From Bactericera cockerelli (Eukaryota > Arthropoda > Insecta > Hemiptera > Triozidae): a DNA stretch of 64,000 nucleotides. Under the pieces are notes generated by a model, which worked only from the letters and a program-made list of their open reading frames with translations, was not told the origin of the DNA and ran no database searches. The position numbers were made by a program, and so were the translations under genes. Position 1 is the first letter of the stretch. Each line of letters opens with the position of its first letter. The DNA is taken from NCBI GenBank assembly GCA_024516035.1, contig CM044956.1, forward strand, positions 10,172,878 to 10,236,877. Direction: 5' to 3'. Positions 1 to 64,000 of this stretch are shown here, in pieces.

Positions 1-970
1 GTTTCTAGCTACACTACTTTGTTTTTTACGATTTAGTTTGTCATATTTTTTTACACCTGAACAGAAAAAAAACACCCAAAAAAACTTTTTTACTAAATAA
101 AACACTCGACATTTGTCCGAACAAATTTTGGCACAGACATGGGCAAGTTTGATAAAAGTTGGCGGCCGCCCCGAGGATGCTAAAAAATAATTTTACGATT
201 TTTTATCACGTGATCTTCTGGGAAAAATTATTAGATGTTTGCCAAAAACTCTTCAAAAATCCTAAGAGTTTTCTAGCTGTAGACTGTGTAAGGGCGTCTT
301 GTATTGTTTACAAAGATTGTTTACATTGCTTTATTTGAATAACGCGGTCTCACATGCCTTCATCAGCCAGTTTAGGAAAATTCAAATGATAAATTTCGTG
401 CATCTCAGATTGTCAGTTGAGTTAGCTAGATGTGGTAGTGCTACGAGTGTTAGTCGCATGACCGAAGTTCAATTTTCGGCGGTCACTATTATTTTAATTA
501 TCAAAAAAATCTGATGGAATATTTTATTCATACCTGTATCTGACCTGTTGTAACACCAACAACTTATGGTTTTTTTGGGGGTAATACCATCTGTAAATTG
601 AGTTATATCAGATACTATTGGTATCATAATACACATAATTATTATTCATGTAAGCCCCTGAGAGACTTCCTTGCTAATGTAAGGATGGTTTTTCTTATGC
701 TTCCCTACGAGAGAAAAAAAAACTAGCGAATTTTCCAAACGAAAATAGAGTTTATGAAATAAATCCAGGTAAATATGTAGGTAGGTTCTTCTATCATAAA
801 CAAAACTAAAATTAAATAACAAATATATTTACCGATTGCCAACTCTTAATAGAAGTCTTGAAAAAAACAAGATAATATTTTGTAAAATTAATAAACTTTT
901 GCAGTCTTTATTATGTTTTATACTATCTCTCTCTCTCTCTTTCTCTCTCTCTCTTTCTCTCTCTCTCTGT

Positions 971-1004
<34 letters not shown>

Positions 1005-1969
1005 CCTTCTCAATTCCCTTAAAGGAACTGTTGAAAGTGGCGTCCAGGCGTCCACCTTCCTGGATGCAAAGTTTGAACCTCTTCAACATGTTCCGTCAAA
1101 TGTTGCGGAAGATTCCAGGTTTTTTTTTCTGTCAGTTCATCGAATGCCAACAGGATTCTTGCTACCAGATTTCGTAAACTATGTTTTTCACGTGATCCCA
1201 AATGTTCCTGTTGGCAACTCCATATGCTAAATGCATATCTGCCATTTCAGCATCCGAATAATAATAATTATGTAACTTGTACTAAAAAAAACTGAAGAAG
1301 TTTAAAGATAATATTTCATAGAATGCAGAAAAATATGCTTGAAAACTATCATCGAGAACAAACAATCATTCATTTGACTGGCCTTTAATTAGTTCCAAGG
1401 AAAATGATTATCAGACATAAATAGCTAATTACTCTTTGAGTACAAGACGACCCTACACGGTCAACACTTTTAAGATTTTGAACATCATTTTTTGAGACTT
1501 ACCTGGTTTGTTTACCCAGGAGATCACGTGATAAAAAATCGTAAAATTATTTTTTAGCATCCTTGGGGTAGCCGCCAACTTTTATCAAACTTGCCCATGT
1601 CTGTTCCCAAATTTTCTCGGGAAAATCTTGAGTGTTTCAAAGTGTAAAAAATTTACATGAGAATTTTTTTTCTATTCAGGTGTCAAAAAAGATGCCAAAC
1701 CAAACCGTAAAAAACAAAGTAGTGTAGCTAGAAACATCGAAATTTTGTTGGCTATCTGCAGAAATGTTCAGAATGAACTCATCTTAAACAGGAAAAAAGT
1801 TCTGACCTGAAGAATAAGCCAAAGTCGGACTTTTTCAGAAAGTTGCAAAAAATCACTTTGTGCAGTTATAAAGGCGAATCCGAAAAAACGGATTGCAGAT
1901 CCGTCCTAGAAATGTCGTCACTAATCTACCATTAACGGGTGTAAACGTTTTTTTGGTCCACCCTGTATA
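1..1969. mobile_element. Non-autonomous DNA transposon with long terminal inverted repeats; left end outside the window
   Basis: Bases 1-30 are the exact reverse complement of 1706-1735. A second arm pair, about 132-216 and 1519-1604, is also inverted and contains TATCACGTGA-type sequence. The right side continues past the arms and ends near 1969 with CCACCCTGTATA, a terminal sequence common in mariner-like insect elements with a TA target. Its left-end partner would lie upstream of base 1. The middle contains a CT microsatellite and no intact transposase. Seen: the arms. Inferred: the superfamily. Confidence 0.7.
925..1012. repeat. CT/GA microsatellite
   Basis: Nearly pure CT dinucleotide with occasional TTT and GT interruptions, inside the long-TIR element. 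The open frames over it are low-complexity Leu/Ser runs and are not treated as genes. Confidence 0.95.
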
Positions 1970-1971
1970 GG

Positions 1972-2060
1972 TTGGGGGCATTCATGTGTAAAACGTGGAA
2001 GTAGGAATGCCAGAATCTAACCAACCTGGACCATGAGGATCCTACTTGAGAATAATAAAG
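1972..2060 (+). mobile_element. RTE-like LINE 3'-end fragment
   Basis: This stretch (AGTAGGAATGCCAGAATCTAA followed by CCATGAGGA) matches a dispersed segment also present near 43385-43545, 46139-46260 and 52322-52520. Fuller copies there start with GGGCATCCAGCCGTA, a typical RTE-clade tail, followed by the same 'accaacctcaaccatgagga' phrase. Diverged and short. Confidence 0.35.
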
Positions 2061-2061
2061 A

Positions 2062-2346
2062 GCCCAAGTCCTCATGATGGTTGTTCGCACATAAAATTAT
2101 GTGGTCCAGGACGAGCCAACTTTTAAATTTAAGTTGGCTGGAGACCATCACTCCCCCCACCCCCGGCTGTTGCCAAGCTAGTTACAACAACAGCAAGTAT
2201 GAAGATTTAATTAATTTTTGTTGTTGTTGTAGCCAGCTTGGCTACAGCTGGAGGGGTGAGTGATGGTCTCCAGCCAACTTTATTTCAAAGTTGGCTCACC
2301 CTGAACCACATATTTCTATGTGCGATCAACCATCATGAGGACTTGG
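2062..2346. mobile_element. Fold-back (long inverted repeat) element
   Basis: The left arm runs from about 2062 (CCAAGTCCTCATGATGGTTG) to about 2160 and the right arm from about 2250 to 2346 (ending CATCATGAGGACTTGG). They are inverted copies with a spacer rich in GTT/AAC. The arms pair over roughly 100 bp with small bulges. It sits in the intron before the first XAB2 exon seen here. No coding capacity. Confidence 0.7.
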
Positions 2347-2484
2347 ACTTTTCTTTATAAGCCATTAAAACTTAGGAAACTGCAAGCTAGCCTGGTTTGT
2401 AAGGGTTGGCTAGTCTATTCTCTGTTTATAGTCCTCTAGCGAGACACTGGTCTTTTCCCTGTTTAACGTCCCCTAGCCAGACTG
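2221..2484. repeat. Dispersed repeat, copy 1 of 2
   Basis: From the GTTGTTGTAGCCAGCTTGGCT start to GTCC(C)CTAGCCAGACT this is closely repeated at 13648-13913. It includes the right arm of the fold-back element plus a tail (TTGTAAGGGTTGGCTAGTC). The tail, read in reverse complement, contains GACTATAAACAG and AGACCAG, the core of the 38-bp and 31-bp minisatellites elsewhere in the window. Confidence 0.7.
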
Positions 2485-2537
2485 TATTTATTAATTGTCC
2501 TTGCTCGTATTAATTTATTCATGGTCATTACTCGCAG

Positions 2538-2682
2538 GCTGTGAAAACTGTAGACCCGAAACTGGCGGTGGGCAAGCTGCATACACTGTGGATAGAGTTT
2601 GCCAAGTTCTACGAGAGTAATGATCAGCTCGAGGATGCTAGACTGATTCTGGACAAGGCGACCCTGGTGCCCTATACTAAAG
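2538..2682 (+). CDS. Xab2: XAB2 exon (AVKTVDPK...LVPYTK)
   Basis: It is preceded by CTCGCAG and starts in phase 0 with Ala-Val-Lys-Thr-Val-Asp-Pro. It contains the HAT signature [12 protein letters not shown] and [10 protein letters not shown]. It ends AAAG|GTAAAC in phase 1, and the next exon completes a Val codon. The last ~32 bases of the exon plus the donor are the founder of the 50-bp array that follows. Confidence 0.95.
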
Positions 2683-5600
2683 GTAAACTAGGCTGATCCT
2701 AGACAAGGCGACCCTGGTGCCCTATACTAAAGGTAAACTAGGCTGATCCTAGACAAGGCGACCCTGGTGCCCTATACTAAAGGTAAACTAGGCTGATCCT
2801 AGACAAGGCGACCCTGGTGCTCTATACTAAAGGTAAACTAGGCTGATCCTAGACAAGGCGACCCTGGTGCCCTATACTAAAGGTAAACTAGGCTGATCCT
2901 AGACAAGGCGACCCTGGTGCTCTATACTAAAGGTAAACTAGGCTGATCCTAGACAAGGCGACCCTGGTGCCCTATACTAAAGGTAAACTAGGCTGATCCT
3001 AGACAAGGCGACCCTGGTGCTCTATACTAAAGGTAAACTAGGCTGATCCTAGACAAGGCGACCCTGGTGCCCTATACTAAAGGTAAACTAGGCTGATCCT
3101 AGACAAGGCGACCCTGGTGCCCTATACTAAAGGTAAATTGGGCTGATCCTAGACAAGGCGACCCTGGTGCCCTATACTAAAGGTAAACTAAGCTGATCCT
3201 AGACAAGGCGACCCTGGTGCCCTATACTAAAGGTAAACTAGGCTGATCCTAGAAAAGGCGACCCTGGTGCTCTATACTAAAGGTAAACTGGGCTGATCCT
3301 AGACAAGGCGACCCTGGTGCTCTATACTAAAGGTAAACTAGGCTGATCCTAGACAAGGCGACCCTGGTGCTCTATACTAAAGGTAAACTAGGCTGATCCT
3401 AGACAAGGCGACCCTGGTGCTCTATACTAAAGGTAAACTAGGCTGATCCTAGACAAGGTGACCCTGGTGCTCTATACTAAAGGTAAAGTAGGCTGCTCCT
3501 AGACAAGGTGACCCTGGTGCTCTATACTAAAGGTAAACTAGGCTGATCCTAGACAAGGTGACCCTGGTGCTCTATACTAAAGGTAAACTAGGCTGATCCT
3601 AGATAAGGCGACCCTGGTGCCCTATACTAAAGGTAAACCTAACAGGAACAAAACCCATAGGCAGCCCAGCGATCTGGTCGATTTCTAAAGGTCCAAAATA
3701 AAACTTTCGTGAAACACAAATATAATTCATATTGTGTACACGTACGTGCGTGTGTTGTACCTGTCATTGCCTATGTATGAACTGAAGTCAGGTTTAGCTA
3801 CTATTACAGTCGAGCATTGATATGAGAGAACTGGATATATTCCCAGGTGCAATTTAACTATAAGGGAAAATAACTGCATTAAAAGAGGAAAAATTCCGGT
3901 CCATTGTGTTCTCTTATATCCACATTCGACTGTATATACTATTAATATATAAGAGCGCGCGATTGGCTCAGTGGTTAAGCACTCGCTTGCCATACGGAAG
4001 GTCCCGGGTTCGATTCCCCGTGCCGACAAAAATTTGTATTTTTAATTTGGTTACAATTGTTTGTAAGGGATACCTTCCGGTGCCTTGACCCAGCTCGTCT
4101 TGACCCAGCACCTAAATGGGAAGTATTGTGTCTCTTCTCGCCCATCAGAGGGGAGGGATACTACGGGATGGGCAGGCTACAACACAGACCACAAGCGTCT
4201 ACAGTAGCTCCTGTTTCATGGCTACGAAATAAAAAAGGCTGTAAAACACTCATCTTTAAAAAAAAAAAAATGTTGTATTTGATTTCAGTGGAGGACCTGG
4301 CGACGGTGTGGTGCGAGTGGGCGGAGCTAGAGCTGAGGGCAGGCCAGGAGGAGGCGGGGCTTAAGCTCATGGCGCGCGCCACGGCCACGCCCTCGCGTCC
4401 TGTGGCCTATCACGACGAGGCGGAGACAGTGCAGGCGCGCGTCTACAAGAGCATCAAGCTCTGGTCCCTGTACGCGGATCTGGAGGAGTCGTTTGGGACT
4501 TTCAAAGTGAGCGCTCCGGTGTAGCCATGTTACGAAATACAAAAAAAAATATATTACAAAGAAAGATAATGTGTGTTTTGTTTTAAAAAATTGAAATCGA
4601 AGCAAAAAAATATTTATTTATTTTTTCAAAAACGAGCACAATACTTCCGATTTTTAATATTAGAAATTTCTCGGGAGTAAGAATATCATATTTGTGTTAA
4701 TCTAGACGACGCGACGCGGACGTACAATGTGAAAGTATTAGTGCCAAAACGAAGCAACACCACCAACCATGAGGAAGAAATTGACAAATGCTGATCCTAA
4801 GGGCCATATTAGAAAACAGGATTAAAGTTAAGCTAAGCCAGACACACCCTTAAGATAATGTTTGTGTTTTTTTATATTATATTTGTGTTAATGTTGACGA
4901 CGCGACGCGGACGTAAAATGTGAAAGTATTAGTGTCAAAACGAAGCACACCAAATATGAGGAAGAAATTGACAAATGTTGACCCTAAAGGCCATATTAGA
5001 AAACAGGATTCAAGGTAAACTAAGCCAGACACGCCCTCAAGTTGGAGTTTCAACCAATCACAGCGCACTAGAGCACGAGTTGAGCAACAGTCTGGTTTAT
5101 CTTAACTTTAATCCTGTTTCATAATTTGACCCCAAGTAGGTTTAGAAAAAGGCAAAGTGAAAGAACATACTTTTGCTAATCACAATTATTACTAAAACTC
5201 TCCTCACTTTATCAAACTTTCGTCTCGCTGGGGGACGTTAAACAGATACAGTAGCAGGTACCAGCTTTATCAGGGAAAAAGACAATAACACAAATCTTTG
5301 GCGCCCTTAACAGAGTTAGCCTTAATAAGGGCATCCAGCAGTAAAACTTGGAATTGCCATGAACATTAATATATTACAAAATAATATCGAGTTTGGAATT
5401 AGGATTGCCATAAGAAACCAACCTCAAACATGAAACTCTTAGTGGGGGATATAGACCACTAAAACACTTGAGATCAATAAAGAAGAAGGAAAGAGAGGTA
5501 AATGTACCTATAATAAATCTCTAAATGAAACCACAAACATGATCTATAGTTTATAAGTAAAAAAAAAAAAAAAATATAGATTGTAGACTTTTTACAAACT

Positions 5601-8600
5601 CAGCTGTAGACTTCTACAAACTCAAAAATCTCTAAAATGTAATATTTTAAAAATATAAAAATGTTTATGAAAAAAATTAATAATAATAATAAAATGTTTC
5701 TCCCTGGTTCCAGTCTTGCAAGAGTGTATATGATCGCATCATAGACCTGAAGATAGCCACACCCCAGATTATCATCAACTACGGTCTCTTTCTAGAGGAA
5801 AACAACTACTTTGAAGAAGCCTTCAAGGTATTTATTTTGTAACCTACTTCCGAAGTTACTTCAGGGATGAATAGATATGATTTAAACAACCTCTTCTTCA
5901 TTTTTCAATACTACTTTTCCGAAATTTGGTGGCAGCGCTTTTATACTTTTACAATAAAAAAAGAGTTTTGAGCTAAATACATATTTTAGATTTTTTTTAG
6001 ACAACTGAAGAACGCCGGTGGGAAATCATTTCCTTTAAAGATTCTAAGTATTCTGTGAAAGTTTCATAAAAATCCGTCAAGAAACAGCTGTTCGACAAGA
6101 TCACGATGGAATCAATGAACTAGCTGTCCTACATTTCCGATTTCCCTTTTTGTCACTTCACAAAAAATTTAATGTGAGAACTTCAAATTTGAATGATTGT
6201 TTCTCGTACCTATACGTTTTTTTTTTCTGCTGGCTAAAGTTAACTGAGTTTTATGAAGTTCGCTAAAGAATTTTGCTGAAATGAAAGACAAGTATTACAA
6301 ACATTAAGTATCAAGAATATTTTTTTTCTCTCATAGAATCAAGAATATTTATTTATTTAAACAAGTTGACTACTCGATTTTCACACTGTTTGATCTTTTA
6401 TGTATAATATGTATACATGAGACACACGCTCCGTCATTTAAACTCGAAACAGCTTTAGTTTAAGGGGTATCTTGTGCGGGAAAGGGGAGTCCTAGCATCT
6501 CCTCCCCCCGAGAACATTTTTGTTCGTGTTGTTGATCTTGGCGGAAGCTCTCTGGCAACAGTCATCGAACTGAACATCCTCGCAGTCATCATCATTTTGA
6601 TGGGCATACTTGAGACTCTCGCATTTGATCTTCATTTTCTCTTTCAACCTCTTGAGCTTTTCCTTCTCCTTCTGCTTCCTATCCTTCTCCTTCGCCTTTT
6701 CACACTTGTCTCGCTCTTTCTTACACGCCTTCTCTTGCTTCGCCTTCTTCTTCTCGTAGTCCTTGATCTTCTTCCTTCTCTCCTTTTCCTTCTTCTGCCT
6801 CTCCTTCTCTTTCTTCTTGTACTCCTTCTTTATTTCTCGGGCTTTCTTCTTGCATTCCTTCACCAACTGCTTTCTCTTCTTTTTGGCTTCTTTATTCTTC
6901 TGTTTTCGTAGTTTCGACTCCTCCTTGGGATTTCTCGGAGGTCCTTGTATTTGTGTAGGGCAGAACTCTACGGAGTCTTCCTCGTCGCACATATCGTCCT
7001 GGGCATTCTCAGAGTCATAGCAGCTCATGTGACTCATTCTGGTTCCGGTGTCTGGGGTACTTCCAATTTATAGGCGTTTATTACATTAGATTTAGATAGT
7101 AAAACATGAGCAGCATGGATGCTAACTCCTTTTTAGGTGTGGTGTGTGAAACTGGAATTTAGGTGCTGACTGGGAAATTCTAGATTTAGGATGTGAATAG
7201 TGAAAACTTTGTGTGAGAAAACTTTGGTTTGGCTTTATGAGAGACACAGACTGACGAAAATACCATGTTTCTGTAGCGGCCAAAAATACCAACCAGTATA
7301 GATTTCGGGTTGACACGTTTCACAATGTGGTCAGTTCACTACTTTCATTTATATTCCCGGCTTTGGTGTCTTCTGAACAGTCCTATTAGATTTATCAAAT
7401 ATTCAATAGGCATGTTGAATACACCCGTTCTCGTTATGTCACTGAAGTTGAGCAACGTCGAGCGAGGTTAGGACTTGGATGGGAGACCATTCAAATTCGA
7501 AACCTCCTAATGTAGGCTATTTCCGGCCCCGTTGAGGCTGGAAGAGGTTAATGCGTATTGCTGGTTTGTGAGTTTCTAGCGTTGCGTTGGAGGGTAATGT
7601 GTCGAATGACTTGATCCTAGATAGTAAAGAGACACTTATAGCAAAAAAAGAAAAAAAACTAATATACTTTACTTAAAAAAAAGTATATTAGTTAAAAAAC
7701 TAATATAAAAAAAAAATATATACTTTACCATGGCCCAGCGGAGGCGTATAGTAGCACACAGGCTTGCACGTACGGTGACCAGAGTTCGATACCCAGCAAT
7801 GAGAAAAAATTAGTAGGTATTTGTATGTATAGCTCAGTGGTTAAGCACTCGCTTGCCATACGGAAGGTCCCGGGTTCGAACACCCGCGCCGACGAAAATT
7901 TGTATTCAAAATTTGGTTACAGTTGCTTGTAAGGGATACCTTCCGGTGGGCTCGTGTTGACCCAGCACCTAAATGGGAATTACTGTGTCACTTCTCGTCC
8001 AACAGAGGGGAGGCATACTACCGGATGGGCAGGCTACAACACAGACCACAAGCGTCTGCAGTAGCTCCTGTTTCATGGCTATGAAAAAAAGGCTGTGAAA
8101 CACTCATCTTTAAAAACAAAAAAATAGCGACCAGTGGCGGCATTTAGGAGAAGAAATTTGGAATTTCGTAATGCTGTGCTACCCACAACAGTTGTGACAT
8201 TACAACATAAGTGGAACCTCATGTGGTCCCGGTAGCTCAGTGGTCAAGGCGTCTGTCTGACAATCCAAAGGTTGCTGGTGCGAAACCCAGCCGGGACATG
8301 ACAAGTTTTCTTTCTATTTGGGATTTTGACCACATAGTAATACGTCTTGGGATTATTTCTGGAATAATAGGACTCATTAGTCTTAATCGGGTAGTATAAA
8401 TAATATATTAATATTATTATTTTTAAAAAAGTTATCATAATTGTGTTAATCACTTTCGTGATGTCACAATTACTTAAACTCAGGCTGCTAATAAATGTTT
8501 ACTGAACTTGAACCAACGATCTCTAGGTTACAAGTCCGCCGCCTTATCGATCGAACCACTGCGGTCGGTAAAAATAATCGGTTATAAAGTCGGTATAAAT

Positions 8601-11600
8601 AATCAGTTATAAAGTCGGTATAAATAATCGGTTATAAAGTCGGCATAACTAATCGGTTATAAAGTCGGTATAAATAATCGGTCATAAAGTCGGTAAAAAT
8701 AATCGGTTATAAAGTCGGTATAAATAATCGGTTATAAAGTCGGTATAAGTAATCGGTCATAAAGTCGCTATAAATAATCGGTTATAAAGTCGCTATAAAT
8801 AATCGGTTATAAAAGATAATCGGTTATAAAGTCGGTAAAGATAATCGGTTATAAAGTCGGTATAAATAATCGGTTATAAAGTCGGTAACTTGGTCGGTAA
8901 CCGACCTCAGTAGCTTGATCGATAAGGCGGCGGACTTGTAACCTGGAGGTCGGTGGTTCCCGGTTTCAGCGTAGATTTAGTAAAGCGAGTTTGAGTAGTT
9001 GTGATATCACGACAATGATGAACACAAATATGATAACTTAACTTTATAAAGTCGGTACAAACAATCAGTTATCAATTATTTCATTCCATTTATACACAAT
9101 TTCTGCGCAGGCGTACGAGAAGGGCATCGCGCTGTTCAAGTGGCCCTACATCTTCGACATCTGGAACACCTACCTGACCAAGTTCCTGGCCCGCTACGGG
9201 GGCGGCAAGCTGGAGCGGGCCCGCGACCTCTTCGAGCAGTGCCTGGAGGCCTGTCCGGCCCGCTACGCCAAGACGCTGTACCTGCTGTACGCGAGGCTTG
9301 AAGAGGAACATGGGCTGGCCAGGCATGCCATGGCGGTGTACGAGAGAGCCACTAGTGCTGTGCTACCCGAGGAGATGTTTGAGGTGAGTGAGTGAGTAAC
9401 GCAGTGATTAAGTGACTCAGTGAGTGACTCAATGAGTGGATGACTCAGTACCTGCTGTACGCGAGGCTTGAAGAGGAACATGGGCTGGCCAGGCATGCCA
9501 TGGCGGTGTACGAGAGAGCCACTAGTGCTGTGCTACCCGAGGAGATGTTTGAGGTGAGTGAGTGAGTAACGCAGTGATTGAGTGACTCAGTGAGTGACTC
9601 AATGAGTGGATGACTCAGTACCTGTTGTACGCGAGGCTTGAAGAGGAACATGGGCTGGCCAGGCATGCCATGGCGGTGTACGAGAGAGCCACTAGTACTG
9701 TGCTACCCGAGGAGATGTTTGAGGTGAGTGAGTGACTCAATGAGTGACTCAGTGAGTGACTCAATGAGTGGATGACTCAGTACCTGTTGTACGCGAGGCT
9801 TGAAGAGGAACATGGCCTGGCCAGGTATGCCATGGCGGTGTACGAGAGAGCCACTAGTGCTGTGCTACCCGAGGAGATGTTTGAGGTGAGTGAGTGACTC
9901 AGTGAGTGACTCAATGAGTGGATGACTCAGTACCTGTTGTACGCGTGGCTTGAAGAGGAACATGGGCTGGCCAGGCATGCCATGGCGGTGTACGAGAGAG
10001 CCACTAGTGCTGTGCTACCCGAGGAGATGTTTGAGGTGAGTGAGTGACTCAGTGAGTGACTCAATGAGTGGATGACTCAGTACCTGTTGTACGCGTGGCT
10101 TGAAGAGGAACATGGGCTGGCCAGGCATGCCATGGCGGTGTACGAGAGAGCCACTAGTGCTGTGCTACCCGAGGAGATGTTTGAGGTGAGTGAGTGAGTG
10201 ACGCAGTGATTGAGTGACTCAGTGTGTAATTCAGTGAGTGAGTAAGTTATCAGTTGGATAGATATGTTACAGTAGACCCATGGTAAGTATTAGTATATTT
10301 TTATGTTTTGTTATAAGTAGGGCTGTCTGTTACGAAAGCTCTTTTTCACTGCGACCTCGATTTGACATTTAAATTATATTTAACCTTTTTTTTTAAGTTT
10401 GTTACACATATGTACATGTACAAATGTACATACTTTCTATTTTACAGTGTTTCTCACAGATGTTCAACATTTACACAAATCTACATTGTTTTCTCACAGG
10501 TGGTCAACATTTACACAAATCCACGTTGTTTTCCCACAGATGTTCAACATTTACACAAATCTACATTGTTTTCCCACATATGTTCAACATTTACACAAAT
10601 CTACATTGTTTTCCCACAGATATTCAACATTTACACAAATCTACATTGTTTTCCCACAGATGTTCAACATTTACACAAATCTGCATTGTTTTCCCACAGA
10701 TGTTCAACATTTACACAAATCTACATTGTTTTCCCACAGATGTTCAACATTTACACAAATCTACATTGTTTTCCCACAGATGTTCAACATTTACATCAAG
10801 AAAGCTGCCGAGATCTACGGTATTCCCAAGACGCGCCAGATCTATGAAAAAGCCATCGAGATTCTGCCTGAGGGCCCTACACGGGAGATGTGCCTGCGCT
10901 TTGCAGAGATGGAGACCAAGCTAGGTGAGGTTACAGACTTTCACTGAAACCCCTATTTTTGAACAGAACATGTTGAAAATGTCTTTAGACAATCATCCTT
11001 ACGACGAATGTCTGGCTGGGAAGCTTTAAACAGGAAGCAAACAAGCAAGGTTTCTAGCTGGCAGATTTCTAGAAGTTAAAAAAAGTAGTGAAAAAAGCCA
11101 AAGGGTCCGCTAGGCATCTCTGTTTCGGACATTCCAGGATGTCTACTTTAGTCTATTGGGACTTGTCGGCTGTTATGTCCGATGTCTAGTGAACAATATT
11201 TAAAACTCTTTCTTCATTTCTGTTACTCTTCGCCGTGCTTGCAGTTTAAATAAAACATTTGTAGGTAATAACAATAATTATGATTCCGTGTCCGTGAGAT
11301 AGGCACAGATACCTATATCACGGTGGTGAGAGGATTTTATGGACGCCCAGACCTAATGTCTAGGCTCCATAATGTCTAGGCTCAAAAGAGAATGCAGTTG
11401 GCATTAGCACTACCCTTGATAAAGTTTTTTTTTTTTTTTTGCAATTTCAATTTGTTAATATTCCATGTAAGTATTTGTATATTGTATGGGCGAAAACAAT
11501 AAAACAAAATACATATAAACTCTGTTTCGTGTTAATATAGGCCGGTTGGCTGGCGCTACTTGACGAGCGATCGCCTCCCGGCGAGCTTGATATATTCTCA

Positions 11601-14600
11601 CTGTACCTCATTTAAACTCGATTGAATTTATATAATATAATAAATAACTGTAAACAATGTAAACTCTTCTCGCTGTTCCCAGGAGAGATTGACCGCGCCC
11701 GCGGTATCTACGCCCACTGCGCGCAGGTGTGTGACCCACGCGTGTGTCGGGAGTTCTGGTCCGCGTGGAAGAGCTTCGAGATCAAGCATGGGAACGAGGA
11801 CACCATGCGGGAGATGTTGCGGATCCAGCGCAGCGTTCAGGCGGGCTACAACACTCAGGTGTGTATGGTTGTATAGTTTATTTATTTATTTATTTACACT
11901 TTATTAATAGGACATATTACAACAAAAATAATTACAAATTAAAATGCAATATAATAGAAGAAAAAAATAAAGAAAAAATAAATAAAAATATACATAATAT
12001 GTGTCCTAACTAAAGGGCGGGGTTATTGCCTTTGGCGGGCTACAACACTCAGGTGTGTATAGTTGAAGCTGGATATAGGAGAACTGGATATATGTATGAG
12101 AAATCTGGTTATTAGAGGAAAAATTGCAGCTCAAAATTTCCTCTCTCGAATGGAAAATAACCTCTTTTTGAGAGAAACCTGGACACAAGAGAAAAATTTT
12201 CAGGTTAAATTTACCTCTACATATAAAGGAAAATAACCTCCTTATAATAGAAACCGGGATATATAGGTATGAGAAAAAAATCGGTCCCTCGAGTTCTCTT
12301 ATAACCAGGGTCGACTGTATACGTTTTGTTTTTGCTTTTCTTTTAACTACCATTATTACTGCTATTGTTATATTATCTTCCACTATTAGTTCCTATCGTG
12401 TTTTCTATAATCCTTCATTTCTAATTGTTACTTTATTTACATTGTATTTATACTCAAATAAATAAAGAGTTGCTTTGTTAAACTGTTGGCATAATGGGAC
12501 TACCTGTCTTGCGCTGACAGTCTAAATAAAGCACTACTTATACTTATACGTATATAAAAACAAGTAATTGTGGCCGAGTGGAGTGGTGTACTAGACTTAC
12601 ACGCATGGTGACCTGGGTTCTAGTCCCAGCCGGGTAGAGCAGGGACATGGGTTGGTTAGGGAAAATTCTTTAGTCTAATTTTATAAATCTAAAACAGATG
12701 TGTAACTAGTATAATGATTCTATCAATGAGTATATCAGTATAAGCAGAAAAGTGATAAGTTGTACTAGATGTACATGAATATCAGAACATACCTGATCAG
12801 GCTGTCAAATTCCGGCTCTACCCAGGCTGGGTGAAGTTAATTTGGGTTGCTGGTACGATTCCCAGCGAATGGAGGGTAAAACCCCCGTCCTGTCTACCTC
12901 TAGTCAGGACGTTAAAACCAAATAGAATCAATGGACATGAAAGAAGCCTAGACATTGGATCTGGGCGTCCATATAATCCTCTCACCACCGTGATTTAGGT
13001 ATCAATACCTATTTCACGGACACGGAATTATTATTATATAGCAGACTAGCGGGCTGTCGCCCGCTTTGCGGGCCGAGGCATGGCCGTGAAAGCAAAAAGT
13101 CCTTTTTCGCCAATGGCAGGTGTTGTAGTGGGAATTTCGAAAAATCCCGTCTTATTGCACATCTAGACTATAAGACAAAGCTACCTACCAAATTTCAGCT
13201 TCCTAGGACTTACCAGTTCGGAGAAACAGTGATGATCAGTCAGTCAGTGACTTTGACATTTATATATTAAGAAGATGAATATCCATGCTATCAACTAACC
13301 TCTCTATTTTAAGTTCCTCTACTCCTAAAGCACCAACCATTTGTATTTTGATCACCACTTGACTGTCTTGGCTCTACTCTCAGGTGAACATGATGTCAGT
13401 CCAGATGCTGCCAGGAAGTAGCAGCGCAGGAGGGGAGCCCCCCGCCAGCACTCCTCAGGATAACATGCAGCTGCTCGAAGCTAAGGCAGCCGAGATGTCC
13501 TTCGGTGAGTTATTGGGAGTAGACCAGTGGTCTTAACTCTAGACAGGAATAGACCAGTGGTCTTAACTCTAAACAGGAATAGAACAGTAGTATTAACTGT
13601 ACACTTGCAGTAGACCAGTAGTCTTAACTCTAAACAGGAATGTTGTTCTTGTTGTTGTTGTAGCCAGCTTGGCTATAGCTGGAGGGGTGAGTGATGGTCT
13701 CCAGCCAACTTTATTTCAAAGTTGGCTCGTCCTGAACCACATATTTCTATGTGCGATCAACCATCATGAGGACTTGGACTTTTCTTTATAAGCCATTAAA
13801 CCCTTAGGAAACTGCAAGCTAGCCTGGCTTGTAAGGGTTGGCTAGTCAGTTCTTTGTTTATAGTCCTCTAGCGGGACACTGGTTCTCTCTGTTTAACGTC
13901 CCCCAGCCAGACTAAACAGGGATTGGACCAGTAGTCTTAACTCTAAACAGGGATTGTACCAGTAGTCTTAACTCTAAACAGGTAGTGGACCAGTAGTCTT
14001 AACTCTAAACAGGGAGTAGACCAGTAGTCTTAACTCTAGACAGGGAGTAGACCAGTAGTAAAGGCGGCACTCTGTGAATCCAGAGATTCCAGAGGTCGTG
14101 GGTTCGAAACCCAGCAGGGACATGACAAGTTATCCTCCCATTTGGAATTTTTACCACATAATAATATGTCTTGGGCTTACTGCTGGAATAATGGGACTTT
14201 AATAGTCCTAATCGGGCAGTATAAATAAGGTGATATTATTATTATTTTTAACTCTAAGCAGGAGTAAGACCAGTAGTCTTAACTCTAAACAGGAATAGTC
14301 CAGTAGTATTAACTGTACACTTGGAGTAGAACAGTAGTTTTAACTCTATCGGTTCCCTTCCGGAAGGATGGTCCCTGGGACAAGTTTTTTATATTTAATA
14401 AAATGAATTAAAATATATATTACGACCAGTAGTATATTAACTGTACCCTTGGAGTAGACCAGTAGTCTTAACTCTAAACAAGGTGTAGACCAGTAGACTT
14501 AACTCTGAACAGGGAGTGGACCAGTAGTCTTAACTCTAAATAGAGAGTAGACCAGTAGTCTTAACTCTAAACAGAGAGTAGACCAGTAGTATAACTCTAA

Positions 14601-17600
14601 TCAGGGAGTAGACCAGTAGTCTTAACTCTAAACAGGGAGTAGACCAGTAGTCTTAACTCTAAACAGGGAGTAGACCAGTAGTCTTAACTCTAAACAGGGA
14701 GTAGACCAGTGGTCTTAACTCTAAACAGGGAGTAGACCAGTAGACTTACCTCTAAACAGGGAGTAGACCTGTAGACTTAACTCTAAACAGGGAGTAGACC
14801 AGTATTCTTAACTCTAAACAGGGAGTAGACCAGTAGTCTTAACTCTAAACAGGGAGTGGACCAGTAGTCTTAACTCTAAACAGGGAGTGGACCAGTAGTA
14901 TTAACTGTACACTTGGAGTAGACCAGTAGTCTTAACTCTAAACAGGGAGTAGACCAGTAGTCTTAACTCTAAACAGGGAGTGGACCAGTAGTCTTAACTC
15001 TAAACAGGGAGTGGACCAGTAGTATTAACTGTACACTTGGAGTAGACCAGTAGTCTTAACTCTAAACAGGGAGTAGACCAGTAGTCTTAACTCTAAACAG
15101 GGAGTGGACTATTTTAAAGTTATCACATTTGTGTTAATCATTTTTGTGATATCACAACTACTTAAACTCGCTTTACTAAATCTACTCTGAAACCGGGACT
15201 TGAACCACCGACCTCCAGGTTACAAGTGCGCCGCCTTATCAATCAAGCTACTGAGGTCGGTAAGAGGAAGTAGATCAGTTCTACGAACAATTTCCTTCGG
15301 TGATTATTTTTTTGTAAAAATGAGATTATATGAACATATATTTATACTTTTCCACATGCTTTTACTGATCTTAATCAAATTTTGCACACATAATTATTAT
15401 TGAAACCTAGTTATCCAGAATGTTGTCCGAAGCCTCTGGGCTACCTGAGGTCCTAAAAGAGCGCCAAAAGTGTGAAGTACTCCTGATGTTTATACTTATA
15501 AAGGCCATGCCTCGGAATAACAAGGCGGTGTTCCTTCCCCATACCCAAGAGGTTACAAGCTAGTTGGTACAATTATTATTTATTTAGTCACCGTGGCAGA
15601 GTGTGTTAGCGCGCTAAAATAATTCGAAATGTGAAGGAGGCTCTTAGTAATGCTGCGCTACCCACAAAAATTGTGAACAGGCCTTGTGCTTCACCACAAA
15701 TAAAATCATTCATACATCCATAATTATTATTTATTTACAGCCTACTGTTTAGGCGTTTTACTGTATTTACTGATAACGATTAACGAACGCACAACTAGCT
15801 CAGTGTTAAGGTACTCGCTTGCCATGCGGAAGGTCTCGAGTTCGAACCTTGGAGAGCACAAAAAAGTTGTAGTTACACACTCAATTTTTTTTTTTTTTTT
15901 TTTTTTTTTTAAAGGATGAGTGTTTCACAGCCGTTTTTATTTCGTAGCCATGAAACAGGAGCTACTGTAGACGCTTGTGGTCTGTGTTGTAGCCTGCCCA
16001 TCCCGTAGTATGCCTCCCCTCTGATGGGCGAGAAGTGACACAATACTTCCCAATTAGGTGCTGGGTCAACACTAGCGCACCGGAAGGTATCCCTTACAAA
16101 CAATTGTAACCAAACTAAGATTACAAATTTTTGTCGGCACGGGGATCGAACCCGGGACCTTCCGCATGGCAAGCGAGTGCTTAACCACTGAGCTAATCGC
16201 GCGCTATTAGCTATTTTATCCCTTTCTTTTTTACAGCTCCTAGTAGTCACTGTGGCAGAGTGAGTTAGCGCGCTAGGCATTGCACACATGGTGACCTGGG
16301 TTCGATCCCCAGCGGTGTAGGAATTTTTCTGCTCTGCACTTGGATGTTCGGTGTCCACTCATACCTCGTGAGGAAAAATGAGTAGCTGCTTTGATGTGAA
16401 GCAGCGACCAGTAGCAGAATCATAGGCAAAAATATACAAGATATTGTAAATTAAAGTGGTAAAGTCCTATGATTCTGCGCTACCAACTAAAACTGTGACA
16501 TAATAACACAAAGAAAAAGCATTATTATTATATTATTATTATTTTTACAGCTCCTCCACCCAAGGGCGGCAACATTCTCTTCGTGAAGGGCGAGGTGCAG
16601 GGGGTGACAGAGATGTGGCGCCCCTGGCATCGCACGAGGTCAACCCGGACGAGATTGACATCGATGACAGCGATGATGAGGAGGAGGGGGAGGGGGAGGG
16701 GGAGAGTGAGGGTGATAATGACGAGGGTAAGTTGAATTTATTAAACATATTGGATCAAGTTTTATTGACATTTTCATGTCTTTGCTCTGGCACATAACCA
16801 AAATTATGTGACGAAATTATGTAACGATATTATGTAACGATATTATGTAACGAAATATTGAATTGTAAAGGGAGAGAAGAGGGAAAGTGTGTGTCATGCG
16901 CACAATGGCGAAGTATTGAATTGTAGAGGGAGAGAAGAGAGAAGGTATGTGTCATGCGCACAATACGAAATTTGGTCAGTTGGGTTTTGGACCTTGAATA
17001 GTAAAGATGAAAATGTCCCAATGGTTGCAGACTCGTATGCAAGCGTTTTTTTTGTTCATATTTTGTAAGATTTTTTCTGTTTTCATAATGTTTTATTTTC
17101 ATGACATTTGTATCATTGTCTTTTCTTCTTTTCTGTTATGTACAAAATATTTACATAGAATATTTACAATACATAGAAAATGAGATAAATAGAACAAAAC
17201 TTGATCAAGGGCGGTGCTATTGCCAACGGCATTTTCTTTCTTTACTTTCTTTCTTTAAAGTAAGTAAATTAAATTCTTTGGTAAAAGAATTTACTTTCTT
17301 TACTGTAACATGTTATGTTACTATCGGAGTTCTTCAAAATATGTCTTTTGATTTTGTAATATGTCATTAAAAATGTGTTGTTTATGTCAGTTTACCCACT
17401 AAATACGTGGCTATAGAAAGATCATGTTTGGGTTATTTGGGGAGGAAACCAAACCAAACCTAACCATTTTTTTTAGCTTCTAGCCTGCATGACTCATGAG
17501 TAGGTATTTTTACCGGAACAATAATGAATTTGGCATTATTGTACTTTTTTTAACCATTGTTTTTTTGGGGGGGGGTCTAACGTCGCTTTCAACTGCATGG

Positions 17601-19264
17601 TCATATCACGACGGTGGTGTACTCTATTCGCATGGAGGGTACTTCATTCCCAGCAGGAAACTCACAAACCTGCTACCCATTCATATTAACCTCACCCAGC
17701 CTGGGTTGTCCCAACCAGAAATCGAGCACAAGATCTTTGGAGAACGGAGAGTAGTCACAATGTTTATCTTTAAGTAATCTTTTAAACTCTTTTTTTGTTA
17801 CGAATTAATTGCACAGCAACACTAAACTACCAATCAGGTGGTAGAAGCAGCCTTGCTTCTGGGAGTGTAAGGGGATTGCTACCGGTCAGCATGGCACTTG
17901 AAACCATGCACGAGTGTGAAAATGGAAAAGTTCTACTCAACTTTTTACTTCGCTTGCAAATACATGGTCAATATGGTCAATGGTCATATTACGACGAGAT
18001 TTTTTTTACCCGCCATTCGATAGAAAATCACAAACTAACCAGCTAAAAAATCAACCTTTTCCAGCCTGAGTGGGGACGGGAGTAGCGCTAGCATCACGAG
18101 GTTTTAAATTTGAATGGTCACATATCCAAGTCCTCACTTCGCTGGATGTTGCTTAACTTGAGTGTTGGAACGAGAACTGGTGTAATCAACGCTGGCCATT
18201 GACGCTGGCTATCTCTCTAACCAAATAATGTTCTTTAATAGCTTTACTTATAAAACTTTGCCCTTATAAGATTTTCTATTATTATTATTATTTTAATAAG
18301 AACACAAATAACTAGCTCTTCATTTTTTATCTTTATCTTTAATCTTAAAAGTCAAATAAAAATGGGTTAGGATGATGGGTCTTCTGTATACAAAAAAAAC
18401 ACTGCCAATTATGGACACAATACTTCCTCGTGATTGCTTCACATTGTAAACACGTGCCAAATTTGAGATTTTTTTAGAAAATTACTTGTATCTCTAAAAC
18501 GGCTCAACCGATTTTCTTCAAATTTGTTTTATATGGTAGAATATTGTTTTTTATACATTCTAGATTCTACAAAAAATTCTGTATCGGCAAGTCGTGATCC
18601 TTATTTTTTGACTTCTTTGTCCAAAATTTCGGATTTTCTTAAATATCAGAGTCAAATTATTATTAATTTAAAAATAAATATAAAAAGCCTATGTAAAATA
18701 ATAATATGCATAACCATACAAAATTTCATCAAAATCGAGTGTACCGTTCACGAGATATCAGCGTTTAAGTAAAAAGTTAGTGGTCAGGCGCATGGTCTCT
18801 TTCACCAAGAACCGCTAGTACGAATTCGATGAATTTAAAATGGGACCATCTGCAGAATGTCTTCTAGATGTGTGCAAAATTTCATCAAAATCGGTAGAGT
18901 AGTTTCCGAGATTTGCGCGTTACAAGGAATCGTTTTAACAGACCGACAGACAGACAGACCGACAGACCGACGGACCGACAGACAGACACAAAACCAAATT
19001 TGCTCAGGAGTTAATGAAACGTCCAGAAATATGAAAAAAATTGAAATCGGAGCAAAAAAATATTTTTTTTTACAAAAACGAACACAATACTTCCGATTTC
19101 TAATATTAGAAATTTCTCGGAAGTAAAAGCAATGAAAAATAAAACAAATGATTTATTATTATTTATGCTCTCTTCTTTGTGTTTCAGAGATGCCGGTTGA
19201 ACAGAAGAGTGTTCCCGCCGAAGTGTTTGGAAGTCTGGGGAAAGCGGGACAGGTGGAGAAGTGA
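2538..19264 (+). CDS. Xab2: XAB2/SYF1 pre-mRNA-splicing factor, nine 3' exons (5' part upstream of window)
   Basis: The gene encodes a superhelical scaffold of half-a-TPR (HAT) repeats. The family is known as a subunit of the intron-binding and Prp19-associated spliceosomal complex, and in mammals it also acts in transcription-coupled repair. Joined exons are 2538-2682, 4289-4506, 5714-5827, 9111-9383, 10780-10924, 11683-11858, 13384-13504, 16551-16726 and 19188-19264. They give about 481 residues, co-linear with the C-terminal half of human XAB2. Landmarks are [81 protein letters not shown] and the tail [14 protein letters not shown]. All junctions are GT-AG with matching phases. About 385 N-terminal residues must lie before base 1. 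One base is missing in exon 16551-16726. Exons are GC-rich against AT-rich introns. The unusual feature is how many of its splice sites are tandemly duplicated. Confidence 0.95.
2683..3640 (+). repeat. 50-bp minisatellite made of repeated exon end plus splice donor (20 donors in all)
   Basis: The 50-bp period contains GACAAGGCGACCCTGGTGC, the end of the exon, and AAAG|GTAAAC, the donor. Donors fall at 2683 and every 50 bp after that to 3633, which is one genuine donor plus 19 copies. Copies differ by a few substitutions (CCCTAT or CTCTAT, one AAAG|GTAAAT, one GTAAAG). Reading past any donor meets a stop soon after (GGC TGA), so only the first donor keeps the frame open. Confidence 0.95.
3804..3936. 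mobile_element. MITE with ACAGTCGA...TCGACTGT ends (Tc1/mariner-like)
   Basis: Begins TACAGTCGAGC and ends in inverted form ATTCGACTGTATA, with matching inner motifs 'atatgagagaactgg' and 'gttctcttatatcca'. Related copies lie at about 12061-12321 and around 19843-20393. TA-rich flanks fit a TA target. No coding capacity. Confidence 0.6.
3953..4270 (+). mobile_element. tRNA-Gly-derived SINE (full length) just upstream of an XAB2 acceptor
   Basis: The head has an A box (TGGCTCAGTGGTTAAGC), an anticodon-like region CTTGCCATACGG resembling tRNA-Gly(GCC), and a B box GGTTCGATTCC. The body contains CAGCACCTAAATGGGAAGTA and GGCTACGAAATAAAAAAGG, followed by an A-rich tail. The tail ends only ~18 bases before the acceptor at 4289. 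Other copies: 7826-8122, 15886-16204, 41908-42150, 43180-43350, 49905-50035 and 50486-50758. Confidence 0.85.
4289..4506 (+). CDS. Xab2: XAB2 exon ([11 protein letters not shown]...ESFGTFK)
   Basis: The acceptor is TTTGATTTCAG. The exon starts in phase 1-to-2 join (G|TG = Val) and ends TTCAAA|GTGAGC in phase 0. It encodes [20 protein letters not shown] and [20 protein letters not shown], matching human XAB2 around VWCQCGELELRHENY. The acceptor has a weak pyrimidine tract because a SINE poly(A) tail lies next to it. Confidence 0.95.
4688..5050 (+). repeat. Two diverged tandem copies of a ~190-bp sequence
   Basis: The segment from about 4688 (TTTGTGTTAATCTAGACGACGC) recurs from about 4878 with the same order of motifs: GACGCGACGCGGACGTA, GTGAAAGTATTAGTG, GAGGAAGAAATTGACAAATG, GGCCATATTAGAAAACAGG. 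The rest of this intron (4507-5713) is AT-rich. It has no other feature I can name beyond a partial TE motif at 4640-4680 (TTCTAATATTAGAAATTTCTC-like) that recurs near 19095 and 23260. Confidence 0.7.
5714..5827 (+). CDS. Xab2: XAB2 exon ([13 protein letters not shown]...EEAFK)
   Basis: Thirty-eight codons, phase 0 at both ends, between GGTTCCAG and AAG|GTATTT. It encodes [18 protein letters not shown], one HAT repeat nearly identical in pattern to human RIATPQIVINYAMFLEEH. Confidence 0.95.
6348..6357 (-). promoter_or_regulatory. Candidate poly(A) signal for the nested lysine-rich gene
   Basis: On the minus strand this reads AATAAATAAA, about 135 bases after the stop codon of the ORF at 6492-7037. 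It could also be chance in AT-rich intron sequence. Confidence 0.3.
6492..7037 (-). CDS. Intron-nested, single-exon lysine-rich coiled-coil protein (unknown function)
   Basis: A 181-residue open frame antisense within the XAB2 intron 5828-9110. The acidic N-terminus ([16 protein letters not shown]) is followed by about 105 residues almost wholly Lys/Glu/Arg (about 38-140: [15 protein letters not shown]..., [19 protein letters not shown]). The C-terminus is Cys- and Asp-containing ([14 protein letters not shown]). It would form a highly charged single alpha-helix or coiled coil and is probably nuclear or nucleic-acid/cytoskeleton associated. Cysteines recur in K-rich context. It is not recognised as a family. 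Compact intronless genes with a TATA box close to the ATG are often germline-expressed in insects, but that is inference. Support for a real gene: length, TATA at about -35, Kozak-like CCAGAATGAGT, and no repeat matches. Confidence 0.55.
   Translation of the reverse strand: MSHMSCYDSENAQDDMCDEEDSVEFCPTQIQGPPRNPKEESKLRKQKNKEAKKKRKQLVKECKKKAREIKKEYKKKEKERQKKEKERRKKIKDYEKKKAKQEKACKKERDKCEKAKEKDRKQKEKEKLKRLKEKMKIKCESLKYAHQNDDDCEDVQFDDCCQRASAKINNTNKNVLGGRRC
7065..7072 (-). promoter_or_regulatory. TATA box for the nested lysine-rich gene
   Basis: TATAAATT on the minus strand, starting 35 bases before the ATG at 7037. It would place transcription start near 7041 and give a very short leader, or about 14 bases if the second Met (7028) is used. 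Confidence 0.35.
7413..7600 (+). mobile_element. 5S-rRNA-derived SINE
   Basis: The head reads TTGAATACACCCGTTCTCG...GAAGTTGAGCAACGTC...GGACTTGGATGGGAGACCATT, co-linear with 5S rRNA including the internal A-box/C-box region. The body is GGCCCCGTTGAGGCTGG, then a 'ggtttgtgagtttc' tail. Other copies of the family: 12800-12915, 17571-17720, 17960-18200, 19895-20164, 21540-21720, 22066-22285, 23480-23665, 23670-23890, 25080-25210, 41130-41330, 51210-51345 and 63868-64000. Confidence 0.85.
7826..8122 (+). mobile_element. tRNA-Gly-derived SINE
   Basis: Same head (AGCTCAGTGGTTAAGCACTC, GGTCCCGGGTTCGAACACC) and body as the copy at 3953. It ends in GTGAAACACTCATCTTTAAA. Confidence 0.85.
8225..8400 (+). 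mobile_element. tRNA-derived SINE, 'GTCCCGG' family
   Basis: The head starts GGTCCCGGTAGCTCAGTGG and closes AACCCAGCCGGGAC, so the acceptor-stem-like ends still pair. The body reads TGACCACATAGTAATACGTC and 'gggattatttctggaataatagg'. Sister copies lie at 14055-14250 and, inverted, at 21343-21515. Confidence 0.8.
8424..8572 (-). mobile_element. tRNA-Thr-derived SINE, minus copy
   Basis: Reverse complement of a head with CTTGTAACCTGGAGGTCGG (tRNA-Thr(UGU)-like anticodon arm) and a body ending GTGATTAACACAAATATGATAAC. This copy is diverged. Its head abuts the 25-bp array. Family copies: 8904-9045, 15113-15262, 19686-19836, 22518-22664, 26861-27012 and 42327-42474, with older ones at about 29165-29285, 30045-30145 and 40810-40940. 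Confidence 0.8.
8573..8895 (+). repeat. 25-bp minisatellite between two inverted SINEs
   Basis: About 13 copies of GTCGGTATAAATAATCGGTTATAAA with small variants. The GTCGGTA motif is the same as the outer end of both flanking tRNA-Thr SINEs, so the array was probably seeded from a SINE terminus. Confidence 0.9.
8904..9045 (+). mobile_element. tRNA-Thr-derived SINE, plus copy
   Basis: Head ACCGACCTCAGTAGCTTGAT...CTTGTAACCTGGAGGTCGGTGG, body AGTAAAGCGAGTTTGAGTAG, end AACACAAATATGATAAC. It is inverted relative to the copy at 8424-8572. Confidence 0.85.
9111..9383 (+). CDS. Xab2: XAB2 exon ([12 protein letters not shown]...PEEMFE)
   Basis: Ninety-one codons, phase 0 at both ends, between TTTCTGCGCAG and GAG|GTGAGT. 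It encodes [40 protein letters not shown] and [20 protein letters not shown], about two and a half HAT repeats. Its last 105 nt (9279-9383), with the donor, are copied five more times immediately downstream. Confidence 0.95.
9449..10185 (+). repeat. Xab2: Five tandem copies of a 105-nt XAB2 exon segment, each between AG and GTGAGT
   Basis: The copies lie at 9449-9553, 9619-9723, 9781-9885, 9931-10035 and 10081-10185. Each is exactly 35 codons, stop-free in the XAB2 frame (YLLYA[R/W][12 protein letters not shown]...EEMFE), preceded by GACTCAG and followed by GTGAGT. Spacers are 65, 65, 57, 45 and 45 bp of GTGAGTGAC repeats with no pyrimidine tract. If spliced in, each would add one HAT-repeat-sized unit in frame. 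If a spacer is retained, it introduces a stop (GTG AGT GAG TGA). Near-identity among copies indicates recent expansion or homogenisation. Confidence 0.9.
10451..10779 (+). repeat. 40-bp minisatellite of repeated splice acceptor plus exon start (8 copies before the genuine exon)
   Basis: Unit: TTTTCCCACAG|ATGTTCAACATTTACA followed by CAAATCTACATTG. Acceptor-like starts fall at 10460, 10500, 10540, 10580, 10620, 10660, 10700 and 10740; the exon joined here starts at 10780. Forty is 1 mod 3 and the array has no stop in any frame, so starts at 10660 or 10540 would extend the protein in frame by 40 or 80 residues. Confidence 0.95.
10780..10924 (+). CDS. Xab2: XAB2 exon ([14 protein letters not shown]...METKLG)
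   Basis: Starts with ATGTTCAACATTTACATCAAG after TTTTCCCACAG in phase 0 and ends CTAG|GTGAGG in phase 1. It encodes [20 protein letters not shown] and matches human XAB2 DMFNIYIKRAAEIYG. The start was chosen by homology and phase; eight look-alike acceptors precede it. Confidence 0.95.
10925..11682 (+). other. XAB2 intron with no recognised gene
   Basis: AT-rich. Bases 11286-11366 (CCGTGTCCGTGAGATAGGC...GGACGCCCAGAC) recur inverted at 12945-13022, so they are part of a dispersed element. A 16-base poly(T) lies near 11427. Nothing else stands out. Confidence 0.6.
11683..11858 (+). CDS. Xab2: XAB2 exon ([13 protein letters not shown]...QAGYNTQ)
   Basis: Begins after CTGTTCCCAG, completing a split Gly codon, and ends ACTCAG|GTGTGT in phase 0. 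It encodes [20 protein letters not shown], matching human FEVRHGNEDTIKEMLRIRRS. Confidence 0.95.
11840..12065 (+). repeat. Duplicated donor region flanking a LINE-like insertion
   Basis: The exon end and donor (GGCGGGCTACAACACTCAG|GTGTGTAT) at 11840-11868 recur at 12034-12060 with one mismatch. Between them is an AT-rich segment that ends GGGCGGGGTTATTGCCT, a motif also found at about 43040 (inverted) and 46505. This is either an unusually long (~30 bp) target duplication or a tandem duplication that includes the insert. The result is two copies of the donor 194 bp apart. Confidence 0.7.
12061..12321. mobile_element. MITE of the TCGACTGT family
   Basis: Ends GGGTCGACTGTATAC and contains inner motifs (GAGAACTGGATATA, GGAAAATAACCTC repeated) shared with the elements at 3804-3936 and 20165-20393. 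Confidence 0.5.
12568..12640 (+). mobile_element. tRNA-derived SINE head, 'GTGGC(C)GAGTG' family
   Basis: TGGCCGAGTGGAGTGGTGTA then GGTGACCTGGGTTCTAGTCC, related to the SINE at 16242-16541 and the inverted one at 51568-51645. Old and diverged. Confidence 0.5.
12800..12915 (+). mobile_element. 5S-SINE 3' part
   Basis: CCCAGGCTGGGTGAAGTTAA, GCGAATGGAGGGTAAAACCC and 'tcaggacgttaaaaccaaat' match the body and tail of the 5S-derived SINE; the 5S head is missing. Confidence 0.6.
13037..13275 (+). mobile_element. RTE-like non-LTR 3' end
   Basis: CGGGCTGTCGCCCGCTTTGC, then 'caaatttcagcttcctagga' and a tail GACTTTGACATTTATATATT. This layout is typical of RTE-clade 3' ends in arthropods. Superfamily assignment rests on motif memory only. 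Confidence 0.4.
13384..13504 (+). CDS. Xab2: XAB2 exon ([12 protein letters not shown]...EMSFG)
   Basis: Phase 0 start after CTCTCAG, phase 1 end TTCG|GTGAGT. It encodes [20 protein letters not shown], the low-complexity region before the C-terminal tail. The 31-bp minisatellite starts about a dozen bases after the donor. Confidence 0.9.
13648..13913. repeat. Dispersed repeat, copy 2 of 2
   Basis: Near-identical to 2221-2484. It sits within the 31-bp array, whose core motif it also contains in reverse complement. Confidence 0.7.
14055..14250 (+). mobile_element. tRNA-derived SINE, 'GTCCCGG' family
   Basis: The B-box-like GTGGGTTCGAAACCCAGCAGG and body ATGACAAGTTATCCTCCCAT...GCTTACTGCTGGAATAATGG match the family at 8225 and 21343. 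It is inserted into the 31-bp array. Confidence 0.75.
15113..15262 (-). mobile_element. tRNA-Thr-derived SINE
   Basis: Minus-strand copy: TTATCACATTTGTGTTAATC...CTCCAGGTTACAAGTGCGCC...GAGGTCGGT. Confidence 0.8.
15588..15720 (+). mobile_element. tRNA-derived SINE fragment, 'GTGGCAGAG' family
   Basis: TCACCGTGGCAGAGTGTGTT then a shortened body 'aatgctgcgctacccac' and 'attgtgaacagg'. Internally deleted. Confidence 0.5.
15886..16204 (-). mobile_element. tRNA-Gly-derived SINE with long A tail
   Basis: Minus copy with a poly(T) run (about 15886-15911) as its tail and its head at about 16128-16204 (TTAACCACTGAGCTAATCGC). It lies directly next to another SINE at 16242. Confidence 0.85.
16228..16555 (+). 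mobile_element. tRNA-derived SINE with 14-bp target duplication that doubled an XAB2 acceptor
   Basis: SINE body 16242-16541: head GTGGCAGAGTGAGTTAGCGC, B box GGTTCGATCCC, tail of ATT repeats. It is flanked by TTTTTACAGCTCCT at 16228-16241 and again at 16542-16555. The duplicated 14 bp is the acceptor and first five bases of the exon at 16551, so the insertion hit the intron-exon border and made a second acceptor at 16236|16237. Use of the upstream acceptor would read into a stop within the SINE head. Confidence 0.8.
16551..16726 (+). CDS. Xab2: XAB2 exon ([15 protein letters not shown].../...NPDEIDIDD) with a one-base frameshift
   Basis: The first part reads [20 protein letters not shown] in the incoming frame. 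The second part reads [20 protein letters not shown] in the next frame, which also gives the correct phase 1 at the donor 16727. Length is 176, whereas 177 is needed. The switch lies at about 16613-16616 (GATGTGG, where GATGGTGG would restore the frame). The acidic Glu/Asp tail before the last exon is typical of XAB2. Confidence 0.85.
16757..17053 (+). repeat. Dispersed ~260-bp repeat, 'ATTATGTAACGA' family
   Basis: GGCACATAACCAAAATTATG, several ATTATGTAACGA units, then two tandem blocks of AATTGTA(A/G)AGGGAGAGAAGA...GTCATGCGCACAAT, ending 'gagtcgtatgcaagcg' style. The same two-block copy occurs inverted at 51690-51951, and a one-block copy is inverted at about 20553-20795. Near-identity suggests recent mobility. 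Confidence 0.7.
17571..17720 (-). mobile_element. 5S-SINE, truncated (no 5S head)
   Basis: CGTCGCTTTCAACTGCATGG, CAGGAAACTCACAAACCTGC, TTAACCTCACCCAGCCTGGG on plus, i.e. the element's tail and body on minus. Confidence 0.7.
17960..18200 (-). mobile_element. 5S-SINE, diverged
   Basis: Includes the 5S-like head inverted (GGTCACATATCCAAGTCCTC...GTTGCTTAACTTGAGTG...CATTGACGCTGGC). Confidence 0.7.
18440..19110 (+). mobile_element. TE 3' region with 'fits-all' tail and GACAGACC microsatellite
   Basis: Contains CGGCTCAACCGATTTTCTTC, two copies of AAATTTCATCAAAATCG, GAGATTTGCGCGTTACAAGG, a (GACAGACC)n run at about 18940-18990, and ATTAGAAATTTCTCGG near the end. Such phrases mark 3' ends of many arthropod non-LTR or DNA elements. 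The family is not identified. Confidence 0.45.
19188..19264 (+). CDS. Xab2: XAB2 terminal exon ([20 protein letters not shown]...)
   Basis: Acceptor TTTGTGTTTCAG. The exon completes a Glu codon and encodes [20 protein letters not shown] then QVEK and TGA at 19262-19264. Human XAB2 ends QQSVPAAVFGSLKED, so this is the true C-terminus, with a five-residue arthropod-type extension. Confidence 0.95.
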
Positions 19265-19576
19265 TCCCCTTTTTATTATTATGAACTGGTTGGGGTCCCA
19301 CAAGAAGAGCCCCAATTCTTATACCGACCTCTATTAGATCTATTGTGACCAGTTTGACTTGCTCACACTCCTAGTTGTCTAGTATGTGTGAGAAGATTAT
19401 TTCTTGGTTTACTATGTCCAGATTCCTGTTCCCTGGACAAGCAGGGCTAGGTTCTTGACTTTAGTTCCCAAGTTTGGTACATTTTCAAGATTATTGTTGC
19501 CAAATATCCTGAATCTTTTCCTTACCAAGCTATGTACAACTGCCTCTTGGTCATAGGACCGAGGGTTCGAGCTCCG

Positions 19577-19645
19577 GATGAGCGGAAAAGTGTGCCTACC
19601 GAAGAACTGGGCAGTCTGGGGAAAGTAGGACCGGTGGAGAAATGA
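19577..19645 (+). pseudogene. Diverged duplicate of the XAB2 terminal exon
   Basis: Reads DERKSVPTEELGSLGKVGPV then EK and TGA, aligned without gaps to [21 protein letters not shown] 380 bp upstream. About a third of bases differ, yet frame and stop are kept. An AG lies at about 19555 (GGTCATAG|GACCGAGGG). It could be an alternative last exon or a decaying copy; I favour decay because the V-F pair (PAEVFGSL) has become E-L. Confidence 0.7.
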
Positions 19646-19685
19646 TCTCACCAATCTATGTACAAATACTATCAAATCTGGATAT

Positions 19686-19836
19686 AGTTAGTTATCATAT
19701 TTTTGTGTTAATCACTTTCGTGATATCACAAATACTCCAACTCGCTTTACTAAATCTACGCTGAAAGCGGGACTTGAACCACCGACCTCCAGGTTACAAG
19801 TCCGCTGCCTTATCGATCAAGCTACTGGAGTCGGTC
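19686..19836 (-). mobile_element. tRNA-Thr-derived SINE
   Basis: GTTATCATATTTTTGTGTTA...CACCGACCTCCAGGTTACAA...CTACTGGAGTCGG. Confidence 0.85.
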
Positions 19837-19842
19837 AAACCT

Positions 19843-20393
19843 GGATATAAGAGAACTCAAGGGTCCGGAAATTTTATTTCTTATATCCAGGTTATTTTTT
19901 TTTTTATTTTTTTTTTTTTTGGTTTAACGTCGCTTTCAACTGCCATGGTCATATCACGACGGGGGTTTTACCCTCCATTCGCAGGAAACTCACAAACCTG
20001 CTACTCACATTGACCTCACCCAGCCTGAGTGGGGCCGGGAAAAGCCAGCGTCACGAGAATTAGAATTTGAATGGTCACCCATCCAAGTCTTAACCTCGCT
20101 GGATGTCGCTTAACTTCGGTGTTCTGAAGGGAACCGGTGTATTCAACATGCCATCGACGCTGGCTATATCCAGGTTAATCTTATTAAGAGTTAATTTGAG
20201 CTGGAAATTGTAGTCTTATATCAAGGTTTCTCTTATACCCGGGTTCGATTGTATACCTATAATACTATTTAGTGTGTGATATGCTCAGCTCTTATAAAGT
20301 AGTTATTTTCCCTTCTAAAGAAGTAAATTGCTCTTGTATCGAGGTTTCTCTTATGTCCAGTTTTCTTCTAATTATATGCAGGTTCGACTGTAA
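19843..20393. mobile_element. TCGACTGT-family MITE interrupted by a 5S-SINE
   Basis: The left piece 19843-19894 starts AAACCTGGATATAAGAGAAC. The right piece resumes after 20164 and ends GCAGGTTCGACTGTAA near 20393. The interruption carries its own target duplication. Confidence 0.6.
19882..20177 (-). mobile_element. 5S-rRNA-derived SINE with 13-bp target duplication
   Basis: Flanking repeats TATATCCAGGTTA lie at 19882-19894 and 20165-20177. The poly(T) at 19895-19920 is the A-tail of the minus-strand element. In minus orientation the head is GCCAGCGTCGATGGC, GTTGAATACACCGGTTC, CACCGAAGTTAAGCGAC and GACTTGGATGGGTGACC, aligning end to end with the first ~90 nt of 5S rRNA. This is the cleanest copy in the window for defining the element. 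Confidence 0.9.
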
Positions 20394-20399
20394 TACCGT

Positions 20400-20550
20400 G
20401 CACTGGTAGTCGAGTGGTTAAGGCGCTAGTCTGGTAATCCAGGTAGCGTAGGGATCCGTGGGCTCAAATTCCACCCAATGCATGAATTTTTCGTCATTTA
20501 CTTGAGAATATGACCTCGTAATAATAGCACTCTGAGTTTTAGATGATGGA
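20400..20550 (+). mobile_element. tRNA-Ser-like SINE
   Basis: GTAGTCGAGTGGTTAAGGCG, GTCTGGTAATCCAGG with a long variable-arm-like stretch, then a degenerate B box. A second copy is at about 25815-26000. Confidence 0.6.
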
Positions 20551-20552
20551 AA

Positions 20553-20795
20553 AAAAAACGCTTGCATACGAGTCTGCAACCATTGGGACATTTTCATCTT
20601 TACTATTCAAGGTCTAAAACTTAACTGACCAAATTTCTTGTGCGCATGACACATACTTTTTCTCTTCTCTCTTTTTATAATTTAATATTTCGTTACATAA
20701 TTTCGTCACATAATTTCGTTACATAATTTTGGTTATGTGCCAGAGCAAAGACATGAAAATGTCAAAACCTGGATTTTGCTTTTTTTAAAAATAAA
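20553..20795 (-). repeat. Dispersed 'ATTATGTAACGA' repeat, single-block copy
   Basis: ACGCTTGCATACGAGTCTGC...GGTTATGTGCCAGAGCAAAG, inverted relative to 16757-17053. Confidence 0.65.
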
Positions 20796-21342
20796 TTTTA
20801 TTTTTAGAAAAAATTCCGATCCCTTGAGTTCTTTTATATCCATGTTCGACTTTATTATATCACCTTCTTATGTAAGAGAAGAAAAAACCACTGTCTTTTG
20901 ACCTAAGAGTTGTAGGTTCAAGTCCCGATGGAGCAGAAGAATGATTACTGCTACCTTCTCATGTCTTCCCGTCTTTCTGATCTCCGGATAAAGATTTGTC
21001 AACTTCAGAATCAATATTCTGACATTTCAATACAAAATAAATTACGTGCATCTATGTTAGAACTCAACGAATTTTTGTTCTATTGAATTGAATACTTTTA
21101 TTTATTTGTACAAGAATAATATTATAAACAATACATCTCCTATAAGCTAAGTCTAACTTCTGAGGAGTTTTATTGTATAATAAAGCTAATAAAGCTAAGT
21201 TTTATTGTATAATAAACATATTTTCTACTTATAACTTATAAGTTATACATAATCTTGAGCTTTTTTCTTTCAACTTGCAGTGTATATGTACAGCAACGGA
21301 ATAGCAAGTGTCGATGTCACGTTAAATAATAATAATATTATC

Positions 21343-21515
21343 GCCTTATTTAAACTGTCCGATTAAGTCCCATTATTCCAGTAGTAAGCCCGAGACTTAT
21401 TATTATGTGGTAAAAATCGCAAATGGGAGGATAACTTGTCATGTCCCGGCTGGGTTTCGAACCCGCGACCTCTGGATTCACAGAGTGCCGCCTTTACCAC
21501 TGAGCTACCGGGACA
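21343..21515 (-). mobile_element. tRNA-derived SINE, 'GTCCCGG' family
   Basis: Minus copy: TATTGCCTTA-like end, AAGTCCCATTATTCCAGTAG, GGCTGGGTTTCGAACCCGCG, ACTGAGCTACCGGGAC. Good match to 14055-14250. Confidence 0.8.
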
Positions 21516-21539
21516 GAATAGACCAGATTGAATACTGTT

Positions 21540-21720
21540 AAGCAAATTCCTGCGAGATTAATAATTGGCTATGTGACCATTGAAATTCGTACCCTCGTGG
21601 TACTGGCCCCACTTAGGCTGGGCGAGGTTTATTTAAGTTACTGGTTTGTGAGTTTCCACCGAATGGAGGATAAAACCCCTGGATAAATGATATGACCATG
21701 CAGTTGAAAGCGTAAAAAAA
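21540..21720 (+). mobile_element. 5S-SINE, truncated
   Basis: TGTGACCATTGAAATTCGTA, GGCCCCACTTAGGCTGGGCG, ACTGGTTTGTGAGTTTCCAC, ACCATGCAGTTGAAAGCG. Confidence 0.7.
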
Positions 21721-21826
21721 AGTAATGTTCTCCATAAAGAAGAAAGTACAGAGGCATAGCTTTCATCCACACCACTACATGCATGTCTCACGTCAGTGGA
21801 AAATCATAAGCAATCACGACACGTGA

Positions 21827-21848
21827 CCCCCCCCCCCCCCCCCCCCCC
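21827..21848 (+). repeat. Poly(C) run of 22
   Basis: An uninterrupted run of 22 C starting in GTGACCCC. Long G/C homopolymers are rare and hard to assemble, so its exact length is uncertain. Confidence 0.9.
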
Positions 21849-22065
21849 TTTAATCTTCCCCCGAGTTCATGTTTACATCACGGATATTTTTCTTGGCGAA
21901 TTATTTTGGAACGAGAAACGAACGACATTTTTGCGATATTTCGACGCCATGTTGTCAGCTTTTTTATCAATTGCATTCTCCGCCACGGTACTATTTCAGC
22001 AGTTATTTCGAATAGGAAGTCGCTGTACCTAATACCTACACATGTAATAAAAAATTGGTGGGCGT

Positions 22066-22285
22066 TTTTTTGGGTTCAACGTCGCTTTCAACTGCATGCT
22101 CATATCACAACGGGGGTGTTACCCTCCATTCGCAGGAAACTCACAAACCTGCTACCCGCATTAACCTCATCCTGGGTTGGGCCGGAATGCCATCATCACG
22201 AAGACCTTACCTCGCTGGTTGTTGCTTAACTTCGGTGATCCTACGAGAACCGATTCATTCAACGCGCCATCGACGTTGGCTGGTG
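22066..22285 (-). mobile_element. 5S-SINE
   Basis: TTTTGGGTTCAACGTCGCTTTC tail side to CGCGCCATCGACGTTGGC head side. The 5S head is partly deleted. Confidence 0.75.
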
Positions 22286-22517
22286 GACCGATTTATGTAT
22301 ACAATAAGGGGCGGTGGGGGAAGTGGGTTCAACGTTGTCGATAATTGCAATTCTCGCATACTGAATTTTGAATTTCTGCAACATCGGAATTTTCTCTAAC
22401 GAAATATTTGCAGTACATAGCCACGGAATTTGTCGGGTTGTTGAGTCTGTGTGTACATTTGTACACACACAAGCGCAGACGGCTCGTGGATACAGATTGT
22501 AGTACGAGTAATTAAAA

Positions 22518-22664
22518 AAAAGTTATCATATTTGTGTTAATCACTTTCATGATATCACAACTACTCAAACTCGCTTTACTAAATTTACGCTGAAACCGGG
22601 ACTTAAACCACCGACCTCCAGAATACAAGTTCGCCGCCTTATCGATCAAGCCACTGAGGTCGGT
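22518..22664 (-). mobile_element. tRNA-Thr-derived SINE
   Basis: GTTATCATATTTGTGTTAAT...ACCGACCTCCAGAATACAAG...CACTGAGGTCGG. Confidence 0.85.
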
Positions 22665-22702
22665 TTACAGTACGAGTACAAGTAGTAAAGTGTGCTTTTA
22701 TT

Positions 22703-23053
22703 CAATACCGGATTACCCATATGGCGGATTAGGCAGATGTCAAGGGCCCCGCGGTTTGGGGGGCCCCGCGCTTCAGGCAGCTTACATACATCGGTGATCT
22801 ACTTACTACACATCTTATCTAATAACATCTTACCTAATGACAACTTTCTTCACATAATACATATTTAGACATTATTTTCTACTATTATTCTGAAAAAAAT
22901 GTTGCCTGCGACGCTATAAAAGTGGTTTTGGATCGATGTTCAGGGCACTTGGCTTCGATTTCTAAAAATGGTATTGTAAAATAAACTTGGTACAATTTTG
23001 GTGCCCCGCGCCTCGAAATGCCAAGGGCCCCGCGTAGCCTTAATCCAGCACTG
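22703..23053. mobile_element. hAT-type MITE, 351 bp, with 8-bp target duplication
   Basis: The ends are CAATACCGGATTA and the inverse TAATCCAGCACTG. Inner inverted motifs include CAAGGGCCCCGCG, present at both ends (22739 onward and about 23022-23036). CTTTTATT flanks it on both sides (22695-22702 and 23054-23061). Eight-bp duplications and CA(G)...CTG ends are hAT hallmarks. No ORF. Confidence 0.85.
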
Positions 23054-23479
23054 CTTTTATTAAGAGACGAGCCGTAATTTTCTTGAAAAATTTCGAAGCA
23101 GCAGACACTTTTCTATTGAAGATTGCGGGAAATGCGGGAGCGTCTTATCCCACCGACGCGACGCGACAGTGCGGACGACAGTAGAACTGAAAGATAAGGG
23201 CAGTGCCAGGGGAAATAGCCACGACGTCTATTATTCTTATATAGTTATCACTTCCGATAAATTTCTAATATTAGAAATCGGAAGTTTTGTGTTAATTTTT
23301 AACATACGAACTAGGTTTAGCGTAAAAATATGCACGCTCGTTTTGTTTTTCTTGGCGTTGCAAAACTAGCGTTTTGCTTGATAAAAAAAATAATATTTTG
23401 CTCCGATTTCAATTTTTTTTTCTTCATATTTCTGGACGTTTTATAACCTCCTGTTTTAGCCTAGCGTCTTTTCAATAAT

Positions 23480-23890
23480 TCGAGGCGAGGGCTTTACCCT
23501 CCATTTGCAGGAAACTTTAACACCATCTACCACATTGACCTCATCAGCTAGCCCTAGGTGGGCCGAGAATATAACCAGCATCACGGAGGTTCTGGGCGTC
23601 ATCCAACAAAGTCTTCATTTCGCTGGTCGTTGCTTAACCAAGCACTGTGGTAACTAGCCTTGTAAAAGCCAGCGTCGATGGCGCGTTCAATGAACCGGTT
23701 CTCGTAGGATCACCAAAGTAAAGCAACGTCCAGCGAGGTGAAGACTTCGTGATGTTGGCATTCCTGCCCAACCCAGGCTGAGTGAGGTTAATGTGGGTAT
23801 CAGGATTGGGAGTTTCCTGCGAATGAGGGATAACTCCCCCGTCGTGATTTGACCATGCAGTTGAAAGCGACATTAAACCCAAATTTAAAA
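23480..23890. mobile_element. Two 5S-SINEs in inverted orientation
   Basis: 23480-23665 (minus: GGGCTTTACCCTCCATTTGC to GTTGCTTAACCAAGCACTG) and 23670-23890 (plus: GCCAGCGTCGATGGCGCG, GATCACCAAAGTAAAGCAAC, tail ATGCAGTTGAAAGCGACATT). Their heads face each other, leaving a hairpin-capable arrangement. Confidence 0.75.
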
Positions 23891-24404
23891 ACACTTAATA
23901 ATGTAAATAATCTAATGCATGGATCCGTTGATCGGTTCCCAGCACTCAGTGATTGGATTTTTCTTCCTTCCTTCTTCCGCTTTGGTTTCATACTTACTTT
24001 CCTTATTTCAAATTCTATAAAGTTGACGAAATGTTGGATGCATCATGCATCTATTTTATGTTGTTGTTAAACTGATTGTTCTTGTTCACAAACGTAGTTA
24101 GGTACCTAGACATTCTAAACAATATTTCCGATATGTTCATTTATGTTGGGAAGTAAAAGTATTTTTTTTTTTATTCTTAAGAGTTGAAAAAAATGAAATT
24201 AGGGCGATCCAAGAACCATGTACTATTTGCACAATAGGTAATATAGGTAGGTAACTAGGTACGTTCATTCTAATAAACAAATATCCCCTTTCTCAACACG
24301 GTTTTTTTTAACTTTGAGAAAGGGTACCATTAAATTATTTGAAAATCTGTATCATATTATAATTTTAATAAATAAATGGAAAATTAAAATAAAAAAAAAT
24401 CTAG

Positions 24405-24620
24405 GCTGGTGGCGGTGTGGAGGCGGGGGAGGCAGCCCTGTCGCACATAATATTGCATCACCTCCGCAGACTTAAGGAGCCACGAGAAGTTATTACTCTC
24501 TGGGAAGCAATGCCTCCAACCCTTCCTAAAAAATCTATTGACTTTTCCGACATGAACATTACGAACAAAAAGGCCTTTTTCTCCGGTAAACTTCTTTTCA
24601 GACTGCTGGAAAATGATTAA
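24405..24620 (+). CDS. Possible small exon or ORF, unknown
   Basis: After AAAATCTAG an open stretch encodes AGEAALSHIILHHLRRLKEP then REVITLWEAMPPTLPKKSID and ends LLFRLLEND with TAA. It is less AT-rich than its surroundings and matches no repeat in the window. I do not recognise it, and no partner exon is visible. It could be a remnant of a transposon protein. Confidence 0.2.
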   Translation, partial: AGGGVEAGEAALSHIILHHLRRLKEPREVITLWEAMPPTLPKKSIDFSDMNITNKKAFFSGKLLFRLLEND

Positions 24621-25079
24621 CATTTCCCCCCATTTTTTCCCCAGCTTTTTTGTTTTCTATTATTTTAAAAAGGTGGCCTTCTCTCTTTCATGGAGGAAAA
24701 TAATTAGATGCGTGTGCAAAGGGATCCACAGGGACTTCTGAGAAGTGTGTTTACATAACGGTCGTTGTACCTACGCATTTTCGAGTGATATTTTTTTACA
24801 CGGACTTGGTCATACAGGGTGGTGCAGAACATAGTCCTTTAAGGATGCATAATTGCGTTCAAATTAGGAAATTAAAAGACACTTTTTATACTTTGGTCGA
24901 ATGTTAGCTATTCCGAGAGATCGAGTACCAATCACGACAAGTTTTCTTGAAAATTACATTGCATCAGAAATTAATAATATTGACCCATCATAATTTTAAT
25001 TTTTTTTTTTTTTAATTTAATTTAATTTATTTGTTTTTGACGGGTCAAGCCAAATGTACATTGATAACATAGAACAATG

Positions 25080-25210
25080 AGTGGGGCCGGGAATAGCCAG
25101 CATCACGAGGGTTCGAATTTGAATGGTCACCTAGCCTCGGTAGCCGTTGCTTAACTGCAGTGATTGAATGAGAACTGGTGTATTCAACGTTCGTTCGAAG
25201 TTGGCTTCAT
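25080..25210 (-). mobile_element. 5S-SINE, truncated
   Basis: GAGTGGGGCCGGGAATAGCC...GAATTTGAATGGTCACCTAG...GTTGCTTAACTGCAGTGATT. Confidence 0.7.
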
Positions 25211-25814
25211 TGTGCAGATTAGTGTCAGAATAAACTAAGTACGTTTTTAAATAATAATCATGATGGCGTTCATATTTTTGACACATATTCGCGATACTCT
25301 GACTAGGGTACGGATGGGCCAGGGATGATCATGGGACGAGGGTGGGGCAGGAAGGGAGGTAATGCGGAGAAGGCAAAGACTGATTGGGAAGTTTGCCAAT
25401 GAAATGAATTTATATCGTGTACGAGAAAGTAAATATTATGCTCGTCTAGGAGCGTTTCCAATGGGGGCATGTTTGTGCTTAAAAGTCTTACAACTGCAAA
25501 GTTAGCATACCTACCTAAAATAATAATAATAATACTTTTTAGTGGAAGGTAACCACCAGGCGAAGTTAATGCTCAAAGCATTTTCTACCACTTAAACTTC
25601 AGAGTCTTATTAATATCTATGTAATCACATACTCAAACAAATGTCGAGGAACAAAAAAAAAGTTCCGGGTTCGATTCCGGCTTGTCGTATATTTTTACAT
25701 TACCTTCTACCATGATGCAAGGCTGTTCACTGTTCAGTAAGCTGTTTTTAATATAAATTGCTTTCAGAGTATTTTTTTACCTACTTCAATTAATTTCTTT
25801 TTAATATTTTCATT

Positions 25815-26235
25815 TTTGGTCAAGTGGTTAAGGCGCTAGTCTGGTAAGTAAGGTAGCTTAGCAATTCTTTGATTTGAATCCCGCACCAAATTTTTTCCTG
25901 GTGAAAGACCACAGAATAATGCCATCATAACAGGAGTTAGGGGACTCTTTAGTCCTCTTCGGGTAGTACCTGTACCTACACCAATAAATTAAAATATTTT
26001 ATTTGTGTTATTATATCACAAATTTTAGTGGGTATCGCAGAAATATAGGAACTATCCATTTCATATAATAATCTTGAATTTACCCATAAGGTCACCACTC
26101 AGCCACTGGTCGCTTCTCATTTCTCTTCACGAGGTATGAGTACATCAGAGCTGAAAAATTGCGACTCCGCTAGGATTCAAACCCAGATCACTGTGCGTGC
26201 AAGCCTAGTACGCTACACAACTCGGCCACGGTGAT
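25815..26235. mobile_element. Two SINE remnants (tRNA-Ser-like plus; 'GTGGCAGAG'-like minus)
   Basis: 25815-26000 plus: GGTCAAGTGGTTAAGGCGCT, GTCTGGTAAGTAAGG. 26020-26235 minus: GTGACAT-like end, ATTCAAACCCAGATCACTGT, CTACACAACTCGGCCACGG. Both diverged. Confidence 0.55.
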
Positions 26236-26860
26236 TATTTATAGATAAAAAAATGTCTATCTTTTATTTTTTTATTTCTAAAATTTTATGTGGCTTTCAT
26301 TCAGCTCTTGTCTGAGGGGCGTTCTTAACTTGCATACGTTTCAATTTCCCGCTTGTTTCTTAATTCTTGAAACACAACACGTTAATGTTTTTCGAAAATT
26401 GATTTATGATAATGATAACCTTATAATAAGATTTTGTTTCTTTACAAGAAAAAATATTTTTCGGTAAATAAGAAGCGAATATATTGGAAACATGTTGTGT
26501 TTATTTTGAAAATATCTGAGAATCTGAAACAGTTCGTGCATAGTCCGGGTGTTGTATGAGCAGAATGATGGACGGATAAATATTATACATCTGTGCTGGT
26601 GAAAGCAGTAAATATGTCTTCAGGTATAGCCTCATCTGGATAAAACCGCCAACGTAACCTTTCCGGAACAGATTGCCAAAATATTTTCCAGCAAGGGGGT
26701 TGTTTAAGTATTGCACATTGATGCACAATTTCAATCTTACTACGTTGTTTTTGTTTTTACTGTATTAAGGTATATATGTATACCAAGTACCTATACCAAG
26801 AACTATTTAAATTCTTCAAACTTGTAAATCTTTGGTAAACCCAATCTGAGGCTAGTAAAA

Positions 26861-27012
26861 AAAGTTATCATATTTGTGTTCATCACTTCCGTTCCGTGAT
26901 ATCACAACTACTCACACTCGTTATACTGAATCTACTCTGAAACCGGGACTTGAACCACCGACCTCCAGGTTACAAGTCCGCCGCCTTATCGATCATGCTA
27001 CCGAGGTCGTTT
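26861..27012 (-). mobile_element. tRNA-Thr-derived SINE
   Basis: GTTATCATATTTGTGTTCAT...ACCGACCTCCAGGTTACAAG...TACCGAGGTCG. Confidence 0.85.
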
Positions 27013-28200
27013 GAGGCCAGTAAATTAGAGTAGATGAGGCGGGCATCTGCTTTGTAAGTTTCCATCAAATCATGGCAAAAAACAACCCCTTTCGAGTGAT
27101 TTAAAATATTAAGGAGACGTAAAAGATATTTATGTTATAGAAATAGCTTTGCCTATCAACTCCAGATGCTTTTTGAAAGTTCAATTTTGTTAAGTAAATC
27201 GGAGAGTTGTTAAGTAAAGTAAATTTTATTGTTTTGATTGGAAATTGAAAATAAATAAATTTGTCTGTACAGCACATTTAAGTTGACATAGAAAAGGACA
27301 TTAGGAAAAGACAGAACTACTGGCAACTTTTTTATTCGGCGGTTAAAAAAAAAACATCAATTGTTACTGTCTGGATGAAAATAGTTGAGAACTTTTATAT
27401 ACGAGTATTATGCGTATACATATGGATGTACATTGTACATAGTTATTATAATATGACTACTACCATTCAGTGCTGACATGGCTGGAACTCAATAGATGTC
27501 ATTAAGGAGGAAATTAAGTGAGGAAAAGCAAGAAGCACCATTTATTTTGTGCACACATATGTACTGTACTACAGTACCTTTGGATTGTACGAGTCTACGA
27601 GTATTCATATATTATGTACATCTTCGTAAGTAAACTATTTTGCGGAGTGCATACTTTTTCTAGGGGTTTCATGAATTTCCGGGAGCGGGGAGTCTCTTTC
27701 CAACCCCCTGGCTACGCACCTGACTATACATACGTACATACACGTATGATGCGTACGTAAAGACGAAAGGGTACACGTAGTATAACTGACGGAGACATTC
27801 AAAGAGAAGGATGGGAGAAATGAGAAGTAGAGTTTTTTTTTTATATACTGCGTTTACACTTGTTAAGCGGTTAGGCATTAACAAGCAATAACTAACGCAG
27901 TCATTTTCTCATTCATTCAATCATTCATACATATAAGATACATACATTCATTCATAAATCATGATGGAAAAGGTCTGGTTGGTGGTCTAAGTCATTGTAT
28001 GTTTTCATGGCTGAAATAATTGGTGACTTTAATAAGGGATGTAAGTTATATGTTGGACAGCTGAAAAGTTTGTTTGGGTCCATTCTGAGTCTGGGGTCAG
28101 GTATTTTGAAGTCTATTTTTGATGTAATGTATGGACTGTCGATTTTGTTAAGTAGGGTGTTTTGGAGTAATTTGATGTGATTATGTGTAACGGCTGAGTG
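27013..28200. other. AT-rich intergenic stretch, nothing identified
   Basis: Only low-information sequence, a few TACGTA-rich bits near 27720-27780 and CATTCATTCA near 27910-27955. No conserved coding, no recognised repeat. Confidence 0.6.
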
Positions 28201-28205
28201 TGAGT

Positions 28206-28945
28206 GTAACGGCAGAGTTGAACGGCAGAGAAAGCTGGAGAAACAGAGATAGAAGAAAACCGGTTGTGTGAGAGAGAAGAGAAAGAGAAAGAGGAGAATG
28301 GGGGAAATGAGAAGTAGAATTGGACGGCAGAGAAAGCTGGAGAAACAGGGATAGAAGAAACCAGGTTGTGTGAGAGAGAAGAGAAAGACAAGAGAAGAGA
28401 AAGAGAAGAATGGGAGAAATAAGAAGTAGAGTTGAACGGCAGAGAAAGATGGAGAAACAGGGATAGAAGAAAATAGGGTGTGTGAGAGGGAAAGAGAACG
28501 GAAAGAGAAGAGAAAGAGAAAAAAAAGATAAGAGAAGGAAAAGAGAAGAGAAGGAAAAGAGAAGTAGAGAAAGAAAGAGGGAGAGTAACATAGAGGGATT
28601 GAGGATGTAATGAAGGAAAAAGAGAGAGAGAGAGAGATAGAGAAAGAAAGAGGGAGGGAGAAAGAAAGAGGGAGGGAGAGAGAAAGAAAGAGGGAGAGTA
28701 ACATGGAGGGACTGAGGATGTAATGAAGGAAAAAGAGAGAGAGAGGTAGAGAAAGAAAGAGGGAGGGAGAAAGAAAGAGGGAGGGAGAGAGGTAGAGGAA
28801 GAGGGAGGGTGAGTGAAAGAAGGAGGGAGAGTAGCATGGAGGGACTGAGGATGTAATGAAGGAAAAAGAGAAAGAGAGGTAGAGAAAGAAAGAGGGAGGG
28901 AGAGAGGTAGAGGAAGAGGGAGGGAGAGTAACATGGAGGGACTGA
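28206..28945 (+). repeat. 740-bp polypurine (GA) minisatellite block
   Basis: Almost all A/G on the plus strand. Higher-order segments repeat AACGGCAGAGAAAGCTGGAG (three times, 28210-28460) and ATGGAGGGACTGAGGATGTAATGAA (four times, about 28590-28960). The long Ser/Leu/Pro ORFs on the opposite strand are a by-product. Mirror-like purine tracts of this length can form triplex DNA. Confidence 0.9.
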
Positions 28946-30044
28946 GAATGTAATGAAGGAAATGGAATTTACAACCTCGCCGGAGCTAAAAAGTTCCAAG
29001 CTCTCTCCTTTCCTACTACAGGATATTACGGCGGATAACAGCATTAACATCAATCTAATGCCTATAACGTCACTGGGCGTTTCCTCGCACTGCGCCACGG
29101 AACCATGTTTAGAATCAAGTAAGGCATGGCAGCTAATATATCGATGAATGAACAATTGAACATTCTGTGTTCATCACAATTTTACTCAAACTCGCCTGGC
29201 TAAATAATTCACAAACTGGGGATTCGAACCACTGACCTCCCGGTTACGGGTACGTCCTCTAACTCTAATGCATCAAGCGCGAGACAGCGCTTGTATTACC
29301 GGTATATTGGGGCCGGGTTCCAAAAAGTTCAAGATATCAAAAAAAAAAAAAAATGATCAGAATAGACCCCTATTATTTTTTTATTACAAGAAAAACATGT
29401 TCTCATAAAAATTCATATCTCTTATGGCTGAAATTTGGATTTAGGCTCTGGGGACCCTAAAACGTGTTTTGGCACTGAAAACTGACTATCGAAAATTTTG
29501 CGTGATTCCATTACTTTCCTTATTATAGGATAAGGAAAGTAAAACAGCTTACATACATTAAACATTAAAGATATGAGACGCCTTGCTTCATAAGCTGAGT
29601 GAAATAAAACCCTGTTTTTAACTTTAATGTGGCGAAAATGTTTTTTGCATTAACAGAACAAGACTCGTACTGCAGAAAGTCATAAGTAATTTGGGTTAAA
29701 AAAAGGGCTTTGCAGTCGGGGTAACTTTTGACATTTCTTTCTGCAAGGCGGAGGGGTGGGGATTTGTTGTTGGCATGTCTCAATAGAACGGAAAGGTCAT
29801 ATTCGTCTGAGAGAAAATTTAATGTTAAGAAGCGCATTGGGAAACCTCACCCTCAGGGTGCTATTATTAGGTGGTCACATACAATAAGTGTAGAGAAATT
29901 CAAGCTCGAAGGAGCTTTTCTTAGCGTTCTTCCGTTGAAACAAGGTCAGCATTTTTTCATCGTTCTCCAACTTGCATTTCAGCAAAAAAAAATCTTTTAA
30001 TTTGTTACATTTTTAAATGGTATGGTAATTTGCCTAAGCTCAGT

Positions 30045-30145
30045 AAACTGATCTTATCGGCTCGTAAATCTCGAGGTCGCTGGATCGAGTCCCAATCATC
30101 GGGAGGAACTTTGCATTCACTCTTGTGATTAACACAAATATGATA
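30045..30145 (+). mobile_element. tRNA-Thr-derived SINE, old
   Basis: Degenerate head CTCGTAAATCTCGAGGTCGC and end TTGTGATTAACACAAATATGATAA. Confidence 0.5.
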
Positions 30146-30439
30146 AGTCGATAGATAACCTGAGTCAGAAAAACAATCACTGCACCTAATGATTGAAAAG
30201 TCACCGTTTGAAATATTTTATTTACTTTTTGAGAACAGGTTGACACAATAATTTGTTATGCTGTGTTTGAAAAGTCACCATTTAAATTATGGTTAAGTTT
30301 TTTTATTCGTATACTATATTAATTGAAAGGTCACCATTTATGTGAGAGTAAAGAATTTATTGTTTGCTTACCTGATTTTCTAATAGACTTCAGTGGTAGC
30401 ATCTCCAAAACAACATTGAATAGTTTGGTTCGGCCCAGC

Positions 30440-31210
30440 AACTTAATTTCTCAAATCCAACATGAATTCCTTGTCTCATTTCACCATCGTGTTGCTGAGC
30501 GTTCTTGGTCCAAGAAAAGTGTTTTTCCTTGAAAATTTGACAAGTTGGAACTCATCTGGTTCCTATTGCTTCCCAAGAAAGAGTAAGGTCTCTGCAAGAC
30601 TTGTTCATTGGTTTCTATCCTGTTCTTAATATGTTCTTCAAGCTCTTGCTGGTTTCCTTGTCTCGTCTCACCATCCATCGTATTTTTGGTTGTCTCTAGA
30701 TCCTTTGTTCGAGAAGAGTTTTTCCTTGACTCCTTGAGACTCATCTGGTTCTTATTGCTTCCCAAGAAAGAGAAAGGCCTCTGCAAGACTTATCCATTGG
30801 TTTCTATTTTGTTCTTGATGTGTTATTCAAGCTCTTCCTTGTCTCATATCATCATTGTGTTGCTGGGTGTCTCCAGATCCTTTGTCCAAGAAAAGTGTTT
30901 TTCTTTGAAAATTTGACAAGTTGAAACTCATCTGGTTCCTATTGCTTCCCAAGAAAAAGTAAGATCTCTGCAAGACTTGTCCATTTGTTTTCTATCCTGT
31001 TCTTAATGTGTACTTTAAGCTCTGGTTTTCTTGTCTCATCTCACCATCCATCGTATTGTTGGTTGCCTCTAGATCCTTTGTTCGAGAAGAGTTTTTCCGT
31101 GAAAAGTTGACTCCTTGAGATTAATCATCTAGCTCCTTTTGAGTATTGTTATCATCTCGTTCCTATAGTTTCCATCAATTGTACGAGAAGAGTTTTTCCT
31201 TGTAAATTTG
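30440..31210 (+). repeat. Degenerate ~190-bp tandem repeat
   Basis: Repeats the order CATCTGGTTCCTATTGCTTC, CAAGAAAGAGTAAGGTCTCTG, TTGGTTTCTATCCTGTTC, CTTGTCTCATCTCACCATC, TTTGTCCAAGAAAAGTG about four times. Open frames over it (plus and minus) reflect periodicity only. Confidence 0.75.
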
Positions 31211-31249
31211 ACTTTTTGAGATGGATCAATTAGCCCTTTTGATGATAGC

Positions 31250-34200
31250 TCGTATTGCTATCATCTCCTTCCTATACATAATTATGTATATTGAACATCA
31301 ATGTATTACATCAGCGTCACCAACATCATCTTGAAAATGAGCCTCATCTGGAGCAAAGTCATTCTTCAGGTTGATCCTCATGGTTCGGACTTGATACCAT
31401 GGAATATTATTTTGTTCTCTCCGATCGTTAAAACTCTCTTGTATGTTTGAATTTTTTTCGGAACGTAACCTAACCAAGGACTAGAGTCCTATAACAAATT
31501 TGTTGGACTCTCCTAGTAGGGCTAGGAGATAAAATATTTTTTGTGGTTGTATTTATTGCCGAATATTTTTAGTGAGATATTCTCATAGGTGTGTATATTT
31601 TAGGTAACTTAAGTATGTATTTAGGATTTGGTCTTATCTAATGATTTTTTTGGGGAGGTTTCTTTATTAATTTGTTCTATTTTGGTTATATGATGTCGGG
31701 ATTTTTTTAAACTATTTTTTATGCAGGTTTGTTCTATCTTTAATTTTAATTTTACTTTGAGAAAAGAGCTTAATAGATTATTTTCCATATTTAAGATCTC
31801 GAATTTTTAAGGATTCTATCTTTTTTCTCCTTCAATTGTTTTTAAAAATCACATTTCGGTATTTTCTTGGCTTTCTCAAAATATTTTCTAACTTCTTGTT
31901 AGGAAACCAAGTTTTTTTCTCATCGTTTTTCATGTTTTGGAAATTTCACCATTTTTTGTAATAAGTTGGATTTTCTCGTCGGTTTTGGAAGGGATCATAT
32001 TTTTCTTCCACATCAGTTTTTTTTTTTTTTTTTTTTGTCATAGAATTTCGAAGTTTTTTTACTGTCTAATTTTTTTAAAAATTAATATCGCATTACATTT
32101 TGGTCTTTTCTTTTAAAAAAATATTTCTTCTTGGAAAGGTCTTTCCTTATTTATTTGTATGTATCACATTTCGGTCTTGATCTTAGAAAGATCTTTTTTA
32201 TCCTTAATTTTTTGTTTATATCTCATTCTGGTCTTTTCTTTTATAAACTCTTACTTCTTGTTAGAAAGCCAAGGTTTTGTTCCATTTCATATTTCCTTTT
32301 TTTTTGTGAACCTAGAGGTTGCATATTGGTCTTTTCGTTTAATCTTACAATTTAAAGGTAACTTACTAATAAGTTTAGTAATTATTTTACCATATCAGAC
32401 TTACTTCTTAGAAAGATCTTTTTTATCCTTCATTTTTTTATATCTCATTTCGGTCTTTTGTTATATAAACTCTTACTTCTTGTTAGAAAGCCAAGGTTTT
32501 GTTCCATTTCATATTTCCTTTTTTTTTTATTAACCTAGACTAGAGGTTGCATTTTGGTCTTTTCGTTTAATCTTACATTTTAAAGGCAACTAATAACCAT
32601 AGTACTTATTTTCAAACTTTTATTGATTTATTCGTTTTTCTCATTGTACATTTAGAGGGAGTCATATTTTTCATCTCAATTTTTTTTTTGCATGGGATCA
32701 CATAGTTTTACCTTTTTTCTGAGTTCACTCTTTATCTGGGATTTATAAATAATGGGTTTCCTTCCCATCGAATTTTCTTTCAATTAATATCGTAATTTTT
32801 GGTAGGGATCACATTTTTGTTCCACAACAGTTTTTTTTTTCTCCTTGATTTTTGGTAGAAATTATATTATGGTGTGTTTACTTTCCTCCTTATCCTTTTA
32901 TAAGGAATGAATTGTATTCTTTATCATTTTATTCGTTGTTGGAATTTAATATTACAGTTGTAGGATTCATTTAATATCAAATTAGATTTTTATTACTTTT
33001 TTGTTCCATCAGTATTTTTTTTCTCCTTAAAAATGTTTTTTTTTTTGTCCTCTCTTATTTCTTCTTTGAATATTGATGGGGATCAAACTGTGTTTTTTTT
33101 TGTAAACAGTTGTAGAATTTTGTATTCTAATTTCGTATTCTATCGTATTCTAATTTCATTCTTATCAAAATATCAAATCATTTGTTCCATATCCATATCA
33201 TTTGCTCCGTTCCAAAAGCTCAAGTTTAACTCTCCGTTTAGTTTTGATTGTTTATATTTATATGAATTGATTTTATGGGGTTTTTCTTCTTCTTTAGTTG
33301 TTATAGTGTGGTTATAATGATGATCCTGTGATTTTTTTAAAAGCTATTTCGTTTGTTTTGTCTTATATTTTAATTTTACTATTAGAAAAAGCTTAGTAGA
33401 TTATTTTCCGTGTTTAAAATCTCGATTTTATTAAGGATTAGATCTTTTTTCTCCTTGAATTGATTGTATGAATCACATTTCGGTGAGATTTTATTAAGGA
33501 TTAGATCTTTTTTCTCCTTGAATTGATTGTATGAATCACATTTCGGTCTTTTCTTGTACTTGTTTACTTCTTGTTATAAACCAATTTTTCGTTCCATTCC
33601 ATATTTCCTTTTCAATGTTAAAGTGGAGGTGGTATTTTGGTAATTTCTTTTAGACTTTAATATAACTTTCTGGAAAAAGCTAACAAATAACATAACGGAT
33701 TTTTTTTTACCATTTGTTGGATTTTCTCGTATTTTTTGGTAGGGATCATATTTTTCTTTCACATCAGTTCTTTATGTAATATAATTTTGCTAAAGATCTT
33801 AGTTTGCCTTACCAATAATGATTTTTTTTATATAATGAAATTTTCTTTTGATTACATAGTATCGCATTGTATTCGATCCCTTTTAAAAAAATAAAGCATT
33901 TCTTTTTTTTAGATCAACTGTAGAATTTTTTGTATAAATCAAATTTCTGTTTTTTTTTTTTTTTTTTTTGCTCTCCCAATAATTTCACTGCTTGTTAAAA
34001 AGTTAAGTTGTTGTTCCATTTCATATTTCCTTTTTTATGTTAAAGTAGAGGTCGTACTTACTCGTAGCTCTTTTCGTTGAGTTTTACTTTTAATGGTATC
34101 CAAAACCATAATAGATTTTCTCACTGTACAGTGTACACTTTAGAATCATATTTTTCATCCCATAGAACTTTGCTGGGGATCTGGTTTTACCTTTTTTCCA

Positions 34201-37200
34201 GGTTTACTCTTTACTTGGAATTTAACAATAATGGGTTTCCTTCTCATCGAATCCTCTCTCAATGAATATCGTAATTCTTGGTAGGGATCACATTTTTGTT
34301 CCACCTTTTTTTTTTTTTTTTTGTTTTTTTTTTTTTTTCTCTCTGATTTATAGAAATCATATTTCGATATGTTTTTTTATCATTTTACTCATTGTTGGAT
34401 TTCACATTACACTTGTAATTTATGTTCAATTGGTATTTTTTTTTTTTCCTTGCAAATTTTGTTTTTACAAGACAAATTTTTAATTTGTTTTGTTCTCTTC
34501 TTTTTTGTTCTCTTTTTTTTTGTCTGTGAATTTTCTTATTGATCAACTTGTTTTTTTATTATTCTAAACAGTTGTAGGATTTTGTTTTTATCGTATTTTC
34601 ATCAAATCATTTATTCCATATCTGTTTCCAAAAGCTCAAGTTTATCTTTCCGTTGGATTTTTCTATTCATATATATTTTTTTTTTTTTTTTCCTCTATAA
34701 ACTCTATATGATCAATGGTAGGTAGTGAGTGGGTAACATCATAAATGGTTATTTCTTACCAAATGCCAAATCATTTTTTTGTGTGTGACCATAATAGGGA
34801 TATTGGATATATTTTTAATACATTTTTCTTTCTGGTATAACATTTTCTTTTATTAAAAAAAATCTCATTATTAATTTTTAATTATTTCTGTTGTTTAAAA
34901 AAAATTGGAAAATCTGTGCAAAGACTATTTTTTTTTATTGACGATGAGGTATAACCTTTATCAGATTATGTTTTAACATCTTCTTTAGATTTTCTAGTTT
35001 GGTTATAAAGATGATCCTGTGATCATATATTATTATGATCCTGTGATTTTTTAAAACTTTTTCAAGTATCTTTCTTCTGTCTTTTATTTTAATTTTACTT
35101 TTAGAACTTAGTAGATTATTTTCCGTATTTAAGATCTCGATTTTTTTCAAAGATTTGTCTTCCTTATATGTATAATTTACATATCGGTCTTTTCTTGCCT
35201 TTCTAAATACTTTTACTTCCTGTTAGAAAACTAATTTTTCATTATTTTTCATATTTCCTTGTTCAAGTTAAAGTAGTGGTCGTATTTAGGTAATTTCAAA
35301 CAATTAAACATAACGGATTTTTACCATATTTTGTAATCAGTTGGATCTTCTCGTTGTATCATATTTTTCTTCCTTATCAGTTTTTTCCTTATGTCATAGA
35401 ATTACGAGTCTTACATTTTATTCGGATCTAGCAATATTGATTTTTTTTATCATCTAATATCCTCAATTAATATCGCATTACATTTCGGTCATCTTTTTCC
35501 TTAATTTATCCTTAATCTTTTTTATCCTTAAATTTTTGTATGAATCACATTTCGGTCTTTTCTTATACTTTTACTTCTTTTTAGAAAGCCAAGGTTTTGT
35601 TTCATTTCATACTTCCTTTTTATATTAACCTAGAGGTCGCATTTTGGTAATTTTGTTTAATCTTACAGTTTAAAGGTAACCAAACACCATGGTCGATATT
35701 TTATTTTACCATATATAATTTTACCATATCAGATTTTTAATGATTCATTCGATTTTCTGGGTGTATATTTTAGAAGGAATCTTATTTTTCATCTCATAGA
35801 ATTTTGATAGGGATCTTTTTTTCCCGTCTTTCTGGGTTTTCTCTTTATTTGTGATTTAACACTTTTGGGTTTCTTTATAATCGAATTTTCTTTCAATTAA
35901 TATCGCAATTTTTGGTAGGGATCATATTTTTGTTCCACAGTAGTTTTTTTTTCTTTGATTTTAGGTAAAAATTATATATTGGTGTGTTTTTTATACCTAT
36001 CAAATTTGATTTTTATCATTTTTTTGTTCCATCAGTAGATTTCTCTCTCCTTGAAAATGTTTTTTTTTTATCTCCCTCTTTTTTTTTTTTTTTGATTTAG
36101 GTGCTTTAACAACAGCTGGTCTTTCGTGTCTGTGGATTTTGATGGAGATTAAATTGTGAATTTTATTCTTAACAGTTGTAGAATTTTGTTTATATCGTAT
36201 TTCAATTTTATTCTTATCAAATCATTTCTTCAATATCTGTTTCAAAAGCTCAAGTTTAACTTTCTGTTGGCTTTTACTGATCACAGTTTATATTTTTTTA
36301 TCTATAATATATGATAAATGGTAGGTAGTGGGACTAGTGGGTATCGTCATATATTGGTTATTTCTTACCAAATGCCAAATCACATTTTAGTGACCATAGT
36401 AGAATATGTTTCCTCTTATTTTTAATACATGTACTTTTCTTTCTGGTATAACATTTTTTTAATTTTACGTCATTCTCCCATGATATTATTTTTAGGAATT
36501 CTTTGAATTATTTCTGTCGTTTAAAAAAAAATGTTAAAAATCTGTCTTTTTATTGACGATGTCTGTTTTTAGGGATATACCTGTATCAGATTATCTTTTT
36601 CTTTAGTTTTATAGTTTGGTTATAAAGATGATCCTGTGATCATTTTATGATCCTGAGTTATTTAAAAAAAAATTCATGTAGATTTGTTGTCTTTTATTTT
36701 AATTTTACTTTTAGAAACTAGTACATTATTTTCCGTATTTAAAAGATATCGATTTTTTCTTTATTTTTTAATTAGATCTCTTTTTTTCTCCTTGTATAAT
36801 TCACATGTCGTTCTTTTCTTGGCTTTCTAAATACTTTTACTTCTTCTTAGAAAACCAAGTTTCCGTTCCATTTCATATTTCCCTTTTTCATGTTAATTTA
36901 GAGGTCGTATTTTTGGATATTAATCTTACTTTTTGAAGGGAGCTAACCAATAAACATAGTGGATTTTTTTACCATTATTTTTGTTGTAATTAGTTGAATC
37001 TTCTTTTGTTATCTTTTGGAAGGTATCATATTTTTCTTCCACATCTGTTTTTTTTTGTATAAAATTTTGAGTTCTAAATCTATTGGGATCTAACAATAAT
37101 GAGAATTTTCTTTTTAATATCTCCTTTTTGTCGGTCTTTTCTTATTTTTTTATTTCTTCTTAGAAAGATCTTTTTTATCCTTTTTTCTGTATAAATCAGA

Positions 37201-38660
37201 TTTTGGTCTTTTCTTCTCTTTATAAAGCCAAAATTTTGTTCCTTTTCATATTTCTTTTTATGTTAACCTAGAGGTCGCATTTTGGTCATTTCTTTTAATG
37301 TTACATTTTAAAATTAACCAATAACCATAGTAGATATTTTACCATATCAGATTTTCATTAAATCATTCAATTTTCTCATTGTATATTTTAGAAGGAATCA
37401 AATTTTTCATCTCATAGAATTTTGATAGGGATTTAGTTTTCCCTTCTTTCTGGGTTTACTCTTTATTTGTGATTCAATGTGGGGTTCCTTCTTATCGAAT
37501 TTTCTTTCGATTAATATCTCAATTTTGGTAGGGATCACATATTTGTTTTCCCCAATAGTTTTTTATCAATGAAATTTATAAGTTCTTGGGAAAAACTTAT
37601 AGTTATACACAACTCTTGGTAAACCAAATAAACATCGAAATAATTTGAAGATAGAAAACACTTGGCTTTTTTTGTTTTACTTAATTATATTATTTTCAGA
37701 TGGCCATTTCGCCACTGACGATGCCGTAACTGGCGAAATGGCCATCTGAAAATAAATAATTAAGTAAAACAAAAAAAGCCAAGTGTTTTCTATCTCCAAA
37801 TTATTTCGAAGTTTTTTATCTTTGATTTTTTTGTGGAAATCATATTTTGGTTTGTTTTTTGTATCATTTTACTCATTGTTGCAATTTAAGATTACAGTTG
37901 TAGGATTTATATTATATCAAATTCCATTTTTTATTTCTTTTTTGTTCCATCAGTAGATTTTTTCTCTCCTTGCAAAAGTTTTTTTTTCTGTTTCTTTATC
38001 TTTTTTTTCCGCGAATTTTCATATGGGTAAAGTTGTATTTTTTATTCTCAACAGTTGTAGGATAATGTTTCTATTGTATTTTAATTTTATTCTTATCAAA
38101 TCATTTGTTCCATATCTGTTTCGAAAGCTCAAGTTTAACTTTCCACTGGGTTTTACTAACCATAGTTTATATTTTTATCTATGTGATTAATGGTAGGTAG
38201 TGAGTGAGTATCATCATATATTGGTTCTTTCTTATCAAATGCCAAATCACATTTTAGTGACCAATTGACCATAGTTGGTATATGTTCCTCATATTTTCAA
38301 AATACCGTTCTTTCTGGTATAAAATTTTCTTTTCTACTTTTTAATTTAACTTTATTTTCTCATTATTTCTTTTAGGAATTTTTCTAAAAAAATTGTTGTT
38401 TAAAAAAATGTTGAAAATCTGTGTGAAGAATAATTTCTTTTTTTTATTGACGCTGTCCTATTTGTAAGGATATAACCTTTATTAGATTTTGTTTTACCTG
38501 AGACATTTTCTTTTATTTTTATATTGTTTGTGGTTATTAGTTATAAGGTTAAATTTCGTTATAAGGAATTAGACCAAGGTATTGTTTTACGGAGAATTAT
38601 TTTTCTTTATGCTGTCCAACTAGTCTTTTGTTTGTACTTGTTGTTGTCATTGTTGTTTTT
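31250..38660 (+). repeat. ~7.4-kb strand-asymmetric T-rich degenerate repeat array
   Basis: Very T-rich on plus. Phrases recur in the same order: AGAAAGCCAAGGTTTTGTTC / CATTTCATATTTCC (about 32270, 32490, 33580, 34010, 35240, 35595, 36860, 37240); GGTTATAAAGATGATCCTGTGA (33310, 35005, 36620); GGTAGGTAGTGAGTGGGTA (34720, 36320, 38190); TTTTGGTAGGGATCACAT (32800, 34280, 35915, 37525). The spacing of the third phrase (about 1.6 and 1.9 kb) shows a large, eroded higher-order unit made of shorter related blocks. No gene is evident. Confidence 0.8.
37557..37820. mobile_element. Long perfect hairpin element with 11-bp target duplication
   Basis: Arms of about 80 bp at about 37634-37713 and 37729-37810 are almost perfect inverse copies around a short loop (GACGATGCCG). 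The insert 37568-37809 is flanked by AGTTTTTTATC at 37557-37567 and 37810-37820, and removing it restores the surrounding T-rich repeat. It is therefore an insertion rather than a chance palindrome. About 65 bp of non-palindromic sequence precede the left arm. Confidence 0.8.
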
Positions 38661-38689
38661 GTCGTAGTTTGTGATATCTGAAATCCAAT

Positions 38690-39850
38690 CTCCAGTGAAT
38701 TCTATTTTTAGTCCAATTGCCAGTTAAGTCCAATTTTACGTAAAACCCACACTCTTATGGAGTGCTCCAAATCCCAATATCGAGTGAAGATCAATCTCCA
38801 GTGAATTCCAATCTTCTTCCGTAAAGTCCTATTTTCCAGTGAATTCCAATCTTCCGTAGAGTTCAATGTCCAGTGAATGCCAATCTTCCGTGAAGTCCAA
38901 TTGCAAAAAAATCCCAATATCGAGTGAAGTTCAATCTCCAGTTAGTTCCAATCTTCTTCCATAAAGTACAATTTCCAGTGAAATCCAATCTTCCGTAGAG
39001 TCCAATGTCCAGTGAATTCCAATTTTCCGTGAAGTCCAATGTCCAGTGAATTCCAATCTTCCGTGAAGTCCAATGTCCAGTGAATTCCAATCTTCCGTGA
39101 AGTCCAATATCCAGTGAATTCCAATCTTCTGTGAAGTCCAATGTCCAGTGAATTCCAATTTTCCGTGAAGTCCAATGTCCAGTGAATTCCAATTTTCCGT
39201 GAAGTCCAATGTCCAGTGAATTCCAATTTTCCGTGAAGTCCAATGTCCAGTGAATTCCAATCTTCCGTGAAGTCCAATGTCCAGTGAATTCCAATCTTCC
39301 GTGAAGTCCAATATCCAGTGAATTTCAATCTTCCGTGAAGTCCAATGTCCAGTGAATTCCAATCTTAAGTCTAATGTCCAGTGAATTCCAATCTTCCGTG
39401 AAGTCCAATATCCAGTGAATTTCAATTTTCCGTGAAGTCGAATGTCCAGTGAATTCCAATCTTAAGTCCAGTGAATTCCAATCTTCCGTGAAGTCCCATG
39501 TCCAGTGAATTCCAATCTTCCGTGAAGTCCAAGTGGCAAAAAATCGCAATATCCAGTGAAGTTCAATCTTCCGTAAATTCCAATCTTCCCTGAAGTCCAA
39601 TGTCCAGTGAAATCCAATCTTCCATTAAGTCCAAGTGCAAAAAATCCCAGTATCCAGTAAATTCCAATCTTCTTCAGTAGATTCCGATCTCCAGTGAATT
39701 CCAATCATCTGTGAGGTCCAAGCACAAAAAATCCCAGTATCCAGTGATGTTCAATATTCCGTGAAGTCCAATCTCCAGTGAATTCCAATCTTGTTCCGTA
39801 AAGTCCAATATCCAGTGAATTCCAATCTTCCGTGAAGTCCAATCTCCTGT
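38690..39850 (+). repeat. 34-bp satellite array (~34 copies)
   Basis: Consensus CAGTGAATTCCAATCTTCCG plus TGAAGTCCAATGTC. The first ~250 bp and the last ~250 bp hold variants with TGCAAAAAATCCCA. Thirty-four is 1 mod 3 and the unit lacks stops on minus, so all three minus frames stay open (EFTGHWTSRKIGIHWTLDFT). Not coding. Confidence 0.95.
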
Positions 39851-42326
39851 ATAGTTTGTCTAGTCTCTTGTCATAAATATGGTCATGGTCATGCTTAAAA
39901 ATCTTTTATTTTGTTAATATTATGTTTATTTTAAATGTACCTATTCATTTGAATTTTTGTAAGAAACTAGAATTAATAGGATTTTATCCCAGTAAACAAA
40001 AGTTGAAAGTTTTGGGACGCTCTATCGAAGAACCAGAAGTAGGATTCTTTTCTTTCTATATTTGACAATATTTTTCCAATTGATGATCTTATTTCATTCT
40101 TTGCTAAATTTTGTGACAACAATTGACCTGAAAATGAACAAAACCACATATCTTGTTATGGCACATTGCGCATGAATCTTTTTGTGACCTTTTTAACGTT
40201 CTATCTGTCACATCTGGTTACTCATACTAATAACTACTCACTTTTCCTCGCGAGGTATGGATAGCAAGAAGGCCACCATTTGCATTACTCCCATTTCAAC
40301 AACTATAGCAATTTCTATATTCCTCATACATTCATGAGAATGTACCCACATTTCAGAATGTGTCTATTTGTCTGCCTATCTTTTGTGAAATTATATATTT
40401 TTTATTTAGTTGTTGTGATGTCAACATCGAGGTCCCACTCACCACTTACAGAAAAAATAATATTGCATATGAAATATTTTCTAATACTTACATGATAAAA
40501 AGTACGAACAATAAATGGTGACTTTTCAATATTCAAATGGTGACTCAGAAGAAACAGTGACTTTTTAATAATCAAATGATGACTTTTCAACACATAAAAT
40601 GACGACTGTTCAATTTTAGAATAGTTACTTCAATACTTCTTTACAAAATCGGGGTGTTTTCATCAGTATTTAAAAATAACAACTTTTGAATATATCAAGT
40701 TAGAAGATGAAAAAGAAGAAGTATTGGATTGAATCATTTTTACTTTATTTGTACAAATACAGACATGATAGTAAGGTCCAATATATTTGGTATATACGTA
40801 TAAATGTAGAAGACATCACAAGGATAATGTATCATTTACCTCACCCCGCCTTGCTGAAATTACCCATGCTTTGAACTCGAACCACCGACCTTCAGATTAT
40901 GGGCGAGTCCGCTGCTAGAAAAGCTACTCTGAGGTCGCTAAGAAAGAGAATGCTTTGACGCCGTATTTTATTTTGGCCTTTTATTATTAGCTAGTTTTAT
41001 TTCTAAAAATTTAATTATTTTTTTAGTACAATTTTTGATGTATTTTTTCAAGTCATAAAAAATCTCTCTCGCGACCTTTATATTACCAGAGGTCGCGCGA
41101 TAATACTGTTGGAAAAAGAATCTTTGAGTTTAATTTGAGTCGCTTTCAACTACGTATTCGTATCACAACAGGGGTTTTACCCCCCACTCCATTCTCTGAA
41201 CAAACAACCCAGCTACACAAATTATCCTCATCCAACCTAAGTGGGGTCGGGAATAGCCAGAAAAACGTGTTTTGCCATGATAACCACGGAGGGATTCGAA
41301 ACCTGAACGGTCACCAATCCAAGTCCTCGCCACTTCTTTTCTCGCGCCCTGGAATCGAACCCATCACTTACCTGGTTACCTCGACAATGGTATAGTCCAC
41401 AGCACCACTGAGGCATGGCCGCAGTTTCAGTCCTACCTGCCCTGCGTCCTCTGTACCGTTCCGCGATTCCACCTTTCGAAGCTACCGTGCGTGCATGAGA
41501 GAATGATTGGCCGCTTGAAAGTCCCTGTCGCTATCTGCAGAGCAATTCCTTGGCAGCTAGGGTCGTACTGTAGTGGTTGGCAGACGTCAGAGCGGTATCC
41601 GGTGCACGGGAAATTTTGATCTAAATTTTGATTTTTGTGTGGAATTGTGATGTTTTTTTAAAGGTGTGTTAATTTTGAATTTTGAATGATGTGAGCTAGA
41701 TTAGTTACTGGCCAAAGTTGAATAAATTGTTTCTTTTGTAAATATTCTAAGCGTGTTGGCTGAAAGTTTTGGAGGATTTTGAATGTTTCAAGGTTATTTT
41801 ACTTTGTTGATTATGTTGTGTTTATCAGTGTGGGATAAGGTGATGGTGTAGAAAAAATAAGAAAGCCAAGATTTTTGATCAAAACAGAGTTAACGCTCCT
41901 AATCGCCCGTCCCGACAAAAAATTGTATTCTTAATTTGGTAACAGTTTTTTGCAAGGGATATCTTCCAGATTCTTCCAGTGCAGTCGTGTTGACCCAGCA
42001 CCTAAATGGGAAGTATTGTGTCACTTCTCGCCCATCAGAGAGAGGCATACTACGGGATAGGCAAACTACAATACAGACCTCAAGCGTCTACAGTAGCCCC
42101 TGTTTCATGGCTACGAAATAAAAAAAGGCTGTGAAACACTCATCTTTTTGAAATAAAAAAAACGTGTTTTTGGTGAGATGAATTTGTAATTGAAAATTTT
42201 ACTTACTAATTAATATTGGAATATGATGGTTGTTCGGAGATTTATGATGCAATAGCATTAGTTCCCGTACTGTCGATGCTACCCACTAAAATTTGTGACA
42301 TAATAACAAATAACTATGTAGCTCAA
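39851..42326. other. Intergenic stretch with scattered SINE remnants
   Basis: Contains an old tRNA-Thr SINE (40810-40940, minus), a 5S-SINE (41130-41330, minus; TCGCTTTCAACTACGTATTC) and a headless tRNA-Gly SINE (41908-42150, plus; ACCCAGCACCTAAATGGGAA). Short GTGACTTTTCAA repeats occur at 40520-40630. No gene recognised; in particular no kinase exons. Confidence 0.6.
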
Positions 42327-42474
42327 ACCGACCTCATTAGCTCGATCGATAAAGCAGCGGGCATGTAACCTGGAGATCGGTGGTTCAAGTCCCGGTTTCG
42401 GCGAAGATTATGTAAAACGAGTTTGAGTAATTGTGACATCTCATCGTGATTAACACAAATATGATATTTTTTTA
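42327..42474 (+). mobile_element. tRNA-Thr-derived SINE
   Basis: ACCGACCTCATTAGCTCGAT...GGTGGTTCAAGTCCCGGTTT...TTAACACAAATATGATA. It ends about 80 bp before the first duplicated ERK acceptor. Confidence 0.85.
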
Positions 42475-42519
42475 AAAATAACTATCTCTCTATCCTATCT
42501 TGTCTTGGGGAATTTATGG

Positions 42520-42782
42520 ATTTATATTAACCCATTGCATCTCTCCACGCAGGGTTACACAAAGTCGATCGACATCTGGTCTTGGGGTAGGAACTTGTCT
42601 CTTATTTTACACATCTTGTTTTTGGTGAGATGTATTTATATTAACCCTTTGGATCTCTGCGTGCAGGGCTACACAAAGTCGATCGACTTCTGGTCTTGCG
42701 GTAGGAACTTGTCTCTTATTTTACACATCTTGTTTTCATTGAGATGTATTTATATATTAACCCATTGCATCTCTCCGTGCAG
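42520..42782 (+). repeat. ~115-bp tandem duplication of the ERK intron end and exon start (two extra copies)
   Basis: Intron tail (TATTAACCC...CATCTCTCC..GCAG) plus exon start occurs with exon-like starts at 42553, 42667 and the full exon at 42783. The two stubs encode [11 protein letters not shown] and GYTKSIDFWSC, then run into GGTAGGAACTTGTCTC instead of the exon body. Each keeps a good acceptor. Confidence 0.9.
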
Positions 42783-42950
42783 GGCTACACGAAGTCGATC
42801 GACATCTGGTCGGTGGGCTGCATCCTGGCTGAGATGATCTCCAACAGACCCATCTTCCCCGGCAAACACTACCTGGACCAGCTGAACCATATCCTCGGCA
42901 TCCTGGGGTCCCCCACTCCCGAGGACCTCTCCTGTATCATCAACGAGAAG
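42783..42950 (+). CDS. rl: ERK-type MAP kinase internal exon ([18 protein letters not shown]...CIINEK)
   Basis: Fifty-six codons matching residues ~204-259 of human ERK2 (kinase subdomains [11 protein letters not shown] and the insert region), with the same intron position before GYTKS as in vertebrates. Arthropod-like residues are [14 protein letters not shown]. At the 3' end the sequence is GAGAAGTAAGAG. The expected AAG|GTAAGAG lacks one G, so either the exon loses a base (AA|GTAAGA) and the next exon is frame-shifted, or a G was lost in sequencing. Exons for the N-lobe, HRD, DFG and TEY segments are not found upstream in this window. Confidence 0.85.
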
Positions 42951-43034
42951 TAAGAGTTTCACTTGAAAAAGTTGGGGTTTACTATGATCGCGATTAGCTC
43001 CGTGGATAAGCACTAAAGTTGGGTGGAAGAGATT

Positions 43035-43350
43035 GCCCCAGGCAATAACCCCGCCCTTTAGTTAGGTCATTACTTTCATTTCTTTTTACTTATTTATTTT
43101 GTCATTTGTTTGTTTTTTCTTAATTTTATACTATTAACATTGTACTCTGTCCTCCTAATAAAATATACTATAATAATAAGCACTCTCTTGCCATGTGGAA
43201 GGTCCCGGGTTCGATCCCTCGTGCCGAATAAAAATTGTATTCTTATAATACTACGAAATGGGCAAGCTACAACACAGATCATAAGCGTCTACAGTAGCTC
43301 CTGTTTCCTGACTACGAAATACAAAAAAGGCTACGAAACTCTCGTCTTTT
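43035..43350. mobile_element. LINE-tail fragment and tRNA-Gly SINE pieces in the ERK intron
   Basis: 43035-43160 inverted has AGGCAATAACCCCGCCCTTTA. 43180-43350 carries CACTCTCTTGCCATGTGGAA, GGTTCGATCCC and the end of the SINE body with its middle deleted. 43385-43545 is an inverted RTE-like tail (CATGGTTGAAGTAGGTTGGT...GGATGCCCTTCCT). Confidence 0.55.
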
Positions 43351-43837
43351 TCAAAATCATTTTCCTTTTCACTTTGCCTTTTCCAAACTTACTTGGGGTT
43401 GGCATAGACCAAGCTCTTCCTCATGGTTGAAGTAGGTTGGTTCTGGTACTCCTACTTCCATATTTTACGCCTGGATGCCCTTCCTTTGAACAAATGTCTC
43501 GGGCTTACCGCTGAAATACAAAACAAGAGGACTGTATCCCCTTAATGTGGGGTAGTCGCTTTATTATTATTATTATTAAACATGTTGGATCAAGTTTTAT
43601 TTACAAATGACATAGAATTACATAGATATTGAAATTAAGAAAACAAAACTTGATCAAGGGCGGTGCTAATGCCAACGGCTTTCTTTTCCGTTACATAGGT
43701 AACGCATTAAATATATGTTACCTATTATGTATATAACTATTAATGCAAATAAATTACAAATTACAAATAATGGGTCTCAAGTCCTGGTGGGGAAGTATAA
43801 ATAAGGTAATATTATTATTACAAACATAGGTGTTGCC

Positions 43838-44030
43838 GACCTCCGTGGCTCAGTGGTTAAGAGCACTGGTTACTGACTCGAAGGTTGCGGGTTCGAATCC
43901 CGGCCGGAGCGGAATTTTCTCACCGAACTTTTCCGTTTCCGGAATGGCATGGATGTAAAGGTAAAAGTTCCCTGAAGTAATGCGAAAGCGGTTCCGGGGC
44001 ACAACTACCTTTTCAAAAAAAAAAAAAAAA
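43838..44030 (+). mobile_element. tRNA-derived SINE
   Basis: Head GCCGACCTCCGTGGCTCAGTGG, GGGTTCGAATCCCGGCCGGAG, body to an 18-base A tail at 44016-44033. Its tail ends about 40 bp before the ERK acceptor at 44072. Confidence 0.75.
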
Positions 44031-44130
44031 AAACATGGGTGTGACCTAATTCAAGCACGACCTTGTTCCAGGCACGCAGCTACCTGCAGTCGCTCCCCTT
44101 CAAGCCCAAGGTCCCGTGGGAGATCCTGTA

Positions 44131-45690
<1,560 letters not shown>

Positions 45691-45933
45691 CCATTGAGTG
45701 GGATCCTTTGAATGAACACCTCGATTATCCATGATGGTTGAAATTGTGCTATTATTATGTGGTCACATAGTGTAGAGAAATCCATGCATTGAGTATGGTC
45801 CGATCCATTTTTTCCATTGTTATAATAATTATTTGTATTGTACATATGTCTTTTTATATCTAATAAAGTGTCTAATATTTCCACCATTACGGCTGGATGC
45901 ATTTTCTTAGGGCAATCCTGATGTTATATGCAT

Positions 45934-46112
45934 AATTGACGATCTTCATCTTAGTGTTCTTAAACCGTCTTCATTTTTAATCTATTGATTAGTGGCTTTA
46001 AATTTCACCCGTCATTATTATTATTGAATATAATGACGGTTGAAATTTAAAGCCACCAATCAATAGATTTAAAATGAAGACGGTTTAAGAACACAAAGAT
46101 GAACATCATCAA
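45934..46112. mobile_element. Fold-back element, ~75-bp arms
   Basis: Left arm from ATTGACGATCTTCATCTTAG to ACCCGTCATTAT; right arm from TAATGACGGTTGAAATTT to AAGATGAACATCATCAATT, nearly exact inverse copies with a short AT loop. Confidence 0.8.
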
Positions 46113-46849
46113 TTCTGCACCTAACAAGATTTGCGTTAAGAAAGGCATCCAGCCGTAGTGGTGGAAATATTAGGAGTACCAGAACCAACCTACCTCAACC
46201 ATGAAGACAAGGTTGAACAAAAATGTCAACCTCACTTCAGTTGAAAAATACAACTAAGAAGAAAAGATTAATAGGTAAAGGTATTAGTAAGATCGTCAAA
46301 AAGAAACTGGCTCACAAAAGAGTAAAAATTCATACATGTAAAAAATTTACCCATACATATATATTATTATTATTACTATAGTATGCTTTATGAGGTAATA
46401 CAAAAATATATACAGTAAAATACAATGAAATTATAAAGAAAAAATAAATAGATTCAACAAAGAAAAAAGAACAAAAAAGAGAATGAAGCTAATGTCCTAC
46501 CAAAAGGGCGGGTTATTGCCTGTTACAATCTCTTCCACTCAACCATTATCATCATGCAACTCAAATAATTGAACAATTTAGCTGTTCATAATAAATGCAA
46601 CGTTTCGCAAGCTGTCAGTCAGAGAGGTAGAAGTGCTTTACCTTTCCTAGAAGTGGTGTCACTAAAGGTCGTCCTAGTGTCTAGTCTAGTCGTCCTAGTG
46701 TCTAGACTGAAGGGTTAATGACCTTAAACTTACCTCCGTGATGAGTTGTTGATGTACAGGAAAATATTCAGTAAATAGGAATTAGTAATATGTATATGCA
46801 TATGCATAGTGCATACCTACACATAATTATGTAATCAGTATGGCTGAGG

Positions 46850-49375
46850 GACAATAAACAGGGAGTAGACCAGCAGTCTAGCTGGGGGACTATAAACAGG
46901 GAGTAGACCAGCAGTCTAGCCGGGGGACTATAAACAGGGAGGAGACCAGCAGTCTAGCTGGGGGACTAGGGGGACTATAAACAGGGAGTAGACCATCAGT
47001 CTAGATGGGGAACTATGTATAAACAAGGCAGTGGCGGCTCGTCGGGTGAAGACACTGAAGACATTTTCACCTAATTTTGAACAGTGAAAACACTACTCAT
47101 AATCCCTTGAACATGGCACAATTGATCCAACTCAAAGAAAAAAAAAAAAAAAAAAAAGAGTAAGCTTTGTGTAAAATAGATCAATGCTGCTTAACATTTC
47201 ATGTTACTTTCCAAGGAGAACACCAAATGTGAAGACAATTCCCAATTGTCTTCAGTTGTCCTTGAATCAACCAATCAGAGTTGAGTATTTCCAAGTAGGT
47301 ATCATGAAATATTAGGCAAGAACTATATCTATGTAGTCTGCTAGTGAAGACCGTCTTCAGTTGTATTCATTTTATATTATCTACACGACTTCATACGAAA
47401 TGTCACGAAGCCACATACGATGTGCGATGTCATGTGTTTTTGATATTAACATTGTTGCCAGTAGCAATATGCCAGACCTAGGGAACCAGTCAATGATTTA
47501 GCCTCCCATATCTAGCACAATCTTGTAATATTAAAAAAAAAAAAAATTAACGTAGTCGCTAGGAAAGCGGGATTTTGTTTCAGGAATTTTGGATATTATT
47601 TCTCATTTTTTGGGTTCTAGTTTTGTACATAGTTACTAAACGATAGTCGATACCAATAAATTTTAACTACTTATGTATCTTGTCAACTATAGTCTTGAAA
47701 AGGACATCTCGATTGAAATAATCTCGGAAATAATTATTTAATGTAGGCACCGAAATTGAGCCAAATAAGATAATCTCGTATCTAGTTGTTCCAAGAAGTT
47801 TTTAAATAGGGACAATGGTGGTCCTGTTTAAGATCCTGGCTATGGAACCACTTTAAAAAAATCATGAAATTAGACGTGTTGAAATAAAATTCTCAAGAGA
47901 AAATTCTGTTCAGGCGGTGTAGTATTTAAAATAAATAAATACGTCTTACATGATTTGAGGGATTTCTTTAAATTTAAAATATAGCTCTTGAAGTTTGTAG
48001 AGATTTAGCTATGAAATTAACTTGGCAACATTGCATCTCTTATCTTTAGAATGTAAACAAAACTTGTCTTTTTAAATTTTATTAGATTATTTCAAATCTT
48101 TTCAACGGTAATCAAGTGACTTTTAATTATTGGTGTAACTAGTTAATAAAGTTATTTCCCAGTATTTGATACAGGATAGAAACATTATTCCTACCTGATC
48201 TGACCTGTGCTTTTCATAATAAGTTGAATATGAAGTAGCTATGTACTTCTTTCAGTGTCAGAAATAACATTATAATTATGCAGGTTGCAGGTAGCTAAGC
48301 ACACAGCTTCCTTAAAATTATAAGTACTTAAAATTATAAGGCAATATCTGTGTTTTTCATAAATAGTCATTTAAACATCAATGGTAACCCAAATTTAAGC
48401 TGATTTTCTATTTATAGTAAGTATGTTTTCTTAGATTTATTTTGTAATCTGGTGGTGGATTTTCTTCCAGTTTTGGATTTTAATTTTTAGTCTTCAACTT
48501 ACTTTCTTTTCTTCCCAGTTCTATCCCTTCTTTAAAATTTTGTACCTATCTATCTACTGAGGTATAAACCTAATTTTTTTTTATTTTAATTCCTTTTTAC
48601 CAACTTTTAGTTAATATTTTTTATTAAGATGAATAATTAATAACAATATTTCAAAGAAACAATGAGATTCCCACAAATCATGGGGCTCAAACATTAAAAG
48701 TAACCCCATTCAGATTAAGAAGTAATGAGGATAAGAAAGATATTATGATTACTGGATGTCCAATTTCTCCAATTACTATAACCACCACTAAAAAAGTAAA
48801 GCAAATGCCTGCCCCACAGCCATACAGTTCAAGCCTGAATGGTTGTGTACCAGCTCAAGTGTTGACAAATTGTTCTGCTGACCTTGTTTATTTATTAAGT
48901 ACCAAGTGTTCTCCAAAAAAAGTACCTATAAAAACTTATATGATGCAAAAGTGGTATGAGAGAAAATCATGCTCTGCAGGGAAACAGCCATCACATACAA
49001 TAGGCTGTGTTTATGAGACGATAAGAACTAAGATCTGATAAATTAATATTTTTATTTTTTCAATACTTCTGGGTATAATTTGTCTTCACCTAGTCTTGAA
49101 GTCAGGAGCCGCCACTGAAACAAGGAGTAGACCAGCAATCTAGCTGGGGGACTATAAACAGGAAGTAGACCAGCTGTCTAGCTGGGGGACTGTAAACAGG
49201 GAGGAGACCAGCAGTCTGGCTGGGGGACTATAAACAGGGAGTAGACCAGGTCTAGCCGCGGGACTATAAACAGGGAGGAGACCAGCAGTCTAGCCGCGCG
49301 GGGGACTATAAACAGGGAGTAGATCAGCAGTCTGGCTGGGGGACTATAAACAGGGAGTAGACCAGCATTGACTTG
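46850..49375 (+). repeat. 38-bp minisatellite, interrupted by a hAT element
   Basis: Unit AAACAGGGAGTAGACCAGCA plus GTCTAGCTGGGGGACTAT. Four units lie before 47029 and about seven after 49117. It shares AAACAGGGAGTAGACCAG with the 31-bp array at 13517-15112. Confidence 0.9.
47021..49125. mobile_element. hAT-family element (non-autonomous), 8-bp target duplication
   Basis: Element 47029-49117, flanked by AAACAAGG at 47021-47028 and 49118-49125. Ends CAGTGGCGGCTC and the inverse GAGCCGCCACTG (one base offset), with a second inverted pair GGTGAAGAC / GTCTTCACC. The interior is AT-rich. One open frame, 48745-49038, encodes 97 residues with several Cys (SLNGCVPAQVLTNCSADLVY) that I cannot assign; it is too short for a hAT transposase. 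Confidence 0.85.
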
Positions 49376-49904
49376 GTTCTGGGGGCCCTTGTCAATTATT
49401 AGCCTCCTTGTAAAGAAAAGATATTGGTAGAAGTGCTGAGTCATTCCTCCACTTTCTGGCTACCATCGTTCACGATGACGGCAATCTATGATGATGATGA
49501 ATATGTATGTATTAGCTATTAACTGCAAGGAGACAAAAGCACTTTCCTATTCGAAAAAAAAGTTTTTCAAGGTTTTCCAAGAAGTCATGTTACAAAGGTC
49601 ATAATAAAATTATACTGGGCACTAGACTCGGGGGTCATGGACTTCTATGACAATGTGTAGGGAATTTGTCGATGAATGGGGACTGCAGTAGTATCAGAGG
49701 GAACAAAAATTAAGTACTTATCAATTCATAGTAGTCGTACGAAAGTTTTTCAAGGTTTTCCAAGAAGTAATGTTACTAAAGGTCATACTATAGTGACTTG
49801 AATGAACGGTCATGGAGCTGAAAATGTATTTCCCTGCAAATGTATAGGGAATTAGTCCAATCGGTGTTACGGAAGTTCCATACTATGTGGTAATACAAAA
49901 ATGG

Positions 49905-50035
49905 GGGTCCCTGGAGGGGAGGCATACTAAGGGATGGGCAAGCTACAAAAGAGACCACAAGCGTCTACAATAGCTCCTGTTTCATGGCTACGAAATAAAA
50001 AACGCTGTGAAACACTCAGCTTTAAAAAAGAAAAA
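49905..50035 (+). mobile_element. tRNA-Gly SINE 3' fragment
   Basis: GGGAGGCATACTAAGGGATG...CTCCTGTTTCATGGCTACGA...GTGAAACACTCAGC, no head. Confidence 0.7.
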
Positions 50036-50149
50036 CGTAAATGAAAGCACCTCCACACGTTGGCTCTATAAGTACCTCTACACCTGGAACGATCCGTTCT
50101 CACGGAAATGAAGTGGAGTTGCAAAAGGTCACTCTTAGTGTATCACCAA

Positions 50150-50480
50150 CCCCGGTGGTGTAATGGTTGCGACTTCTGCTAACGGTCCACAGGTGTGTGT
50201 TCGAATACCAGGTGAGGCAGAATTTTCCAACAAAAATTCTGTACATCATCTCAAATAAAGATCACCTGTGGTTGACATTGCCGGACTAACAAACGTAGGC
50301 TGGGTGAGGTTAATGTGGGTACCTGGTACCCAGCATATTCTTCTTTGTATATATTGTCAGTTATAGGTGCATAATTTCAGCACATTACACATACACGGAA
50401 GGAGCCCATATCAATGGTTCTAGGCGTCCAAAGTGTTCACCCATATCAATCATGGACGCGGAATATAAAAGAAAGTTAGT
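50150..50480 (+). mobile_element. tRNA-derived SINE of another family
   Basis: Head CCCCGGTGGTGTAATGGTTG, GTGTTCGAATACCAGG; the body runs into GGCTGGGTGAGGTTAATGTGGGT, a 5S-SINE-like phrase, and a GGCGTCCA...CATGGACGCGGAAT segment. Possibly a composite. Confidence 0.5.
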
Positions 50481-50485
50481 AACAG

Positions 50486-50758
50486 GCTTTTTTATTTCGC
50501 AGCCATGACATAGGGCTATTGTAAAATCTTGTGGGTCTGTGTTGAAGCTAGCCCATCCCGTAGTATGCCTCCCCTCTGATTGGCAAGAAGTGACACAATA
50601 CTTCCCATTTAGGTGCTAGGTCAATACTAGTGCACCGGAAGGTATCCCTTTCATACAACTGTAACCAAATTTAGATTACATTTTTTTGTCGGCTCGGGGG
50701 ATCGAACCCGGGACCTTCCGCATGGCATGCGAGTATTAAACCATTGAGCTAATTCCAT
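50486..50758 (-). mobile_element. tRNA-Gly-derived SINE
   Basis: Minus copy from CTTTTTTATTTCGCAGCCAT to CCATTGAGCTAATTCC, with B box GGATCGAACCCGGGACC on plus. Confidence 0.8.
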
Positions 50759-51209
50759 TACCGGGAGTTACCTATCTCATGTTCACGGAATTACACAAGG
50801 GTCATCGACCTCTAAACTTTCAGTAAGTCAGTGTTAGTATGAATAGAAAAGTAGTCTTCCGTGAGGGATACTACCTAGTTAGTACTTTTACAAGAGACAA
50901 AAATTGGGACGAAATTCGTAGAAAAAAGTTCATTCAGCCCTACTCGGCGTGAAATTACAAGGACATTCCCAGGGGGTGGGGATAAGTAGGACAGGCAATG
51001 AGAGAGAGGTCATTCAACTTTCACATTACACGCCATTACCATTAGCCCCCGCCCCTTCTCTTCTCGCAAGAGGAAAAACAAAGGCGGGAGATTCTAATGT
51101 CAGCCCCTTTGAGACACATACTATACCATGTCCTTTGTACCTCGGAATCTCTGGAAGTGTTTTTATTTTTTTTTTTTTTTGCTGCTTCATGTGTCTTTAA
51201 CATCAAGGT

Positions 51210-51345
51210 GATTCAATACAGGGGGTTTTACCCTCCATTTGCTGGAAACTCACAAATCACCTACCCAATTCTAACCAGATGGATTCAAACCCTTCGATCA
51301 ATTTCTCTCCTTACCCGACTTGCTTAACTTCAGGGATACGATGGA
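51210..51345 (-). mobile_element. 5S-SINE, truncated
   Basis: GGGGGTTTTACCCTCCATTT, CTGGAAACTCACAAATCACC, CTTGCTTAACTTCAGGGATAC. Confidence 0.6.
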
Positions 51346-51444
51346 GGCTGATGGTATATTATATCTATAAAATTTGACAATCGATCTCTGCTTGTAGATT
51401 TTTTTCTCATTTCTGATTAATATTCTACAGAATCTAGATAAAAA

Positions 51445-51473
51445 AAGAGAGAAAGAGGGAGAGGAGAGGGAGG

Positions 51474-51504
<31 letters not shown>

Positions 51505-51560
51505 GGAGAAAGAGAGAGAGAGAGAGAGAGGGAGAGAAAAAAGAGAGAGGGAAACAAAAA
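51445..51560 (+). repeat. GA microsatellite
   Basis: GAGAGA runs with GGGA interruptions, next to a minus 'GTGGCAGAG' SINE head at 51568-51645 (GGGAATCGAACCCAGGTCAC, CTCTGCCACGG). Confidence 0.9.
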
Positions 51561-51689
51561 AATTTCCTGCCCTGCTGGGAATCGAACCCAGGTCACCATG
51601 CATACAATGCCTAGCGCGCTAACTCACTCTGCCACGGTGACTACTGATATGACCATGCAGTTGAAAGCGATGTTAAATTTTTGTTTAAA

Positions 51690-51951
51690 AAAACGCTTGC
51701 ATACGAGTCTGCAACCATTGGGACATTTTCATCTTTACTATTCAAGGTCCAAAACCCAACTGACCAAATTTCGTATTGTGCGCATGACACATACCTTCTC
51801 TCTTCTCTCCCTCTACAATTCAATACTTCGCCATTGTGCGCATGACACACACTTTCCCTCTTCTCTCCCTTTACAATTCAATATTTCGTTACATAATATC
51901 GTTACATAATTTCGTTACATAATTTTGTCACATAATTTTGGTTATGTGCTA
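51690..51951 (-). repeat. Dispersed 'ATTATGTAACGA' repeat, two-block copy
   Basis: Inverse of 16789-17053 at near identity, including both CGCATGACACA...TTCTCTCCCT blocks. A 5S-SINE tail (ATGCAGTTGAAAGCGATGTT) precedes it. Confidence 0.75.
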
Positions 51952-52327
51952 GGAAGGACATCCAGTGAATATGAATAGCAGGGTTGGGGTTAGGAAGGGC
52001 ATCCAGTGAATATGAATAGCAGGGTTGGGGTTAGGAAGGGCATCCAGTGAATATGAATAGCAGGGTTGGGGTCAGGAAGGGCATCCAGTGAATATGAATA
52101 ACAGGGGTGGGGTTAGGAAGGGCATCCAGTGAATATGAATAGCAGGGTTGAGGTTAGAAAGGGCATTTAGTGAATATGAATAACAGGGTTGGGGTTAGGA
52201 AGGGCATCCAGTGAATATGAATAGCAGGGTTGGGGTTAGGAAGGGCATCTAGTGAATATGAATAACAGGGTTGGGGTTAGGAAGGGCATCCAGTGAATAT
52301 GAATAACAGGGTTGGCGTTAGGAAGGC
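51950..52327 (+). repeat. 41-bp minisatellite derived from an RTE-like tail
   Basis: About nine copies of AGGAAGGGCATCCAGTGAAT plus ATGAATAGCAGGGTTGGGGTT. The last unit runs straight into AAGGCATCCAGCCGTAACAC and the rest of the RTE-like 3' end (52322-52520, with CCCAAGTAGGTTTGGGAATAGG), so the array grew from the element's own GGGCATCCAG segment. Confidence 0.85.
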
Positions 52328-52520
52328 ATCCAGCCGTAACACCTAGAAGTAGAAATGCCAGAACCAACCAACCTCAACCATGAGGAAAGAGTTACCTATA
52401 TCAAATTCGATCTTATAATGATTCACCATCTTTTTTATACTACTTTGACCTATGCTAATCCCAAGTAGGTTTGGGAATAGGCAAAGTGAAAGAAGAAATT
52501 TATGGAATAGCTAATAATTA

Positions 52521-55157
52521 TGTTACTCTCTGTATTATTCTAAAATGTATGGATTAATTATGTTACTCTCTGTATTACTCTAAAATATCTTATCTAAAAT
52601 GTATGGAATAATATGTTACTTTCTGTATTATTCTAAAATATCTTATCTAAATTGTATGGAATAATATGTTACTCTCTGTATTATATTCTAAAATATCTTA
52701 TCTAAAATGGACAAAAATAACAAGTGATTCAATGTTCAAAATAAAATGTAAAATAATATATATTTATTCTTTTTTTAAACACATGATTATAAATTTTCTT
52801 TGCTTTTCATTTTGTACAAAATAAAACAGGCCTGAACATTGGATCTGGACGGGCTAACTTACAACGATCTTCAGCTGCCAGTGAGTAGACCAGCGGGTCT
52901 AAATTATAGTCTATAGCCGTAAGTAGGCCATTAGGTATAAATGGTCCAAAAAGGAGTTGGTAAGCTAGAAGCTATAACATAAGTGTACGGCAGTGCGGCG
53001 CGCCAAGTTCCGATCAACGCGGTGTACGAATGCTGTGTTAGAAGTTAGAACCAAATAAACTTATCGTCTTTCAATTTTCAATTCTAAATCCAAAGTCTAT
53101 AAAATTTACAATTCTACAAATAACAAAACATTAAACCATTTATAATAACAAGGATTCACACTAACGAATCTTTGTTTGAACTAAGAACAATTAGTAGCAA
53201 ATCTTCGTCACCATAGAACGGTCGAAGTTACCAACACATGTGTAACAAGAATTTCTCAATTACTATAGAACCAGAGTCAGATGTTGAAAGATATCGGTCA
53301 GCAGTTCTAGCTTCTAGCACACCTGACACCAAAACCTTTAGCTCGTCAGATCGCCGGAAAAAAATCTCTTCAATTGTCACATGATTTAAAAACCTTTCTG
53401 GAAGGCGACAGAATTCGTTCCGTTAATTCGAAAAAAAAACTTAAAGAACAAAAACAAACAGAAAAAAATCTTTCATACAAATCAAGAAATAAAGCTAGGT
53501 AAAATACAGTAATGTGTAACGCTGAAAACGAATTCAAACTAGGTCCGGGGGTTTAGGAGGGGAAACTTTGGGAAGAAAGTTTCATCGATTTTCCTTCACA
53601 TTTCCGCTGAAGTCAATTCATTTTCATGTTCCTGATTATGCTAATGTTTAGTAGTTAGAGTTATATTAGAGGATATCCTGACTGCCGTTATCATTCTACT
53701 GTACCACGGCGAGAAGAGAGATAATAGAGCATGATCTATTAATAGTATGGCATTGCTTTTAGATGTCATTCTTGCGCTATGTACACTGGAGATATGTTAG
53801 TGCTGAATTGATCCATAGAGGTTATGGCGATAGTTTTTAGTTAAATTCCGAACAGTTCAGACATCAGACAGACTGTTCGGACAGTTCTGGGAGGTTTGCA
53901 TTTAGTATTGCTAATAGTAATTGCAACTTAAAGTTTCACTCTAGTAGACATCAATACACCTCCCCCTCTGATTCTGATACTTGCGTGAATTCCGCGATCT
54001 ACGGCAATGCCTCGAGTGTAGAGTAGGGTTATGAAAATTACATATAGGGCCATGCCTCTTTACGCAACTAGTGTACAGTCAGCTTTACAATTACTTTCAC
54101 CCCAATGTCTATTCTCTAAGTGGTACAGATATGCCTAGGACATGTTCTGCGGAGCTCATCTAGCCTATTGTATAATTTATTTAAGTGTACTTCAGGAAAG
54201 AAACTATTCATGAAATATCATGAAAGAGGAAATCTCGAGTGGGATCACATTGTCTAGCCTATGTATTTCATGAAAGTATAACATTACTTGTGAGATTACA
54301 ATTATAATTATAATGAAGCTGGGGATAAAACGATGCAGATTATAAAATATTCTTAAGAGTATCTAGGATTATCATACAGGGAGGTTCACAATGGAGTGTC
54401 TGGACAATACATGGTGATTTTGTAAAGAGGTAAGTCGTGACAGAAATGCATGAACACAAAGCGATTTTGACCATCGTGTTATCTAAATGACGCCGGGGAT
54501 TTTTAGAGTAAAGTGAGTTAAAAGCATTATCTGTGCAGTAAAGTATGGTTTATAAAACAATTTATGAATATTTTATCTCCACAACGTACTCGTATTATTT
54601 TTTTGATCAAATTTCTACGGATGGGCATGATAAATTGTCAGTTTGTCAAAATGTTTCTGGATATATTTTCCCTCCAAAGTGAACACCTCGCAGATGATAC
54701 TATACATAGAGTGAGGAAAGCTTAGTGAATACACAATGCATACTTAGCAGCCGTAACTAATAGTTAACTGTAAGAGAAGTATAAAAATAAAAATAAATAA
54801 TATTAAACATAATCTTGTTTGGTTTTGTATCCAAAACTGGTAAGGACTCAAACAAATGTTAATACAATAAATATTGGCAGTTATTCCCACCTACAGCAAA
54901 GTAAACTTTTGCTAAAGATTTCCAAGCGCCTGTTCCTCTACTTGACATCACTCATGGCCATGGGCCAGTAGTATACATGCGAGCGGGAGACACCATTGCT
55001 ACTGAATGGTGATCCCTCGACTCGTATCACATGAGAATGCCCACATCAAGTATCGGAACTTGCGAGTAGCGGAATCTTGACACTACATAGTAAATGCGAC
55101 AGGAAGGCGAAATATTAAACATAGTGAGAGAAATAAAACAATTTACATGACGTCAAA
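52521..55157 (-). other. Repeat-poor AT-rich region downstream of beta-spectrin; possible long 3' UTR
   Basis: A short tandem (TATGGAATAATATGTTACTCTC-like, three copies) lies at 52500-52700. From about 52700 to 55157 I see no SINE, no satellite and no ORF of note, unlike the rest of the window. Minus-strand AATAAA occurs near 54176 and 52755 and could end a long spectrin 3' UTR. Confidence 0.4.
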
Positions 55158-58100
55158 TTACGATTTCTTTAATGTAAAGAAGGAGCGACGCTTGGGTTCA
55201 TCTTTCCTCATCTCCGCGGGCGCGGGCAGGGTCTGGGAGCGGGAGGGGCCGCCGGAAGCCTGCTGCTCACACACATTCGTCAGGGCCGTCACCCACTTGT
55301 TCATCTCCTCGTCGTTCTTGGCCTGGAACAGATACTCGGCGCCAGAGTCCGCCTTCACACGGAACACATGCTTCTTCTTGCTGTAGTCGTCTGCCACCTG
55401 GGACGAGCCACCCCGCAGCTCAAATGGTGTTTCATTCTTGTAGTATACTTCGGGCGAACTCTTGGCGGATTTCTGGTCCTTGTAGAAATACAACTGCGTG
55501 CCTCGCAACGACACGAATATCTTATCCCAGGATCGGTTGGTCGCTCGCTTCGCGATGGCTTCCCACTCATGTTTCCTCACGAGTGTCCCCTCCAGCTGGT
55601 CTGCATCCGCCCCTGATGTCGGTCTGTCGCGTGTCTGTCTCTCCTGGCGAGATTCTCCATCCTTGTCTTTGTCTTTCACTTCCTCGCCGTCCAGTCTGTC
55701 TTTAGCAGACTGATCAGGAGAAGTGGGAGGAGTCTGTTTGGCTGCCAGTTCTTCTTGCCTCTTCCTTTCTTCTTCCTCCTGTCTCTTTTTCAATTCTTTC
55801 AGTTCGAATGTTGTCAATCGTTCCAGGGCCCCGAATCTCTCTTCTTGTGCTATCGCAGACTTTTCAAAGGCTTCATGTTTCTTGATCAAGTTCTCGACTT
55901 CGTCTATAGTTAGGCCTAGTTCCATGCTCATCAGGTAGGGTTCCTGCGCTATAAGCCATGCCTCCGCCACCGCTGCATCCCTCGCGAACTGATACACCTC
56001 CAGGATGAGCTGCAGATTCTCCCACCGCTCTTCCCACCGGTGAAGCAGGGCGTTCCTCTGGTTACTGAGTCCGACGAGCTTCTCTTTGATTTCATTGGAC
56101 GCATAATGGTTGCGAGACAACAACTCTTTCCCCAAGGATATACAAGCTGTAAAGTTATCTTCCCGAGTATCAATCTCAGCTTTCAAACTTTGGTGGTTGT
56201 TCATCAAGAGCTCCACACCACTGACGTCTCGTGCTTTCTCCGATGTGTTCATCTGACGTACCACGTCGTCCATCCACAGCATGAGCGTGCGGACCATGAT
56301 AAGGAACTTGAATAGGTCGCCAGTGTCACCTAGCTTTTGTTTTCTTGCGTCGCAAGCATTCTGTAAGGATGCCCACGCATTCACAACTTCTGCTTCTCGG
56401 TTGGTGATTTCTTTAGCCTTCTCACCGGCGTAGGAGGCTTGGAGTTTAGCAGATTCATTACAGATTTGCTGGACTTGAGACTGGAGGGTTTGAAGATCTT
56501 GAAGGAAATTCTGGTGCTTTCGCTGCAGCGTGTTGACAGAGCCTGCATCACGTCCTAGCTCATCCGACATGGCATGATGCTTCTCAGAGATAGCGACCCA
56601 GGATATCTTTGCAGTCATGGAAGAACTTGTGTAGCTCTCTGGACGCAACAAGCATTTGTGTTCTGGTATTTATCAATTCCAAAAGATCTTGCCAGGCCTC
56701 GTTGAGACCGTCTTTCCATTCAGCAATGGTTGCAGAGTCACTATGACCAGCTGCGATAAGGCTATCAGCAATACCATTCACAGCTGCTACTCTTTCAGTG
56801 CCGATAGCTTCAGTATCACGATCAAATTCTTTGAAGCGCTCCCAGAGCAAAGTGACATGCTCATAGTCTTGACCCAGCTCGTGCGATCCAGCCACTACCT
56901 CTCTTTCCGCAATCCATTGTTCCAGATCATCTACTTCTCTATTCAACATGAACAATTTCAATGCCTCGTCTAATTTAGCTCGTCTTTCTCCGGCCAAGTC
57001 TTTCAGACCAGCATACAATTTATCAACTTGGGATTGTTTTAAAGCTATTTGATCACTTTCTGGATGCAATTCACTTGTTAGCTGGCGAGCAGTTTCTCCT
57101 AATTGTCTTATGGTGTCGGCATAATCTTCTACGGCTAATTCAAGAGTTTCATGTTTTTTCATAAGATTTTGAGTGGAAATCTCATCTTTACCTCTGTCTT
57201 CAACCATCATGTAGAGTTCCTGTTCACTCATCCAGCTCTCAGCTTCACTAGCATCAAACAAGTATTGCTGAGCTTTCTCTGATTGAATCAACTTGCTTCT
57301 TCTCTCGTCTACAGCTTTCTTGAGTTGTTGCCAGCGATCCATAAGATCTTCAATGAGAGAACTGAACTCCGCCGAATCTTCATGACCTTCATCAATCAAC
57401 TTGCGGCCATTGTTACAGATGACATTAACTCTAGGCTCATGATTATCAATTTCCTTAGCCATGGATTGATTTTTCTTCTTCAACATGTGAACATTGAACA
57501 AACTGTTGCCATATTCTGTTGATTTAGCGGAGGGTAGTTTCTCAGCGATCCACAATTTCTCATCTTCAATATCACGTCTGAACTGGTAAGCTTCTTTCTT
57601 CTTTTCAAGAGCACGTTGACGGGCCAACAAAGGTTCTTTAATTTTCTCAAATCTTTGTTCAACAGCAGATTTCTTGACAACAATTTCTTCCATTTTGTCA
57701 GGAACTGTCTTCTGAAGAATTCCAGCTTGATTTTCAAGATCGGATACTTGTTTTGCTTTTACTGCCATTTGTGTTTCAATCATCTGTTGTTTCTGAATTT
57801 GGATATTGACAGAAGCAAGATCTGATGCAGTATCTTCATTTTCAATTTGTTTCTCAAGTTCGTTCATCCATGAGTCGATATCGTCACAAGTTTGATGAAT
57901 AAGAACTTCTCTGTTGGCATCAAACAGGCGCTCACCTTTGTTAGTCGTTGTTTCTTCAAGATCATCAAATTGTTGGCCAAGATCGGATATTTTAGGTCCA
58001 ATCAGTTCAGCTAACTCTGGTTTTTCTTTCATGAGTTCAGATCCAGATTGTTGCACACGTAGAAGTCTATCTTTGTTAGAAGCAATTTCGGCTTCAAAAG

Positions 58101-61100
58101 CTTGATGTCTAGTCCATTTACTGTGAACTGTCTTAGCACTTCTGTAAGTCTCATCTTGTGCAGTGAATTTCTTTTCTTGAACCCATTCACCAAGTTCCTC
58201 ACAATCTTGCAAGAATTGATGGAGTTGCAGTTGATCTTTGAGAGTTTCCATTTGTTGATGTGCTTTTTCTTTGTTAGCGTTTCGCCTCTCATTAATATTA
58301 TCTGCTTTCTTCTTTACCTTGTCTGCAGCATAATGATCTTCATCATTTAATCTATCAGCAAACTGAACAACTCCATTAATTTTGTCATCATTAGCTTCCA
58401 TGGTGGTGAGGAAAGCTTCATGTCTTTTGATTAGATTCTCTACTTGTTCAAGGTTAACCGGTGTTTCGTCCTTTGATAGAACATGCTCTTGTTGAGACAG
58501 AAGTACTTCAGCTTGTTTTGCATCTCTGTTGAACATTTGTAGGTTAAGAGACTGTGACAACAGTTGTTGTCTGTTCTCCCACATCTTGTGTAGTTCTTCC
58601 CATCCATCTCTTAAAGCCTTTAGTCGTTCTCTCAAGAACATGTACTGAGGATCGTCATGGGTTGATGGTTCTGCCGTAACTTTCTCACCATAGTCCATCA
58701 TCTTCTTGTAATCCTCAGTGTAGTTATCAATCTCTTCTCGAATAGCTTGATGCTGGTTCAATAACTTCTCTGCATCAGCTAAGCTGCTTGGTGTATCCTC
58801 AGATGCAACATCGGTTTGAGTCTTAGTAAGCCAGACCTGGAAGTGGTCAAGATCACGTAGGAATCTATGCAGATCACCAGCTTCTTCCAATTTAGAGTCA
58901 CGCTCTTTGAGCATTTGTGTGAGTTCTTCCCATATAATACGGATTTGCTTAATACGTTCTCTGATGGCTTCTGCTTCTTCAGGATGCTCCTTCTCAATGG
59001 CCACAGCTTCAGCTTCCAAAGAGTCGAGCTTTGCTTGAATCGCTGCCAAGTCTCGCTCCATACCGGAGAGACGACGCTGTAAGGTCATGATGCCAGTAAG
59101 ATCCATTTCCAAACTGTCAGTTGATTGGAGAATTCGTTTCTTATCTTCAATCCAGGATACGGTTTCTCTGCACTCAATGTGGAACGTTTGAACTCCATGG
59201 GCAGAGTTCAGTTCGTCACGCTTACCTTCGGCCTTCTCTCTTAGTCCTGCCCAATCGTGATTGAGCTGATTCTGTCGAGTGATTATTTCTGTGCTATTAG
59301 GATGCTCAACATGTAACAGTTGCCTTGCAAGTTGATTGACAACGGCAACACGAGATGCATTTGCATTCATTTCTTTATCGAAACCATCATATCTGTGCTT
59401 CATGATTTCTACGTCTTCAATGTCTTTTCCTGGAACCATGGTTACTAACATGCGGTCTTTCTCACCAATCCATTGTTGTACACCATCAGCTTCACTGAAC
59501 AGTTTGTACAACGACAAAGCGTCAAGCAGACGTTGTTTGCGCAATTTAGCCAATTCCAAGAGTTCTTTATATCTGAATTCAATAGACTCCAGCCTTTCAA
59601 GGACTTCTTCAGATTCCTTATCTTGGTCACCCAATTGCGAGGCTTGATTGCGAAGAGCTTCAATTGTGGATGTGTAGTTCTTGAGTTCTTCAGTAACATC
59701 TTTGTGTTTCTTCAATAGAGATTGAACATTTGCTTCATCTCTACCAACATCTTCAGAAGACACAAGTCGTACAGTATCCAACATCCAGATATCGACATCA
59801 ACCGCATCAGTAAAGAATTGATGGAAATCTACTGCTTCCTCTAGTCGTTTCCTTCTAAAAGCTGCCAGATCCAGTAGATGTTGCCACATAGCCATCGTAT
59901 CTTGAAGTCTACCTCGAATACGATCAGCACCAAAGTGTTGTTGATTGACGAGTTCGTCTCCAACAGCAATGACACTCATCAGTTGAGGTTCATGAGATTG
60001 GATCTCGTCTTCCAAAGCCTTGTGTTTGGAAAGTAGAAGGTTGATTGTAGTAAGATCATGACCAATGTCACCAGTAGAAACAATCTGTTCTTTCTCTTTG
60101 ATCCAGTTCTCTTCATCTGCCATGTCCCAGTAAAGTTGCCATAACTTGCGACTTTCTTCAAGACGAGCTCTCCTTTCGACTGCAAGTTTGACGAGCTCTG
60201 AGTAAGCATCTTCCAATTGTTGCACACGCTCCACAATGATGGCTGGATCACAAGGACGGAAACCTTCGTTTGTCTCCTCATCAAGGAACCTTTGAGATTG
60301 TTGTACAACGCTTTTAACTCTTTCTCCAAGGACGTTTATATCAGCTTCTACCAAGCTGTGTTTCTGCAGAAGATCTTCAACTCCCATGAGATGCTTGCCA
60401 TAATCGTCAGACAAGAGACGCATTTTGAGTTCTTCCATGGAGTCAAGGATGTACAGCATTTCTTGGAAGCTCTGTTGTAGATGTAACGATGATTCTAATC
60501 TCATGCGACGAGCTTTCAGTAATTCAAGTAAGTAATTCCAGAGGCGCAGTACATTTTCTTTTCTGGCGTTGATACGGTCGATGTCATGGTACTTCTCGGC
60601 TTCGAGTTCCTGACTTACAGTGACCACGGCTTGCACACGCTCCTCATAAGCAAAGATATCAGTTTCGATAGCCTCGTGTTTCTTAGCTGCAGCTTCGACG
60701 GCACCCAAGTCAAATCCAAAGTTATCTTGAGAGACAAGACGTTGGTTTTCACTCAACCAAGTTTCTCTCATGCTTGCTTTTCTATTAAATCTAGCTGCCA
60801 GTTGTTCAAGCTTTTCTTGGCGAATCAGTTCTTCTCTCAAAGCTAATTCACGTTCGTGCTCTGATTTCTCAAGCCTTTCCCACGCTTTGTTGATGTCAGA
60901 AATCATTTTACCTTCTCTGGGTGTATAAGGTTTTTGGTTATTGGCCCTCATTTTAGACTGCAATGTGAATAAGAGTACTTCTAAGTTACCTTTCTCAACA
61001 AACTTGGGCGGCTTCTCAACTGTTCGGTAGTTGTTGAACTGAAGTAGTTGCTGCTGCACACCAACCAATGAATTTGCGAATTGACGGTCACCAAGAGAGG

Positions 61101-62070
61101 CAATAGTTTCTTGAATCCAGCGGAGGAGGTCACTCGTGAGGCTTTCATACTCGTGAATCATGCGATCATTGTCCATGGCAATACCAACGACTTTGCCAAT
61201 TCGTTTACCTTGCACTGTTTCTTGTTTCATCTTGCTGAAGTAGTGGTAGTAGGTTACGACGTAGGTGATGATAGATTTCTCATCAGGTTGTTCAACAAAC
61301 ACGTCCTCAGCATCAAGCAGCTTGGTAAGCCCCAGCTTGTCTTCAGCAACATTGAACGCATTGTTCAGATTGTACATTGCATTAGACTTGGTCAGCTTTT
61401 CAATCTGAATCAGATCAGGCCTGTGCTTGTGAATGATTGCGTTGAAAGCAAGACCATCTCGCCACGAGGTTGTAAAGTTCCTGACATTCACATTGTGATA
61501 TCCCGCTGTCTTCATTTGACACCAAAGCAGCAAAGCGTCCTTGGCGGATTTAGTTTCCTGGTTATCAGTTTCTTCAATAGTAATATCTTGAATTTGAAAT
61601 CTCAAAATAATGGTCCAGATAAGACCGAGGGAAAGTCTAGGATTGCCATCTACTATGTCATGTGATCCCATGTTTTCTAAATGTACACGTTGTTCTCTAA
61701 GGAACTGCAAAGCTTTGTCAACATTCTCCAGACAATGGATCCTCATTTTTCCTTTAGTAGGTCTGGGAAGTCTCTCACCTGACAGCACTTCCAACAACTT
61801 CAGCAACATCTTGCCATCACGTAGGTCTACGTACAGATCCCCTATCCTACAGGAAACTCTTACCAGGTGTGAATTGACCCATTTTTGAAACGTTTTCTTT
61901 TGTACACTTTCTCGCTCATCAGCCAAAGCCTTGATACGAGATCGTTCGAATAGTCGGGATGAGGAGTTGCCTCCGTCATATTCGTAATCCTCAGTATTCT
62001 CCTGCGTACCGGAGTGACCAGTCTGGGGCAGGGTGATGTCCCAGCGGGCAAGGGAGATGTCCGTCGTCAT
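55158..62070 (-). CDS. beta-Spec: Beta-spectrin, full length in one coding exon, one frameshift
   Basis: Actin-binding, membrane-skeleton cross-linker that pairs with alpha-spectrin and binds ankyrin. ATG at 62070 begins MTTDISLARWD; stop at 55158-55160. Total is about 2,303 residues, the usual length for arthropod beta-spectrin. Order: disordered start; two calponin-homology domains (about residues 56-160 and 173-278; FQKWVNSHL, LLLWCQMKTAGYHNVNV, DGLAFNAIIHKHRPDL); about 17 triple-helical spectrin repeats; a Lys/Glu linker; a C-terminal PH domain (about 2159-2269; LVRKHEWEAIAKRATNRSW, KKKHVFRVKADSGAEYLFQA). The frame breaks once near 56592, inside repeat sequence: ILGR-ISEKHHAMSDELG is interrupted by one extra base. 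The upstream Met at 62142 is ignored because MTTDIS is the conserved start and a splice acceptor lies between them. The 5' and 3' ends of the ORF are more GC-rich than its middle. Confidence 0.95.
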
Positions 62071-62160
62071 GGCGGCGCCACCTGGGAACACAAGAGAATC
62101 AATGGTCAGACAATCTACACATCTGTACCCACCTGGGAACACAAGAGAAACAACGGTCAG
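62071..62160 (-). promoter_or_regulatory. Beta-spectrin 5' splice acceptor, tandemly duplicated
   Basis: On minus, CTTGTGTTCCCAG|GTGGCGCCGCC precedes the ATG, so an upstream non-coding exon is expected. A second CTTGTGTTCCCAG|GTGGGTACAG lies 51 bp further upstream, within a direct repeat of about 51 bp (GTGTAGATTGTCTGACC in both). Confidence 0.75.
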
Positions 62161-63867
62161 ACAATCTACACATATGTACGAAACACAGGTCCTGGCTCAC
62201 CTTATGTACATCTAGTACAACTTGTCACTTTTATGTTTATACTGATACTGATTATACATAATTATATGTACTTTTAGAAAATATAATCACTATAATATAA
62301 AGTTAAAAAAAAAGTTAATGTTTTCCCCACAGGTCTTGCGTCCATGAATAAAGTTCTGATACCTTATTAAATTTCTCATTTTTCTGAACCTTAAAAAAAA
62401 ATTATATGTACTACTTATTTCGTCACATCAAAGTTAGACACAACCACGTCATTTCCTCTCTTTCGAATTACGGCGCCCTTATAAGGCGCTAGCCCCGTCG
62501 TTCGCGGCGATGACCCAAACCTCTACACTTTTTCATAGTTCATCACTCAGTACGGTCCGATCATTGAATCAAAGAGAGGACCGTTATCAGGATATTTGAA
62601 TTCCATTGATTCTAATTAGTTCAATGGTCAAACAGCGTAGCGGTGACGCTTCCATCGTCATAATTACAGGTCAACATCACAACTGTTCCATTCATAAGTA
62701 TTTCCTACACCCAGACCCTAACCTCTCTCATGGAACAACATATAATATGTATATCCTTAACTACACTCAATATCGATAGCCACTCTGAATGGCACTGCCT
62801 ATGCGTGCTCTCTTTATTAGGAGACCATGTAGACTTGCGACACGAGAAGGGACTTTCAGTCGATTCTCTCCTTTTGGCACTCTTCATTAGGTATGAGCAG
62901 AGGCACATGCCACCTTCATATACATACGTTATAGTACACAGACATAAAACCCTAGGTGGAAAGATTGGTTTGACTATTTATTGGTAGGTGGAAAGACTAT
63001 TTATTGGTAGTCACCACCCTGAAAGTAATTTATTTTATTTTTTTATTTAATGTTTCTACGGGAACTACCCATTTTTATTTTTTGAACACCTAATTCCAAC
63101 CTGTTGCTGTGGAAACCATGGGTGCTTGGAGCGTCGTATCTAAGAAATGGTTAGACCATTTGGAAAAGAAATTGATTGGAATTACGGGTGATCCCCGGTT
63201 GCAATCCTTTTCTTTACCAAAAAATTGGTCTAGCCATTCAAAAAGGAAATGCTTCTTGCATCCTCGGTTCCCTTCCGGAAAGGATTGTCTTTCCTAGGAG
63301 AAGTTTTTTATAATTAAAAATAAAGAAATATTGTAAAAAAAAAAAAATCTGAACACCAAACACTCACTGTCAGGCTGTTGTACACATTGTCAAAGAGAAA
63401 TGGTAAAATTGCTCATATTTTGGCTGAATTATATTACTTATTTTCCCCAAAACTCCAAGACTTATTTATTCAATATTGTAAAATTCCTACAGGTGTTTCA
63501 GTCTGTTAGACACCCCACTTCCATAAATATGTACAAAGGAAGTACACGCATTGAGGCTCACTGTTCCTCATTCACGTGTTTTTGGCAATAATTATTATGA
63601 ACGCGTAAACTTCATTCTCGCCAGAGTTACTGCTCTGTGGAACAGAATGACGCGAGACTAGAGTTATGCTAAAACGGATACAAGGTCACCGAGTGAACAA
63701 CGGTCATTAGTAATTTAGCACTCTGTACGCCCGGGCATGCTAGATTTACTAGACACTTCATCAAGTCCACCGACCATGGGACCTAGCCCAGCGATGATAC
63801 ACAAGTTTTGTTTTACATTATAGCTATCATTTTTTTGCATGGTAGTTTTTTTCCAGTTTAAGCTGCG
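62161..63867. other. Upstream flank / 5' intron of beta-spectrin, no gene identified
   Basis: AT-rich, moderately repeat-poor. Bases 63268-63320 (GGTTCCCTTCCGGAAAGGAT...AAGTTTTTTATA) recur at about 14345-14400. I could not identify the non-coding first exon or a promoter. Confidence 0.5.
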
Positions 63868-64000
63868 AATTAGCCAGCGTCCATTGAATGCACCGGTTCT
63901 CCTAGGATCACCGAAGTTAAGCAACGTCCAGCGAGGTGAAGACTTCGTGATGCTGGCATTTCGGTCCAACTCAGGCTGGGTGAGATTAATGTGGGTAGCA
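63868..64000 (+). mobile_element. 5S-SINE, cut by the window end
   Basis: CCAGCGTCCATTGAATGCACCGG, GATCACCGAAGTTAAGCAAC, GTCCAGCGAGGTGAAGACTT, GGCTGGGTGAGATTAATGTG. Head intact, tail outside the window. Confidence 0.8.

What the first reader, a model, noticed from the sequence alone, without database searches (positions are those of the whole stretch)
2538..62160. Splice junctions are repeatedly the seed of tandem or insertional duplication
In three unrelated genes, at least eight splice sites are duplicated with the junction inside the repeat. XAB2: donor x20 (2683), exon-3'-part plus donor x6 (9279-10185), acceptor x9 (10460-10780), donor x2 (11859/12053), acceptor x2 by SINE target duplication (16236/16550), terminal exon x2. 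ERK: acceptor x3 (42553-42783). Spectrin: acceptor x2 (62082/62133). Further arrays start within ~15 bp of a donor (13517) or at it (45335). Coding exons fill only about 15% of the window and the junctions themselves far less, so this looks non-random. A bias of replication slippage, R-loops or transposon targeting toward exon-intron borders would be a notable genome-evolution process, and duplicate sites may act as decoys or buffers for splicing.
Basis: partly seen in the sequence, partly recalled or inferred. Interest (0 to 1): 0.9.

Follow-up and report, generated by a model that had tools for sequence, protein, structure and literature searches.

The report
Tandem-copied splice junctions in insect genes
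Several exon-intron borders in this stretch of insect DNA have been copied head to tail, up to twenty times, into the neighbouring intron; the same oddity is on record from lancelets under the name 'mirages', so it is a known kind of structure seen in a new place, and whether borders are truly favoured targets cannot be settled from one window.

Summary
Partly right. Of eight claimed junction duplications, five are tandem arrays whose unit contains a splice junction: XAB2/SYF1 donor x20, XAB2 donor x6, XAB2 acceptor x9, ERK-fragment acceptor x3, beta-spectrin acceptor x2. Two are direct repeats flanking dispersed elements, i.e. target-site duplications. The terminal-exon copy lacks the junction. 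The two 'further arrays' are a dispersed minisatellite and a dispersed repeat. In XAB2 the outermost copy keeps the frame; 24 of 24 extra donors and 5 of 7 intact extra acceptors give early stops, so they are poor 'buffers'. The species groups within Hemiptera. Tandem repeats spanning exon-intron borders are known as 'mirages' in amphioxus; this looks like the same kind in an insect. If progenitor units fall at random, 0.44-0.84 junction arrays are expected against 5 (P 0.00004-0.0012). The excess weakens with stricter overlap, without ERK, or when whole arrays are slid (P up to 0.07; 0.37 in XAB2 alone), and the window was picked after the fact. Junction bias is possible, not shown. The genome-wide test could not be run: the genome tool answered none of nine requests.

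The parts
2638..3638 (+). Tandem array, 50-bp unit x20, unit = 45 nt of XAB2 exon end + 5 nt of intron start; 20 intact donors, authentic one first (2682|2683)
   Evidence: TRF 97% matches; junction BLAST; unit alignment; 19 of 19 extra donors give a stop at codon 52 counted from 0; no copy of the unit elsewhere in the window
9278..10240 (+). Tandem array, 150-170-bp unit x6, unit = 106 nt of XAB2 exon end + donor + 44-64 nt intron; authentic donor first (9383|9384)
   Evidence: 5 of 5 extra donors give a premature stop; no copy elsewhere in the window
10443..10795 (+). Tandem array, 40-bp unit x9, unit = 24 nt intron end + 16 nt exon start; 8 of 9 copies keep AG, authentic acceptor last (10779|10780)
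   Evidence: 5 of 7 intact extra acceptors give premature stops, 2 (10540, 10660) stay open through exon 13384-13504
42516..42811 (+). Tandem array, ~114-bp unit x3, unit = 85 nt intron end + 29 nt ERK exon start; acceptors before 42553, 42667 and 42783 (authentic)
   Evidence: extra acceptors add 230 and 116 nt, shift the frame and reach stops
62078..62179 (-). Tandem duplication, 51-bp unit x2, at the acceptor before the beta-spectrin start codon; 47 nt intronic, 4 nt exonic
11840..12065 (+). XAB2 donor 11858|11859 inside a 32-nt direct repeat (11840-11871, 12034-12065; 1 mismatch) around an insert with partial copies at 43040-43120 and 46400-46521; read as a target-site duplication of a retroposon
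   Evidence: the element class is judged by eye
16228..16555 (+). XAB2 acceptor 16550|16551 inside a 14-nt direct repeat (16228-16241, 16542-16555) around a SINE-like insert with partial copies at 12563, 15586, 25997-26234 and 51559-51642
   Evidence: tRNA-type judged by eye, no Rfam match there at gathering score
19574..19647 (+). Diverged copy (78%) of the XAB2 terminal exon (19188-19264); lacks the junction, so not part of the pattern
2538..19264 (+). 3' half of XAB2/SYF1: exons 2538-2682, 4289-4506, 5714-5827, 9111-9383, 10780-10924, 11683-11858, 13384-13504, 16551-16726, 19188-19264 (to the stop codon)
   Evidence: joints 1-6 align without gaps to 12 homologues that I chose from 120 listed; single-base frameshift in exon 16551-16726
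42783..45334 (+). ERK (MAPK) fragment: residues ~203-325 only, two exons; second exon interrupted by a 1062-bp element (44140-45201) with similar inverted ends and a 9-nt target-site duplication
55158..62081 (-). beta-spectrin coding sequence as one exon, CH domains to PH domain, with one single-base frameshift near 56592

Best explanation
The core of the finding is a set of 'mirages': local tandem duplications whose unit happened to straddle a splice junction. Shown: the arrays, their units, and that the extra copies lie on the intron side (downstream of a donor, upstream of an acceptor). Shown for XAB2: the outermost copy keeps the reading frame, and the protein it gives matches other insects at those joints. 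Inferred: such a duplication is tolerated because the spliceosome can still use the outer site and discard the copies with the intron; once in the intron the copies are free to expand and be homogenised by unequal exchange or slippage, lengthening the intron. Two further junction duplications are target-site duplications of dispersed elements. Not shown: that junctions are preferred targets. The local excess is nominally significant but post hoc.
For: Arrays and junction copies. Exon model: with gap-free joints 1-6 against 12 SYF1 homologues chosen from 120 listed. Reading-frame test: 24 of 24 extra XAB2 donors and 5 of 7 intact extra acceptors give premature stops, the authentic outer sites do not; both extra ERK acceptors shift the frame. 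Expansion by exchange: in the 50-bp array units 3-9 alternate between two variants at one base, and units 2-20 share three bases that the exon copy (unit 1) lacks. 59.5% of intron 2683-4288 and 85.5% of intron 9384-10779 lie in the arrays. Units are locus-specific: one weak 20-nt match (E 0.005) elsewhere in the window for five units. Direct repeats around dispersed elements. The same structure in amphioxus, where RT-PCR suggested that regular splicing is not disturbed: PMC3087553 and PMC3902484 (passages seen). Excess: 5 arrays against 0.44-0.84 expected under the progenitor-unit null.
Against: No RNA data: which copies are used is inferred. The spectrin unit has only 4 exonic nt and the 50-bp unit only 5 intronic nt, so the overlap is slight in two of five cases. 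Two extra acceptors (10540, 10660) would keep the frame. Exclusion of the border copy from homogenisation, reported for amphioxus, is visible in one of the three XAB2 arrays. Only a fragment of ERK was found, so its acceptor may not be functional. Whole-array sliding gives weak P values (0.011-0.072; 0.22-0.37 in XAB2 alone).
Confidence: 0.78

Rival explanations
1. Junction bias: exon-intron borders in this lineage are truly preferred seeds of tandem duplication (for example through co-transcriptional R-loops or breaks), so mirages are enriched genome-wide.
For: 5 junction arrays against 0.44-0.84 expected under the unit null, P 0.00004-0.0012; without ERK 4 against 0.65, P 0.0034; within XAB2 3 against 0.36-0.48, P 0.003-0.008; both ends of one intron carry unrelated arrays. 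Amphioxus shows the same in Adh3, TnC, globin genes and PGBD5.
Against: Window and feature chosen after the fact. With >=10 nt on both sides 3 arrays remain (P 0.004-0.015); without ERK 2 (P 0.025-0.061). If the non-junction arrays were undercounted twofold, P is 0.017. Overlap null P 0.011-0.072. No mechanism tested.
Confidence: 0.25
2. Chance plus attention: a repeat-rich genome in which a reader drawn to exons notices arrays that touch them.
For: Arrays of period >=20 cover 14.3% of the window and the overlap null already expects 1.9-2.4 arrays touching a junction. Three of the eight listed items, and both 'further arrays', turn out to be something else.
Against: The overlap null ignores that the repeated unit itself contains the junction; the fitting null expects fewer than one.
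Confidence: 0.45
3. Intron gain by tandem duplication (Rogers model): the duplication made the introns.
For: Tandem duplication across a boundary has made an intron in potato RdRp (PMC4974935, abstract seen) and exon duplication is proposed for some Drosophila introns (PMC2891723, passages seen).
Against: The far ends of these introns do not match the repeated unit: the junction at XAB2 acceptor 4289 has no hit to the 50-bp array, and the arrays at the two ends of intron 9384-10779 do not match each other. Intron ages were not tested.
Confidence: 0.06
4. The copies serve splicing as decoys, enhancers or back-ups.
For: 20 of 20 copies of one donor, 6 of 6 of another and 8 of 9 copies of one acceptor keep the splice dinucleotide.
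Against: High copy identity (young arrays) explains intact sites without selection. As back-ups they mostly fail: 24 of 24 extra donors and 5 of 7 intact extra acceptors in XAB2 give early stops.
Confidence: 0.07
5. Assembly artefact.
For: Each of the three coding regions carries a single-base frameshift or a shifted joint, so base-level accuracy may be poor; one amphioxus mirage appeared misassembled in the draft genome (PMC3087553).
Against: Copies carry private substitutions and a two-unit alternation, not expected from simple read duplication; five separate junctions.
Confidence: 0.07

Closest known systems
'Mirages' of amphioxus (minisatellite-like tandem duplications of exon-intron borders in Adh3, TnC, globin genes; PGBD5)
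   Same: Tandem units span a donor or an acceptor; both 5' and 3' borders are hit; many extra copies keep AG/GT signals; unit lengths there 10-160 bp, here 40-170 bp.
   Different: Here in an insect; up to 20 copies (6 and 3 in the globin haplotypes); one gene with three arrays and one intron 85.5% within arrays of its own two borders. Undisturbed splicing, suggested by RT-PCR in amphioxus, is only inferred here.
[quoted passage not shown] potato RdRp PMC4974935; Drosophila PMC2891723)
   Same: A tandem duplication carries splice signals; in potato it crosses an intron-exon boundary.
   Different: No sign of a new intron: far intron ends do not match the unit.
Internal tandem repeats at human exon-intron boundaries in segmental duplications (PMC2812944)
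   Same: Minisatellites at exon-intron borders.
   Different: There they may form novel introns and alter transcripts; here the outer site can restore the transcript. Passages seen only.
Target-site duplication by mobile elements
   Same: Explains 11840/12034 and 16228/16542: short direct repeats flanking a dispersed element.
   Different: Not tandem arrays; do not belong with the other five.

Membership tests
mirage (tandem repeat spanning an exon-intron border) | Head-to-tail minisatellite-like array | tested here: met
   5 of 5: TRF arrays, 2-20 copies, 89-97% matches
mirage (tandem repeat spanning an exon-intron border) | Unit contains both exonic and intronic sequence | tested here: met
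   5 of 5 arrays, two of them barely; exonic/intronic nt 45/5, 106/64, 16/24, 29/85, 4/47
mirage (tandem repeat spanning an exon-intron border) | Both donor and acceptor borders affected | tested here: met
   2 donor arrays, 3 acceptor arrays
mirage (tandem repeat spanning an exon-intron border) | Border copy excluded from homogenisation | tested here: inconclusive
   Seen in the 50-bp array (3 fixed differences), not evident in the 150-170-bp and 40-bp arrays
mirage (tandem repeat spanning an exon-intron border) | Splicing undisturbed in mRNA | not testable with these tools
   No RNA data; outer-site use inferred from frame and homologues
mirage (tandem repeat spanning an exon-intron border) | Copy-number instability between haplotypes or cells | not testable with these tools
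   One sequence only
intron gain by tandem duplication | Both ends of the intron derive from the duplicated unit | tested here: not met
   No match between unit and far splice site for introns 2683-4288 and 9384-10779; other introns not examined
introner / transposon-made intron | Intron body is a dispersed element family | tested here: not met
   Five whole units searched against the window: one 20-nt match (E 0.005) outside the own arrays; rest of the genome not searchable
target-site duplication (11840/12034, 16228/16542) | Direct repeats flank a dispersed repeat | tested here: met

The most novel reading that the evidence does not exclude
In this hemipteran lineage tandem duplication is biased toward exon-intron borders genome-wide, so that introns grow largely by copying their own ends, as intron 9384-10779 of XAB2 (85.5% within arrays of its two borders) would illustrate; mirages would then be a general, independently arisen mode of intron growth in animals rather than a lancelet oddity.
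Probability: 0.22. Interest if true: 0.68.

Novelty: new member of a known kind. Interest (0 to 1): 0.42.

Why it matters
If mirages occur in insects as well as lancelets, tandem copying of splice borders is a recurrent way to lengthen introns and to expose genes to decoy splice sites. The claim of a junction bias becomes directly countable in any assembled genome with annotation. It would bear on how introns grow and on where new introns come from.

Tried and rejected
Own-genome search (for a genome-wide count) was asked nine times and never answered. ARAGORN found no tRNA genes. ERK N-terminal (residues 1-199) and C-terminal (beyond 325) exons were looked for with tblastn; apart from the listed exons and their copies only chance-level hits (E 0.34 or worse) appeared. 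Considered and rejected: one common cause for all eight items (three differ in kind); buffering role; introner or intron gain. Statistics: the 30 arrays were merged by hand from 78 TRF rows, rows of period below 20 dropped. In one search the rows asking for >=10 nt on both sides used wrong observed counts and are replaced. In one search three of five BLAST-only entries stand in for one AT-rich cluster (32-37 kb); searches use four BLAST-only loci instead. compress site positions proportionally, an approximation; collapses the arrays exactly. The self-BLAST missed the spectrin 51-bp duplication. Literature: nine searches (one search found no paper) over open-licence PubMed Central only; of five papers opened, those using the word mirage concern amphioxus. 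Other listed papers were seen as titles and abstract starts only. The original Adh3 and TnC papers were not seen; I know them through PMC3087553 and PMC3902484.
Full report
What the window is. The window is insect DNA. Its beta-spectrin is 97% identical to an unnamed protein and 88% to Periplaneta and Cryptotermes. In a FastTree of the window and 42 sequences chosen from the 120 listed (seven of them from unnamed sources) it groups with that unnamed protein, then with phylloxera (Daktulosphaira, support 0.947), inside Hemiptera (0.998); the node joining this group to mealybug and whitefly has only 0.557. I call it a hemipteran, probably sternorrhynchan.

Gene models. Nine exons of the 3' half of XAB2/SYF1 were placed with GT-AG ends and a continuous frame up to a single-base frameshift in exon 16551-16726. 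Joints 1 to 6 align without gaps to 12 homologues that I chose from 120 listed; joints 7 and 8 lie in variable sequence. Of ERK only residues about 203-325 were found, in two exons, with a typed human ERK2 query; other parts gave only chance-level hits (E 0.34 or worse). The second exon holds a 1062-bp element with similar inverted ends and a 9-nt target-site duplication. I treat the ERK locus as a fragment; that its other exons lie beyond the window is not excluded. beta-Spectrin is one long coding exon with one single-base frameshift. The alignment to the relative P0001 begins within one nucleotide of the proposed acceptor, which fits that acceptor. In all I used 22 splice sites: 17 in XAB2, 4 in ERK, 1 in spectrin.

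Checking each claim. Each junction +-40 nt was searched against the window. Five of 22 junctions lie in tandem arrays: XAB2 donors 2682 (20 copies) and 9383 (6 copies), XAB2 acceptor 10780 (9 copies, 8 with AG), ERK acceptor 42783 (3 copies), spectrin acceptor 62081 (2 copies). XAB2 donor 11858 and acceptor 16551 lie in direct repeats of 32 nt (1 mismatch) and 14 nt (none) that flank inserts with partial copies elsewhere in the window; I read these as target-site duplications. The terminal-exon copy matches the exon from 19193 on and leaves out the acceptor. The array at 13517 is a 31-bp minisatellite with relatives at 46.8-47.0 and 49.1-49.4 kb. The feature at 45335 is a repeat with copies at four other places; that it and the insert at 16242 resemble tRNA-type SINEs is my reading by eye, and Rfam gave no match at either place at gathering score.

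Do the copies matter for splicing? Joining each alternative XAB2 site to the other exons up to 13504 gives a premature stop for 19 of 19 extra donors in the first array, 5 of 5 in the second, and 5 of 7 intact extra acceptors in the third; the two open ones (10540, 10660) would add 80 and 40 residues. The two extra ERK acceptors shift the frame and reach stops. The spectrin copy lies upstream of the start codon and would add 51 nt. So in XAB2 the outermost copy is the one compatible with the protein, and inner copies would be removed with the intron. That the cell does so is inferred.

How the arrays grew. In the 50-bp array, units 2-20 share three bases that differ from the exon copy, and units 3-9 alternate between two variants at one base, as expected from doubling of a two-unit block. 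Arrays make up 59.5% of intron 2683-4288 and 85.5% of intron 9384-10779. The five units have no other copies in the window beyond one 20-nt match at E 0.005. Slippage or unequal exchange is the ordinary explanation; the seed event is not recoverable.

Is it more than chance? Tandem arrays of period >=20, merged by hand from TRF, number 30 (25 families) and cover 14.3% of the window. Null A slides whole arrays: 1.9-2.4 arrays touch a junction by chance, P 0.011-0.072; within XAB2 alone 1.75-2.15 against 3, P 0.22-0.37. Null B places one progenitor unit per array at random, which fits a tandem duplication better: 0.44-0.60 expected against 5, P 0.00004-0.0003; within XAB2 0.36-0.48 against 3, P 0.003-0.008; in the ERK locus 0.31 against 1, P 0.28. 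With further arrays found only by self-BLAST 0.66-0.84 are expected, P 0.0004-0.0012; without ERK 0.65 against 4, P 0.0034. Sensitivity: >=5 nt of unit on each side leaves 4 arrays (P 0.0008-0.003); >=10 nt leaves 3 (P 0.004-0.015); without ERK these become 3 (P 0.004-0.012) and 2 (P 0.025-0.061). Doubling the number of non-junction arrays gives P 0.017. The window and the feature were chosen because they looked odd, so these values overstate the case. I conclude that an excess is suggested, not established. The genome-wide test was not possible.

What it is like. This structure was named 'mirages' in amphioxus. [quoted passage not shown] PMC3902484 (passage seen) adds PGBD5 and names TnC. Tandem duplication across a boundary made an intron in potato (PMC4974935, abstract seen), exon duplication is proposed for some Drosophila introns (PMC2891723, passages), and internal tandem repeats at human exon-intron boundaries may form introns (PMC2812944, passages). 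Here the far ends of the two introns examined do not match the units. In nine searches of an open-licence library I met the term mirage in this sense only for amphioxus; other listed papers were seen as titles and abstract starts.

Verdict. Five of eight claimed items stand as one coherent thing, apparently insect mirages; two are footprints of mobile elements; one is not a junction duplication. Novelty: new member of a known kind in a new lineage, with high copy number and one intron built mostly from arrays of its own borders.

Noticed in passing
55158-62081 (-): beta-Spectrin coding sequence is a single ~6.9-kb exon with one single-base frameshift but otherwise highly conserved (97% over 1830 residues to an unnamed relative); either a retrogene in use or an unusually intron-poor gene.
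   Followed up: partly
44140-45201: A 1062-bp element with similar inverted ends, a 45-bp internal array (x13) and a 9-nt target-site duplication sits inside an ERK coding exon.
   Followed up: partly
16551-16726; 42949; 56592: Each of the three coding regions has a single-base frameshift or a shifted joint, which may point to base-level assembly errors.
   Followed up: partly
20043-20164 (-), 25095-25205 (-): Two 5S-rRNA matches at gathering score, perhaps 5S-derived SINEs; also tRNA matches at 20400-20482 and 43841-43909.
   Followed up: no
13516-15109, 46836-47015, 49118-49367: A 31-bp minisatellite and related 38-bp arrays (73-79% alike over 51-57 nt) recur at distant sites in the window.
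   Followed up: partly
6492-7067 (-): A 191-aa lysine/glutamate-rich open reading frame without Pfam match lies on the opposite strand inside a XAB2 intron.
   Followed up: no
16801-16971, 20687-20729, 51775-51938: Related 13-bp arrays (two of the three places also with 58-bp units) appear three times, by eye probably one transposon family.
   Followed up: no
1-1735: The two ends of this stretch are inverted repeats of each other (226 nt, 86%), possibly another terminal-inverted-repeat element.
   Followed up: partly
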